DNA of 64,000 nt. Source: Muscardinus avellanarius. Lineage: Eukaryota; Chordata; Mammalia; Rodentia; Gliridae. Positions 1 through 64,000 of this stretch are shown piece by piece; position 1 is the stretch's first letter, and each line of letters begins with the position of its first letter. The translations under genes were made by a program, and so were the position numbers. The notes under the pieces were generated by a model. The model was not told the origin of the DNA. It saw only the letters and a list, made by a program, of their open reading frames with translations, and did no database searches. The DNA lies in assembly GCA_963383645.1 (NCBI GenBank), contig OY726560.1, forward strand, positions 155,968,488 to 156,032,487, read 5' to 3'.

Positions 1-480
1 AAACACTATCAGCAGAAAAATAAAAAAAATGTAGACACAAGGGACAGAGAAAAAGAAGACTAGAAGAACAACCAGAGACCAGAAAAGAAACCAGCCAGCA
101 TTATGGCGGCAGAGCTGCGCCGGCGCCATCTTCCCTCACAGCACCAGGCTCCAGAGAGGAAAGGTAAATTAGGAGCTGAAGTGAGCAGCTGCGGATCATT
201 CGGGGGTAATTCATCAGTTCTTTCAGCGCAAAGAACGTCTAAAACACCCAGTGGCCAAGGTCATCACGCCTTCCAGGGACTCAGAACAGAGCTCTAAACC
301 TGAAAAGAAATACGCCAGCATCACGGCTGAGGACGTGGCAGCGGTGCCAGCAGTGGTGGTGAGTTCACCATGTCTGCAACTGCTCCAGATAAGCGCACAC
401 AATAACTGTAAGTGAAATTGCAGCCCCTAAAGGAGAAATCCCAGTATTGCACTCCCAGGGACTTGTGCAGCTTTGATAAT

Positions 481-682
481 CTCCCTGGGTCTGAGATTTT
501 GCAGTCCAACCCAGTGAAGGAGTAGCAGTGGCAGAGATACCACACCCTAGTCGCAGCTCCCCATGGGAAAACACCCAGCCTGTCACTCCCATGGTCTTGC
601 GTAGCCTCTATTAACTCCCCGGGTCTGAGGCTTTGCGATACAACCCAGTAAAGGAGTAGTGGTGACTGAAATTACCACAGAC
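481..682 (+). repeat. Duplicated block inside the L1 5' UTR of copy A
   Basis: A block of about 60 bp occurs twice, near 481-544 and 612-680. Both copies run from a ctccc-gggtctgag motif through caacccagtRaaggagtag to a polypurine GTG stretch. Copy C on the minus strand (about 45240-45440) carries both blocks; copy B carries only one. The arrangement recalls the tandem promoter monomers of rodent L1 5' UTRs, but I have no evidence of promoter activity. Confidence 0.6.
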
Positions 683-781
683 TGGAGATCCAGAGCACTC
701 TAAGTGAAGTGGTGGTGACCCAGGGAAGAACCCAGATAAGGCACAAATTTCTGAAATCATATAAAGAGGAACAATAGAGCA

Positions 782-1597
782 ATGAATGCCCACAACCCCA
801 TAATATCAGAACCTGATAACACAGAAATTCGGATATCTCCAGAAGATCAAATCAGGAATATAACTGTAGAAATAATACAGAACTTTTGAAAAGAATTTAG
901 AGAGAGTCTAAAAGAAATAAAGGATGCAATCATTGAGGTAAAGGCATCAATTCAAAGTATAAACAATTGATTAGACCACATGGAGAAGAGAATCTCCTAG
1001 AAGATGATCACTCCAAAAATGAATGCATAATTTATAACTTAGAAAAATATCCGACAGCAGGAATCTGACATTGAAGAAATATGGGCCCATTTTAAGAGAG
1101 CTAATCTAAGACTAATTGGAATAGAGGAGGGAAAAGAAGGTGAAACCAAAGGGATCAACAATCTCTTCAAGGAAGTAATAGCAGAAAAATTTCCAAACAT
1201 AGAGCAAGAGGTTGATACACAGGTCCAGGAAAATTATAGAACTCTGTTTAGACAAGATCAGAGAAAAGGTTCCCCATGCCACATAATTGTCAAAATGACC
1301 AATGTAGAAGCCAAGCAGAGAATCTTAAAGGCAACAAAAACAAAAGGCCAAGTGACATTCAGAGGCAAACCAATTAGAATCACTCCAGACTTCCCAAGCC
1401 AAGTCATGAGAGCCAGAAGGGCTTGGAGTAACATATTCCAAACTCTGAAAGAAAACAACTTCCAGCCAAAAAATTCCTACCCAGCAAAACTATCTATCAA
1501 ATTAGATGGGGAAATAAGAAGCTTCCATGACAAACAGAAACTGAAGGAATTTATGTCTTCAAAACTAGCACTAGAGAAAATACTCAAAAGAGATTAA
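782..1597 (+). pseudogene. L1 ORF1 (RNA-binding chaperone), inactivated, copy A
   Basis: ORF1p is the trimeric RNA-binding protein of L1 ribonucleoprotein particles. The start ATG at 782 (MNAHNP...) aligns with the starts in copies B (40351) and C (45137). The frame is broken by TGA at 887-889, TGA at 968-970, TAG at 998-1000 and small indels around 1000-1060. An open tail from 1295 covers the RRM/C-terminal region, with the ARRAWSNIFQTLKENNFQP and SYPAKLSIKLDGEIRSFHDK motifs typical of this domain. The frame stops early at 1595-1597 after ILKRD, where copy B continues for 24 more codons. A full protein cannot be made. Confidence 0.85.
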
Positions 1598-1712
1598 CTA
1601 TAAAGAAGAATTAGGTAACACACACCAGAACCAGAGAAACAAGATTTTCCATCCAGCAGACAACTAAGCAAAGAGGAATAAACAGTATTTCAAACAGAAA
1701 TAAAATCTTTAC

Positions 1713-1922
1713 ATGTTAGGAATTAAAAGTCATCTCTCAATAATCACACTGAATGTAAATGGCCTCAATTCCCCAATAAAAAGACACAAAGTGCCAAAAT
1801 GGATTAAAAACCAGAATCCATCCATCTGCTGCTTACAAGAAACACACTTTACAAGTAAAGAGAGTAACAAACTCAAGGTAAAGGGCTGGAGCAAGGTGAT
1901 TCATGTTAAGCAGCCATCCTAA
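1713..1922 (+). pseudogene. L1 ORF2 N-terminal endonuclease stub, copy A
   Basis: An open frame of 69 codons begins MLGIKSHLSIITLNVNGLN and includes CCLQETHF. These are the start of the L1 APE-type endonuclease with the catalytic Asn (in LNVNGLN) and Glu (in QETH). It ends abruptly at the inversion junction, so the remaining endonuclease, the reverse transcriptase and the Cys-rich domain are missing in sense orientation. The same stub with the same end is present in copy C at 43992-44201. Confidence 0.85.
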
Positions 1923-2480
1923 CAAATGTGAAGTAGTATTTCACTATAGTTTTTATTTGTATTTCCTTAATGATTAGTTATATTATGATAATGATGAGTG
2001 ATATTCATGTGTTTATTGGTCACATAAAAATCTTTTGTGATTCATTATCTATTTTAGTCTTTTACCTATTTCTAAATTGTATTGTTTGCTTTTATTGTTA
2101 TTAATTTTTAGGATTTCTATTTGGAATATTAGTATACCTTCAGATATAGCATTTGGAAATATTTTATCCCATTCTATCAGTAACTTTTAATTCTGTTTAC
2201 ATTGTCTGTGGATGTACAATTTTAAAACATTTTTATGACATTTGTTTGTTTATTCTTTTGTTGTCTGTGCCTTTGGAATCATATCCAAGAAATTACTGCC
2301 AATTTCAGTGTTGTGGATTTTTAATTTATTTTTATTTTTATTTTTTTTGGTGGTACTGGGGGTACTACTTGGGGTACTGATTATTGTAGCTTTATAATGT
2401 TTTAAATCAGAAAATGTACATCTTCTAGCTGTGTTCTTTTTCAAGATTGTTTTGGGTATTTATAGTTCATATTTCATGTT
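1923..2480 (-). mobile_element. Inverted L1 ORF2 3' segment within copy A
   Basis: Read on the minus strand this is late L1 ORF2: the stretch that includes atttcttggatatgattcc and continues to gttaggatggc. The orientation is opposite to the ORF1 and endonuclease parts just upstream. The same segment appears in copies B (about 41270-41990) and C (about 43380-43990). Confidence 0.75.
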
Positions 2481-2793
2481 AGGATAGATTTTTTTCTGAA
2501 ATAAATAAATAAATGTATGATAGTTTCACCTTTAAAAAAAAAAAGAAAAATTATCCTCTGGTAAGACAGAAAACAAAAAAGAAATATTGAAAAGTTATCT
2601 CTAAGTGATCAAATATTTGATATCAGACAAATACATCTGTTATGTGAGATTATCATTGTTAATTTTTGATAAATTGCTATAATATTGAAAAAATAAAGCT
2701 ACATAACAAAAAATAAAAAAGAAGTAGAATAAAAAAATAAAAGAATTCTTAAAGAATATTTTAATCACTCATGCTTTGTTTTGTTTTTGTTTT

Positions 2794-3002
2794 TTATTTT
2801 TGTACTGGGGATTGAACCCAGAGACATTCTACCTCTGAGCTACATCTCCACCCCTTTTAAATTTGTTTTGTTTTGTTTTGAATCAGGTTCTCAATAGTTG
2901 GTGAGAGTCTCTGTCCATTGCTGAGGCTGCCCTTAAACCTGTGATCCCCTTGTCTCAGCCTCTCAAGTACTGGGATTACAGCATATGTCACCATGCCTGG
3001 CT
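2794..3002 (-). mobile_element. B1-dID SINE, older type
   Basis: The dID half (ggggattgaacccagagaca..., then gagctacatctccacccc) lies on the left and the B1 half ending ccatgcctggct on the right, giving minus orientation. It is fairly diverged; the linker is a TTTTG-rich stretch at 2855-2880. Confidence 0.8.
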
Positions 3003-3198
3003 GGAGTTCACTTTTGATTAGTAGTAGGTAGGAATCTAGTTTTGTTTTTCCTGTATACAGTAAGCAAGTTTTCCCAACCTTGTCAATTAAAGTAGGTTGT
3101 CCTGACCATGTTGGTTTGTGGTGGCCCTTAGATCCTGTGTTAAGGACAGGGATCTGTCTCCATGCTGCAAGTTGGCCTGCTCTATGATGATACCACAT

Positions 3199-3405
3199 TT
3201 AGCCACACGTGGGGGCATGGGCCTTTAATTTTTGGAGGCTAAGACAGGAGAATCACAGGCTCTAAATCAGCCTCAGCAACTTAGTAAGGCCCTTGGTAAC
3301 CTAACAAGACCCTGTTTCAAAATAAAAAATGAAAAGACCTGGAGGTATAGCTCAGAAATAGAATGCCCCAGGGTTCAATCCCCAGTGCCCCTGCCCACAA
3401 TGATA
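3199..3405 (+). mobile_element. B1-dID SINE, diverged
   Basis: The B1 half starts near tagccacacgtgggggcatg; the dID half has a readable A box (tatagctcagaaatag) and B box (gggttcaatcccc). The 3003-3198 sequence before it and 3406-3675 after it show no feature I recognise. Confidence 0.8.
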
Positions 3406-3902
3406 CCACACTTTCTGTCTTTGGAATAAGTTCTAATAAATTTAGTGCATCTTTTTTTTTTAGAGTTAATTTAGCCAATCATGAGTTCCCCTTCCACCCC
3501 ATTAATAAATCAGATAAATATATTGAATTCCTAAAAAAAATTCCAGAAGAAACTCTGAGGTTGCTCTGAATTTATTCTGCAATTTGGAGACAAAGATTTG
3601 GGAAAGTATTCTCCTGCATATTCTTAAATTAATCTTTGTAGATGGTGAGCTGTAGGCATGCTGGCACCATGTATTTAAAAAAGTTTTTCTTTATTCGTTG
3701 GATGGCTTCGGTGCCTTGTCAAAAGCCAGCGATTCGCTGGTCTTTTCCACTGAACAGTTTGTCTTATGCTAAAGCCACAGGGCTGTGGTGACTGTAGCAC
3801 TACAACGTAACTTGAAGTAAAGTGGGGTGCATCTTCAATTGTGTTTGGGCTGTTTTAGGTTCTATATATTTCCATACATGTTTAGAATCAGTTTGACAAT
3901 GT

Positions 3903-3905
<3 letters not shown>

Positions 3906-3947
<42 letters not shown>
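3906..3947. repeat. (CA)n microsatellite
   Basis: About 21 uninterrupted CA units lie inside the ancient L1. Confidence 0.97.
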
Positions 3948-3950
<3 letters not shown>

Positions 3951-4528
3951 CCAGTTTGGAGTTTGAATGCAATTTGGATCAAATCCATAGATTAATTTAA
4001 GAAGTCTTCACAATCTGAAGTCTTCCAATCTGACGAATATATTAGTCCATTTAGGTCAGTCTGACATTATTAACTCTTAGTAGTGCTTTATAGATTTTAG
4101 CATATAGGTCTCGCTCTTACTCTTATATTTATCCTTCAGTATTTTATGTTTTTTGATACTATTGTAAGTAGCATTTAAACATTTTTATTTTACAGTTGTT
4201 CCTGGTTGATACGAGGAAGTCCATACATTTAGAAAATCTTGACTCTGTCATTTGCAAGTTTGTTGATTTTGCTTATTGATGTCAGTAACTTTTTTTGTAG
4301 TTCCGTATATAGATGATCATGTCGCCTGTTCCTGAAGACAGCTTCGCACACTGTAATCACAGTTAGTATTACTACTCTATTGCATTAACTAAAGCAGCCA
4401 GCACAGTGCTTAAAAAGAACACAAGTGTGGGAAAAGACTTTTTTTTAGTATTAAGTATTAATATTAAGTATTAGCTGTAGGTTTTTTCTAGATACACTTC
4501 ATAAAGTTGAGAAAGTCCCCTTTAATTA

Positions 4529-4530
<2 letters not shown>

Positions 4531-4586
<56 letters not shown>

Positions 4587-4676
4587 AACTGAACCCCACT
4601 AAGTTTCTGAGGTTGGTCTTGAACCTGTGACCCTCCTGGCTACTGGGTTTACAGGTGTGCACCACCACACCAAGCT
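4531..4676 (-). mobile_element. (TG)n followed by truncated SINE
   Basis: A run of about 24 TG units (4531-4579) adjoins a worn minus-strand SINE remnant (ggttggtcttgaacctgtga ... gtgcaccaccacac). The microsatellite probably grew from the SINE tail region. Confidence 0.65.
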
Positions 4677-5187
4677 TAATTTATAGTTTGATGAAACTTT
4701 TGCTCCTGAATGAATGTTTAATTTCCTTAAATGTTTCTTCTAAACCTATTGAGATGACCATATGGTTTTCATCTTTATTGGGCTTGATGTAGTAAATACA
4801 TTGATTTTTTAATGCTATATTAAACTTGTGTTCCTGGGATATAAATGGAAATCAATAAGATGAAAAGCCAATAGTGGAAATAAATCAATAAAACCAAAAG
4901 CTAGTTGAGTTTTGCTTATGCTTGCTAGTCAATTAAGGTCTAGGGCACTTATAAGGCTCATATTATCCTCTTTACACTATACAGGTTATCCTTGATAAAT
5001 TATTCTTTTTATATGATAATGAGTTCAATTTACTAATATTTGTTAAGGATCTTTTGCATGTATATTAATAAAGCATATTTTAATTTCTTGTAACATATTT
5101 GCTTGGCTTTGGTCTCAGAGTAATTTCGTTCTCATACAATGAGTTGGAAAGCATTTCTTCCTTCTCTATTTTCTTTGTATAAAATTG

Positions 5188-5545
5188 CTGTTGTTAAAGT
5201 AAATTAAAATGGAGACAAAACCTGAAGATCCCTGAGCAGACACCGGGTAGGCCTCAGAAGTGACCTAGACCTTGTTTGATTTGCAAATATAAGCAAAACT
5301 CAACATGAGCTATTTCTTGTAAATGACCGCATTGAAGCAAAAAACAGAACTTGAACCCAACCAATCAGAAACACCCAATCAGTTTAAAATTATACCATTA
5401 GGGACTTGCAAAGGGAAACACCATATAAGGCAAGAGCATCACCGAGGCCAGTAATGATTCTTATTGGTCTTCTGCATTTTCTCCTGCGTCTTACATGATC
5501 ATCAGAGAACTAGGCCTAGTCTGATGTTCTCGAATTCATGAATTA
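5188..5545 (+). mobile_element. Probable solo ERV-type LTR inserted in L1
   Basis: L1 sequence stops near 5187 and resumes near 5560. The intervening ~355 bp is unrelated and has promoter-like order: two CCAATCAG-type boxes (5361-5368 and 5374-5381) and a TATAAG box at 5424-5429. It begins with TG. I cannot place the 3' CA end or a short target duplication with certainty, and no internal viral sequence is present. Confidence 0.45.
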
Positions 5546-6131
5546 CTTCTAACTCATACTCTTTAAAATTTTTATTGTGCCTCAGATTTTTTTTAGTATT
5601 ATTCTATTCTTAGAAGTTAGATAAAATTCCCCAGAGAAGGCATATGGACCTAGTTTTCTTAGTACTTTTTTTAAAGTTCAGTTTTTAAAATTGTTATAGA
5701 GCTGTGCAGATTTTCTATTTTTTCTTGTGAAAGTCTTGATAATTTGTGTCTTCCAAAGGTGTGACCATTTTGTTCAGATTTTCTAAATCATTGGCTTAAA
5801 GTTGTTCCTAATATTCCCTTGTTATTTCAGCATCTGTCATGATACCCCTCCCCTCTTTCATTCCTGACATTGATGATGACCCACCTATCTTTATATTTGA
5901 CCACTGTAACCAGAGTTTTATCATTTTATCAATGCTTTCAAAGAACTAGTTTTTGGTTTTATTGATCTATTCCCATTATTTGTTTTGTATTGTATTGATT
6001 TCCATTTCTACTTTTATTATTTTTTTCCTTTTATTTTCTTTTGTAGATTCTTGGAAAGCTTGGGTCACAAAGATTAGGCCATTATTCTTTTCTAAAACAA
6101 TAATTTTAAACTACACATTTTCCTCTAAACA

Positions 6132-6140
<9 letters not shown>

Positions 6141-6180
<40 letters not shown>
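6141..6180. repeat. (AT)n microsatellite
   Basis: About 20 AT units run directly into the T-run that is the antisense poly(A) tail of the adjacent SINE. Confidence 0.95.
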
Positions 6181-6181
<1 letters not shown>

Positions 6182-6199
<18 letters not shown>

Positions 6200-6404
6200 G
6201 TGGTACTAGAGGTGGAGATAGATCAGGGGCTTTTCTACCTCCAGGCTATACTCCTAGACCCATTTCATACTTTATTTGGAAACAGGGTCTCACTGAGTTG
6301 CTGAGAGCCTCAGTAACTAGCTGAGGCTGGCTTCGAACCTGTGTGATCCTCCTGTCTCAGCCTCCCAAACTCTGGGATTACAAGCGTGCACCACGACACC
6401 TGGC
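6182..6404 (-). mobile_element. B1-dID SINE (long-linker type)
   Basis: An 18-base T-run marks the antisense tail. The body has the ctacctccaggctatactcc version of the dID half and an intact B1 half ending cacctggct. The host sequence aaacattgtttt is found at 6127 and again, diverged, at 6406, as expected of a target duplication. Confidence 0.85.
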
Positions 6405-6435
6405 TAAACGTTGTTTTTTGTTTTGTTTTGTTGTT

Positions 6436-6618
6436 TTTGTTTTTTTTGGTAGTACTGGGGTTCCTGGAAGCCCTTCTACCTCCGGGCTACACTCCCAGAC
6501 CTATTTTATTCTTCTTTTTTATTTGGAAACAGGGTCTCTTAAGCCAGCACGGCTGGCTTTGAGCCTGTCTCCGCCTCCCAAGCGTGGGGATTACAAGCCT
6601 GTGCCACCACGCCTGGCA
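6436..6618 (-). mobile_element. B1-dID SINE, type II
   Basis: This belongs to the shortened subfamily marked by ggggttcctggaagcccttc in the dID half and cttaagccagcacggctggc in the B1 half. It is followed by another copy of the aaacattgttttaattt target sequence at 6619, so two SINEs landed in the same short host site. Confidence 0.85.
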
Positions 6619-6767
6619 AACATTGTTTTAATTTCAATGTCCCCAAGTTAGGATGTTACATTTTCATTATCATTCAATTTGCAATATTTTCTGATTTCTC
6701 CCATAATTATTTCTTTACCCCAGGGTTTACTTAGAAGTGCACTATTTAATATCAAAATGTTTGGGCA

Positions 6768-7001
6768 TAGCCAAGTGTGGTGGTACATGCCTATAATTTT
6801 AGTACTTAGGAGGCTGATAGGAGGGTTGCAGGTTCGAGGCCAGCCTCAACTACTTAATGAGGACCTCCACAACTTAGTGAGACCCTGTTTCAAAATAAAA
6901 AATAAAATAGGGCTGAGGTTGTAGATCAGAGGAAGAATTCTCCTGTGTTCAAATCCCAGTAACACACACACACACACACACACATACACACACACACACA
7001 C
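6768..7001 (+). mobile_element. B1-dID SINE with (CA)n tail
   Basis: The B1 half starts gccaagtgtggtggtacatg. The dID half is diverged but ends tcaaatcccagtaacacac, and its tail has become a CA microsatellite (6961-7001, one CATA interruption). Confidence 0.8.
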
Positions 7002-7524
7002 GGCATTTTTCAGATATCATTTGTATTGATTTCTGATACAATTCTATAGCAGTCAGAGAACATATTATGAACAATTCAAATTTATTGAGATGGAATTGGA
7101 TGAATTTCCCATGTCTACCTGGAAAGAATTTGTTTTTTATAATTGCTGGGTAAAATTTGCTATAAATACCCATCAACTTATCTTTTGTTGTTAGTGCTAT
7201 TATTTGAGTCTGGATTTTATCTCCTAGTCTGTAATGGAGAGTGGACTATTAAAATAGCTGATTATCCTTGTCTTCTCTTTTTTCTCAACTTCTCCATGGA
7301 GTTCCTTGGTTTTTTAATGTGTTCTTACACTCAGCAACGACTGAGTGCAAGCACATTTAGGACTGCTCTGCCTTCCTGACTAATGGCCTCTTTTATCATT
7401 AAACATCTGCCCCTTTACCTACTATAAGATCTTCTCTTTAATTAGTTAATTTATACTATACGTTAAGATCAGGGTATAACTCTTTCTCTCCATTTACTTT
7501 TAACCTACAAGTACCTTTATAGCT

Positions 7525-7772
7525 ATTTATTTATTTATTTATTTATTTATTTATTCATTTGTTTATTTTGCGGTACTGGGGATGGAACCCAGGGGCATTC
7601 TACCTCCGAGCTACACCATCAGCCCTATTTTTTTATTCTTTATTTTGAAACAGGGTCTCACTGAGTTGCAGAGGGCCTCACTAAGTAGTAGCTGAGGCTG
7701 GCCGCGAACCACGATCCTCCTGTCTCAGCCTCCCGAATGCTGGGATTACAAGCGTGCGCCACCACGCCCAGC
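7525..7772 (-). mobile_element. B1-dID SINE with (TTTA)n tail
   Basis: The TTTA run at 7525-7560 is the antisense tail. The body is complete and only mildly diverged (gcggtactggggatggaacc to ccaccacgcccagct). Confidence 0.9.
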
Positions 7773-7845
7773 TTTTTAGCCTTATATTTAAAGTGAAACT
7801 CTTACACAGAACAAATAGTTTGGTCTTGCTAGGTTTTTAGTCCAG

Positions 7846-8310
7846 TGAAATTATAAAGAATACATTACCCTGAAACACCCAGAAACGAGTGGGAAAGTGG
7901 GGATCATTTTAATAACCATTTGCTAATTTGGAATCAAGAATTCAAATCCAATTATCAGATGGCTTGAATTTACTAAACTATTTCTTAACCTCTAATATCA
8001 CAATTTCTTGAAAATCCACATCCATGAATATGTCATAGGCAACAGGGAGAAAGTCACTAAATTTCAAACCCTTGGGGGGTGGGGGGCAAAACAACCAGCA
8101 AAAAAGGGTCTGATTGTTTTGTTTCTATTTAGACCTCTGCCTCTTAGTAAAGATGTGCTCGCTCCTTGGATAATTAAGTACTCTGGTGATAATAAGGGCT
8201 AAGATGCTGAAGTAAAGAGGTGAGATTTCATTATTTTCCAATAACCTGAAGTCTTTCGGCTGTGGTGCTCTTAAGATCAATACTTTTATCTGTGTGAGGG
8301 CAGCATACAT
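7846..8310. other. Unique sequence, nothing recognised
   Basis: I see no ORF with coding character and no recognisable repeat. A G-rich run lies near 8070-8088. Confidence 0.5.
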
Positions 8311-8700
8311 TCATTCTGTTACATCCAGCATCTCCGAAGAGGCCATTGTTTTGCACAGAGTCGCACGGGGCTCCGTTAAATAATGAATTCTCCAATGGGC
8401 AGAAAGTGCTCCAAAAATTGCTAATTCTTTTGCAGCCAGCATTAATGAATATTCATTTTCAACAGTTTTAATGAATATTTTTTAAAGAAGAAAAATCGCC
8501 CTGACAACAATATTTTTATTATTTCTACCATAAAAATGCCAAGACCTGACTCCTGTTCAGGTAATCAATTTCCATTAAATACTAATAACAGCTATAAGGC
8601 GAAGTCTCTCGGCTTCAACAAGTCAACAGTTGTGCATAAGCTCCAATTTGCATTAAAATAGTCATCTCAAGATACAAATCCTGAGATCAGATACACTGCT
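8311..8700. other. Candidate conserved noncoding element
   Basis: This block has no repeats. It is AT-rich without low complexity and dense in homeodomain-like TAAT cores, including two gaatatt-containing blocks near 8446-8480. It has an ACAAT SOX-like motif near 8505 and a perfect POU octamer ATTTGCAT at 8646-8653. Such composition is typical of developmental enhancers. This is inference; no alignment was possible. Confidence 0.35.
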
Positions 8701-8754
8701 AATGTACATGCAAGAGACATGGCTTCTTTTTTTCTTTTTACTTTTTTTGTGGGC

Positions 8755-8802
8755 TTTCTTTCTTTCTTTCTTTCTTTCCTTCCTTCTTTCTTTCTTTCTT
8801 TC
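8755..8802. repeat. (TTTC)n microsatellite
   Basis: About 12 TTTC units with two CCTT interruptions form the antisense tail of the SINE that starts at 8807. Confidence 0.95.
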
Positions 8803-8806
8803 TCCT

Positions 8807-9240
8807 TTTATTTTCGTGATACTAAGAATAGAATCCGGGGACATTCTACCTGTGAGCTACATCTCCAAACCAATTTTATTTATTTATTTTTTTTGTGAGA
8901 CTGGGGGTGGAACCCAGAGGCTTTCTACCTCCAGGCTATACTCCCAGTCCTATTTTTTAATATATATTTTACTTGGAAACAGGGTCTCACTAAGTTGCCG
9001 AAAGCCTCATTAAGTAGCTGAGGCTGGCTTTGAACCTGCGCGATCCTCCTATCTCAGCCTCTGGAGCATGGGGATTACAAGTGTGGGCCACCAGGCCCGG
9101 CTCTAATTTAATTTTTTTATTTTGAAACAAGGTTTCACTAAGTTGCACAGGGCCTCACTAAGTAACTGAGGGTGGCCTTGAACCTGCGATCCTCCTGTCT
9201 CAGCCTCCCAAGTACTGGGATTACAAGCATGGGCCACCGT
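8807..9240 (-). mobile_element. B1-dID SINE split by a younger SINE
   Basis: The dID half is at 8812-8880 and the B1 half at 9104-9240. The two halves fit together when the insert at 8886-9103 is removed. The break lies in the A/T-rich linker between the halves. Confidence 0.85.
8886..9103 (-). mobile_element. Inner B1-dID SINE (nested)
   Basis: It is a complete long-linker-type copy from the T-run to ccaggcccggct. Both neighbours are parts of the outer element, so it inserted later. Confidence 0.85.
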
Positions 9241-9285
9241 ACCCATGCTTGTAACCATAACCAAGCATGGACTCAGGTTATGGTT
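9223..9285. repeat. Two adjacent perfect inverted repeats at a SINE end
   Basis: Arms acaagcatggg (9223-9233) and cccatgcttgt (9242-9252) are perfect 11-bp complements with an 8-base loop. Arms aaccataacc (9253-9262) and ggttatggtt (9276-9285) are perfect 10-bp complements with a 13-base loop. A third copy of the first arm (caagcatgg) sits in the second loop. Confidence 0.85.
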
Positions 9286-9453
9286 TCTTATACCACGTGT
9301 TGTGTGCTCTCCTCTCACACACCTAATAGGACGATGAGGGATTATCACAGAATTCTTACATATTAGAATTTTAAATTTCGCCTTTGTATCCATCAGCATT
9401 CTTGCAGCCATAATCTAAAGATTGATCATGTACCTTAGAAGAAAGAAGATTTT

Positions 9454-9672
9454 TATTTTTTTATTTTTTGGTGGTACTGGGGGTTGAACCCCGAGGCTTT
9501 CTACCTCCAGGCTACACTCCCAGACCTATTTTATATTTTATTTGGAAACAGGGTCTCACTAAGTTGCTGAGAGCCTCACTAAGTAGCTGAGGCTGGGTTC
9601 AAACCTGTGCGATCCTCCTGTCTCAGCCTCCCGAGTGCAGGGATTACAAGCGTGCGCAGCCATGCCCGGCCA
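9454..9672 (-). mobile_element. B1-dID SINE (long-linker type)
   Basis: It is complete and little diverged, from the T-rich tail through gggggttgaaccccgaggct to cagccatgcccggcc. Confidence 0.9.
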
Positions 9673-9940
9673 GAAGATTTATTTTCTTACGGTTTCGGGC
9701 TCAAGTCTGTCTGAGGCTGGGGACCGCAGATCTCAGGACATGGCGGTGGGAAGGAGCGAGAGGGAGAGCACACAGGCTGCGCTCCTCACATCATGGAGTC
9801 TGAAAGCAAAAGAGAGCGAGCGGGGAGAGGAGGAATCCTATGTATCATCTCCAAGACCGCACCCCCAGAGCCCACCTCCTCCAGCCACACTCTGCCAGTC
9901 GGCCCCGGACCATCCAGGTAAATCCATTAAAATGGGTTTA
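9673..9940 (-). mobile_element. MaLR-type LTR (MST/THE-like)
   Basis: The minus-strand LTR pattern is readable: an AGATTTATTTTCTTACGGTT start, a catggcggtgggaaggagcg block, then cacccccagagcccacctcc towards the U3 end. The sequence is degraded and has no coding capacity. Confidence 0.55.
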
Positions 9941-10980
9941 TCCACTTTTGGAATTACAATCCTCATGACTTAATTTTATCAACCCTGACTATTAATAGAT
10001 GATCTGTTTAGGGGACATTTTTTTATCTAACTGTAGCCCCCTCAGAATTTAATGTCTATATTTTCAACCTAATGTGAAAATATGGTTTTTAGAATTTGCA
10101 ATTAAAACATCTGACCAACCTTTTTGAGGGACTTTGCTAAGTGATCAGCAGAATAATCAGGTTTTAAGGAACGCATTGGATCATAAATTGAAGTGCTGTT
10201 TACAAGACTCTCCCTGAATTGTGCTCAACCTTTCTGAGTGCGATAGGTTCTTTGTCATGCTGTGTTTGAAATCAGAAGGAACAAGCTCTTGCTGTGCCTC
10301 TGACTTTCTGTCTGCTGAGTTGTCCCTGATTCACATCTCTCACTGGGTTTGATTTCTTTCTGAACTTGAGCAATGCCAAGGTCTATAAGTCCACCACCTG
10401 CTAGGACAATGGCTGAGGTCCCTCTTGGTAACTGAAAAATCTAGATCGTGAATCTTGATGGGGAAAGATGTCATTCCATAAATATGTACAAAGTCCTTAA
10501 GCTGAGAGATCTATCATTTTGGCCTTTTTTGTCAGATGCAGAGCAGCCGAGCTGTTCTCCAGAGACCCCGGGGCTCTGTGCTGAAGTCATCTTCTACAAA
10601 GGAGACTTTCACACACAGCTGCCCAAGGACCCTTTCCTTCTTGTTGCTAAAGTGGCCTGAGAGACAAGCGTTATTTAAGTCATACAAAAGGAAAATCCCA
10701 GCAATCAATACTGCCAGCAGCCCTAATCTCTTCCACCGGTGAGGCCAAGATATGGGGTAGGAGATCGATTTAGGTGTGTGTTTTAGTTTAGGAGCAAACC
10801 ACACTTTAATTCTATTGTGGAATCTCACCTCTTGCTGTTAGATTTGAATACAGATCAGAGGCCAGAGCTGAAAATTTGGGCTTAGAATAATTTCCTCATT
10901 TGTCCAACAGTGCCTGCCTCCCAAACATTTAAGCGTTTTGAGATAACGTGCAAAATGGGAAGCATAAATTTTTAAAGGTG
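9941..10980. other. Unique sequence, nothing recognised
   Basis: Apart from short chance ORFs I see no gene, RNA or repeat. Composition is balanced, without CpG clustering. Confidence 0.5.
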
Positions 10981-11500
10981 GCCTTCTATGAAAATGATTA
11001 CACCTAACACCAAATGACTACAATTTATGGTTCTCTGAGAAAACAGGAGGAATCGGATTATTCGTGAGGTCAGATTTAACATGGTTATCAATGGGTTGTA
11101 GGAGACAAACTGACAGGTAAAAATGCTACCCGTCAACACCACATAGATAACGTGACCTTAAGTTCCTTTATACCCTGCACACCTCCAGTAATTGAGCCTG
11201 TCTTCCGAACTCAAACACAGAAAGGCCATGGGAATAAAGGGCCCATCGCTTTGTTTTATTTATGGAGATGATACTGTGCGCCATTTTCTTCTGAAAATGC
11301 ATAGGGAAATATTTACCGGGGAGGTAGATTAGCATGGGAAACTCTCCTGGGAAAAATAGGGTTGCAGAGAAAAAATAAATAAATAAAAGACAAATCATCT
11401 GTATTTTGAAGGTCTATAAAATATTTTCTTTTTCATTAATAAGTATAGGATATGACAGTTTGGAATTTAGACAAACACTCAACACTTGGTTTTTGGTCTT
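10981..11500. other. Candidate conserved noncoding element
   Basis: This is a repeat-free AT-moderate stretch with many short transcription-factor-like words (taatta/attaat cores, ctaatt, gggaaa). It differs in texture from the flanking degraded DNA. Assignment is by appearance only. Confidence 0.3.
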
Positions 11501-13330
11501 TCATTTCCGAGCGTTAACATTTTAGAGCAGAGAAGGGCCCTGAGTTCTAGAGTTCAGTGCCCAGGCAGAGAGTTTTTGTCTGAAAAACCAAGATCTCTGA
11601 CAAAGTTAGCCAGGTTCTTCTGGAACCTTCCACGTGGCCAACATGTCTCTCTCTCTTGAGGTCACACATACAGCTGCTGCTGTTGGAAGTCTTCCTCATT
11701 TTGACGAGAGCTCCTCGTAACACTCTCCTTAACCGCAGAGAGCAGCTTTGGAGGGGATGATCCTTTGCCCCGGGGAGAGGGGTTCCAGGACCTTCTCCAG
11801 TCCCTTTTCCCTCGTCTCGTCATGGTTCCCTTGAACAGTCAGATGCAAACATGGACACTTCACTCCCTAAAGCAAATGCACGCATGGGGTGGCCTTAGAA
11901 GCCAATGGGACTCCGGGGCCTGTAGGACAGCAGGCCAAGAACCCCTGAATCTCCTGGCTGTGCTCCGGCCATCTTGGGGCCGCCGACCAGCATGGGCTTG
12001 CAGAAATCAAAGGGGAGAGTCAGCTGAAGAGGTGTCTGTACAGAAAGAAATGGCAACATTTGCTTCTGTTTTGAGCCCAGAGTATTTTGTCGGAAAAACA
12101 GATGTTGACAACTTCTGCTTAACCAGAAGCTGTGCGTGTGCTGAGGATACTATGAAGCTGGGCGTGCTAGAGTGGCCTGTCCTCCTGGGGGGTGCCAGCA
12201 GGGCCAGTGCCACACATCAGGGCACCCGGTGACTGGAGGCTCTGGCCCTTCCTCTAACCACTGTGATACGGTCATCACCGTTAAAGCACCGCAAACTTTT
12301 GTTCCACAGCGTCCTGAGCTTCAGGCTGACTGTATCGAGGCCGCGGCTCACAAGAGCCAGTGGGGCTGACTCCATCCGCATTTAACAGATGGGGCAGCCA
12401 GGACCGGGGCGGTGAACTGGTGATGACCGGATACCACTGCCAGGTGCCCTGCTTCCCCACCCAGGGCTCTGCCCTCCACAGAGCCAACTCCGCCTCTGAA
12501 CCCAGTGAGCTGCCTGTCCGTCTCACTAAAACAGAATGAGAAGTGTGGGCCAGCTGGTTCTGAAGCCCAAGGAATGAATCCTTTCCTGATGGTCCCAGAG
12601 GAGCCAGGGGTGGCCAGAGGAGAAATGGCCTCAGGAGAGAGGAGACTCATGAAAGGTGGTGACCCTGTGCTCTGGGGGAGGCTGCCACCTGGACTCAACT
12701 GTAGGGTAGACCAGTTGCCTTTCCCCAAACTTTCTCTTCAGGGTCTAAGAATCCCCATTTCCTGCCTCTGGGTGGGACAGATCACCCCAAGGCTGGAGGC
12801 TGGGATAGCACTGGACAAAAAGGAGATTTTTCAGGAAACTCCATCTTGCCCTGGCCCCACCTGAGCACCGGGAGGATGCCAGCCAGCCCCAGAGAACTGG
12901 GCAGAAAGGTGGCAAGTGAGATGCATCGTGCATCTGCTCCACAGTGCCTGCTCTGGTGTAGGCCCCCTCTTCCCTTTCTGACCTTGAAGTGCTGGGGATG
13001 GTTCTGATCTGGATCTGATCTCCCCTGGTGACGCTCACTCACCTCAAGGAGGGTGCTGGCCATGTAGGTGCTGGGCAGAAGGCCAGCTGGCCTGGCAGAG
13101 CCCACACCTGGGACTGGAGGCCGTGCTGGAGAGCCTGTTGGGCTGTTGGCTGGCACCTCTGCACCTCTTCCCAGGTCTGCACACAGTTCGAGGCCACAGA
13201 GCAGAGCGTGCAACCCAGGGTCCAGGGAAATGGAAGCAGCTGGGGGTATGCTGGGGAGACTGAGGAATGGGAAACTCAGGCGCTGAGGGCCAGGTGACAG
13301 GGAGGAGGAGCCAACCAACCTCTGAAATCT
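11501..13330. other. Unique GC-moderate sequence, no gene recognised
   Basis: Several frames stay open for 60-180 codons on both strands because the base composition is GC-rich. None starts with a plausible context, shows a domain, or shows splice signals consistent with an exon. Confidence 0.5.
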
Positions 13331-13470
13331 GTCAGTGAGAGGCAGGAAATTAACAAAGCCTCACATTCGAAGGAAATGTAACTGTTTGCTTTTGTGAGCC
13401 TCATGGAATCCATCATGAATTCTTCAAGAAGAATCTGGAAAATAACGGATTTTATTCTCTTTCCAAACTC
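13331..13470. other. Short candidate conserved noncoding element
   Basis: About 140 bp rich in TAAC, ATTAAC and CATGAATT words, with a gaattcttcaagaagaatc near-palindrome (13417-13435), stand out from the GC-rich surroundings. Confidence 0.3.
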
Positions 13471-14204
13471 TTGGGAATCATTCCAACCTCAGCCAGGACC
13501 ATAGACCCGGTTGGTATAGTTTCTGGGCTAGGTTGTAGGTGGCCATCCCTGCCCCTCCTGTCCAGCATGCAGCCTCTGGCAGGTCAGGCACGAGGAACAT
13601 CGCCCACTCGCCTCCCTCACACCCTCCCTCCATTCTGCTCTGGCAGCCAGGGCAGCTGAGTGCCAGGCACAGGCGCAGCCTAGAGGCTGGGCTTGGACCT
13701 CACCACCGTGACAGCCACCTGCCTGGGAAGACGGGAATATTAGCACAAGATGAGCCTCCCCACTCACGGGGTGCGATGGCAACTGGGGGGCGATCGAGAG
13801 TGCTGTGCCGAGGGGCTGAGATGGCTTGAGGTGGTGCCAACCAAGATGGGCAATAGCAACGGACCCACAGCGAGATGAGATGAAGTGGCTCCCCTCCAGT
13901 CCCTTTTGGGTCATCCCGACCAGCCAAGGCCACATCCCAGCTGGTGTTAGTCACTGAAGCTTTATAATACCGTCCTCGGGCTCAGCACCTCCTCCAGACA
14001 GCAGCATCCAGGCTGCCCATCCCAGTTCGTGTTCATGACTCTTGCTTTTCCAGTGACTTTTTTTTTCTTATTGGTCTCCAGTGATACTTATTTTTCATTT
14101 ACGGAGTAGCATAGAACTGGAAATCAAAATAAAAGTAATCAATCAAAGAAATACTAATTAGGTAAGAGGACCGGAGGTGCACAAAACTCACCATGGTTTG
14201 GAAA
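13471..14204. other. Unique sequence, nothing recognised
   Basis: GC-rich unique DNA with overlapping chance ORFs on both strands; no repeat seen. Confidence 0.5.
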
Positions 14205-14320
14205 AAGGATACAGGACCCAAGGTACAGGACTCAGGGCGCAGACTTGGACCTGAACCCCGGTGCTGCCACTTACTGATCACAGGGCCTCTGCAGGCCACC
14301 TAATGTTTTTTAATTCTGTG
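14205..14320 (-). mobile_element. MIR SINE fragment
   Basis: The core MIR pattern is readable (acttggacctgaaccccggt, then gctgccacttactgatcaca), matching the minus-strand MIR consensus order. Confidence 0.65.
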
Positions 14321-15262
14321 AGACAGAGGCGCAGGAGTTCTTTTTGAACTCCCAGATAATAGTGATCATTTATTGTTACTCCTGCTGCAGGGATGCATTA
14401 GGAGACACCACGGCTTAGCCAGCGTGCTGCTCTTCTTGTTGCTATGACCACTGCAGGGGGTCAGGGAGTCTGCAGAGAGCACCTGACCCCGGATCCCGAA
14501 AGATGGAGAGCCCAGACCTCAGGCCGGCCAGGGGAAGGTGGGTGGTCTGCCGGGGACAGGGATTGCAGCTGTCCTGAGACTGATGGCTTCCTGGTACTGG
14601 CCTGGGGACAGATGCCAAGGTCACAAGCTCCTGGTTTCTCACCTGCAAGGAAGCAGGGAGGTCCCTGCCAGCACAGGATCCTGAGAAGGGCTTCGAGCAC
14701 CCCCAGAGCTGGAAGCCTGTCCCCCTGTTTCCAGTCGGAGCCAGGGCCTGTGGCTCTAGGCGTCAGGGGTGTTGTAGGCCTCAGAAATTACACTCAGAGG
14801 AAGGGAGCTGCTTCTCCCAAGCAGGGCACCTCAAGGCTTTCTCCAGGGGCAGCAAGGCCCGCCAGCCTCCTGCCAATTTGGAGCACGCCTGCAGCCGATC
14901 CCGGCTTCTGGGCCCTGAGGCCTGGCTGTGGCCTGGGGGTGGGACGCAGCTCCTGTGTTGGACCCCTGGCCCTGCCCTAGTTCCTTGGTGCCCTGGCTGA
15001 GGCCAGGAGCGCTCCCCCAGACCCTGCCTGAATTCAGGTCTCCCCTGAAAGTGTTTCTGCAGATCACGGTGCATGTTGCGAGGGGCCTGACTTACGCATG
15101 GGCCCTGTGTGCTGGTGGCAGGGCGGGGACCCAGGTCGGGCCCCTTTGACAGTGCCCTGTATCCCCTGTGGCGTCTCAGGATGGGAAGTGGCATGATGGG
15201 AAGTGGCATGTTCTCTAGGGTCACCAGTACTAACTCGGTGTGTGTTCTAATTCCAGGTGCCA
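14321..15262. other. Unique GC-rich sequence, nothing recognised
   Basis: Long open frames on both strands reflect base composition. A 14-bp tandem duplication (ggaagtggcatgat) lies at 15182-15211. Confidence 0.5.
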
Positions 15263-15486
15263 GCCGGGCGTGGTGGCGTATGCTTGGAATCCCAGCATTC
15301 GGGGGGCTGAGACAGGAGGATTGTGCAGATCATGGTTCGAGGACAGCCTCAGCTACTTAGTGAGGCCCTTTGCAACTCAGTGAGACCCTGTTTCAAAATA
15401 AAGAATAAAAAAATAGGGCTAGGGGTGTCGCTCAGAGGTAGAATGCCCCTGGGTTCAGTCCCCAGCACCGCAAAAAAAAAAAAAAA
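15263..15486 (+). mobile_element. B1-dID SINE, complete, with target duplication
   Basis: This is a near-reference full-length copy: B1 half from gccgggcgtggtggcg, dID half with ggtagaatgcccctgggttc, and an A15 tail. It is flanked by a perfect 11-bp duplication tccaggtgcca (15252-15262 and 15487-15497), which defines both ends. Confidence 0.97.
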
Positions 15487-15497
15487 TCCAGGTGCCA

Positions 15498-16447
15498 GGG
15501 AAACATTTTATAGGTCATGGCAGAGGAGGAAGAAAATGGAAGCTCCCTATCCCCTGCCAAATCATATTTCCATGTATATGTATATTTCTTCATATATACA
15601 TGTATGTATATACTGTATTAGCGTACTGTAATCATATGCATAATGAGATTCACATGGTGCAAACACACATGCGCACAGCCCTCGGTGTGGTTTTCTCTGG
15701 ACCCCCCTCCCCTCCCCGCCCCGCCCTTTCACGTTAGTGAGCTCCATGATGATATCTTCATTTCTGGGACGTAGCATTTTTTGAACTGCGCAACCTTGTG
15801 TGTGTGTTGTTTTTTCTTTTCTAATACCTGCTGCGTTTCAGGCCCCGCTCTAGGTGTTAAAGTTAGAACAGCCTCAGGTGGCTCCCCTCCCACCTTGGGC
15901 CACAACGGTGAACAGGTGGACGAGAAGCCTACTCAGGCTTCCGGAGTGCGCGTTGGGAGGTGCACACACAGCCAGGAGGTTGGAGAGACCACAGGACGGG
16001 AGCGGCCTTTCAAGAAACACTCGCAGAGGTGGCGAGGGAGGAGCCCGTGGGCACCGTCCTCCCCTTGGGCTGGGGCTGGGATGACTTCCAGGGCCAGCTC
16101 CTTTGCACCGGTTTCTCTAGCTGCTTGGTGCATACCCACACATTTCCTGCCCGTGGGAGGAGTTCCTTCAAGAACTGTATTCCAGGCACTGTGATTGTCA
16201 CTAGAGTTCAACCCGTGAGCAGGACATGGTCTGGGTCCTAATGCTAAAGGACCAATAGGAGAAGCAGTGGGGGAATGATTGACCAAGGTAAGAGCCCCTC
16301 GCAGAGGTGCTATGGGCAGAATGAGAGTGGCGGGGGAGTTGGGATGACCAAGGGGAGGCCTCTCCGAGGACGGAGCGCTCAAATTGGAGACTTCCAATGC
16401 ACCGGATCTGTCAAGAGGTGGGATATGAGAGGACAGAAAGGGAGAAG
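15498..16447. other. Unique sequence, nothing recognised
   Basis: It contains a TATA/TGTA-rich stretch at 15570-15620 and GC-moderate DNA beyond. No gene or repeat family is recognised. Confidence 0.5.
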
Positions 16448-16658
16448 CAGCCGGGTGCCGTGGCCCATGCTTGCAATCCCAGCATTTGGGAGGTTGAGAC
16501 AGGAGGATCTCGGTTCATGGACAGCCTCAGCTACTTCTATGCAAGTTCCTCTGCAACTCAGTGAGACCCTGTTTCCAAATAAAGAATAAAAAAATAGGGC
16601 TGGGGTGTACCTTGGAGGTAGAATGCCCCTGGGTTCCATCCCCAGTACTGCAAAAAAA

Positions 16659-16699
<41 letters not shown>

Positions 16700-16744
16700 G
16701 AAGGAAGAAAGAAAGAAAGAGAGAAAGAAAGAGAGAAAGAAAAG
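16448..16744 (+). mobile_element. B1-dID SINE with (GAAA)n tail
   Basis: The body is complete at 16448-16656. The tail has expanded into about 85 bp of GAAA/GGAA purine repeats (16659-16744), which produce Lys/Glu/Arg repeat ORFs of no meaning. Confidence 0.92.
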
Positions 16745-16932
16745 TAGAATTATGGGCAGGAGAACAGTATATACAAAGGTCCTGAGGCTGGATGGAGGTC
16801 CAGGGATCTAAGGAGAAGCCCTACTGTGTGTGGCCAGAGTGAGGAAGGCAGTGGAGCCTTAATTCTGGTGGCAGCACAAGGACCAGCTCTCTCAGCTCCC
16901 AGCAATGTGCTTGACCCTGGAACTGAAAAGAC

Positions 16933-17338
16933 TGGCCAGGCATGGTGCTACTGTAATCCTCGTATCTGAGAGACTGAGACAGGAGGACTGCAGGTTCAAG
17001 GCCATCCTCAGCAACTTGGGAAGATGCTCAGAAACTTAGGGAGCCCCTGTTTTAAAATAAAAAAAAAAAATTAGCCGGGCGTGGTGGGCGCGCTGTAATC
17101 CCAACACTCGGGAGGCTGAGACCTGAGGATCGCGGTTCACGGACAGCCTCAGCCACAGTGAGGCCCTCTGCAACTCAGTGAGACCTGGTTTCAAAATAAA
17201 GAATAAAAAATAGGGCAGGGGGTGTAGCTCGGAGGTCAAATGCCCCTGGGTTCCATCCCCAGACCTGCAAAAAAAATAAATAAATAAAAAAATAAAAAGG
17301 GAGGGTTGGGGGTGTAGCTCAAAGGTAGGGTCCCCCCC
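16933..17338 (+). mobile_element. B1-dID SINE split by a same-strand SINE
   Basis: The B1 half at 16933-17070 ends in an A-run. The matching dID half (gggggtgtagctcaaaggta) is found at 17301-17338 beyond the insert. Confidence 0.8.
17071..17300 (+). mobile_element. Inner B1-dID SINE (nested)
   Basis: A complete copy (tagccgggcgtggtgggcgc to an A/AAAT-rich tail) sits in the A-rich linker of the outer element. Confidence 0.88.
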
Positions 17339-17439
17339 AAAAAGAAAGCCTGGCTCAATGGGGGACCTGAAAATCCCCTACTTAAGGCCATGGCTGATAG
17401 GAGCTTTCTCTCTCATCTACTACTTTGTTTTGCTTTTTT

Positions 17440-18200
17440 TAATTAACAAAAAAATCAGCTTTATTGAGGCATAATTGACACGTCGTCAGCCACACATATT
17501 TCAAGTGTATAATTTGACGAGTTTGGGCGTGTGTGCACACCCACGAAGCCATCCACAGTGGAGACAATGAACACGAGGACCTCCCCACGTCCCCCCCTGT
17601 CACTCGCCCGTCACTTGCGATCCCGCTCCCGGCCTCGCTGCCCTCCCGGCCTGGCGGGTCTGCTGTCCCTCACTGTGGCTGAGCACAGGTTTCTCAGAAC
17701 TTTCTATAAACGGACCCACCCAGTGCTCTTTTTTTTTTTAATATTTTTTTGCATCTTTCACTCATCTTGGTCGCTTTGTCTATGTCGTGGGGTCCCCAGG
17801 CCGCCCCAACAACGGCTGGTGCTGAGTACGCGTCCACCATGTCAGCACAGCGTGGTTGTTTCTACATCCACCTGTTGGTGGACACTTGCAGTTTTCCCCC
17901 AGCTTTTGGCTATTACAAAGTTGCTATGAACGTTTGTATACAGTCTTTGTATGAACATATGTTTTCATTTCTTTTGGGTAAATACTAGGGATGGAATGGC
18001 TGAGTCATATGGTAGGTCTATGTTTAACTTTTTAGGAAACTGCCAAAATGTTTCCAAGAGGAGGATCATTTTATACCCCGGAGAGCAGCGTCTGAGGGTT
18101 TATTTCAGTTCCTTTCAATCCTCGCCAGCGTTTGGTATGGTCAGACTTTTCTTGTTTTAGCCATTTTATGAATATGTACTGATATCCCATTGATATATAT
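17440..18200 (-). mobile_element. Ancient L1 3' end (L1ME/L1MB-like)
   Basis: The reverse complement shows the end of L1 ORF2 and the 3' UTR in order. The plus strand begins tttattgaggcataattgac, passes ttttggctattacaaagttg and gggtaaatactagggatgga, and ends near gttttagccattttatgaat. It is 5' truncated. Confidence 0.85.
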
Positions 18201-18265
18201 ACACATATACTTATATGTATATATATATGTGTATATATCCCCAATATAAACACACACACACACAC
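18185..18265. repeat. AT/GT/CA compound simple repeat
   Basis: TATA- and TATG-rich sequence runs into (CA)9 at 18249-18266, next to the end of the old L1. Confidence 0.85.
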
Positions 18266-18365
18266 ACGCAACTAGCGGCAAAATGGCTGCGAAACAGGCC
18301 TTAGTCCTCCAGAGTGGGTATTGTATCCCAGGGCCATACATTTTCCTGAATTATTTTATTTTTCT

Positions 18366-18492
18366 ATTTACTTTGTTTTATTTTTTGGTACTGGAGATGG
18401 AATTCAGGTGCATTCTTCCTGTAAGTTACACCTCAAGCCCTATTTTATTTTTTTGTTTGGAAACAGGGTCTCACTCAAGTTGCTGAGGCCCA
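18366..18492 (-). mobile_element. SINE fragment (dID half and start of B1)
   Basis: The dID half (ggtactggagatggaattca) and the first part of B1 (ggaaacagggtctcactcaa) are present. The rest is cut off by the next SINE. Confidence 0.7.
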
Positions 18493-18685
18493 TTTTTCTC
18501 TTTTGTGTACTGGGGATCGAACACACAGGGGTGCTGTACCTGTGCGATACACCCTCCGGCCCCTTTAATTTTTATTTCGGAACAAGGTCTCTCTAAGATA
18601 TTGCACACTGGCCTGATCTTGAGGTCCTTTCCGTCCCAGCCTCCCAAGTCCTGGGATTACAGGCGTGCACCACCACACTGGCGAG
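18493..18685 (-). mobile_element. B1-dID SINE, diverged
   Basis: The dID half (tactggggatcgaacacaca) and B1 half (cctcccaagtcctgggatta) are both readable, ending caccacactggc. Confidence 0.8.
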
Positions 18686-18689
18686 ATTC

Positions 18690-19215
18690 ACAAGCTTTCA
18701 TCAACATGCCGGGCTGACAGGGGCAGGGACATCATCGCGGCCTCATCGCGGTTTCTTCTTTAGCCCCCAGGTTCATAAGCTGCGCAGGTTTTGTACATGT
18801 GTATGCATATACAAAATGCGTCCCTCTCGCATATGTGTGGTGCCCCATTTCACGGACAAAAACGTTAGGGTTTAAGGGAAGACTAGGTCACTCGCTGCTA
18901 CTGGACAGTCACGCTCTGAGCCAAGGTAGACTTATTTCATAGCCAGACGTTAGCAGATAAAAGAATCTTTCCGTGTGTCTAATGGATTCGCATTAGATGT
19001 TGAGTTGAGATATTTCAGAACCTTCGGAATAGGCTCTTTTTTGTTTGTTTGTTCCAATGTTCCAGCTAAATGCATCGAGAAGGCCTGTCTCCACACCAGC
19101 TTTCTGTCCGAAAGTGGGAGTGCCCGGATGGCCTTGAGGGCTGTGCCCGACACGGGCACACTCAGCACACTCTGAGCGCCGGCTGCCCTTCCGTGCATCC
19201 ACGAAGCCAAATAAG
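18690..19215. other. Unique sequence, nothing recognised
   Basis: No repeat or gene is seen. Short overlapping ORFs on both strands at 18950-19210 lack supporting features. Confidence 0.5.
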
Positions 19216-19385
19216 ACTTCCCTCGCTACAATAACACCCGTCAGTTATCTGTGCTGTAGTGTAAACAATAAAATTCTTATTATGTAGTCAGAATCCACAA
19301 AGCCGTTGCCATGGGAACTGTTTTCATGTCATCTCTTTAATGAATAGGTAATGAAAGAAATGGTGCATTTACGACTTCATTACTA
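19216..19385. other. Candidate conserved noncoding element
   Basis: About 170 repeat-free bases include gttgccatgggaac, an RFX X-box-like word (19306-19319), an aacaat SOX-like motif (19264-19269) and TAAT-type sites. This is inference from composition and motifs only. Confidence 0.35.
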
Positions 19386-19399
19386 GTGTAAGAAAGAGA

Positions 19400-19438
19400 A
19401 AGGCACGCACACGCACGCGCGCACACGCGCACACACAC
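19400..19438. repeat. CA/CG alternating purine-pyrimidine run
   Basis: A mixed (CA)(CG) stretch of about 38 bp could adopt Z-DNA. Confidence 0.85.
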
Positions 19439-19704
19439 CTAGCTGTAAATCTGAATTATGGTCCTTGCCATATTTCGGAGCACAGGGAACAGCACAGAGG
19501 CATTTTCAGGGCTGTCATTTTGGACTGAACAATGAAGAGGAGAATATATGTATATCAGTCAAGACCCTACTCCCTGTGCTGACAGTTTAGGGTATGGCTT
19601 CATTGTGTCTCTTGATTATAATAAGGTTGACCCCAAATAATTCTCTATCCTTAGAAACCAGCATGCATGCTTGAAAGCAGAGAAGGGACCTGTGTGTGAA
19701 TGTG

Positions 19705-20140
19705 TGTGCAGTACTGGGGATTGAACCCAAGGACATTCTACCTCTGAGCTATATTCCCAGCCCTATTTTAGTTTTGATTTTAGTTTTGTTTTGTTTGTGG
19801 TGGTACTGGGAGTGGAACCCAGGGGCTCTCTACCTCTGGGCTATACTCCCAGACCTATTTTTATATTTTATTTGGAAACAGGGTCTCACTAAGTTGCTGA
19901 GAGCCTCACTGAATTGCTGAGGCTGGCTTCGAACCTGTGTGATCCTCCTGTCTCAGCCTCTCAAGTGCAGGAATTACAAGCGTGCGCCACCACGCCCAGC
20001 TTAGTTTTATTTTTGAAACAGGGTCTCACTGGCTTGATGAGAGAGAGTCTTACTCCTTGTGAGACTGTCCTTGAACCTGCGATCCTCCTGTGTCCCGCAC
20101 CCAAGTACTGTGATTACAGGTATGTATCACCACACCTGGC
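19705..20140 (-). mobile_element. B1-dID SINE split by a younger SINE
   Basis: The dID half (19709-19770) and B1 half (20003-20140) flank a nested copy. The linker word tttagttttatttt is duplicated around the insert. Confidence 0.85.
19786..20002 (-). mobile_element. Inner B1-dID SINE (nested)
   Basis: A complete long-linker-type copy runs from ttttgtttgtggtggtactg to ccaccacgcccagc. Confidence 0.85.
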
Positions 20141-20168
20141 TTGAGAAGGGAACTTTAAAATGGACCTT

Positions 20169-20363
20169 GTTGCTGGGCGTGGTGGCACACGCTTGTAATC
20201 CCTGCGCTTGAGAGGCAGAGACAGGAGGACTGCACAGGTTCGAAGTCAGCCTCTCTGGCTTAAGAGACTCTGTTTCCAAATAAAAATAATACAAAATAGG
20301 TCTGGGAGTGTAGCCCGGAGGTAGAAGGGTTTCCAGGAACCCCAGTACCACCACCAAAAAACA
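20169..20363 (+). mobile_element. B1-dID SINE, type II
   Basis: The plus-strand type II copy carries the diagnostic cttaagagactctgtttcca and ggaggtagaagggtttccag blocks. Confidence 0.88.
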
Positions 20364-20394
20364 AAAAAGGATCTGTTCTTTCGGCATTCCTGGG

Positions 20395-20463
20395 TTGTCA
20401 AACCCCTCCTGCTCTCCCTCCTCTCCCTCTTCTCCTTCTTCCTCCTCCTCTTCCTTCTTTCTG
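20395..20463. repeat. Polypyrimidine (CCT/CTT) tract
   Basis: About 65 bp of almost pure pyrimidine on the plus strand. Confidence 0.9.
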
Positions 20464-20635
20464 AGAGGGTCTCTTAATAATTCTTGTCTTCTGCAAGACT
20501 TTCTTATCATGAGAAAGGTGGCTGATAGAAATCAGATTTGCTGTGAACAATTGCTTTAAATGTAATGTAAAAGACTGTCTATTTGTGGCATCTAATTCAT
20601 GAGGAAAATCAATTTTGTGACATTGGGGAGGGAGG

Positions 20636-20813
20636 GCTCCTGGGGATTTAGCCCAGGGACATTCTACCTCCAAACTACACCCCTGGCACTTTTAAATTTT
20701 TATATTGGAACAGGATCTTGCTGAGTTCCTAAGACTGGCCTCGAACCTGTGATCCTCCTATCCTGGCCTCCCAAGCACCAGGATTACAGGCATGTGCCAC
20801 CATATTTGGCCAG
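20636..20813 (-). mobile_element. B1-dID SINE, old
   Basis: Both halves are recognisable but diverged (ggggatttagcccagggaca; ccaccatatttggcc). Confidence 0.75.
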
Positions 20814-20837
20814 CAAAGGTATTGTAAAAAATACTTT

Positions 20838-20995
20838 CAGCAGGGGCTGGCGAAGCTCACCTGTAATCCCAGTACTTGGGGTGGCTGAGACTGGAGGATC
20901 ACAAATTTGAGGCCAGACTCAGCAACTTAGTGAGACTGTTTAAAAAAAAGGGGGGGGGGGCTGAGCTGTATTCCAATTCCCAGTTCCAAAAAAAG
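20838..20995 (+). mobile_element. B1-dID SINE, old, dID half decayed
   Basis: The B1 half (cacctgtaatcccagtactt) is clear. The dID half is reduced to a G-run and ttccaattcccagttcc. Confidence 0.7.
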
Positions 20996-21789
20996 GAGTT
21001 TTATAAGAAATATCAACAAAGAACTATTTGGTCTCCATCCTAACAGCCTGGTCAAAACATGTGCACAGGTCTTAGGTGGTTACAGGCAGTAGAGCCTCAG
21101 AAACACAGGAATGGCAGAGGGGCTTAGGTTCTGACCACACCCACTCACACCACCACACCTTCTGGAACGTTCCCCCATGGACGAGACCTCCAGCTGCAGC
21201 CCACACCCCGCTCACCCCATGCCAGTGATTCGCAGGTGTGTGGGGGAAATCTCAACTGCAGTTGGATCTGCAGAGAAAAAAATGAGGCCTTATTTGCAGT
21301 CTATCAACCTGTCTTACCTCCCAGCCTTGCCTGGTCTGCCTTCTGGGTGCTTGGGAAAGGTTGCACATCTTCTAGCTCACATACCCATCACTGTGCCCCC
21401 GAGCCTGGACCCTGGAGCGCAGGGCAGCGCAGCTGCCTTCTTTGCCAGACACCACCTCTGGGGTTAGAGATAACCGGCAAGGCAACTGGCGAAGCCCCCC
21501 TTTGTCCATTTCTGGGGAGTGGAGCGCGTGCCAAAGAAATTCACAGGGAAGGAAAGATGTCAGAAAAGATAAGCAGATTACTTTCAAGTGCCCTTGGTGG
21601 GTGGAAATGCCTACTTGCCTATAAGACATATTATCTATGCATTAAAGTTCTTTCTTGTAGAGCTTTAGACAAGAGTTAATTTTTTTCAGTGTAACTCTAA
21701 GTACTTGAAAATAATAAGGCTGCATTTCTTTAATAAAGCTTTCTAGATGAGAAACATTATGCTTTCAAGGAGAAAAATATTGTCTGGGC
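20996..21789. other. Unique sequence, nothing recognised
   Basis: Overlapping ORFs near 21180-21680 show no domain or splice context. Confidence 0.5.
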
Positions 21790-21900
21790 TTCCTCACTAT
21801 CTTGCTGCGTGGCCTTGGGAAATTCACTTCTCTGGGGGTTGGTTTCCTTGTCTGTATGTTGAGAAGAGGACGAGATGATCTCAGAGCTTCCAGCTCTGGC
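21790..21900 (-). mobile_element. MIR SINE fragment
   Basis: The MIR core is visible on the minus strand (gcgtggccttgggaaattca, then ggtttccttgtctgta). Confidence 0.65.
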
Positions 21901-21959
21901 AGGCTTAAATATTCTAAATAAGAGAAGTGCTGATAAATTTTTGTGCCTCGATTATGGAG

Positions 21960-22308
21960 ACCGTCTTAGTGCGTTCAGGCTCTATAATAAAACACCATTG
22001 ACTGGGTAGTTATAAGCAACAGAGATTTGTTCCTCACAGTTCTGGAAGTCTGAGTTCCAGGTGCCAGTCTGGCTGAGTTGGGGAAGGCCCGTTCTTGGTT
22101 CCAGATGGCTGACTCCTCACTGTTCCTCATGGTGACGCTCCCTGGGTCCCTCAAGGGCACTGATTCCATTCGCAAGGGCCCCACTGTCATGACCGAATCA
22201 CCCCGCAAGGCCCCAGCTCCAGGCGCCATCCCCCAGGGGTTGGGATTTCAATCAGTGAACTTTGAGGAGGGACCACAATTCAAGCACAGATCCCAGTACA
22301 GCCCTTAG
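21960..22308 (-). mobile_element. MaLR-type LTR (MLT1/MST-like)
   Basis: The typical minus-strand order is readable: tataataaaacaccattgac, cctcacagttctggaagtct, cccactgtcatgaccgaatc and ggggttgggatttcaatcag. It is a solo LTR with no internal region. Confidence 0.6.
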
Positions 22309-22374
22309 AAAAGGCATTTGAAAGAGTGGAGATCGCTCAATATCACTCGTAAATAGAAGGAAAAAAATCCTGGA

Positions 22375-22696
22375 ATGTTCATTCAGCTCTCTCCTTCTCT
22401 CTTCTCTCTCTCTTTCTTTCCTTCTTTCCTTCCTTTTTTCCCCTACCTTCCTCTTTCCTCCCTCCTTCCCTCTCTCTTTCCCTTATTTTCTTATTTTGGT
22501 GCTGGGAATTAAATGCAGGGGCATTCTACCTCTGAGTTACACTCCCAATCCTATTTGATTTATTTTATTATTTAATTTTACTTTTCATTTGGAAACAGGG
22601 TCTCTCTAAGCTGCTGAGTTTGTCAGCAAACCTACAATCCTCCTGTCTCAGCCTCCCAAGCACTGGGATTTCAGGTGCGCACCACCATTCCTGGCC
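22375..22696 (-). mobile_element. B1-dID SINE with polypyrimidine tail
   Basis: A CTTT/CCTT/CCCT-rich tract (22380-22492) precedes a complete body (ggtgctgggaattaaatgca to ccaccattcctggcc). Confidence 0.82.
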
Positions 22697-23245
22697 GACA
22701 AATGCTGAATACCTACCACGTGCCAGGCGTTCTTGAAGGCCCAGGATCTGCCGTCGTGCACAAGGTGCACAAGTGTGCTGCACACTTTAGAGGAACACAC
22801 GCCTCGGTGAGAGGGGGATGGGTGAACACTGGCAGTAGTCCAGCAAATAAACAGACACGAGAACTCCAGGCATGCTCAGCTACACGGAGAGGGTGCCGAG
22901 GGAGGGTGATGGGGCATCAAGGAAAGCTTCTCTGTGGATTTCAGCTGAGGTCTGAATCGCTGGATGGGAGCACCCATGAGAATCCGTGGGCCGAGCATCC
23001 CAGGCAGAGGAAGTGGCCAATGCAAAGGTCCAGAGGTGGGAACAGGGTGGCTGGTTTGAGGAGGAGACAGAAGGACAGAGAGGCCTGAGTGGCTACTGGG
23101 ACAGGTGTGCATAAAGTTTGAAGAGAAAAGTAAGGGCCAGATTCTGAGGTCTGATAAGGAATGGGAGCCAGCAAAGGAGGTTGAGATGGAGGCAGAGGAG
23201 CCCAAGAGTATGGTTTGTGAAAACCCAGGAGAGGGATGGGGTGCT

Positions 23246-23291
<46 letters not shown>

Positions 23292-23560
23292 CCTGCCCCC
23301 AAGGAAGCGAGCACAGAGAAGTTCACAACACGGGGGTCATGGCAGATGCCACTAAGAGACAGGTACGTATCCCTGATTTCAATGCAGACTCCTGACTGGA
23401 GCAGACTAAGGAAATCAAGACAGGGGCTGTCGTCAATGGCTTCCAGGAATTCTGCCAACAAGGGGAGCAGAGGAAGGAGGTGATAGCTCTAAGGGGCTGT
23501 GAGATCTAGGGAGGCCTGGGTCCCTCAAGATAAAAGATGATAGACTTTTGATGCTGATGG
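22697..23560 (+). mobile_element. Ancient interspersed repeat, L2-like (family uncertain)
   Basis: The stretch with catcccaggcagaggaagtg, atgcaaaggtccagaggtgg and tgcataaagtttgaagag follows the order of a common ancient mammalian repeat that I associate with L2. A reverse-orientation relative lies at 53691-54200. It is interrupted by a TG run. Confidence 0.35.
23251..23290. repeat. (TG)n microsatellite
   Basis: About 20 uninterrupted TG units. Confidence 0.97.
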
Positions 23561-24299
23561 GATAGAAGAGAGAGACACAGATGATTCCGGAGGAAGGAAA
23601 GAGAAAGAAGACCCCGAGAAGGCAGAGAGGGTGGGACGCAGAGGCCCGTGGTGTGACAGCGCTCATGTAGGGCGGGGCGCCTCTTCCACTGGCACGGGAG
23701 GGCACGGGGTGCAGGCAGGAGCCACTGGGCTGATGGCACTGGTGCAGGAAGTGAGGTGTAGGTTGCTTCTCCTTTCCCAGTGAGGTCTGAACACTAGGTG
23801 AGACCAGAGAGCCCGTGCCTGCACACGCAGGTGCAGGTGTATCAAGCTGCTCTCGGTGGGGCAGGGTGGGGAAGTGTCGGGCGCCCAGTACGATCCTGGG
23901 CTGGGAGTTCTGGAGTTTTAATCCCCGCCCCCCCGGCATGGAGCCGCTGTCTAGCGGTGGTCAGCTGCTCGGGCGGGTGTGGGGGTGGTTATATCTAGGA
24001 CACAGGATGACCATGTATATATAAAGCCCAAGCCAGAAAGACATGGAACAGATACACCAGCATGCTCCCGGTGGGCGACTTTGGGCACTGCACTGTGGGA
24101 GATATATTTTTCTCTCCTTTAAATTACATAAACCTTCCAAGTTTCCTAGATTCCTATAATAGTGGAAATTAAAGCTTTTTCAAAACAACAAAATATAGGA
24201 GCCAAAGCAAGGGTAGTCACAACTCCCTACATGTGAGACGTTTTTATCTGCTGAGTTTTCACAGTGAAAATTTCAAGTCAGCTGGGACATTTTTCCCAA
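23561..24299. other. Unique sequence, nothing recognised
   Basis: GC-rich to about 24000, then AT-rich. No feature supported. Confidence 0.45.
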
Positions 24300-24690
24300 T
24301 TCGTTTTAAAAAATAAAACTTTTATATTTTGGATAATTCGAAATGTAAAGAAAAGTTGCAGTGATACTATGGAGAATTTGCACAGACCACTTACCTGGTT
24401 GCTTATATCTTATTGCAACCTGTTACCTTGGTCAAACTTAAAAATTATCTGGGGAATAAAACAGAATCAACTATGTTGTGTGCATACACGTGAGTGTGTC
24501 ACTAGGAATCTCACTATCATGTGCAATCACAATACACGAATTAAAACTAGTAAAATAAAAAAGAAATTATCGTGGGTTCATTACTATTAACCAAGTCACA
24601 GATTTGATTGGATTTCACCAGTTTTTTCACTAATATCATTTTTTTCTTCCAGGATCCAATCTGATATACCACGTCACATTTAGCCCATTA
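24300..24690 (-). mobile_element. Ancient L1 3' UTR fragment
   Basis: The plus strand shows the antisense L1 3' UTR pattern: gaaatgtaaagaaaagttgc at 24340, then gatttcaccagttttttcac and ttccaggatccaatctgata at 24612-24665. Confidence 0.65.
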
Positions 24691-24733
24691 GAGCTAAAAG
24701 ATTTTTGGCCAATGCACAAGAATTGTTCACTTT

Positions 24734-24924
24734 TTTTTTTTTTTTTGGCGGCACTGGGGATGGAACCCCGCGGACCTATTTTTTTATTTTTTATTTTGAA
24801 ACAGGGTCTCACTGAATTGCGGAGGGCCTCACTAAGTAGCTGAGGCTGTCTGCGAACCGCGATCCTCTGGTCTCTCAGCCTCCCGGATGCTGGGCTTACA
24901 AGCGTGCGCCACCACGCCACGCTG
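24734..24924 (-). mobile_element. B1-dID SINE with target duplication
   Basis: The body runs from the T-run to ccaccacgccacgctg. It is flanked by a perfect 13-bp duplication aattgttcacttt (24721-24733 and 24925-24937). Part of the dID half is deleted (gaaccccgcggacctatttt). Confidence 0.93.
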
Positions 24925-25164
24925 AATTGTTCACTTTATCTATCCCACAAGGCCATTGTGAGAATGAATGGAAAGAATCTCTAGGAAAAAACCTTAAACA
25001 AACTGTAAAGTGCTGCGCCGCACTGGGTGATGAGGATAACGATTTAGTTTTCAGTTCTGCTAGAGCCATGGGCTGAAGTTGGGGGAAAAAAATAACCAGA
25101 ACTTGCATTTGTGTATCATCTTGTACTTCTTGAAATACCTCATTTGCTAATAGAAATATATAAT

Positions 25165-25985
25165 TTATTTTTTCAAGCTTTCGTTATAATTAACCATTTT
25201 AACTGTACAAATTAATGGGTTCCACTGTGACGTTTCCATACATTCATATATCATGCTTTGATAGTATCGGGCCTCCCTACCACCCTCTCTTGCCCTCCTC
25301 TGTCTTCCCCTCTTCCCATCCCTTCCACCTTCCCTAATGGTCTATCTCCTATTTTCAGGTATTATTATTATTATTACTATTATTATTGTTTTTATATATG
25401 AGAGAAAATATGTGATATTTATCTTTCTATTTCAGGTTAATTTTTCTTAACATGATGTTGTGCAGTTCTATTATTTTTCCTGCAAGTGACATGATTTTAT
25501 TCTCCTTGATGGGTGAATAGGACTCTCAAGTGTCTCTCTTTCTCTCTTTGTGTGTGTATATATATATATACACATATATATATGTATAATATATGTAATA
25601 TTTAAAATGTTTATATTTTATGTATATATAAAATATAATATATACTATTTAAAACATTTTATATTTTCTAGTAGACGGGCACCTAGGCTGATTCCATAAC
25701 TTGGCCATTGTGAATCATGCCGCCATAAACATGAGTGTGCGGTTTTGGACACTGACTTCATTTCCTTTTGGTATACATACACCCAGGAGTGGTATGAAAT
25801 GATACGGTGGTTCTATTTTTAGGTTTCTTTTAGGAAGCACCATGCTGTTTTTTCACAGTGGCTACACTAGTGTACATTTCCACCAACAGTGTATACATTT
25901 CCCCTTTCTTCCATGCCCTCTCTGATTCTGGTGAGTTTTTGTTTTGATTGCTTTTTCTAATAGCCGTTCTGAGTGGGGTGAAATG
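25165..25985 (-). mobile_element. Old L1 3' end
   Basis: The antisense L1 3' UTR and end of ORF2 are recognisable: a C/T-rich tract at 25270-25330, gctgattccataacttggcc at 25687 and gtatacatacacccaggagt at 25772, ending near gccgttctgagtggggtgaa. AT-rich simple sequence (25555-25660) interrupts it. Confidence 0.7.
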
Positions 25986-26019
25986 GAAACTCGATCGTTT
26001 TTGGATGAGCACACCCCTA

Positions 26020-26066
26020 AAAGCTATCGTTTATTAAGTGCTTGCTATCCACCTGAGTGCCACGTT
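26020..26066 (+). mobile_element. MIR fragment
   Basis: The short match tttattaagtgcttgctatc is typical of the 5' MIR/L2 core. Confidence 0.4.
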
Positions 26067-26328
26067 AACTGGGTGTAATAGCTTCCCAGGGCTGCTGTAA
26101 CAAAGTGCTACAACCTGGGTGGCTTTGAACGACAGAAAGGTACTGCTTCTCGGTCCTGGAAACTAGAAAGAGAAACCATGGTGCCTGCAGAGTTCATTCC
26201 TTTTTGAGACCCTGAGGAAGAATCTGTTCTGTTCCCTTTAGTTTCTGGTGGGTGCCAGCCCTCCCTGGTGTTCCTTGGGCTGTGGAAGCATCTTCACTCC
26301 TTGTTTCTATGCATTCTCATGTATGTGG

Positions 26329-26330
<2 letters not shown>

Positions 26331-26363
<33 letters not shown>

Positions 26364-26400
26364 CTCTCTCTGTCTTTCTCTCTCTGTCTCTGTGTGTGTT
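26331..26400. repeat. (TC)n / TCTG simple repeat
   Basis: About 14 perfect TC units followed by mixed TCTG units inside the LTR. Confidence 0.92.
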
Positions 26401-26404
26401 CAAT

Positions 26405-26576
26405 TTCTCATTTTTTTTTAAGTACTGAGACTCGAACCCAAGGCATTATACCTCTGAGTGACACCCCCAGCCTTTTTAATTTTGAAACAGGATCTCACTA
26501 ATCCACCTAGGCTGGCTTTGAACCTGAGATCCTCCTGTGTCTGGTTCTCACGTACGGTGATTGCAGGCATGTGGCA
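26405..26576 (-). mobile_element. SINE (B1-dID), old
   Basis: The dID half (gagactcgaacccaaggcat) and B1 half (ggctggctttgaacctgaga) are readable. The copy ends in gcatgtggcac. Confidence 0.75.
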
Positions 26577-26831
26577 CAAAGAAGCCTAGGTAATTTCCCG
26601 CTTTTTAAGGCTGATAATCATTGCAATAGGCCCACCCTTGTTTAATACAACCTCATCTATACTTGATTATATCTGCAAAGGTCCTATTCTAAAACAAGCT
26701 CACAATAACAGATTCTGATGGGCTTGGATTTGGGAGGGAACCAGTATAATGCTTCAATATATTAACTCGTTTAATATGACTCATCAACCAATGAAGCAGA
26801 TATTTATTTATTAATTAATTAATTTATTTAT

Positions 26832-27234
26832 TGCAGTACTGGGGATGGAACCTAAGGGCATTCTACCTCTGAGCTACACCCTCAGTCCTATTTTTTATTA
26901 TTTATTTATTTATTTTGGTGGTACTGGGGTTCCTGGAAGCCCTTCTCCCTCCGGGCTACACTCCCAGACCTATTTTATATTTTTATATTTGGAAGCAGGG
27001 TCTCTTAAGCCAGCGAGGCTGACTTTGAGCCTGCGCGATCCTCCTGTCTCCGCCTCCCAAGTGCGGGGATTACAAGCGTGCGCCACCACGCCCGGCTCTA
27101 TTTTTTATTTTGAAACAGGGTTTCATTGAGTTGCAAAGGGTCTCACTAAATAGCTGAGACTGTCTGCAAACCGTCATCTTCCTGTCTCAGCCTTCCGAAT
27201 GTTGGGATTACAAGTGTGCGCCATCGTGCCTGGC
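26832..27234 (-). mobile_element. B1-dID SINE split by a type II SINE
   Basis: The dID half (26834-26900) and B1 half (27097-27234) flank the insert. The linker word ctattttttatt occurs on both sides. Confidence 0.87.
26912..27096 (-). mobile_element. Inner B1-dID SINE, type II (nested)
   Basis: A complete young copy with ggggttcctggaagcccttc and cttaagccagcgaggctgac, ending cacgcccgg. Confidence 0.9.
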
Positions 27235-27239
27235 TTGCA

Positions 27240-27390
27240 CATACTTTTATAATCTCAATTTATAGACAGAAAAACCAAGGCTTAGAATGACCAATAAATT
27301 GCCCAAGGTCCAATAGCTTAAAGTGGACGAGCTAAACCCTCATCTCTCCAACTCTGTACTCTCCCTCACTCTCAAAGTATTTCTCAAACT
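27240..27390 (+). mobile_element. MIR SINE fragment
   Basis: The MIR core in sense orientation is readable (cagaaaaaccaaggcttaga, then aattgcccaaggtccaatag). Confidence 0.7.
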
Positions 27391-27785
27391 GAGGTTCAAG
27401 GACATATTTTTGGACTCTTATCAATAATTTACATTTTTCTTTTATTCTGATAATACCCTTCTAAAGTCAGCATCGGCGTGTTGTAGAGCCTTGTAATGTA
27501 AGCTGGTATTGCTCCAGGACTCCTGTTTCCATCCTTGAAATATGGCTAACATCCTGTGGGGATTAGGACAGACTGCAAACAAAAAACATAGATCTTCTGT
27601 GCAAAACATACATCGCTCAGAGGGCCCACCTGCCGCCGGGACGTGTTGACACACGCTGGATGCCCAGAGCTGCACTGAGAAACGCTGGGTGACCAGGAAA
27701 GGTGAGGTGCAGGTGTTGTGGGGAGACACACAGGAGGGGAAGCTCCAGGGGCGCCGGCATGCGATGCCGCCGCGAGACGCAGCGC
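27391..27785. other. Unique sequence, nothing recognised
   Basis: A CpG-rich patch lies at 27752-27800. The 120-codon minus-strand ORF here has no recognisable domain. Confidence 0.45.
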
Positions 27786-27990
27786 AGCTCCTGCGCGCCA
27801 TCATCTGTCACTTTAAATGCAGGCTTTTAATTGGACTTTTATAGGCTTTATGGTTTTGTTTGTGTTCAGTCTTTAAATCCATTTTGATTTTTATAGACAT
27901 AAAGAGCGATAAACATAAGGAAATTATACCTAATTTATAGTTTGCACATATTTGAGTAATATTATAATAAAAACAGTTAAGCTCAACATG
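27786..27990. other. Candidate conserved noncoding element
   Basis: Repeat-free AT-rich sequence with CTTTAAATG, CTTTTAATTGG, TTTTATAGG and CTAATTTATAG words resembles a deeply conserved enhancer in texture. It lies immediately beside the CpG-rich patch. Confidence 0.35.
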
Positions 27991-28735
27991 TCACAAGGAT
28001 GTGTTTTAGTTGGAGAAAAACCACCTCTGCCTCCGCGTCTGGCCTCTGGTCCAGCCAGTGGCCAGCAGGGGAGGCCTGCACTGTCACCTGCTTTAGGACG
28101 GAGGACACCTAGCTTCGGAGAAGGCTGTGCCAGTGTTACAGGGGTTGATAAATGAGCTGAGGAGCCCGAGCTGCAGTCAGAGAAAACTCAGCTCCAACTG
28201 GTGTGAAGCCCAAGGGCATTTGTTGGTGCTTTCTATGAAACAATGTGTATCTATGTGTATTGAGGGGGTTAGGCTCACTTAGGGCTGGTTTTGATCCTGG
28301 GTCCAGATATCTGAGCAGGACCTGGGCAACCCCTCCTTTTTGCCCTCCCCATAATTCATGGGTATGACTCTCATTGAGGTCAGCTCTTCCTCCAGGGCCC
28401 ACCATGGCTGCCAGCAGGTCCTAGGATTTCAGGCTTATCCAGGCTAGCCCAGTGGAAACAAAGCCATCTAGCGGTAACCCACACATCTCCTGACCCTTCT
28501 GTGGGGCCCCCTGCCCGGCTCCAGAACTCCAGCCATTCATCCCCAAAGTATCATGGACCTAGAGACAGGCGAGAGCTAGTTGTACTGCGTCTCTCCATGC
28601 GCCCACCCAGCACTTGGGGCTGCAGCTGAGGCCACCCGAAGGGCACGGACTGGGGGGTGGCAGAGGTGGCATCCTGCAGAAAGAAACTGAGAATACAGTA
28701 AACGACGGGGGACAGAAAAATAACTGATGGTCAGG
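27991..28735. other. Unique sequence, nothing recognised
   Basis: No repeat or gene seen. Confidence 0.45.
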
Positions 28736-28965
28736 ATCTTCACTGAGTTTGAATCCCAACTCTTCCATCTTCTGGGCTAAGTGACTTTGGCCGAGTGGCC
28801 TTGAGCAAGCAGCTTAACATCCTAGTACCTCAGGGTCCTCAGTATCAAAAGGGGACTATGGTGATGTCTACGCCATGGGTGATTTTCTTTTTGGTAAAAA
28901 TGAAATGAGATCACACACACTTAAAGTGATCAGCGAGCCTCGTCAAGCGTTGGCTGTTGTGAACA
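28736..28965 (-). mobile_element. MIR SINE, nearly full length
   Basis: The minus-strand MIR order is clear: gagtttgaatcccaactctt, gccttgagcaagcagcttaa, then gtacctcagggtcctcagta. Confidence 0.75.
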
Positions 28966-29518
28966 GTAGTTTTTAACTCGGTCCCCAAACAGAGGCCAAT
29001 GGTGACTAGAATAATGACTGCGTGGGGGGCTGGTGGGGACTGATCCTCAGCTTGACCAGGTGGTGAACCAAAGTCACAAAACTCTTGGGGATGGGGTTGG
29101 GGGGAATCATTTTGAAGATGAGGAGGCGTAGAAGTTGAGGAGGAGTTGTGCCTCTCAGAGCGCCTGATTGGGACCCGGGCGGGGACAGAGGTGAGTTCAG
29201 GATGTCAGGTGTATGGGGGATGAATGGTTGCCCTGGTGCATCTGCAACACCAAAAACGTGGGGGCCATCTGACTCCCCGAAACAGACAAATGGTTAAATC
29301 ACGCTCCTTTCACATGCGGGACTTTAACATGATTATTGAAAATAAAGTCCTGGGATTGCCCACGAGGGAGTCTCTGTCATCCTCAAAGGAAAACACTGCT
29401 CAGCCCTCACTGGCTCTGTCTCTGCATTTCCTGTTTAAGGCTTTTAATTAAATTTCCCAAAATATTTAATAACAGACAAATATCCACGACTTAATGCTTG
29501 GTTAAAATGTCTGCTTAA
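28966..29518. other. Unique sequence, nothing recognised
   Basis: No repeat or gene seen. Confidence 0.45.
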
Positions 29519-29708
29519 AGCTGGCTGTGGTGGCGCACGCTTGTAATCCCCAAGCTTGGGCGGTGGAGACAGGAGGATCGCACAGGTTCGAAGCCAGCCA
29601 CGCTGGCTTAAGAGACCCTGTTTCCAAAAATAAAATAGGTCTGGGAGTGTAGCCCAGAGGTAGAAGGGCTTCCAGGAACCCCAGTACCACCACACACACA
29701 CACAAAAA
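29519..29708 (+). mobile_element. B1-dID SINE, type II
   Basis: The type II body ends in a short CA-rich tail. Flanking words gtctgcttaaa and gtctggttaaa form an imperfect target duplication. Confidence 0.88.
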
Positions 29709-30244
29709 GGTCTGGTTAAACTCTGCACATCGTCTGATTCCAATTGTGTTAAACACACACAGACCAGGAGGAGCCCTGTGAGGTGGAGGCTCTGAGTGTG
29801 AGGCAGAGTGAGACTGGTGGTGTGTCTTGCTTTCTTCTTTACAGCTTCTTTACAGACGTTTTGCAAATGAACAGATAGCACACTTCCACTCATGAAGCAA
29901 CCTCAAAGGTACCCAGTAATAGGAAATGAGGGACGCGGGCCCCAGCCCACGTGGTCAGTGGGTAGAAAGCCCGGGCAGCTAGCCCGAGAGTTTCCATGAG
30001 TTGCAGGGAAATAAACAGATCACGACTCACCTACACTGACGACTCCTTCTCTCTCTCCCTCGTGACTCCAGGCCCCTGCTGTGATTCTTTCTTCCCAGCC
30101 TCCTGGAGTTCTCTACGTGCCTTCCTTCTGCACACCTCCAGTCCGACCCTCAGCCCCCTGGACCGGCTTGCCTTCAGGCGCCCATGGACTCCTGATGTTT
30201 GAATCCAGACTCCGAGACTCTTTCCCATCTGCCTCTCTCGCCTC
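29709..30244. other. Unique sequence, nothing recognised
   Basis: No repeat or gene seen. Several overlapping ORFs are composition-driven. Confidence 0.45.
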
Positions 30245-30535
30245 GGGCCGCCATAACTGGATACTGCGGGATGCCTGGCTTGAAGAGCGCACTGCACTGT
30301 CATTCCTGGAAGCTGGAGGGGCGGGGCTGAGGTGCTGGTGCGGCTGGTTTCTGGACAGGGCTGTTCCCCTGGGCTTGCAGACAGAACCTTCTCGCTGTGA
30401 GCTCACAGGCTTTTCCTCCGTGCCCCGTGCTTGGTGTTTCTTCCTCTTTTTATAAGGTCACCAGTCCTACTGGAATGGGACCCCTTCCTCGTGACCTCAT
30501 TTAACCTAAAGGCCCCAGCTTCAAACACAGCCCAC
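30245..30535 (-). mobile_element. MLT1-type MaLR LTR
   Basis: The order gggccgccataactggatac, tttataaggtcaccagtcct, cgtgacctcatttaacctaa matches the minus-strand MLT1 pattern. Confidence 0.65.
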
Positions 30536-30773
30536 TGAGCAAAAGGCCTTAGGGTCATGATTCAGTCCACAGTGCCCTCCGCCTGTATAGAGGATCTCAC
30601 TCTGGGCCTGTCTCCAAACGGCTCCCAGGCACCGGGCCCTGCTGCTTCTATATCTACTTCTCTGATTCCTCCCCCAATCTCATCCATTGTTGCACTTTAA
30701 AAAATTTTTGCTGTACTGGGGATTGAACCCAGGGGCATTCTACCTCTGAGCTATACCCCCAGCCTTATTATTA

Positions 30774-31221
30774 TTTTTTTTGATGTTGCCAATGTTTAAA
30801 CTTTATTTACTCAACAGATATATTTTTTTCTCAAAATCTAAAATAACAACTGTTTAGAAACATCTCATAAACACTTATATGTGTGCTGGGTTTTACATTT
30901 TGACTAAACTAATCCTAGTCTATTCAACAAAGTCCAAGAGTACCTACTTTTTTTTTTCCAAGCCAAATAGAAGTCTTTATTAGCTGGCTGGCAACTACAC
31001 TACAGGGTGTTTAGACCTCAGTACAGCTCTGAGCTGTTTCTCAGGGCTTTTATATGTCAAAAATCACAAGCTCAGGAGTAAAGAGTTTAGATTATCACAG
31101 ATATGGACAATTCCTAACAGTTTCTTTCAGTGGGTGTGCAAGTCAGGCAGAAAGTACAGAAACCGGAATAGCATTGTGCAGGAGCTCACAACCCATGTCA
31201 GTCCCTTTTCTATTGTCCACC
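30774..31221 (-). mobile_element. Two successive polyadenylated 3' segments (candidate 3' transductions)
   Basis: On the minus strand, downstream of the L1-like tail, a 264-bp segment contains TATAAAAG and then AATAAA (30976-30981), followed 18 bases on by an A10 run (30948-30957). A second segment of about 165 bp then carries its own AATAAA (30802-30807), 20 bases before an A8 run (30774-30781). This is the layout expected when a retroelement transcript reads through its own tail to downstream polyadenylation sites. The first segment could instead be an LTR end. Confidence 0.55.
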
Positions 31222-31222
31222 T

Positions 31223-31261
<39 letters not shown>

Positions 31262-31450
31262 TTTTAATTTATTTTTATTGGTGCATTGTAATCATACATC
31301 AGATTGGAATACAAGACTTGAGAGGATATACAAGCACACATCATCCAATTAGCCCTCATCCAGTCCCCATCCCATTCCCTCCCCCTCCCTCGATCCCATG
31401 CTTGTTTGGTGATTAACTTTGATACATGTGTTTATGTACCTCCTGCTTTT
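31222..31450 (-). mobile_element. L1-like 3' UTR with (TAAA)n tail
   Basis: The plus strand starts with (TTTA)n at 31222-31263, then ttattggtgcattgtaatca, then a C-rich tract and gattaactttgatacatgtg. The same 3' UTR occurs antisense at 43186-43375 and in sense orientation at the end of copy B (42180-42344), so this is the lineage's L1 3' end. Confidence 0.8.
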
Positions 31451-31660
31451 TAAAGAGGCTCCATCCTCCCCTATTCCATACCCTCTGATTGGTCACCTTA
31501 ATTGCTTCACTATAGGGCCCTTTCTATAGCTCGACCACTTTCTGTTGCCCGTTTCCTCCTAGTTATTGCTGATTAGGGGAAGCATCTGGTTTTAATTTTC
31601 TGTGATATTTCTCTGTTCATGCCACGTTGCAAATACCGATCCCACTCTTGATGGCCCCAG

Positions 31661-32590
31661 TTGTGGCCTGGCTACCCGGTGGACTAATCAGACCTCGCTG
31701 GTTCAAGCAGCAGCCTTGCCTCATGGGAGGCCCCGGTTCTGGCCTCGCTGGCCCTGACACTGGCCTAACCCCTCAGCTGGCTCCGATCCCAGCCTCGGAG
31801 GCCCCAGCACTGGCCTTGCCTCACGGCAGGCTCCGATGTTAGCCGATGGCCCCGGCATCGGCCTAACCCCTCGGCAGGCTCCGATCCAGGCCTCGGAGGC
31901 CTCAGTAGCGGCCTTGCCTCACGGAAGGCTCCGATGCCAGCCAGTGGCCCCGGCACCGGCCTAACCCCTCAGCAGGCTCTGATCCTGGCCTCGGAGGCCC
32001 CAGCATCGGCCTTCCTCATGGCAGGCTCCGATCCCGGCCTCGCTGGCCCCAGAACCAGCCTAACCCCTCGGCAGGCTCCGATCCCGGCCTCGGAGGCCTC
32101 AATAACAGCCTTGCCTCACGGAAGGCTCCGATGCCAGCCGTTGGCCCCAGCACTGGCCTGACCCCTCGGCAGGCTCCGATCCCGGCCTTGGAGGCCCCAG
32201 CACTGGCCTTGCCGCACAGCAGTCTCCGATCCTGGCCTCGTTGGCCCCGGCACCGGCCTAACTCCTCAGCAGGCTCTGATCCCAGCCTCAGAGGCCCCAG
32301 CACCGGCCTTGCCTCATGGCAGGCTCTGATCCCGGCCTCGCTGGCCCCAGCACCGGCCTAACCCCTCGGCAGGCACTGATCCCAGCCTCGGAGGCCTCAA
32401 TAATGGCCTTGCCTCACGGAAGGCTCCGATGCCGGCCGTTGGCTCCGGCACTGGCCTAACACCTCGGCAGGCTCCAATCCCGGTCTCGGAGGCCCCAGCA
32501 CCGACCTTGCCTCATGGCAGGCTCCGATCCCAGCTTTGCTGTGTCCATCGCCGGCCTCACCTCTCGGCAGGCTCTAATCCGAGCACCCTC
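31661..32590. repeat. GC-rich VNTR, 50-bp unit with higher-order structure
   Basis: About 18 units of 48-50 bp alternate between type A (ggcctaacccctcggcaggc start) and type B (ggccttgcctcacggcaggc start). They form 100-bp pairs. Sub-variants A' (ends ggcctcaataa/agtagc) and B' (gatgccagccgttggccc) recur every second pair, giving a roughly 200-bp higher-order unit. CpG density is high. Both strands stay open because stops are rare in the unit, so the ORFs here carry no coding evidence. Confidence 0.93.
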
Positions 32591-32594
32591 TTCG

Positions 32595-33150
32595 CCCAAC
32601 TATTTGTCCCATGTTCTCGAGGGTGCGTGGTGGTAGCATTCTGCCTCTGGGGTCATTACTTCAAAAGTTTCAGGTGTAATGTATCAGATCTCTGCCTCCC
32701 CTGAGTACTGGCCACTGCCATTGCCACTGCCTCCACCATTTCAAATCTTTCCCAAGCTCTCTTTTCACTCTGAATCTTGTCCAATCTTCCTAAGTATGCG
32801 CGACGATAGCATTCAACCTTTGGTGTAATTTCTCCAAAATAAATAAATAAATAAATAAGGTTGGTAGGCTCCGATTTCTGCTTCTCCTGAATACAATTCT
32901 CCACCGCCAATGCGGAGACCGCTTTCAGCACCGCCATTCTCCTTGGTCTCCGCTAAAGTCTCTCTCCTTACAGGTGATGTCCAAGATTCTTAACAATGTA
33001 GAGAAGAAGCAGTCCTCCTTAGCGGGGAATTTTTCCAATAATTCCAGTTCATTTGGATAAGTTTTTTCTGCATCTCCAGTATCCTGGCATCCGCCACCTC
33101 CTTGACCCCACTCCGAGATTTTCCGTTTTTCTTTTTCTTTTCCTTTTTTA
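32595..33150 (-). other. Linker of the composite element with ~185-bp imperfect tandem duplication
   Basis: On the minus strand a block from ggcggtgg through gtattcaggagaagcagaaa and gaatgctatcgtcgcgcata recurs about 185 bp later as gtactcaggggaggcagaga and gaatgctaccaccacgcacc. Fragments of open frame exist (93 codons at 32656-32937, 63 codons at 32990-33181), but an (AAAT)n run at 32836-32857 breaks the reading and I recognise no domain. A viral gag-like leader is possible but unsupported. Confidence 0.5.
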
Positions 33151-33152
33151 TA

Positions 33153-33389
33153 GGGTCCTTCCGGGTGGAGAGGGGGGTCACCTAGGGGCGCCCCACCAGC
33201 ACCTGCCCACCCACCCAGAGTCGGGGGCCAGGGGTCCTTCCGGGTGGAGAGGGGAGTCGCTTAGGAGCGCCCCGCCAGCGCCTGCCCACCCACCCAGGGT
33301 TGGGGGTCCAGGGTCCTTCTGTGTGGAGAGGGGGGTCACCTAAGGGCGCCCCGCCAGTGTCTGCCCACCTGGCCAGGGTCAGGGGCCCA
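33153..33389 (-). repeat. Three perfect-length 79-bp tandem repeats
   Basis: The units are 33153-33231, 33232-33310 and 33311-33389, each beginning gggtccttc on the plus strand and containing gcgccccgccag. They are about 85-90% alike by eye. On the minus strand they are followed at once by ctataaaaaagg, so they sit where upstream promoter repeats of a retroelement would sit. Confidence 0.95.
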
Positions 33390-33547
33390 GGGCCCCCCCC
33401 TTATTCTTTATTTGGAAACAGAATCTCACTGAGTTGCAAAGGGCCTCACCAAGTAGTAGCTGAGGCTGGCCACGAACAGTGATCCTCAGTCTCCCAAATG
33501 CTGGGATTACAAGCGTGCGCCACCACGCCTGGCCATTGTTGCACTTT

Positions 33548-33735
33548 TTTTTTGGTGGTGGTACTGGGGTTCCTGGAAGCCCTTCTACCTCTGGGCTACA
33601 CTCCCAGACCTATTTTTTATATTTATATTTGGAAACAGGGTCTCTTAAGCCAGCATGGCTGGCTTTGAACCTGCTCGATCCTCTTGTCTCTGCCTCCCAA
33701 GCGCAGGGATTACAAGTGTGCGCCACCACGCCCGG
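33548..33735 (-). mobile_element. B1-dID SINE, type II
   Basis: It lies immediately next to the target duplication of the split SINE and is itself followed by ttgttgtacttttt (33738-33751), a near copy of the same target word. This is a second insertion at one site. Confidence 0.9.
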
Positions 33736-33904
33736 CCTTGTTGTACTTTTTAACACTTGCTTCTGAAGTGTTCAGGCCCCAGGGCCTCCTCTGCAGGCTG
33801 GCACTCTCCTCCCAAGCTTGGCAGCCTCTAAGCACCTGTGTGCCCGTAGCGCCCAACGCTCCCCTCCTTGCCTCACCTTTCTCCCTGCTCTGGCCCTACA
33901 CATA

Positions 33905-34101
33905 TTTTTGTTTGTTTGTTTGTTTGTACTGGGGACTGAACCTAGGGGCATTTTACTTCTGATTTATACACCCAACCCTCTCTATTTTTTTTTTTATTTT
34001 GAAACAGAGTCTATGTTGCTGAGGCTGGCCTTGAACCTGTGATCCTCCTGTCTCAGCCTCCCAAGTACTGGGATTATAGACGTGCCGCACTGCACCCGCT
34101 T
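33905..34101 (-). mobile_element. B1-dID SINE with (GTTT)n tail
   Basis: The antisense tail is GTTT repeats (33909-33929). The body is diverged (tactggggactgaacctagg to gtgccgcactgcacccgct). Confidence 0.82.
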
Positions 34102-34114
34102 CCCAGTCCTGTTT

Positions 34115-34300
34115 TTCTTAGCACTTGGGGGCAAGTCTCCTGGGGACCCTTGGCGATGTCTGGAGATATCGCTGGTGATCACAGCAGTGGCCGGGGAGGG
34201 GTGGTGATGCTAAGAACATGGAGCACCTACTGCTAACACCGTACAAGAAGGAACTTCTCAGCCCCAAGGCCAAGTGCTGAGGCTGGGTGACCCTGGCCAT
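34115..34300 (+). mobile_element. MER20-like hAT DNA transposon
   Basis: The order ttgggggcaagtctcctggg, cttggcgatgtctggagata, then a loss-prone G-rich middle and cctactgctaacaccgtaca follows the MER20 consensus as I remember it. It is non-autonomous. Confidence 0.55.
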
Positions 34301-34975
34301 CTCTTGGCTATAGGTGCCCCCATCTCCTCTGCCTCCCAAGCAAGAACCTTTTTTCCTATGTCGTGCTCCATACCAGACTCAGCAGCATACATTTCCAGCC
34401 TCTCACTCCTCCTTCCCTGGTCCCAGGCCTCCCTGCCACCGGCCTCTCTCCACTCCTGACCCCGGGCCGCACCGTGGCCGGAGCTGTCCACTTAGACATC
34501 TGGTTGTTTCACGCCTCCCTCCAGCACCATTGGCTCCGGGGCATCCTTTCTGCTCACATCCCCTGTGTTCTGGGTTCCCAGGGCGATGCCTCTTATGGTG
34601 GGCCTGCTCACGGCTCTGCCTACCCTCTGTCTTAGGGTGACACAGATACTGGGCAGCACCAATCTTGGAAGCAGAGGCCAACTCTCCAGAGGTTCCAGAG
34701 GTTGCAGAGGTCAGAGTGTGACGACGTGTTCAGCACATTGCAGACACGGGAAGGAGGCTTGCTTAGGAAATGTACACGGGGGGCCCCTGGGGACGGTGCG
34801 GGCTGTGTGCAAGCCCAAGTCTCTGGGCCAAGAGAGGACAATCCAGAGACTCCTGCAAACATGGGGGAGGCTGATGCGCCCTGACGCTCAGTCTCAGGAG
34901 GGTGCAGGTGAGGCCGCAAGTTCCTTGGGCTCAGGACTCCCTCCTCCCTTTGCCTTGTGTTTACGTTTCCAAGGG
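34301..34975. other. Unique GC-moderate sequence, nothing recognised
   Basis: Overlapping ORFs of 60-138 codons occur on both strands, with no domain and no repeat. Confidence 0.45.
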
Positions 34976-35874
34976 ACTTAAAAATATATTAATTAGAAAG
35001 TTTATTGGCATATTGTAATTGTACAGGATATTGGGGTTCATAGTGGAATGTTCATATATGCACGGAACATTATTCGGTCTGTTTCCTTCCTTAGACCTCC
35101 TCTCTCCGCCTCCCCGGTCGCCACCCCCACCCCCAGCCCCCAGCTACTCACTGTCTCTCTACATTCCTCGAAGTCCCTTTTCTCTCTAGTTTCCACATTC
35201 GTGAAACTGGACAATCGATCAGCCTTCGGTTTTCTAACTCTGAATGATCTCAGCACGAAGCTGCCTAGTACCATCCATTTTCCTGCAAACGGCAAAATTT
35301 GTTCCTGAGGGCTGAGTAAACCTCCATTGTGTGTTTATACCACATTTTCTTTATTTCTTCATCTATTGACGGATACCTCGTTTTGTTCCATAACTTGGCT
35401 GTTGTGAATTGTGCTGCTATAAACACGGGCATGCGTGTACACTATTGTATTATGAATTCAGTTCTCTTAGAAAGATACCAAAGAGTGGTATAGCCGAGTC
35501 GCATGGCGGTTCTGTTCCTACTCTTTTGAGGAACCTCCATACTGGTCTAGATAGTGGTTACACTAATTTTCAATCCCACCAGCGGCGTATAAGCATCCCT
35601 CCCTCCACCCCCACATCCTTGCCTGCATTTATAATTTAAAAAGATTCTGCACAGCAAAGGAGACAATCAAAAGTGTGAAGGAGCCGAGCGTGGTAGTGCA
35701 CTCTTATAATCCTGGTTCTTGGGAAGCTGAGACAGGAGGATCGCAGGTTCACGACCAGCCTCAGCAACTTGTGAGGCCCTCTGCAACTTAGTGAGACCCT
35801 GTTTCAAAATAAAGAATAAAATAGGGCTGGGGTGTGGCTCGGAGGTAGAATGCCCCTGGGTTCCATACCCAGTA

Positions 35875-35923
<49 letters not shown>

Positions 35924-36220
35924 GTGAAGAGAGAGCCTATAACATAGAGGAAAATCTTTGCCAACTACTCCTCTGACACAGGACCAATATCCAGAATATA
36001 AAGAACTCAACATCAAACAATCCCAAATAACCCAATCAATAAATGGGTAATTGAACTAAAGAGAGATTTCTCAAATATCTATTTAGAAATATAAATGGCC
36101 AACAAATATATGAAAAAAAGTTTAACATCCTTAGTAATCAGGGGACTGCAAGTCAAAACTACATTGAGATTTCACCCTACTCCAGTTAGAATGGCAATCG
36201 TCAAAAAATTATTTAGAATA
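34976..36220 (-). mobile_element. L1 3' end with twin-priming (5') inversion
   Basis: 34976-35640 is antisense L1 3' UTR and ORF2 end (ttccataacttggctgttgt; ccacatccttgcctgcattt). From 35640 the sequence flips to sense ORF2 (ttctgcacagcaaaggagac; aatatccagaatataaagaa; gttagaatggcaatcgtcaa). The sense part ends where the antisense part begins in L1 coordinates, which is the signature of twin priming. A SINE sits near the flip. Confidence 0.85.
35681..35920 (+). mobile_element. B1-dID SINE with (AC)n tail and target duplication
   Basis: The complete body is followed by about 22 AC units (35876-35920). The word agtgtgaag flanks it (35672-35680 and 35921-35929), so it inserted into the already inverted L1. 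Confidence 0.92.
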
Positions 36221-37582
36221 ATATGTAAAAACATACACCAGAATGATAAATTCTCACAACTCTACCGTTAGTATATAGAGAGTGGATATTCTTGCCCTGT
36301 ATCTTCCTAATTTCTACCACTGCGAGATAAACACTGGTGACAGTTTGTGGCATACCTTCCCAGGCATCTTTCTGATAGGATATGAATATATAGACAAATG
36401 TACTTAGGATTATACTGTATGCCATTTTCTGAAAATAGTTTATAGTCTTTAATAACATATCATTTCCCAGTCAGTGAATATAGTTCTTCATCCCATTACC
36501 ATACAGTTGTATGGTATTTCATTATGTATTTATTATTATGTTCTTATCCTACAGACTTCTGCAATGTCAAATAACATGTTCATAACCAGTGCTAACAAAT
36601 GATTTTGAAGGAATTTTCATTCCCAACCATGAGCCACGGGCCTAGACCATTGGCTAAATAAAAGGAGTTAAATATATTATTGTATCAAAAGATATTTTAT
36701 AATAAAAAAATAAAGCCTCTCTCCCCACCCCATTTTTTTGGGCTTGTGTGATGCCTGTTGGATATTGCTGAAATATTTTCATATTTATCACTAAAGTTGA
36801 CAAAAGTTGACAAAGGCTCCTTTGGGAGCCTGTGAGAACAGGTTTGCCATAAACCTTCCAGTCTAGCCCTTCCCCCATTCTCAGCCAGGGAACCTAAGCC
36901 TATTCTGTTTTGCTTTGAGTGGGCCGTGGGACTGGTCATGCCAACACATTGGAGAAGACTTAGGGATGGCCTTCTGCACTGCTTGGGTTTTGATTCCCTA
37001 AAAACAAATACTGTGATAGATTATCAATCAAGTAAGAAGTTCTGAGAACTGTTCACCTCCAAGTATATTTGTTTATAAACAATCAAATCCAGCAGCACTA
37101 CAGGACGATGTTTTCGTCCTATTCCATTGAATAGGACAATGAAGTTCAGTGGGAGAAAGTCCTTGTGCCAAAAGCTCATTGTGCCAGAACAGTATGTTTA
37201 TCTCAAGAGGATTCCTGGAAATTGTATTTTTCTATGATAAGGGTATAGCATTCACAGTTCACTCATATGCTCACCTCACCAGTGGCCATGAGAAAAACTG
37301 AAATTCAAGAATGGGTTGCTTTTGTGGAAGGTTCATGGCCATGACTGAACACCAGAGATCCAAGACAACAGATTAGCTGACCAAAACCACATAGCACAAT
37401 CAGGTTGTAACTGTTCAAAGAATTTGGATTATGTGGTCGAGTGTAAAGGAGCTTTCAGGTCCCTTCCTCCCACGGCAGTGGTCCTTTCAACCTGTCTGGG
37501 TAATTTAGGTGACACACACTTGGACTATAAAGAAGCTGAACATGGACTGGCTACAGGTAGGAATCTTTCAATTAGAAATGAG
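36221..37582. other. AT-rich unique sequence, nothing recognised
   Basis: This may include degraded L1 (36480-36600 has a Thr/Tyr-like antisense L1 texture), but I cannot support a boundary. No ORF of interest. Confidence 0.4.
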
Positions 37583-37777
37583 CGTAAGCCGGGCATGGTG
37601 GCACATGCCTGTAATCTCAGTGCTTGGGAATGGAGACAGGAGATCACAGGTTCAAGACCTGTCTCAGCAATGTAGTGACACTGTTTCAAAACAAACAAAA
37701 AACAAAAATAGAGGGGGGGTGTAGCTCGGAGGTAGGAGGTCCCTGAGTTCAGTTCCCAATACCACAAAAGAAAAGAA
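37583..37777 (+). mobile_element. B1-dID SINE
   Basis: The B1 half (gtaagccgggcatggtggca) and dID half (ggtgtagctcggaggtagga, gagttcagttcccaatacc) are both present. The tail is followed by an impure A/G-rich run to 37812. Confidence 0.87.
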
Positions 37778-38849
37778 AAAGAGAAAAAAAGGAAAAAAGG
37801 GAAAGAAAAAAATCCTGCATGGCCATGCTGTTAAGACATCGGGTGATAACAGATCTCTTCTGATCTTCAGGGGATATATATTAATCTAGAGTTTCTTCAG
37901 GAATTATTTAGAGTTAAAGGTGTTCTTAAGAGTCACCTTGCCCCAGCCCAACACCACTGCAGAAGACCACAGCTATGGCTGATGCTGGCAGATTCTGAGG
38001 CCAGAGGAGGTAGACATCTAAGAGGGGGGAGATGGGAGAGAAAGACACCCAGAAGGGCTGAGAGCCAGACTTACTTTGCCCAAACCCCCGAGTGGTGTCT
38101 AACATGTACAATGGATGGAGACTTAGAATAACCGCCCCCCCCCAAAAAAAAAAAAAGCAGACAGAAATGAAGGGGCAAGGCCTACTTTGAAAGACACACT
38201 TGTTCTGATAAAATTTGCTATGTCTTTGAATGGGTTTCCAGACCCAGTCAGAGCATGAGTGTAGAAGTAAGCAGAAACCTCACTGGCTAGAGACACCAGA
38301 GGGAAGAATTTGAGCTTTTCAGCAGCTGGAAATTTAGGGGACCACAAAGAAGAAGAGTCCCAAAATCTGAGTGCAACTGTGTCTACTTGTTGGATAATGC
38401 AAGCATGGTATTTTTTTTTAACCATTTGGGAGGTACCTGTAAAGGCACTGGACATTTGTCTGTACCACACATACTGTTACTGATTTAGTGGCTCACACTG
38501 TTGATGGGGCAGGCAGCAGCCAGGCTTGCTGGATCTTTTTCAGAGTCTCTGACACCTGGGCAAACTCTATCACTAGATGCAGAAACAACAAACAGACATA
38601 AACCATGTAACTACCTTTCATAAATGCTTAAGGTCAAATCTATATTATAAATTGTGTGTTCTCTATCATGTCTGTTGGTTCTTGCCATTGTTTGGAAATC
38701 ACATTCTGGCTGACACACCACCATTCAAACAGAAAGTATAAGAAAAGTGAAGCACATGGGAAAAATCTACTAGTCAAAGAGAATTTCTAGAAACCAAGAT
38801 GGACAGTTCAAAATGGCAACAGGTGTTTTGCAGCAGGATGATATAAGAA
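37778..38849. other. Unique sequence, nothing recognised
   Basis: A 115-codon minus-strand ORF (38123-38470) runs into a poly-T-derived Phe/Gly stretch and has no recognisable domain. A degraded retroelement is possible. Confidence 0.4.
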
Positions 38850-40350
38850 GTATAAATATGGGCATAATTATGGGTGTTATAAGTGTAGTGTAATAACAGA
38901 ATTGCAAATACATGAAACAAAATGGACAGGACTAAAAGGAGAAGTAGAAGAGTCTATGACCATAGTTGGAGATTTCTATATTCTTATTTTAGTATTGGTC
39001 TAAGAAATCAGGAAAGATATAGAAGATTTAATACTATCAACCAATTAGACTTAAGTTGACATTAATTCCATTTATTAAGAGCAGAATACACATTATTTTC
39101 AGGGACATATGGAACATTTACTAAGATAAACCATATGGTGGGCCATAAAACAAGTCTCAGTAAATTAAAAAAGATTGAAATAATACAGACTATGTTCTCT
39201 GACTATGACAGAATGAAACTGGAAATCAATAACAGAATCTCTGGAATGTCCTCAAGCATCTGGAAATTAAACCAAACATTTTAAATAGCCCATAATCAAG
39301 GAAGACATTTTAAGAGAAATTAGAAAACATTTTAAACTGAATGAAAAACACAACTTGTCAAAATTCATGATACATAGCTAAAGCAGTGCATGCAGGGAAA
39401 TGAGTAGCTCTAAATGCTTATATTAGAAAAGAAGCTCTCAAATCAATCCCCTGAGCTTCTGCCTAAAAAAACTAGAAATAGAAGAAAAAGAAACCCAACT
39501 CTAAGTAGCAAGAAGCAAATAATGTAAAAGGGAAATCAATGAAATAGAAAACAAAGCAACAAAAAAACTTACAAAAAATATTGAAACTAAAAGATTGTTC
39601 TTTGAAAATCTTCATAAATTGAATAAACTTCTACCTAAGCTGATTACAAAGAGAGACTGAGAACAGAATGAGCCAATATCATGGATGAGGCAAAGGACAT
39701 AGATACAGATTCTATGGGCATTAAAAATTAGGAATCTGAGGACTTCTGGGAAGATGGCGACGGAGAAAAGTGGGGCTTACGAGCCCCGCTAACAACCAAT
39801 CTCTATTACCACAAAATCAGCGCCTTTCATAGCCAAAAAACACCATCAGCAGAGAAACAAAGAGTGTAATTTCAAGGGACAGAGAAAAAGAGGGCTGGAA
39901 AAACGAGACACGAGAAACCAGACTGCAGTGCTGCAGCCAGAGCCGCGGCATGAAGCGGCGGGTGCCATTTTCCCTTGCAGCACCAGGCTCCAGAGAGGAG
40001 GGGAACTCATAACGGAGCTCAGAGCCAGAGAGGAGATAAGCCGGCCTCATGCCCAAGGACGCGGCAGCAGCGCCTTACTGCCGGCGGCAGCGGTGACCTC
40101 ACCAGACGGCACCAGACCAACACACCATAGGAGAATGCCCAATCTGGCACCCCCACATGGTCTAAAGCAGCCTCGATTGACTCTCAGGGTATGAGACTCT
40201 GCGATACAACTCAGTAAAGGAGTAGTGGGGACCGAGATACCACAGACTCGAGATCCAGAGCACCTTAAGTGAAGTCATAGTGACCCAGGGAAGAACCCAG
40301 AGAAGGCACAAACTTCTGAAATCATGGGAAAGAGAAATAACAATGGAGCA

Positions 40351-41241
40351 ATGAATGCCCACAACCCCACAACATCAGAACCTGATAAAACAGATATTCA
40401 GAGATTTCTAGAAGATCAAATCAGGGAAATAACTGTAGAAATAATAGAGGTGTTTTGAAAAGAATTCAGAGAGAGCCAAAGAGAGATAAAGGATGCAATT
40501 AATGAAGTAAAGGCCTCAATTCAAAGTACAAACAACCAATTAGACCACATGGAGAATAGAATCTCGCTCCTAGAAGATGATCATTCAAAAAATGAACGCA
40601 TAGTTTCTAATTTAGAAAAAAAAATCTGACAGCAGGAATCTGACATTGAAGAAATATGGGCCCATTTTAAAAGAGCTAACCTAAGAATAATTGGAATAGA
40701 GGAGAGAAAAGAAGGTGAAACCAAAGGGATCAACAATCTTTTCAAGGAAGTAATAGCAGAAAATTTTCCAAACGTAGAGCAAGAGGTGAATACACAGGTC
40801 CAGGAAACTTACAGAACTCCCTTTAGACAGGATCGGAGAAGAGGATCCCCACGCCACATAATTGTCAAAGTGACCAATGTGGAAGCCAAGCAGAGAATCT
40901 TAAAGGCAACAAAAACAAAGGGCCAAGTGACATTCAGAGGCAAACCAATTAGAATCACTCCAGACTTCCCAAACCAAGTCATGAGAGCCAGAAGGGCTTG
41001 GAGTAACATATTCCCAATTCTGAAAGAAAACAACTTCCAGCCAAAAATTTTCTACCCAGCAAAACTTTCTATCAAATTAGATGGAGAAATAAGAAGCTTC
41101 CATGACAAACAGAAACTGAAGGAATTTATGTCTTCAAAACCAGCGCTAGAGAAAATACTCAAAGAAATCAACCACAAAGAAGAAATAGGTAACACACACC
41201 AGAACCAGAGAAACAAGATTTTTCATCCAACAGACAACTAA
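40351..41241 (+). pseudogene. L1 ORF1, copy B, two stops
   Basis: This is the best-preserved ORF1 in the window: 296 codons in one frame from ATG 40351 to TAA 41239-41241. It is interrupted only by TGA at 40456-40458 and TGA at 40627-40629. The N-terminal part has heptad-like spacing (coiled coil). The region after 40786 carries the RRM and C-terminal domain (RQDRRRGSPRHIIVKVTNVE, ARRAWSNIFPILKENNFQP). The TGA at 40456 is at the same codon as the TGA at 887 in copy A. Confidence 0.88.
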
Positions 41242-41574
41242 GATTGGTTATCTGTGGAGATTTATTATTTATGTTAGTCTTTTACCTATCTCTACATTGT
41301 ATTGTTTGCTTTTATTGTTGCTAATTTTTATTATTTCTAGTTGGAATATTAATATACCTTCAGATATAGCATTTGGAAATATTTTATCCCATTCTATCAG
41401 TAACTTTTAATTCTGTTTATATTGTCTTTGGATATACAATATTTTTTATTTTTTAGGGAGTTTATTTACCCTTTTGTTGCCTGTGCCATTGAAATCATAT
41501 CCAAGAAATCACTGCCAATTTCAATGTTGTGAGGTTTTATGACCCAGATTTTCTACTAAAAGTTTATAGTATTA

Positions 41575-41576
<2 letters not shown>

Positions 41577-41631
<55 letters not shown>
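41577..41631. repeat. (AT)n microsatellite in copy B
   Basis: About 26 AT units in the inverted ORF2 segment. Confidence 0.96.
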
Positions 41632-41633
<2 letters not shown>

Positions 41634-42620
41634 GTCTTTTATCTATTTTGAGTTAATATTTATATATGTGTTAGGTAAGGGTCCAATTTTATTCTTTTTC
41701 ATGTAAGTATTATTTTTAACAATATTTAGTTAAAAGATTAGTACTTCCTCCACCAAATGTTCGTGGAAACCTTTTCAAAATTAACTTGACAATATATGGA
41801 AGAATTTATCTCTAGGCTTTTATTTAACTCAAATGGTTTATATATCTGCCTTTAGAACAGTACTACACTGTTTCAATTATTGTAGCTTTATATGGTTTGA
41901 AATCAGAAAATATACATCTTCTAGCTTTGCTCTTCTTCGAGATTGTTTTGGGTATCTAGAGTCCATATTCCATATCAGGATAGATTTTTTCTGAAAAATA
42001 AATAAATAAATGTATGATAGTTTCACCTAAAAAAAAAAGAAAAAATATTCTCTGGTAAGAAAGAAAGCAAAAAGAAATATTGAAATGTTATCTTTAAGTC
42101 ATCAAAAGCTTGGTATCAGACAAATGAAACTGTTATGTGAGATTATCATCGTTAATATTGGATAAATTGCTATAAAACTAGATGTCAACCACTAAGCCAA
42201 ACATGGGAAGGAGGGATGGGGAGGGAACGGGGTGGGGTTCAGGTAGGGGCTAACTGGGCAATGTGTGCATGTATGTCTTCAAAAGTATTTTCTTTATACC
42301 ATTATGATGTATGAATACATTGCACCAATAACAAATAAATTAAAAAAAATTAGGAATCATTATGAACAACTTAATACCAACGAGTGTGACAACCTAGAAG
42401 AAATGTAAAAATTCCTTGGAAGACACAAATTGTAAAAAATGAGCTCAATGAAAAATAAAAATGTAAAGTCTTATATAAATGAAAGAAATTTAAAAAATTC
42501 CTGGGAAGAAAATTGTAGGTATTCATGACTTTGGAACTAAATTGTATCAAATATTTAAAATAAATGATACCAATCCTACAGAAAATCTTTTTGAAAACAA
42601 GGGAGAGAGAAAATACTCTC

Positions 42621-42770
42621 AATTTATTTTATTGGGTTCATTGTAATTTTATATCATATTGGGATAGAGAATGTTAGAAAAATACATATATACAAAATCC
42701 TTTTTACCCTCCCCACCGGGCTCCCCTTCACTCTCACCCTGCAAATCTTTGAGATTGGAAATGCCAATTT
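42621..42770 (-). mobile_element. L1 3' UTR fragment
   Basis: Antisense 3' UTR pattern: ttattgggttcattgtaatt, then a C/T-rich tract (ccctccccaccgggctcccc). It is a short insertion in the host L1. Confidence 0.65.
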
Positions 42771-42852
42771 TGTATATGTTCATGGCATTATTTCTACTAT
42801 TATATTCTTTATGACTTATTTTATAAGACCAGAATTACCCTGATATCAGTGC

Positions 42853-42966
42853 CAAATGAAGACAGAAGAAGGTGAGGAAGAAGAGAAAGAGGAAGAAGAG
42901 GATGAAGAAGAGGAGGAGGAAGAGAAGGGTGACGAGAAAGAGGAGGAGGAGGAAGAGAGGGAGGAG
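42853..42966. repeat. GAA/GAG/GGA purine tract
   Basis: About 110 bp of almost pure purine occur inside the ancient L1, encoding a Glu-rich chance ORF on the plus strand. Confidence 0.93.
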
Positions 42967-43379
42967 GACCCATGGACCAGTAGCATATGTGAACATAAAA
43001 GCAAAAATTATCGACAAAATATTATAAAGTCTACTATAGAGGAATATGCACATACTCCAAAGCAAGGTTGATTCATCATTAGAAAATTAATCACTGAAAA
43101 TTATAATATTAACAGAATTAGAAGACCATAGGATAATCTTCATGGAAACAGCAAAAACATTTGAAAAAATTAAACATCTGTTCTTTTTTGTTGTTAAATA
43201 CATTTTTATTGGTGCATTTTAGTCATATATCTTAATGAGGTAAAAAAAACTTGTGGAGATAAACATGCACACATCACTCAGTCAGCCCCTACCCAATCCC
43301 TAACCCTTCCCTTCCCCTCCCTCCTTTCCATGCTTGGATTCCTGATTAACTTTGACATGTTTGGTTTTTTTTCTTCCAT

Positions 43380-43990
43380 ATACGGTCAAGTTATTTTTGA
43401 CAAGGTTTCGAAGAACATTTGGTGAAGGAAATAATAATCTTTTCACTAAATATTGCTGAAAAATAATAACTACATGAAAAAGAAAAAAATTGGGCCCTTA
43501 CCTAACACCATATACAATTATGAACTCAAAATAGATAAAAGACCTAAATGTAAAATTTAAGACTATAAACTTTTAGAAGAAAACCAGGGTCATAAAACTT
43601 CACAACACTGAAATTGGCAGTGATTTCTTGGATATGATTCCAAAGGCACAGACAACAAAAGAATAAACAAACTTCATAAGAAATAGAAAAAATATTGTAC
43701 AGCCAAAGACAATGTAAACAGAATTAAAAGTTACTGATAGAATGGGATAAAATATTTCCAAATGCTATATCTGAAGGTATATTAATATTCTGAATAGAAA
43801 TCCTAAAAATTAATAACAATAAAAGCAAACAATACAATTTAGAAATAGGTAAAAGACTAAAATAGATAATGAATCACAAAAGATTTTTATGTGACCAATA
43901 AACACATGAATATCACTCATCATTATCATAATATAACTAATCATTAAGGAAATACAAATAAAAACTATAGTGAAAAACTACTTCACATTT
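43380..43990 (+). mobile_element. Inverted L1 ORF2 3' segment within copy C
   Basis: The plus strand reads late ORF2: cggtcaagttatttttgaca, ttgggcccttacctaacacc, atttcttggatatgattcca, ending gttaggatggc at the junction. The orientation is opposite to the rest of copy C. Confidence 0.83.
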
Positions 43991-43991
43991 G

Positions 43992-44201
43992 TTAGGATGG
44001 CTGCTTAACATGAATTACCTTGCTCCAGCCCTTTACCTTGAGTTTGTTACTCTCTTTACTTGTAAAGTGTGTTTCTTGTAAGCAGCAGATGGATGGATTC
44101 TGGTTTTTAATCCATTTTGGCACTTTATGTCTTTTTATTGGGGAATTGAGGCCATTTACATTCAGTGTGATTATTGAGAGATGACTTTTAATTCCTAACA
44201 T
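43992..44201 (-). pseudogene. L1 ORF2 N-terminal endonuclease stub, copy C
   Basis: The 69-codon frame is identical in predicted protein to the stub in copy A, with LNVNGLN and QETH, and is cut at the same codon by the inversion junction. Confidence 0.87.
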
Positions 44202-44316
44202 GTAAAGATTTTATTTCTGTTTGATATACTGTTTATTCTTCTTTGCCTAGTTGTCTGCTGGATGGAAAATCTTGTTTCTCTGGTTCTGGTGTGTATTAAC
44301 TGTTTCTTCTTTGTAG

Positions 44317-45137
44317 TTAATCTCTTTTGAGTATTTTCTCTAGTACTGGTTTTGAAGACATAAATTCCTTCAGTTTCTGTTTGTCATGGAAGCTTCTTAT
44401 TTCCCCATCTAATTTGATAGATAGTTTTGCTGGGTAGGAATTTTTTGGCTGGAAGTTGTTTTCTTTCAGAGTTTGGAATATGTTACTCCAAGCCCTTCTG
44501 GCTCTCATAACTTGGTTTGGGAAGTCTGGAGTGATTCTAATTGGTTTGCCTCTGAATGTCACTTGGCCTTTTGTTTTTGTTGCCTTTAAGATTCTCTGCT
44601 TGGCTTCTACATTGGTCATTTTGACAATTATGTGGTGTGGGGAACCTTTTTCTCTGATCCTGTCTAAAGGGAGTTCTATAAGTTTTCTGGAGCTGTGTAT
44701 CGACCTCTTGCTCTATGTTTGAAAATTTTTCTGCTATTATTTCTTTGAAGAGATTATTGACCCCTTTGATTTCACCTTCTTTTCCCTCCTCTATTCTGAT
44801 TATCCTTAGGTTAACTCTCTTAAAATGGGCCCATATTTTTTCAATGTCAGATTCCTGCTATTTAATTTTTTTCTAAGTTATAAATTATGCATTCATTTTT
44901 GGAGTGATCATCTTCTAGGAGTGAGATTCTCTTCTCCATGTGGTCTAATCAATTGTTTATACTTTGAATAGAGGCCTTCACTTCAATGATTGCATCCTTT
45001 ATTTCTTTTAGATTCTCTCTAAATTCTTTTAGAAAGTCCTGTATTATTTCTACAATTATATTCCTGATTTGATCTTCTGGAGATCTCTGAATTTCTGTGT
45101 TATCAGGTTCTGATATTATGGGGTTGTGGGCATTCAT
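44317..45137 (-). pseudogene. L1 ORF1, inactivated, copy C
   Basis: The start (MNAHNPIISEP) gives 62 codons, then a TGA at the codon that is also TGA in copy A (968-970). The RRM/C-terminal part is open again from 44619 to 44317, ending ILKRD-stop exactly as in copy A. The codon that is TGA at 887 in copy A and 40456 in copy B is Leu (CTA) here. Confidence 0.85.
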
Positions 45138-46484
45138 TGTTCTATTGTTGTTCCTCTTTCTATGATTTCAGAAATTTGTGCCTTATCTGGGTTCTTCCCT
45201 GGGTCACCACCACTTCACTTAGAGTGCTCTGGATCTCCAGTCTGTGGTAATTTCAGTCACCACTACTCCTTTACTTTGTATCGCAAAGCCTCAGACCCGG
45301 GGAGTTAATAGAGGCTACGCAAGACCATGGGAGTGACAGGCTGGGCATTTTCCCATGGGGAGCTGTGACTAGGGTGTGGTATCTTTGCCTCCACTACTCC
45401 TTCACTGGGTTGGACTGCTAAATCTCAGATGCAGGGAGATTATCAAAGCTGCGCAAGTTCCTGGGGATGCAGTGCTGGGATTTATCCTGTAGGGTCGCAA
45501 TTTCACTTACAGTTATGTGCATGTTGATCTGGAGCTGTCGCAGGCATGGTGAACTCACTGCCACTGCTGGCAATATGGCACTGCTGCCATGCCCTTGGCC
45601 ATGAGGCTGGTGTATTTCTTTTCTGGTTTTGAGCTCCATTCTGAGTCCCTGGAAGGTGTGATGAGCTTGGCCACTGGGAGTTTTAGGCGTTCTTTGCACT
45701 GAAAGAACTGCTGAATTACACACGAATGATCCACAGCTGCTCACTTCAGCTCCTGTTTACCTTTCCTCTCTGGAGCCTGGTGCTGTGAGGCATGATGGCG
45801 CTGGTATGGCTTCGCAATGCGGGCTGGTTTCTTTTCTGATCTCTGGTTGTTCTTCTAGTCTTCCTTTTCTCTTTCCCTTGTGTTTACATTTTTTATTTCT
45901 CTCCTGATAGTGTTTTCTGGCTATGAAAAGCGCTGATTTTGTGGCAATAGAGATTGTGTGTTAGCGGGACTCATAAACACTGCTTTTATTGGTCGCTATC
46001 TTCCGGGAAGTCCAAATATCTGTTCTTGAAAACTCTCTGAAACCAGGAAAGGAATGAAATTTCCTCAGAATGCTGAAGGGGATTTATGCAGAATCTGTAT
46101 CTAACATCAGACTTAGTGATGAAATGGCCAACACTTTCCTTTTAGAATCAGGAACAGATCAAGGATGTCTGCTGTCATCCCTTCTGTTCATATGGTACTA
46201 GAAATCTTAAAACTTGCAGTAGGGTTCAGGAAAAGGCATAAAGACTGGAAAGGAAAAAGAAGCCCACCTTATTCTAGAATGACATGATTTTGCACATAGA
46301 AAATCTTAAGGAATTGGTTATTTTAGCAAGATCCCAAAACACAAGGTAGATATTCAAGTGAAAGTGGCATTTTTATATACTAGCAAAAAACATTTGGAAA
46401 ATGAAAATAATTTTATTATTTTCTTCTTGTTACTTACTTTTGGGTTAATTTGTTAATTTATATTAGTATAAAAATATGAAATAA

Positions 46485-46634
46485 GCCGAGCGTGGTGGCT
46501 CATGCTTGTAATCCCAGTACTTGGGACAGGAGGATCCCAGTACTTCCACAACTTAGTGATGAGATCCTGTTTCAAAATAAAGAGTTCATTGGTAGAACAT
46601 CCCTGGGTCCAATCCCCAGTACTACAAAGAAAAA
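46485..46634 (+). mobile_element. B1-dID SINE, internally deleted
   Basis: The B1 start (taagccgagcgtggtggctc) and dID end (gggtccaatccccagtacta) are present. The A box part of the dID half is lost. Confidence 0.8.
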
Positions 46635-46950
46635 GAAGTTTGATATTGAGATAAGGATGGACATGTAGTCCAAGACTTTTATTTATACAGTTAACTATTT
46701 TTTCATAAAGGGGCCTAGGTAATTCATTGTGAAATTTTGGTCTTTTCAATAATTGATGTTGGAAGAAATGTATTGCCCTTTAAAAAACAAAGAATCCCAC
46801 CCCTTCCCTTCTAACTGTATGAGCTTAAAAACTGTATGAGATATAATATAAAAATTTTGAAAGCCAGCATCATAGACAACACATGTGACTTTCAGCTTAA
46901 AAAAAACTTACTACAACACACACACAAAATGAGATAAAAATGTTTCCTTA

Positions 46951-47080
46951 GCTGGGCATGGTGGCGCACACTTGTAAACCCAGTGCTGGGGAGGCTGAGA
47001 TAGGTGGATCCTAGGTTCCAAGACACCCTCAGCAAGTCGGGAGACTCTCATAAACCTAGTGAGATCCTGTTCCTAAAAAA
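46951..47080 (+). mobile_element. B1 half of a B1-dID SINE
   Basis: Only the left half is present (tagctgggcatggtggcgca to gagatcctgttcct), followed by A6. The dID half is absent. Confidence 0.78.
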
Positions 47081-47780
47081 GTCCTTTCTCCTCCCAAGAA
47101 CTGAAACCCTCATAGACCTTGGCTTCGAACGAGTTTTACATTTGTGTCTTTTCCTCTTGTCTAGCATGACATAATTCCATCCATCCTCATCATATGTAAA
47201 CTCCTCTTGCTCCCATCCCAAACCCTCACGCTCTCCTCTTTGCTCATTCCCTTTTCTGCTTCCGTGAGTCAGTGAGCCACGGTGTATGGGATGGCCTCTG
47301 ACCCCACCGGGGAGAATCACGAATGTCTACTTCATTCCTGTATCCTCAAATAAGTGCTCTGGCATGCTTCATCCCACCTGCAGACCACCTCCATACCCAC
47401 TGGCATTCATATTTCCCTACCTTCCTCCAGAAGGAAAGGCTTGTGGGGTCTGTAGTTCCCACTGTGGGCAAAGATGTTGCTGGCCAGGAGCTCAGGATCT
47501 GGTGCTCCAGGAAGCAAGAACTGGCTTCAGCTTCAGTTTCTGTTACTTATTCTTTGTTCACCCTTGAAGCAAGTGGCCTCTCTGAGGCTCAGTGTCTTTA
47601 GCTGGTTTTGGGGTGTCCTCGTATCTATGGAAAGTGCTGACAATGACTGTCCCCCCACCTTTGCTCCCGAATACAGAAACATGCCAAGTCCCTTGTCCCT
47701 TGCGTAGTGTCCCCCGGAGACTGTGGTGACTGAACTCTACTTACCTGGGTGACTAAGGTACTGCTTAGTCACTGTAGTTT
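47081..47780. other. Unique sequence, nothing recognised
   Basis: No repeat or gene seen. Confidence 0.45.
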
Positions 47781-48010
47781 TGAAAATTAATGTAGCAAGA
47801 TAATAATACCTAGTATTGATATAGTCTTTGGTCTGCTATCTTAATTATGCTTTATGAAGCTACTCTAAAACTGTTAAGTAAGATTACTGCAAATTAATGA
47901 ATATTTATTATACTCCTGGAAGCAACGTGGTGCCTTTATAAATCAGGTAGAGTGAACTAAGGAAAATTCTTCCTGAATGTGCAGGATCTGTGCCACGGAG
48001 GCTGTTGACT
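47781..48010. other. Weak candidate noncoding element
   Basis: AT-rich sequence with TTAATTATGC, AAATTAATGAAT and TTATTATA words. It could instead be degraded MIR. Confidence 0.22.
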
Positions 48011-49200
48011 TGGGGCTAAATTAAGCTTCAATTTTCAGCCAAGACCGCTGAGCTCAGGGGGGTCGTTTTGTGCATGAGCCAAGAACCGAGACCCACAGGA
48101 TCCACAGAGGACGTGTGGCCCAGTGGAGAGTCTGCGAGGGCGCCTGCGAAGCGACCTTCTGCACTTACCGTCGCTTTTTTCCTTCTTCTTCTTCTTCTTT
48201 TTTTTTTTTTAGCATTAGGGCTGACTTCCTAATTTGATATCTGCTCATTAGTCCATACCTCTTATTGCAGGAGAAAAGGAGAAAGGGCCAGGCAGGGGCT
48301 GGGAGCAGACAACAGATGACAAAATATCAGACCCAAAGTAGCTACTGATTTACTGGTCAAACTCGAGGTTGCAGAGTGGCAGTGTTCCGTCTGCCCGTCC
48401 CCGTCTCCTGCTGTGGTCTGGTCAGACCTGTAACTGGGTGACTTAATGAGAGAATGATCATACTTGGCGTCTATGGTGCTCTCGCTTACACCATCACATG
48501 GACACCTTCGACAAGGCAGAGATGTGCTTAAGTTAAGCACAGCCTTGCTCTCACTGATCAACACAGACTTTCTGTTTAACTTTGTTTAGGAGTTGGTTTA
48601 CATTTAATTCTCTAATGAACTATCTTGACCAATGCAGGGAGAGAAGGGTTGGTTATTCTATATCTAAAAGCCTACCCTGGGCCCAGAATGGTCGTGTGTG
48701 TGCATGTGCATGTGCACACGCGTGTGCGTGCATGTGTGTATACTCGTGTGCACACATAAGCCTTATATAAATATTTACATAGTACCATATGTACAAACCA
48801 TATTTCTAGGGTTTGTTTAGATGTTGGGATTTAATTGCAGCGTGGCGTAGGGGAAGGGAAGAAGTTGACATTTTGTGGGGCAGCCCGAGAGCAAACCTGG
48901 CACTAGTGATGCCAAGAACCACTGTGGGCTTTTGCTGCCTTGGTTTCCCCTCTTTCAAATAATGACAGCAACAAAGACAAAACTCTGACACCCGGCCTGT
49001 CCCTCCACACTCACGCCTTGTTGTATTTTCCAGGCACATACGCCATACGTTTGAAAGTGCTTTGTAAACTGTGAAATTCCGCCCAAGGGTAGTTACTGCT
49101 ACTAGATTTTCCAGTAGCATGGGTATCTAGATTCTCAGACAGGAATCAGATCTGATACCATGTGAATGTAAAATCCTCTAATGGTTTTAAAAGATGCAAA
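48011..49200. other. Unique sequence with two simple-sequence tracts
   Basis: A CTT/T tract lies at 48178-48212. An alternating purine-pyrimidine run (TGTGCATG/CACACGCG) lies at 48693-48756 and could form Z-DNA. Nothing else is recognised. Confidence 0.5.
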
Positions 49201-49204
49201 TTTC

Positions 49205-50090
49205 GTCTTTTCCCATCACGAGTTTTCATTTCACACCCGTCGGGATGGTCATTGAAGAACCCAGAAAGAGCCAGGCATAATGGTGCACACTTGTGATACC
49301 AAAGCTTGGGAGGCCAATCTCAACAATTTAGTAAGTTCTTTTGCAACTTAATGAGACCCTCTTTCAAAATAAAAAATAGAACAGGGCTGGGGGTGTAGCT
49401 CAGAGAGAGAATGGCCCAGGCTCAATCACCAGTACCGTGAAAAAATATAAAAGAAGGACGTGTTGGCAAGAGAGAAACATCAGAACCCTGCACCTTGCTT
49501 CTTGCTGGTGGGAACTTAGAACGATGCTGCAGAAAATGGTGTGGAGATTCCTCAAAAAATTTCCACACAACATCACTGTGCAATTGAGAAATTCCACTTG
49601 TGGATATATAACCCAAAGAACGGAAGACAAGGGCTTGACAAATGTTTGCAAACCCATGGTTGTGGCCGCCATATTCACAATTGCAGAGGAGGAAACAACC
49701 CCAGCGTTCGTGGGCAGATAGATGACCAAGAAATGTGATACAGCCACACAGTGCAATCATATTCAGCCTTAAAAGGAAGACAATGAGATATGCACTGCAA
49801 CACGGACAGATCTCGACGACATGCTAAAGGAGATAAACCAGGCACAAAAGAAGAATTCGTGTGTGGCTCCACTTAGATTAGGCTCTATTCACTGGAGCAG
49901 TGAAGTTCCTAGAGACAGAGGGAGGTCACTAGGGACCAGAAGGTGGAAGACGAGGGAAATGATCAAACAGGGTTTCAGTTTGGCAGATGGGTCACGGGGC
50001 TGGTGGCACAACGTGAGTGGACTTGTCACCAATAACCAGTAGTTAAAATAATCACTCAATCAACCAATAAATAAATAAATAAATAAATTT
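49205..50090 (+). mobile_element. Ancient L1 3' end (L1MB/L1ME-like)
   Basis: The sense ORF2 end is readable: tttcatttcacacccgtcgg before the SINE, then gctggtgggaacttagaacg, tccacttgtggatatataac, attcagccttaaaaggaaga and a 3' UTR ending in (AAAT)n at 50068-50088. Confidence 0.85.
49268..49446 (+). mobile_element. B1-dID SINE inside L1
   Basis: The body runs from gagccaggcataatggtgca to tcaccagtaccgtg plus A6. The B1 half has a deletion of about 20 bp (after gggaggcc). Confidence 0.85.
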
Positions 50091-50370
50091 CAAAGCCACC
50101 CAGCTCAAAAGTCTCAGTAGAAAAAAACTGGCTGGCAAACCGACTTTGGAGCTGAGGGTTCTGTTCTGCACGCTAGAGCTGTGACCCCGGCCACATGACC
50201 TTGTTCCTCCCTAAGGCAGGTGTGGCGTTGCCCAGCTGTAGTAAGAATATCATAATCCATTAGTAATAAATGTGTCTAGCGTGGCTTATCCTGGGGCACA
50301 GCCATGAACTCAAATCTCTTTACACATTTCTTATGCCATAACGTTGTTTTGACCCTATTCTGTACCTTTT

Positions 50371-50551
50371 TTCTTTTTTTGGTGGCACTGCGTTCCTGGA
50401 AACCCTTCTACCTCCGGGCTACACTCCCAGACCTATTTTATTTTTGGAAACAGGGTCTCTTAAGCCAGCGCGGCTGGCTTCGAACCTGCGCGATCCTCCT
50501 GTCTCCGCCTCCCAAGCACGGGGATTACAAGCGTGCCCACCACGCCCGGCG
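50371..50551 (-). mobile_element. B1-dID SINE, type II, little diverged
   Basis: It is close to a subfamily consensus (aagccagcgcggctggcttc; cctgcgcgatcctcctgtct), with CpGs still intact, so probably recent. Confidence 0.92.
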
Positions 50552-52224
50552 ACCTTTTTTTTTTTTAAAGGCCCTTTCTGTTTTTGTTGGTTTGGTTCTG
50601 TCGGTGGCTCAGCTTCTGTTTTGGTTTGTTCTGGTTCCGCCCTCGCCTGGCTTTCCTTCGCAGCCCAAGCACCACGGTTCCCTTCGCAGGGTCCCTCGTT
50701 GGCCACAGCCGTGGTCCTGCCTGTCCTTCATGGCCCTGAGTCTTGGAATCTCTCAGCTACTCTTCCTGCATTAATGAAAACACAACCCTTCCCCGGCACC
50801 ATCTTTCCCAAAGATCCTCAGATCTGTCTGGATTCCCTCTAGAGAATGTGGCATTTGCCTGTTGCCCTGTGTCGCGTTGGTCCCCTCCCCTCCCTTCCCC
50901 TCCAGTCCCCCGTCCACTGTCCACTCTCCTTTCCTATTAGAACCTCCATCCTCCTTCACAGAGACATCTTTCATGGCATCCTTGGTAATGAAACATTTCT
51001 CATTTCTTGATGCATCTTTCTCCATGTCTACCTCTGCCCTGGAACTAAGCACTGTTCAACACTGTTTGCCTGGGTCAAGGACACCACAATGTGTGTATGT
51101 GTGTGTGTGTGTGCGTGTGTGTGTGTTCGTGTGCACTCAGCCCCTTCCCTTCCTTCTCTCTTTCATTGCTTCACTGACCGGGATGTCTCTGCCTGGCATC
51201 CGCTTCTTCTCAAGTTCGCTTTCCTCTCCCTTCTCTGGGGCTGAGCCTTTACATAATGTGTCTAAACAGGACATGGAGAATTTATGAACGTTCAACCAAA
51301 TGATGTTAGACCACGAACAACCTCTGATTCCAAAGCAAACCTTTGGACTTCAGGATGCTTCCTCCCCAGTGAGCCAAGGAGCCACGCGTCCAATATCTTG
51401 GCGTTTGATCACTCTGGCTGCACTGCTCAGAGAATGGCTCCAGTGTCTGCCTCACCCCTCATTGGGCTCCAGTGGCCTCCTGGGAGGGTAGATTGGGCAC
51501 GGAGTGGGCCGCTCTCTGGCTGGGGAGTATCCAGTTCCCTGTGGGACTCACGAGCTGTGCATGGTAAGTGCTCAGCATGGCACCATGAGCCCGTGTTGAC
51601 AGTCACTCAGGGCCTGGACTCCCCAGTCCCCCAGTGCTGGACACCCGCCTTCCCTGCCTGGCCCTGGTACCCTGGCCAGTTGGCAGGATGGAGGGGTCAC
51701 GGAGGAGTCGAGGGACTGGGGAGGTCATGCTGCCTGGGTCTGCGTGCCCAGAGGGCTCCAGCAGACCTCATGCCTTCCCTTGTCTCCGGCTGCGCTGGGC
51801 CTCCCGTGCCTCTACTCTAGCAGCGCACACGCCCTCCCTCCGATTCCGACCCAGTCTTCATGCTCGCTAACATCTCCGTCTCGTTCGCACTTGGCACCCG
51901 GCACTTTCCTGCTGTCTCCTACCAAGAAAGCGTGCCGGGTCCTGCCTGCGCCCCGCCGCTCCCCACGCCAGGCTCCCCCCAGGGGCCTCACCCTTCTTTC
52001 ACCTTTTCTGTGCCCCTCGGCCTCTCTTCAGGAAAGGAAACCTGTGACCTGCCTCCGCTTGCATTTTTGGGCAACCGCGTCAGCATTTTAATGAACGTCC
52101 CCCGCGTTGCTGTAATCTGATTGTAATAACACTGCCGCTCCCGGGCTTGGAGGGAAGCCTTTCCCCATCTTAAAACATGTCTTAGCCGCTGCCCTTCCTG
52201 ACGCTCTGGCGTGCAGGCGCAGGG
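50552..52224. other. Unique GC-rich sequence, nothing recognised
   Basis: A TG/CG run lies at 51090-51135. The ORFs of up to 178 codons (51284-51820) overlap others on the same strand and show no domain. Confidence 0.45.
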
Positions 52225-52445
52225 GCCAGGCAGCCTGGGTTTGAATCGGATTCGTCTACTTGCTAGTTGCGTAACCACGGGCAAGTGGCTTACCTCTCGG
52301 TGCCTCACCCGGACATGGGAAATACTAAGTATTCCTCAGGTGGGAATTCCAAACAGTGGGAATACTAAGAGCATCCACACCTCACAGGGCCGCAACAGGG
52401 GCAAAGTGAGACGGTGTTTGTAAAAGGCCTTGTGTTTCAGTGGCC
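52225..52445 (-). mobile_element. MIR SINE
   Basis: Minus-strand MIR: cctgggtttgaatcggattc, gtaaccacgggcaagtggct, tctcggtgcctcacccgg, then ctcacagggccgcaacaggg. Confidence 0.75.
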
Positions 52446-53690
52446 TATTGTTCCCAGTAAATATGGTCGTTATAATCTTGCTCCAATAGCAGGTCTTTCC
52501 ATCGAGCGTTCTTTCTGCCTTTGGTTCCAAGCCACCCAGAAATGCCAAAGAGAGACAGTTCCAGGTCTAAGGTACTTCTGCTTCTGCCCAGCCCCAGTGA
52601 CAACCTCTTGCTTTCTCGCCATCACTCTCGTGGGTCTTCTTTCTGGTGGGTGGAGATACCTCTCAGCTGTCAATGCAGGTGAAGTGATTTGACTGAAATT
52701 GGTGCTTTTTGCTTCTGTGCCTCCAAGAGCTGGTGGGTGACCCTTTGGGCTGTTTACTGTGACCTGGCACAGAGCCGGGCCAGGGCAGAAGTTCAATCAG
52801 ACAGTCATGCCCGAGAAACAGGGAGGGGAGAGGGAGCGGGGGCCGCAGAAGCTTTGGGCAGTTGTTTTGAAGCAAGGCTGGGCAGCGGGGATGCCTTGAG
52901 CTAAGGAATAGGGCCAGGGGAGCTTGGAGCTAAATGCAAGACATAGCATCAGCGTGTACAAATGAAAGAAGACATGAGTAGATTGAACTCTCAGTTCAAT
53001 TACGGGTAAAAATCTCATGCAGAGCGTAGCTTGCCCCAGCTATAGCTGGCTCCCTATTCACGCCCAGATCCACTCCCTCCCTACGCTGCAGCTCTTCCTC
53101 GGGGTAGCCCCTTCCCAGGGTCAACACGTCATGCAGGTGAGCATCATGGAACCGGAACAAGAGGAGCAAGAGCCTCCAGAATTAGACAGCTCAAGGAGCA
53201 CTCTCCGGCACCTGCAGCCCAACTTCTCTCTGGGACCTTGAGGAGAGGGCTGAGGCCCTGCCGTTGGGTGACTCATCCGATCACTCGCGGTGTTCTCCTG
53301 CTTCCTCTGCACACTGTAGAAAGCACAGGGCACCCCCAACAGGCTCTTTCTGCGCTGGGAATCCTGTCCTGGGCTTTCAACCCTGGGTACCAGAATCTGA
53401 ACTCTGCTAGTCCACCGCTATGCATGAGGTGCAGACACGCACAGTGCTACTTGCATTAAGATGCTTAACGGTGTAGAAGCCAAAAGATGCTTGGAAGCAT
53501 CTTCAGAGCATCACAGACTCAAGACCTTCCTCCAGTCCCGGGGCCTCTGCAGCGTGGCCCGTTGTGGTACGGCGCTGTCCCAGCCATCAGCGGCACAAGC
53601 CACGCACTTCCCAGCTGTCTCCGACATTTCCTCCCATCCATCCACTGCTGAGTCCTGCTGCCCAGCTCCCCAAACCTCTCCCCAACCCAG
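52446..53690. other. Unique sequence, nothing recognised
   Basis: Many short overlapping ORFs, no supported gene or repeat. Confidence 0.45.
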
Positions 53691-54200
53691 CCATATGTTT
53701 CTCACTTCTTACTGAACCCCAGATCCAAGCTGCCATCCTTTCCTTCTTGGACCCTGGAGACAACTTCCTAACTGGCTTATCCACTGCTAATCTTGAATTT
53801 CCCCAGTTCTGTTTCCAATGAAAAGCCAGGAAGACTGTTTTCAAAATAGAAATGGGGCCCTGTCTCCACTGTTCCATCCCTTCTCTGGCTCCCCGTTGCA
53901 CCTAGGATAAAGATCACAAATGTTCGCCAGGACCTATGGGCCTCGTGGGGTTCAAGACCCCCCACTCCTCTCCCCCTGTTCCCAAGTCTCCTCTATTCTC
54001 ATGATCTCCCATTTTTCCTGGGTCTTTGTACATCTTCTGCCCCATTTTTACTCCTGAGCACCTCTAGAACTTTCTTCCGATGTCACTCCCCCAGGGGAGC
54101 CTTCCCTGACCTCCAGCTAGGTCCATGTGGGTCAGCTGTTCCTGGAGCTTCCTGTTTCTGCCCCTCCCGCCCCATGTGTCCCTCAGTTTGTGAGTCGCTA
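53691..54200 (-). mobile_element. Ancient interspersed repeat, L2-like (family uncertain)
   Basis: The order gacaacttcctaactggctt, ctctggctccccgttgcacc, taggataaagatcacaaatg and ccaggggagccttccctgac matches the reverse orientation of the repeat class noted at 22697. Confidence 0.45.
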
Positions 54201-54540
54201 CAGTCATCCCCTCTTTCACAAGACCCAGGGTCCCCAAGGAGTGGCTTTGCACACTCCTATCTCCCCAGGGCCCAGGACAGTAGTAGAAATACAATATAAA
54301 TTAATGCGTTCATTATTAATTTAGAGGCTGTCAAGCTGAGCCCCACCAATGGGCTCCTTCAGAATGGAGTTTTGTGCCAAATTCCTATGAAATTCTAAAC
54401 AGTTCTTTTACTAAAATTTGGGGAGACATGTCATAACGGAGGTACACCTTGCATAGATTTGCAGAAGTAGAGATGTAGATAAAATGATCTCCTCTGGAAA
54501 AAAAAATCTCAAACAATTAATAGTAGCTCCAAGTTAATGC
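54201..54540. other. Unique sequence, nothing recognised
   Basis: AT-rich from 54290, without a recognised repeat. Confidence 0.4.
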
Positions 54541-55015
54541 TCAAAGCCATTTTCCCAGCAAGTCACCACACTGGACTGTAAAATAAGGCGTGAGCGTGTG
54601 GCACCCTATCAGAAATCCTGAGCGTCTCATGACTTTGGGAGAGGGAGAAAAATCTGCCCCGGCAGGAGAGAGTATGACAGTCAATGTGTTTGCAGCGACT
54701 GCTGTAACAAATTCATTTTCGGCTGTAAGATGGTGCAATCCAGACACGGAATTCATTATATCTATCATTAGGGTGCTAATGAGAAAACATCACACACATA
54801 TCACCTGAAAGCTGCGACTGAAGGGACCGTTGTATCGCTGGAAGAAGCTAGAAATGGAGTAATCAACATCAACAAAATCTATTGTTCCCAGGTTGCAGGA
54901 CTGAGGGATTATTTCTCCAGCAAGTCAGAATGAAACCTGTTTACATTTGTCAGCAAAATGATCGCATTTTACACCATTAACATTTGGCAAGACGGAGCGC
55001 CATCCATTAGCTAAT
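54541..55015. other. Candidate conserved noncoding element (long)
   Basis: 475 bp without any repeat carry many developmental-type words: gctgtaagatggtg, ctatcattagggtgctaatg, ggaattcattatatc, tggagtaatcaacatcaac, catccattagctaatctg. The texture is sharply different from the flanks. I cannot align it, so conservation is inferred. Confidence 0.42.
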
Positions 55016-55875
55016 CTGCAGATGCCCCAAACTCAGATTCCAGAAAACAAAGGCAGCAAGCTTCATCCCCCTCCACCTTGCCCATGTGCTGTATGGAGGC
55101 CGCATCTGGATTCAACTCCGGTGTGGTGGGCAAAATGGCCAGTAAAACAGCCTAGGAGTTGTTGGTGGCTGGGGAAAACTGCTATGGGATGTCTGGAGAG
55201 ACTCAGGCAGGGACCCCTGGCATGGTAAGATATGCACAGGGTGGCTAGAAAGGCTTGGGGGCAGCAGTCAATCCAATAAACACCCCTCACTAACCTACTG
55301 TCCCAAGGATGGGGAGCCTGAGCTGGTGAGTTGGCTCTAGTGTCCACTCTTGAGGCCCTGAGACCCCTGCTGCACAGGAACCCAGGACCTGTTCTCTGCC
55401 CTGGCTTTCTCCTGAAGATATGGCCACCTTGCTAAGTCATCTGGTTTCAGTCCTTCTTGCTGAGATCTGGCGATGGCTATCCAGATTAACCTGCCTCCAG
55501 CTCCCAACTAGTGGCTTAAATTTATTATCAGAGAGCTGTGGTTGACAGGTACCAAAGCCCTGGCCACTGGACATTTTCCCTAGAGTGACCAGCTCCTGCA
55601 AGATGCTACAAAACAGAACTTTCTGGTACAGGGATGGATGTAGCTGGATCAGAAGAGTGAAACCCTGAGAGGAGAGAATGTTCCTAAGGATGTGTTGGGA
55701 ATTATCAGCAGATCCATCCATCCATAGTGCTGGGATTAAATGCTAGCAATTAGTCATAACAAATGGTCAGTTCTATAAATATGAATCTAAGGCAATATCC
55801 TAAAGTATAAACACTATAAAATTTATTAAGAATGAGCCAGAATTCAGACACCCAATGGGTGCTGAGGATTTATTT
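55016..55875. other. Unique sequence, nothing recognised
   Basis: No repeat or gene seen. Confidence 0.45.
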
Positions 55876-56053
55876 CTAATACTGGAGATTGAACCCAGGG
55901 GCATTCTGTCTCTGAGCTATACCTCTAGCTCTATTTTTACTTTTTTATTTTGAAACAGGGTCTAAGTAACTGAGGGTGGCTGTAAACCTGTAATCCTCAT
56001 GTCTCAATTTCCCAATTACTGGAATCACAAGTGTGCACCATCACGCCTAGCTC
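55876..56053 (-). mobile_element. B1-dID SINE, old
   Basis: The dID half (ggagattgaacccaggggca) and a shortened B1 half (gggtctaagtaactgagggt; ccatcacgcctagct) are present. Confidence 0.82.
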
Positions 56054-56445
56054 TGAGTATTTACTGAAGGGAGGAATGGATGAATGCTGACCCCAGAAAG
56101 AGACAGCCCACCGTGAAGTCCAGTCAAGCTCTCCATCTTAACACTCGAACTGTCCTACTTAGGACAAAATGTGATGAAACCCAGTCTACACAATAAATAT
56201 AGGGTCCAGAGAGTAGAGCTGCCACAAGTGCTGGTTTCATGCACAAAGATTAGCGATTGTGGGAACTGCGAAGCGTCAAGAAGAAGTCCCCTCTGGTAGC
56301 AAACGTGCTCCAGCAGGACAATTCACAGTTGTCATTGTTGGGTCAAACTTCAACCCAGAACCTCTAAGGAAAAGGACCACAGTAGCATACTTTACCAGCC
56401 TGACCCCAGAGCAAGGTTGAGACACAGACTAATCTGATCTCTAGA
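56054..56445. other. Unique sequence, nothing recognised
   Basis: No repeat or gene seen. Confidence 0.42.
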
Positions 56446-56640
56446 CAATGGTGACACCATTTTGCATTTATATAGCAATTTGCAGATGTACTTCTACCCG
56501 GTATTTTGTTTGCACGTATAGTATCCCTGGGAGGAGAGAGGGCAGATACTATTATCCTCTTCCTTAAAGGTAGAGTACTGAAATTGCAAGACTGTCCACA
56601 GCTTGCCCTTGGTGTCCAGGGCTCAGGTGACTGCACAGGA
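56446..56640 (+). mobile_element. MIR-type fragment
   Basis: The sense order tgcatttatatagcaatttg, agatactattatcctcttcc and cacagcttgcccttgg resembles an ancient MIR core. Confidence 0.45.
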
Positions 56641-57040
56641 GCCCACATCTTCCTCTATGCTCTGCCCGGACCCAGCAAGAGACCCAATTCCCCCAAGAGA
56701 CCCAAGCTTCCCACTTAGGAAATTGCCCTTCCTAGCGAAGGTTTTCTCTCATGTGGGAAGCTAGGGAGGAATCTGGATACAAATGGACTTTAGGTAAAGA
56801 AGGAGAAATCCCAGTGGAGGGATGGAGGGGTTTCAGGGAAAGCTGGTGATGAGGAGAGGGAGAGACAATGAAGAAACACTTCCATTGATGTTATATACAT
56901 GGGAAATGACCACTGCCCATCTCAGTATCATGCACGGGGAAGCGGGGGAATGGCGAGTGAGGGGGAGGGACTTGCCGGGCGGTGTGTGCATGCAAGTCCC
57001 TGTCGCTTTGAACTACATTATGATGTGAGTCTACAATATA
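56641..57040. other. Unique sequence, nothing recognised
   Basis: No repeat or gene seen. Confidence 0.42.

Positions 57041-57042
<2 letters not shown>

Positions 57043-57092
<50 letters not shown>
57043..57092. repeat. (AT)n microsatellite
   Basis: About 24 AT units. Confidence 0.96.
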
Positions 57093-57096
<4 letters not shown>

Positions 57097-57400
57097 TCAT
57101 ATGCGAGAGAGAACATCCTTTCCCCAGCCTGTCCTAATGTTCTGTACATAGAGTCTTCATGTCACACTTCACAGCTCAGTTTAAAGGAACTTTCCAGAGA
57201 GGCCTTCCTATGGCACCTCATCCAAATTTCTCATATTACTCATCTCCTCAGGACTTAACAACATTTATAATTCCGTGCTGTGTACTTTCCATGGCTGTCC
57301 ATCTCAGAAGCCTAAACTCCATGAGGGCAGCGCCCTCTTCCAGGATCAGCCCTGCTGTGGCCTCACTTGGGATCACCATTCACACCCACACGGTGTCTAC
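57093..57400. other. Unique sequence, nothing recognised
   Basis: No repeat or gene seen. ORFs entering the adjacent TC tract are artefacts. Confidence 0.42.
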
Positions 57401-57402
57401 CT

Positions 57403-57467
<65 letters not shown>

Positions 57468-57507
57468 CCTCCCTCCCTCCCTCCCTCCCTCCCTCCCTCC
57501 CTCCCTC

Positions 57508-57560
<53 letters not shown>
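57401..57560. repeat. Compound (TC)n-(CCCT)n-(TC)n pyrimidine tract
   Basis: About 160 bp of pure pyrimidine: TC units to 57462, CCCT units to about 57507, then TC again to 57557. The layout is nearly mirror-symmetric. Confidence 0.97.
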
Positions 57561-57561
<1 letters not shown>

Positions 57562-57880
57562 AATCCCCAGAAGCTCTCATGGCACCCTCTCCAGACTCCG
57601 AGGTTGGAGTCCAGCTCTGTGGGGTCTCTCCTCCAAGGCTCCAGGCTGTGTGATGGAAGAGCTCAGCACAGCACAGTAATAATGTAAGTAAGAACATGGC
57701 GGTTCCCCAGCCCTGCTGGGTTGTGGCTACCTCCTGCGGTTACTATCTCTGTCACTTCCCTGTTTCTTTACTTTTTCTGATCTTTGATGCTTATTTAACC
57801 AGTTTCTCACATTACATTCTCTCTGTTAAAATACCCGGCGTAGCTCCTGCCTCCCTCCCTGGACCCCCACTGATGTAATC
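57561..57880. other. Unique sequence, nothing recognised
   Basis: No repeat or gene seen. Confidence 0.42.
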
Positions 57881-58080
57881 ACCATGTTCATCATCATCAT
57901 TATGGTTAACATTTACTGTTTATTATGCAGCCAACTCCATTCCAAGTGTTCTACAAGAATCTAATTCTCCCAACCCTATGAGGTGGGTACAACCATTGCC
58001 CTCAATTTACAAGAAAAATTGGAGAAACAGAGTTAGGAAATTGCCAAAGATTTCACAGCTACCAAAGAGCAGAGCGGGGT
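57881..58080 (+). mobile_element. MIR/L2-core SINE
   Basis: The sense order ggttaacatttactgtttat, caaccctatgaggtgggtac, caatttacaagaaaaattgg is the classic MIR pattern. Confidence 0.72.
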
Positions 58081-58500
58081 CCCTTCTGAATGAGCCAGTG
58101 AACCACCCAGACCCTTAGGGAAAGAGCCTTTTTGTGTGACGAGCCCCAGAAAAGAGTTCCGTTGGATGCGTCCGTGGCCCGTGGCCCGTCCTGCAACGGG
58201 CTTGCTTGGGCCCATCCCCCTGGCTCGGTCTGAGTTGCTTTTGTTTGGGTCTATCTCTAGTCAGAATGTTTTTGAGCGCAGCTCTTCAGCTCTTTCTTAG
58301 AGATGGGCCTGGAGGGGTCCCTGATGCTAGCACAGCCTCCACCCCCAGCGCAGGTAATCAAATAGCACAGGAAATGTGAGATGGGGCATTGCCGGGGAAG
58401 ATGGTGGGTCCATCTGGTAGACCCCAGGGCTGCACTTTTCTCTCCTTCACAAGGCCCCAAAGAGCCACCAGGAAAGGAGAGTGCTTATTGGGGACATCAT
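58081..58500. other. Unique sequence, nothing recognised
   Basis: No repeat or gene seen. Confidence 0.42.
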
Positions 58501-58795
58501 TTAGAGAGATGATTCTTTGAAATGTTGGAGAGTGCCTACCACTTAAGCCGAGCTACGATTTTGGAGTAACGGTTATTGCGAGTTGCGCTGCACTCTTTGT
58601 CTAGGGTACTCTGGGATAGAAGAGGTTTTCCTCTACTCTGTAAGATAATTACTTCAATTTCCCTCACTCACATGGATGTTTAATTTTATAACATTGCTAT
58701 TGGGCCCGGAAAAAAATCCCTCCAGAGTCCATTATTAACATCCTGAAAATGGAAAGCATAATCTCAGAACAAATAGCTAAAATAATATTTTGCTG
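58501..58795. other. Candidate conserved noncoding element
   Basis: Repeat-free, with retained CpGs in an AT-rich context (gagctacgattttggagtaa; gttattgcgagttgcgctgc) and TAAT/ATTAT sites to its right edge. Confidence 0.38.
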
Positions 58796-58837
58796 GCGTT
58801 TTTATTTTTTTGCATTTTGAAGGAGGAGCACTGTGCA

Positions 58838-58838
<1 letters not shown>

Positions 58839-58901
<63 letters not shown>

Positions 58902-58902
58902 G
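58839..58902. repeat. (TC)n microsatellite
   Basis: About 28 TC units followed by TCTG and a T-run. Confidence 0.96.
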
Positions 58903-59590
58903 TTTTTTTTTCTTTTGGAATTTTGTTGTCTTCCAACAAAAAAATGCTTTAGAAACAAAGGAAAGTAAACTGAATGTGGAGGGAGAGGCCAGGAAGCTTC
59001 CTCCCTCCCCAGCCTCAGAGTTCAGGGATGCTGACCTTGGCAGAGAGAGAACACTCTCGCCTGGGTGATGCCCCTCCAGGGAGACCCCGGCCTCCACACC
59101 TTGCCTTCTTGCTCCTGGGTGGTGGTGGTGCTGTGGTCTCTAGATTGTCCTTCACTAATTTTACCTTTTGCATCTGCCGGCTCAAAATTTGTTATCTCTT
59201 GATTTCTCTCTCAAATGACCAACTCTCCCAACATACTGCACCGTTGGCTGGAGCTGGGCCACGTGCTCCATCCTCGCCCTCCAGCTTGCTGGAGCCTTGG
59301 GGCTGGAAAAGAGTTTTGGACCCATCTCCTCAGTCTACAGACTGAGTTTGGATCAGCCTTATCCTAAGGCCCAGGGCAGCCCAGTTCAAACCTCACTGAG
59401 ACCAGAGCACATGGCGGTGTCTTTCCTCTTGCCTGAGTCCCCTGGCTGGCTGTATCCTATCAGTACCAATATCATTCATACTCATGACCTGACAGATCTC
59501 CATGGGTTTGTTGCGGGGCCTCCTGAGCACATGTCCTGCTCTATGAGTATGAAAATTCGGTGTTTTCTCCTGTAGTCACAGCACCTCCGA
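58903..59590. other. Unique sequence, nothing recognised
   Basis: No repeat or gene seen. ORFs here overlap in several frames. Confidence 0.42.
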
Positions 59591-60640
59591 GGACACACGT
59601 GTGGGGTTTGGACACATCACCGACCCGACGCGACCTGGATTGGGCCGTTGTCTTGAAGTGATTTAGTAAAACATGTAATTTCAATAATATTCCATTGTAT
59701 TTCATATGTGATCATAATGAAGCAATTCATAAAACACACGTATTAACATATTGGCACAGGAAACCCTCGCTTTGAGACTCAGAAACACGCATTAAAGTTA
59801 TAATCCGGAAATGCAATTTAAATTTTAAATAGGTACACTAAGCGCTTAGCGTCGATTGAACGGTTGGACGCGGGGGAAACGTAGGTGTGGATGGTGACAT
59901 CCAGGCTCCCATCCTCCAGTCCCCGGATTGTGAGTTGGACAGATTGGGGCTGTGCGGGAACCTGCTAAGGCTGCAGAAAGCTGGGTGTGAAGGAATTCCC
60001 AGAGAGAGACCCAGAGGCCTGGCTGCGCCATGGAAGCCAGCCGGCCAATGCGAAGGCCCGCCTTGATTACACCCGCAGCGTGTCCTGTCGTGTTGCACTG
60101 ATCCCGCGGAGGCCAGGGCAGCCCCTCCAGCCCGCCCCTCCCTCGCCTCCGCCGCACACGGCCCGCTTTATTTCATCCACTTAACGCACTCCGCTCCGTA
60201 CTCAGGTACTTACACTCTCCCATTACTATCGCTCGGGCTCGTTTACGGCTTTTTTTATTTGCTCTACCATTTCACAGTCCAGTTGTTCTTTTCGGTCAGG
60301 TGGACTATAAAATACTCCGATAACAAGTTCACACCGGCAGCCGGCGGCGGGCTCCATCCATAATGACCGCAGACTCTTCCATTACTGGCGTGTCCCAAAT
60401 CAACGCTTTCCGAAAGCCGCACGCACCCCCTCCTGCCGCAGAACTCATCTCCCTGGCCCTCTCTGGCTGCTCCCAGGATGGTCCTTTCACGCCAACAAAT
60501 TTTCCTTTAAATAATCAAGCCTTTTCCACCTTGGCTTCTTAATTACCTCTCTTCTCTAAAGGTATTTTAATCTATTGCTATGCATTTAATATCAGTCCTC
60601 TCCGCATTAGTGTTCATAAATGTGAAGTGAAACCGGTCTC
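59591..60640. other. Cluster of candidate conserved noncoding elements
   Basis: This is about 1 kb with no recognised mobile repeat. An AT-rich left part (59650-59870: caataatattccattg, aagcgcttagcg) and a right part from 60165 (ttatttcatccacttaacgc, ctcccattactatcgctcgg, ggtggactataaaatactcc, cctttaaataatcaagcc) flank a GC-rich centre. Retained CpGs (gcgtcgattgaacgg; gccggcggcggg) argue against ordinary neutral decay. The ctataaaatactcc word at 60304 looks like a TATA box, but no initiator or ORF supports a promoter. Confidence 0.42.
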
Positions 60641-61330
60641 TGTGGAATGGCTTCCTCAGCAGGCTGCCCCCGCCTGTCTGCAGGGCAGACTTTGGCAGGC
60701 TGGTGCCCAGGTGGGGAGGGATGCTGGCTAGGGGAGTTGTCCCCAGAGTGGAATTGCCCACAGATCCTCCCCGTGTCACCCTCCCCTGCTGAGGAAAGGA
60801 AATGGCTGGGTGAGCGCCTGGCCCCCATCGGCTCATCCTGCGTGAGTTAGGAGGCGTCCTCTCCCCCCAAGAATGGTGGCTCGCACCGCAGCGCTGTCCT
60901 TGCCTCTTTCTTCATCTTGTCCCCATCTCAAGGAGAAGTGTAGAGTCAAAATTCAAGACCCAATACTGCTACAGGCTCGGAGACTAGACCGCGAAAACTG
61001 GTCCCGAGCGGGGCCTGGGCCTAGGAAGAGTGTCTGGTAGAGAGGTCACAATTCAGGGCCAAGACTACTTTTAGGCCTAGGCTGACCCAATAGCAATTCA
61101 ACTTTTTGCTTCGTTTTATTCCACTAAAATCCACGGCTGATAACATCATTAGACAGAATCTGGTACCCAACTGGCCAAATTCAAGAGAGTTATTGCTACC
61201 ATTTTTCTTTAAATCTGATTTGTTGAACATTAACTGGATGCCGGCCAGGTACGTTGTGATGCGCTTGACAAGCATCCTATACTTGTACAACCCTGTGACG
61301 CAGTCACCATTTTCTACAGGTGAGAAGACT
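60641..61330. other. Unique sequence, nothing recognised
   Basis: No repeat or gene seen. Confidence 0.42.
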
Positions 61331-61450
61331 GATCCTGGGCGTGGTGGCACAGGCGCCTGGGAGGTGGAGACAGGAGGATTGTGCAGGTTCAAAGCCAGCC
61401 GTGCAGGCTTAAGAGACCCTGTTAAAAAAAAAAAAAAAGAAGAAAAAAAA
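61331..61450 (+). mobile_element. B1 half of a type II SINE
   Basis: Left half only (gggcgtggtggcacaggcgc; caggcttaagagaccctgtt) followed by an A-rich run. The dID half is absent. Confidence 0.82.
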
Positions 61451-61872
61451 AGAAAAGACGGAGGTCCAGAGAGGCTGAAGGTCTTTTCAAGGTCAGCGGT
61501 TGGGAAGCTAGTGCAGGATGGATGCAAGTGGAAGCTTTCCACCTCCCCCTGTCTGAAACTTCCCCACAGTGTCCACGGGGACACTGCATCTCCTGGTCTC
61601 CGCCTGCTGAGCCCTCACTGCTGCGACCACCTGCTGCCAGAGGATCAGCGTGGCCAGAGCAAGGTGTGGGCAGACCCAGAATGTCAGCTCCATAGGAAGG
61701 ACGGATTACGACCTGCGATCCTTCTTCACCTTGAACCCCCATCACGCCGACTACCAGCTGGAATGCGATTTGGGTCCATCTAGTGATGGCAGTCTCTTTG
61801 TATTGCATCAATCTTATTTTGAATGAAACGGGAATTTTCCCCCTCTATTCATTCAACTAAAAATAATCATCT
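61451..61872. other. Unique sequence, nothing recognised
   Basis: The 225-codon plus ORF (61106-61783) crosses the SINE and its A-run and is not credible as a gene. Confidence 0.45.
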
Positions 61873-62423
<551 letters not shown>

Positions 62424-62622
62424 TATGGTACTGGGGATTGAACTCATGGGTGTTCTAGATTTGAGCTCTACCTCTAGCTCTATTTTATTTTTTATTTTTA
62501 AACTGGGTCTCACTAAATTACAGAGGGCCTTCCTAAGTTGCTGAGGCTGGCTTGGAGTCTGCAATCCTCCTGTCTCAGCCTCCAAAGCTCTGGGATTACA
62601 ACCATCGCCAGCATGCCTGCTA
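62424..62622 (-). mobile_element. B1-dID SINE, diverged
   Basis: The dID half (ggggattgaactcatgggtg) and B1 half (ctaagttgctgaggctggct; cctccaaagctctgggatta) are clear. Confidence 0.85.
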
Positions 62623-62683
62623 TTGGCATGGCTGCAGCTGCTATTTCTTAGCACACAATCTGTTCCAGCTGTGGAGAAACTCT

Positions 62684-63034
62684 ATCACGTGCAGCATACG
62701 TGTTTCAGTCAATGGCGGACGAGCATGACAGTGGTCCCACAGGTTATCAGGGAGCTGAAACATTCCTGTTGCTTAGTGGCATCATGACCACCTTGTGGAG
62801 CAGACCACTGCTCACGTGTTTGTGGTGTAAACAACCTGCTTAGACACCCAGACACCCTGTGTTACCAGTGACTGCAGTGTTCAGTACAGGCCACTGTGCA
62901 GGTCATAAGCTGTCCCATACAGCCTGGACTGTAGCGGGCCATCCCGTCTGGGCTTGGTGATGTTCACACAACAACAAGTGGCCTAACGGCGAGTCTATCA
63001 GAACACAGTCCCATTGTTAGGCGATGTATGACTG
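62684..63034 (-). mobile_element. Non-autonomous Tc/mariner-type DNA transposon (Kanga/MER-like)
   Basis: The ends are related inverted repeats: tcacgtgcagcatacg on the left and gttaggcgatgtatgactg on the right. Each is next to TA, the mariner target. Internal words (tcagtcaatggcggacgagc; cagtggtcccacaggttatc; ggtgatgttcacacaacaac) match a common short mammalian DNA transposon in reverse. The family name is from memory and uncertain. Confidence 0.55.
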
Positions 63035-63060
63035 TATTTAAGCGATGTGTGACTGTATTT
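63021..63060. repeat. 21-bp tandem duplication of the transposon end
   Basis: gcgatgtatgactgtattta (63021) is repeated as gcgatgtgtgactgtatttc (63042), including the TIR and the TA target. Confidence 0.9.
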
Positions 63061-64000
63061 CACTAAAGCCTTCCACATGGCCAGGGGATACATATTATTA
63101 CACCTGGCTTCAGGATGGAATGGCGTTATGGAAATGTGCCAGATGCCCCAACTTCTGCAGATCTAGGGCCATGCTCTGCCTGCAGGCTGGGCTCACACAC
63201 TTGCTCTCAACTCCACCGCACAGTCTCGCTGCCCCTCTGTCTCAGGAATTTCTCTTTTCAGACTTGACTGCCTGCTCCCGTCCTCTCTGTCCCCAGAGGC
63301 GAGCCCATCCTCTCTGACAGCTTGCGTGTCTTCTACTTACCCCTCTGGCCTCGCCACCCTCCTTCCTGTCATCTTCCTGGACTGCCGGAAACAAGAAGCA
63401 CAGGCTCCTCTGGTCTCAGGGCTCCTACTAGGGCTCCCTTTCGCAGCAGTGCGAATTCCCAGTGCTCCGACCACCCTCCTGTCGGCCCCAAGCAGGGTTT
63501 GTTCTGCCTGGCCATCCCTTGCCAACCTGCACGCCTTTCCTGAAGGCCACAAGCTCTTTCCTCCGGCCCTGGGTAACAAGTTTATTACAGGGGCCCCGTG
63601 AGCATGCATAGTATGTCCTGAACAGCTGAATGAATCTCCACGGGGTGGAAAGGTTAAGGGAGAACTGGCAGAAGCCACCGGCATGTCAGACACCCGAGAC
63701 CACATCTGCAAGTGGCAGAACGCAAGTTTGTCATCTCTAAGCTTAATCTCTTTCCTCGGTCCTCTGGCCTCCTTGGAATACTGTACTTCTTGGACCACTG
63801 CAGACACGCCGGGCCCTGAGCATGCTGCACTTCCTCGGGTTGCTCTGCGTCCTGAATTCCACTAGGATAGCATCCCCCAGGGGTGTACAAAGACCCGCCC
63901 AGTTCTCCTCTTCTAAGGCTCTCTGGCAGCAGAAAAGTCTGCCCACTGCAATTCCAGAAGACTGGATGTGCCTCAGTTCCCCTGACATTGCCAACAAGGA
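63061..64000. other. Unique sequence to window end, nothing recognised
   Basis: Several ORFs of 70-156 codons overlap on both strands between 63320 and 63890, with no domain, start context or splice evidence. No repeat family seen. Confidence 0.45.

Follow-up and report, generated by a model that had tools for sequence, protein, structure and literature searches.

The closest described system is HAL1, for which the paper is reportedly that of Bao and Jurka from 2010. Twin priming gives L1 copies with opposite-strand segments, and SVA and LAVA elements have VNTR and SINE parts, as their names tell, and no ORF1. HAL1 ('half-L1') elements of mammals are briefly described as L1-derived, non-autonomous elements encoding ORF1p only, with several independent origins (PMC5753468). 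A pig HAL1 is listed as having a Repbase entry, HAL1_Ssc (PMC6501411). The former source also summarizes that L1 lineages exchanged their 5′ and 3′ UTRs for unrelated sequences during evolution (PMC5753468). SVA and LAVA are outlined as composite non-autonomous elements mobilized by L1 (PMC7353768). In the usual view, non-autonomous elements derive from, and compete with, autonomous ones.

I analyzed a 64,000-nucleotide stretch of the Muscardinus avellanarius genome (contig OY726560.1), called the window below, which contains three rearranged L1 copies, A, B, and C. These probably represent HAL1-like non-autonomous L1 families that carry a captured antisense fragment and were mobilized in trans; the right-hand part of this cassette would later have reached an autonomous L1.

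Anatomy of copies A, B, and C

As the first-pass annotation had described, all three copies have an L1 5′ UTR followed by ORF1 and an antisense ORF2-derived part, with A and B on the plus strand and C on the minus strand. The endonuclease stub that it had assigned to all three is present in A and C (ORF2p residues 1-63) and not in B. The L1 3′ UTR ends of B and C were also found, while A has no such end. A and C are 92.7% identical over 2,341 aligned columns, and A and B are 89.1% identical over 1,120 columns.

Copy A, of the A/C type, occupies 1..2755 on the plus strand. It had been thought to end at 2700, but its true 5′ end falls outside the window, 86 nt further upstream (in locus L032), and it ends near 2755 at an alternative poly(A) site; its terminus, like that of L033, is just past an AATAAA signal of the downstream module. 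Alignment to two autonomous L1s placed part of the L1 5′ UTR at 1..758 (plus); the identity to them is about 85% from the 5′ UTR to the stub and about 78% in the outermost part. The ORF1 region (759..1667, plus) ends with a TAA codon at 1665-1667, and its frame is broken. The ORF2 endonuclease stub (1713..1907, plus; residues 1-63/65 of L1 ORF2p) runs into a junction at 1905..1912 (plus), CATG followed by TTAAGCAGCC, which is common to A and C. The first part of the antisense ancient-L1 ORF2 cassette lies at 1910..2330 (minus); a protein-level search of this part gave no match in A, while C and other copies matched. The cassette is split by an insert without assigned strand (2331..2379) that is absent from B and C, T-rich, and SINE-like by eye. 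The remaining cassette and a non-L1 module (2380..2690, plus) match B at 41876-42175 and are present in the 3′ UTR of autonomous L1.

Copy B, the B type, lies at 39737..42344 on the plus strand. Its ORF1 region (40324..41241, plus) has a TAA stop at 41239-41241 that is joined directly to the antisense ancient-L1 cassette (41242..42000, minus), in which a (TA)n expansion is found at about 41580-41632. The downstream module (42001..42178, plus) was delimited by comparison with A and autonomous L1, and the L1 3′ UTR end (42179..42344, plus) has a counterpart in one autonomous L1. Copy C, an A/C-type copy with a short 3′ variant, lies at 43186..46013 on the minus strand. It consists of an L1 3′ UTR end recognized by copy-to-copy comparison (43191..43361, minus), the antisense cassette (43371..44008, plus, where it reads in L1 sense), the endonuclease stub, which has a protein-level match (44007..44201, minus), and an ORF1 region with a broken frame (44245..45163, minus). 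B- and A/C-type copies are also close together in L023, L027, and L040, as they are in the window.

The ORF1 regions are 91.0% (A), 90.5% (C), and 92.8% (B) identical to the autonomous ORF1, in which the L1 ORF1 domains Pfam PF02994 and PF17490 were found. A and C do not have the start ATG of the autonomous ORF1. An A-run, considered as a possible site of a frameshift fixed across the whole family, varies from 4 to 9, with an in-frame length in about 5/24 copies by eye. In A and B, codon 36 of ORF1 (counting from the second ATG) is TGA; a family stop was considered here and rejected, since the codon arose in single copies from CGA by CpG decay. Shared non-CpG changes fall at 48 N and 33 S sites versus 232 and 92 for private changes (Fisher p 0.043); private changes are near neutral, and six stop-making changes are shared. 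A simple dN/dS against the majority (0.46 for pooled copies; 0.24 and 0.28 for the A/C majority against two autonomous ORF1s) was set aside, since it blends selection on autonomous ancestors with decay. The contrast between shared and private changes hints, if faintly, that ORF1 was perhaps still translated during the spread of the A/C family.

Fixed junctions and dispersed copies

The claim that A and C share an identical junction was borne out: the window has two occurrences of the junction 20-mer (0 mismatches), while 0.00 were expected by shuffling. The genome search with this junction, which had been suggested as a check, yielded 1,203 first-look candidates, and the scored copies are dispersed. 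With an 81-mer, 40/40 of the best 40 candidates matched over 81/81 bases at 98-100%. The B junction (41241/41242, between the ORF1 stop and the antisense part) differs from the A/C junction and is fixed in other copies too, since the best 40 of 797 candidates all (40/40) matched over 96/96 bases at 98-100%. In both cases the first-look counts are loose and the 40 scored places per query are the best matches, a sample leaning to well-kept copies. No match (0) was found in junction scans against viral_contigs and genome_contigs. Of 20 fetched 8-kb loci, 17, A included, begin at most 18 bases from the position of the 5′ end of C. Since two fixed junctions, A/C and B, are each found at many dispersed sites, the rearranged elements themselves were copied, as had been proposed.

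The 14-bp target site duplication (TSD) reported for B, AAAAATTAGGAATC, is present at 39723-39736 and 42345-42358, and that of C (43172-43185 and 46014-46027) is identical at 13/14 positions; the TSD scores of both exceed all of their cross-pair controls. Reading the flanks by eye revealed a 15-bp TSD, ATATTTTAATCACTC, for A, with its 3′ copy at 2756-2770. In a test on 18 copies, in which a wider 3′ range was used for L041, 10/18 copies had a TSD score of at least 10 versus 3/306 cross pairs, and 8/18 had no clear TSD at this threshold. Several different 3′ ends with TSDs were found in L033, L040, and L049. The combination looked for in a HAL1-like element, multiple dispersed copies with poly(A) and TSDs, was found.

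Extended homologous flanks had been named as the sign of local duplication. The 600-bp upstream flanks of 15 copies have only short out-of-register matches, and segmental duplication was rejected on this absence of extended homology. Local or segmental duplication as the cause of the spread of the junction has as its sole point that copies of the B and A/C types lie close together, both in the window and at the three loci above, and it is next to impossible given the many contigs, the private TSDs, the unrelated flanks, and the different poly(A) ends.

Source of the antisense cassette and its proposed transfer

The cassette corresponds to antisense ORF2 codons about 856-1120. Where sense ORF2 pieces align to it, from two fragments and from ten young loci, they are 57-60% identical to the cassette. 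In contrast, the adjoining endonuclease stub, which is in sense, has 90-95% identity with ten young L1 loci (90.5-93.3% at the DNA level for A over shared 112-173 bases; 91.7-94.6% for C, with one 42-base piece at 90.5%), and on either flank of the cassette the sense parts match young L1 at 87-95%. Stops and frameshifts are numerous in the antisense part. Among four A/C-type copies the cassette is 91-95% identical, and between those and B it is 81-86% identical. Judged by this divergence, the antisense part is a piece captured from an ancient, decayed L1 and not a flipped ORF2. Of the earlier proposal, the non-autonomous ORF1-containing L1 family holds, being multi-copy, dispersed, ORF2-less, and itself copied, while its origin by inversion does not, because of the identity gap and the many stops; the antisense and sense parts do not have the same-lineage origin expected of an inverted family. 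One observation has the geometry of an inversion with deletion: in L028 and L030 a sense ORF2 end from about codon 1136 follows the cassette, so that the antisense stretch (codons about 856-1120) is bounded by sense codons 1-63 on one side and by this sense end on the other. Flipping of a part of the same L1's ORF2, followed by amplification of the flipped element, is nevertheless very improbable; it stands refuted, barring a later exchange of both flanks through recombination with young L1s. This sense ORF2 end is incompletely explained by the captured-fragment scheme.

The cassette, shortened on the left so that its right-hand part remains, was also found in young autonomous L1, where it is part of the 3′ UTR in both copies read. 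Positions 1660-2351 of B, in B-internal numbering, are 88.6% identical to this 3′ UTR over 700 columns, and the boundary of the cassette there was found in 40/40 scored copies at 100%. Many of the best 150 of 26,730 autonomous L1 candidates have open frames of 1,278 aa. The autonomous L1s that share the cassette are the youngest and intact ones in the genome and, by their sequences, look able to jump today. This sample covers the youngest only (150 of 26,730 scored, 10 fetched, and 2 read into the 3′ UTR), and an older autonomous lineage with a long cassette could escape it.

Which lineage had the cassette first? L1 3′ ends free of the cassette are common (1,647 candidates; 40/40 scored span the boundary), although the 40 scored ends cover the boundary alone and such ends are also present in the non-autonomous copies L028 and L030. 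One cassette-free L1 3′ end is nested within an A/C-type copy. The young autonomous cassette falls, with modest support, inside the B clade (support 0.81-0.84, midpoint rooting). A query on the cassette-free L1 ORF2 end that does not reach the boundary found 765 candidates (best 40 at 95-100%) and is undiagnostic for the order. From the common cassette-free ends, the nested end, and the position inside the B clade, it is likeliest that the non-autonomous elements came first and the cassette was then transferred to autonomous L1. Alternatively, an autonomous L1 may have had a long antisense cassette in its 3′ UTR, with the A/C and B types arising by ORF2 loss and the young lineage later losing about 270 bp of the left end of the cassette. 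This simple deletion accounts for the cassette in the young autonomous 3′ UTR and requires no transfer from non-autonomous to autonomous elements, but it is rather unlikely: the left cassette (1,321 candidates) and the family junction (1,203) are about equally common by these loose counts, whereas 5′-truncated autonomous copies should add many of the former; cassette-free 3′ ends are abundant, one of them being younger than the A/C-type copy that holds it; and the cassette of L028 and L030 precedes, rather than follows, the ORF2 end.

In the captured-fragment explanation, an ancestor with an L1 5′ UTR and ORF1 would have had its ORF2 reduced to the first about 63 codons (A/C type) or to none (B type), and the place of ORF2 taken by an antisense piece of an older, decayed L1 and by a short non-L1 module. 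The chimera is most likely of single origin. Its transcripts would end either in the L1 3′ UTR or at any of several poly(A) sites inside the element. Because of the poly(A) tails and TSDs, insertion at many sites can be attributed to autonomous L1s, whose endonuclease/reverse transcriptase would have acted in trans. The right-hand cassette would later have been taken up into the 3′ UTR of the now-youngest intact autonomous L1, most likely from a B-type donor. It is possible, if less likely than not, that a 3′-truncated L1 at one putative source locus transcribed adjoining L1 debris and that alternative 3′ processing produced the different families. The several 3′ ends with TSDs are in line with this, as are L028 and L030, which, despite different 5′ ends, share another L1 fragment, in sense, beyond the L1 3′ UTR; such a hijacked promoter is compatible with the captured-fragment explanation as its first step.

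The full course of events, capture in place of ORF2, diversification, transfer, and expansion, would mean that the youngest intact autonomous L1 owes the greater part of its 3′ UTR to non-autonomous relatives of its own, for which the chances are about even. If the path of the cassette does lead from an ORF1-only family to an autonomous L1 that is intact, modules would flow in the reverse of the usual direction. L1 copies in the M. avellanarius genome are young enough for dating each step. An autonomous L1 with the cassette would carry in its own RNA a sequence antisense to older L1s.

Comparison with known systems

The choice of HAL1 as the comparison was apt, since ORF1 is kept and a functional ORF2 is absent: an L1 ORF1 is present, and sense ORF2 amounts to residues 1-63/65 (A, C) or none (B). 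Thus, the A/B/C families are HAL1-like. A literature search of titles and abstract starts found no description of such a family among the matches listed.

Like HAL1, the families are L1-derived, ORF1-bearing, and non-autonomous. Unlike HAL1, as known from its brief description rather than its detailed anatomy, they have an antisense ancient-L1 fragment replacing ORF2, and their cassette is also found in an autonomous L1 3′ UTR. They differ from twin-priming inversions in the order of segments, in a junction fixed in many copies, and in the different ages of the segments. Unlike SVA and LAVA, they have ORF1. Compared with the described replacement of L1 UTRs, the segment newly gained by the 3′ UTR consists here of antisense L1 sequence, which is present in non-autonomous relatives too.

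Three copies and their spread

The window (G000, C4:155968488-156032487, in a genome of 2.50 Gb and 104 contigs) has three L1 derivatives with ORF1 and without ORF2: A (1..2755, plus strand), B (39737..42344, plus) and C (43186..46013, minus). Pairwise matches and a three-way alignment confirmed these copies and the part order read in the first-pass annotation, which had proposed an L1 family built by internal inversion and then copied. The endonuclease stub that it placed in all three is present in A and C; B lacks it and has a separate junction, its ORF1 being joined directly to the antisense ORF2 fragment (hereafter, the cassette). As claimed, the junction is identical in A and C (CATG/TTAAGCAGCCATCC), and its 20-mer is expected 0.00 times by shuffling. 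B and C have private target-site duplications (TSDs; 14 bp in B, 13/14 identical in C), and A also has its own, of 15 bp (by eye; the 5′ copy lies outside the window). Where ORF1 of autonomous L1s and B starts with ATG, A (759-761) and C (~45161-45163) read ATA and lack one base; another ATG follows downstream.

With an 81-base query over the A/C junction, the genome yielded 1,203 first-look candidates. All 40 scored are spread over many contigs and matched 81/81 bases at 98-100%. For the B junction, candidates numbered 797 (40/40 scored matching 96/96 bases, 98-100%). From the 40 A/C places, 30 were obtained as 3-kb loci, of which 20, A included, were fetched at ~8 kb and 10 left at 3 kb. Of the 20, L034, L039 and L050 are 5′-truncated, and the other 17 match C from a point in its first 18 bases. 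The 5′ end was placed in 18 copies (B, C and 16 fetched), and 10 of them have a TSD score of at least 10, versus 3 of 306 cross-pairings. Among 15 copies, the 600 bp upstream of the element show nothing beyond short out-of-register matches (at most 206 columns, 70-88%), not the extended homology of a local duplication. Thus, dispersed junctions, TSDs above the cross-pair level and flanks without register establish that the copies spread by retrotransposition, not by duplication.

I found further B-type copies in L040, L023 and L027. In the window (39737-46013) and in these 3 of the 30 junction loci, B-type copies are at most a few kb away from A/C-type ones or nested in them; the two types face each other (convergent) in the window and in L027 and L040.

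The location of the 3′ end varies. C-type copies have a short cassette and then the L1 3′ UTR end; B, L037 and L044 have the whole cassette and a short non-L1 module before that end. A and L033 terminate at an AATAAA site, and L049 and L040, as well as L031 and L034 (by eye), earlier still. TSD scores at these unusual ends are at least 10 in L033, L040 and L049 and 8 in L031. L1 priming is poly(A)-based, and the lack of a single obligatory 3′ end fits this.

The window also has an SVA-like composite (31222-33392, minus strand), made of a GC-rich VNTR with 50-, 98- and 298-bp units (31706-32574), a second array of 79-bp units (33153-33392), and ~200 bp of unrelated sequence followed by an L1 3′ UTR end and (TTTA)n.

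Age of the cassette and its autonomous partner

Read in reverse, the cassette matches L1 ORF2p residues ~856-1120 at ~30-50% amino-acid identity with many breaks. Its DNA identity is 91-95% within four A/C-type copies and 81-86% between A/C-type and B (the (TA)n of B included), with a mean difference of 9.3% in a core of 506 bases. It is only 57-59% identical to two alignable sense ORF2 fragments from the same loci; against ORF2 in ten young L1 loci the figure is 58-60%, whereas the adjoining sense stub is 90-95% identical to the same ten over the common 112-173 bases. These identities make the cassette ancient by the time of its joining, and the proposed inversion was rejected on them.

A reverse-transcriptase search gave 26,730 candidates, and many of the 150 scored have a 1,278-aa open frame. 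The ten fetched young autonomous L1s are 95.7-99.9% identical to each other. The right-hand part of the cassette is present in both young L1 3′ UTRs that were read; it starts 36 nt past the ORF2 stop (measured in one), and in L065, the one read that far, it is followed by the module and the 3′ end that B has. A 130-base query over this ORF2/cassette boundary gave 871 candidates, and 40/40 scored were at 100%. The 5′ UTRs of two young L1s (L061, L063) have a GC-rich imperfect-repeat stretch absent from A, B and C.

Order of events

Which came first? Inside an A/C-type copy in L041 sits an L1 3′ end with a short cassette-free 3′ UTR, 95% identical to young L1 over the final 160 bases ahead of the cassette boundary. 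A query over the cassette-free boundary gave 1,647 candidates (40/40 scored matching at least 170/171 bases, 96-100%, read at the boundary). The left cassette part, missing from young L1, gave 1,321 candidates versus 1,203 for the A/C junction, a comparison of loose first-look counts with unequal query lengths and ~50 bases of the left-cassette query also in B. In a midpoint-rooted tree of 32 cassettes, two young L1s are nested in the B clade (support 1.000 for B plus young, 0.835 for window B plus young, 0.812 for the remaining B copies). In L028 and L030, which have unlike 5′ ends, the end of a sense ORF2 follows the cassette, and after it come a 3′ UTR without cassette and a further common L1 piece. 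Taken jointly, these points favor capture of the cassette in place of ORF2 first, and its later transfer into the autonomous 3′ UTR. Alternatively, an older autonomous lineage may have borne the long cassette.

L028 and L030, together with loci L066 and L067, represent two A/C-type copies with different 5′ truncations that share the cassette, ~20 bp, the sense ORF2 C-terminus, the 3′ UTR and the extra sense L1 fragment. No poly(A) was found in the sequence fetched for them. At the A/C junction, the ancient antisense fragment starts near ORF2 residue 1120, and in L028/L030 sense ORF2 picks up again at ~1136; capture by itself does not account for how closely these two points agree.

Mobilization, ORF1 and comparison with HAL1

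The part order, dispersion, TSDs, poly(A) ends and relative ages (by identity) are shown by the analysis. As for mechanism, an autonomous L1 would mobilize the A/C- and B-type elements in trans. The cassette may have been captured via template switching, or via transcription through an adjoining old L1, and would then have passed to the autonomous lineage.

In the ORF1 of 20 copies, private (single-copy) non-CpG changes number 232 non-synonymous to 92 synonymous, close (p 0.45) to the ratio of 2.77 expected under neutrality, as derived from the antisense region in 27 copies. Those common to more than one copy fall at 48 non-synonymous to 33 synonymous sites, which departs from the expectation (p 0.005) and from the private changes (Fisher p 0.043). 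Six stop-making changes common to several copies (four non-CpG, two CpG), an A-run at the in-frame length of 9 in ~5/24 copies (by eye) and the ATA of A and C count against a working ORF1. Possible selection on ORF1 is a lead, not a result.

According to the description in PMC5753468, HAL1 elements encode ORF1p only and have several origins. As far as that description goes, A, B and C are HAL1-like, and the likeness seen in the first-pass annotation holds. Subject to the content of Repbase and Dfam, novelty relative to HAL1 would lie in the antisense cassette, which these elements share with the 3′ UTR of the autonomous L1.
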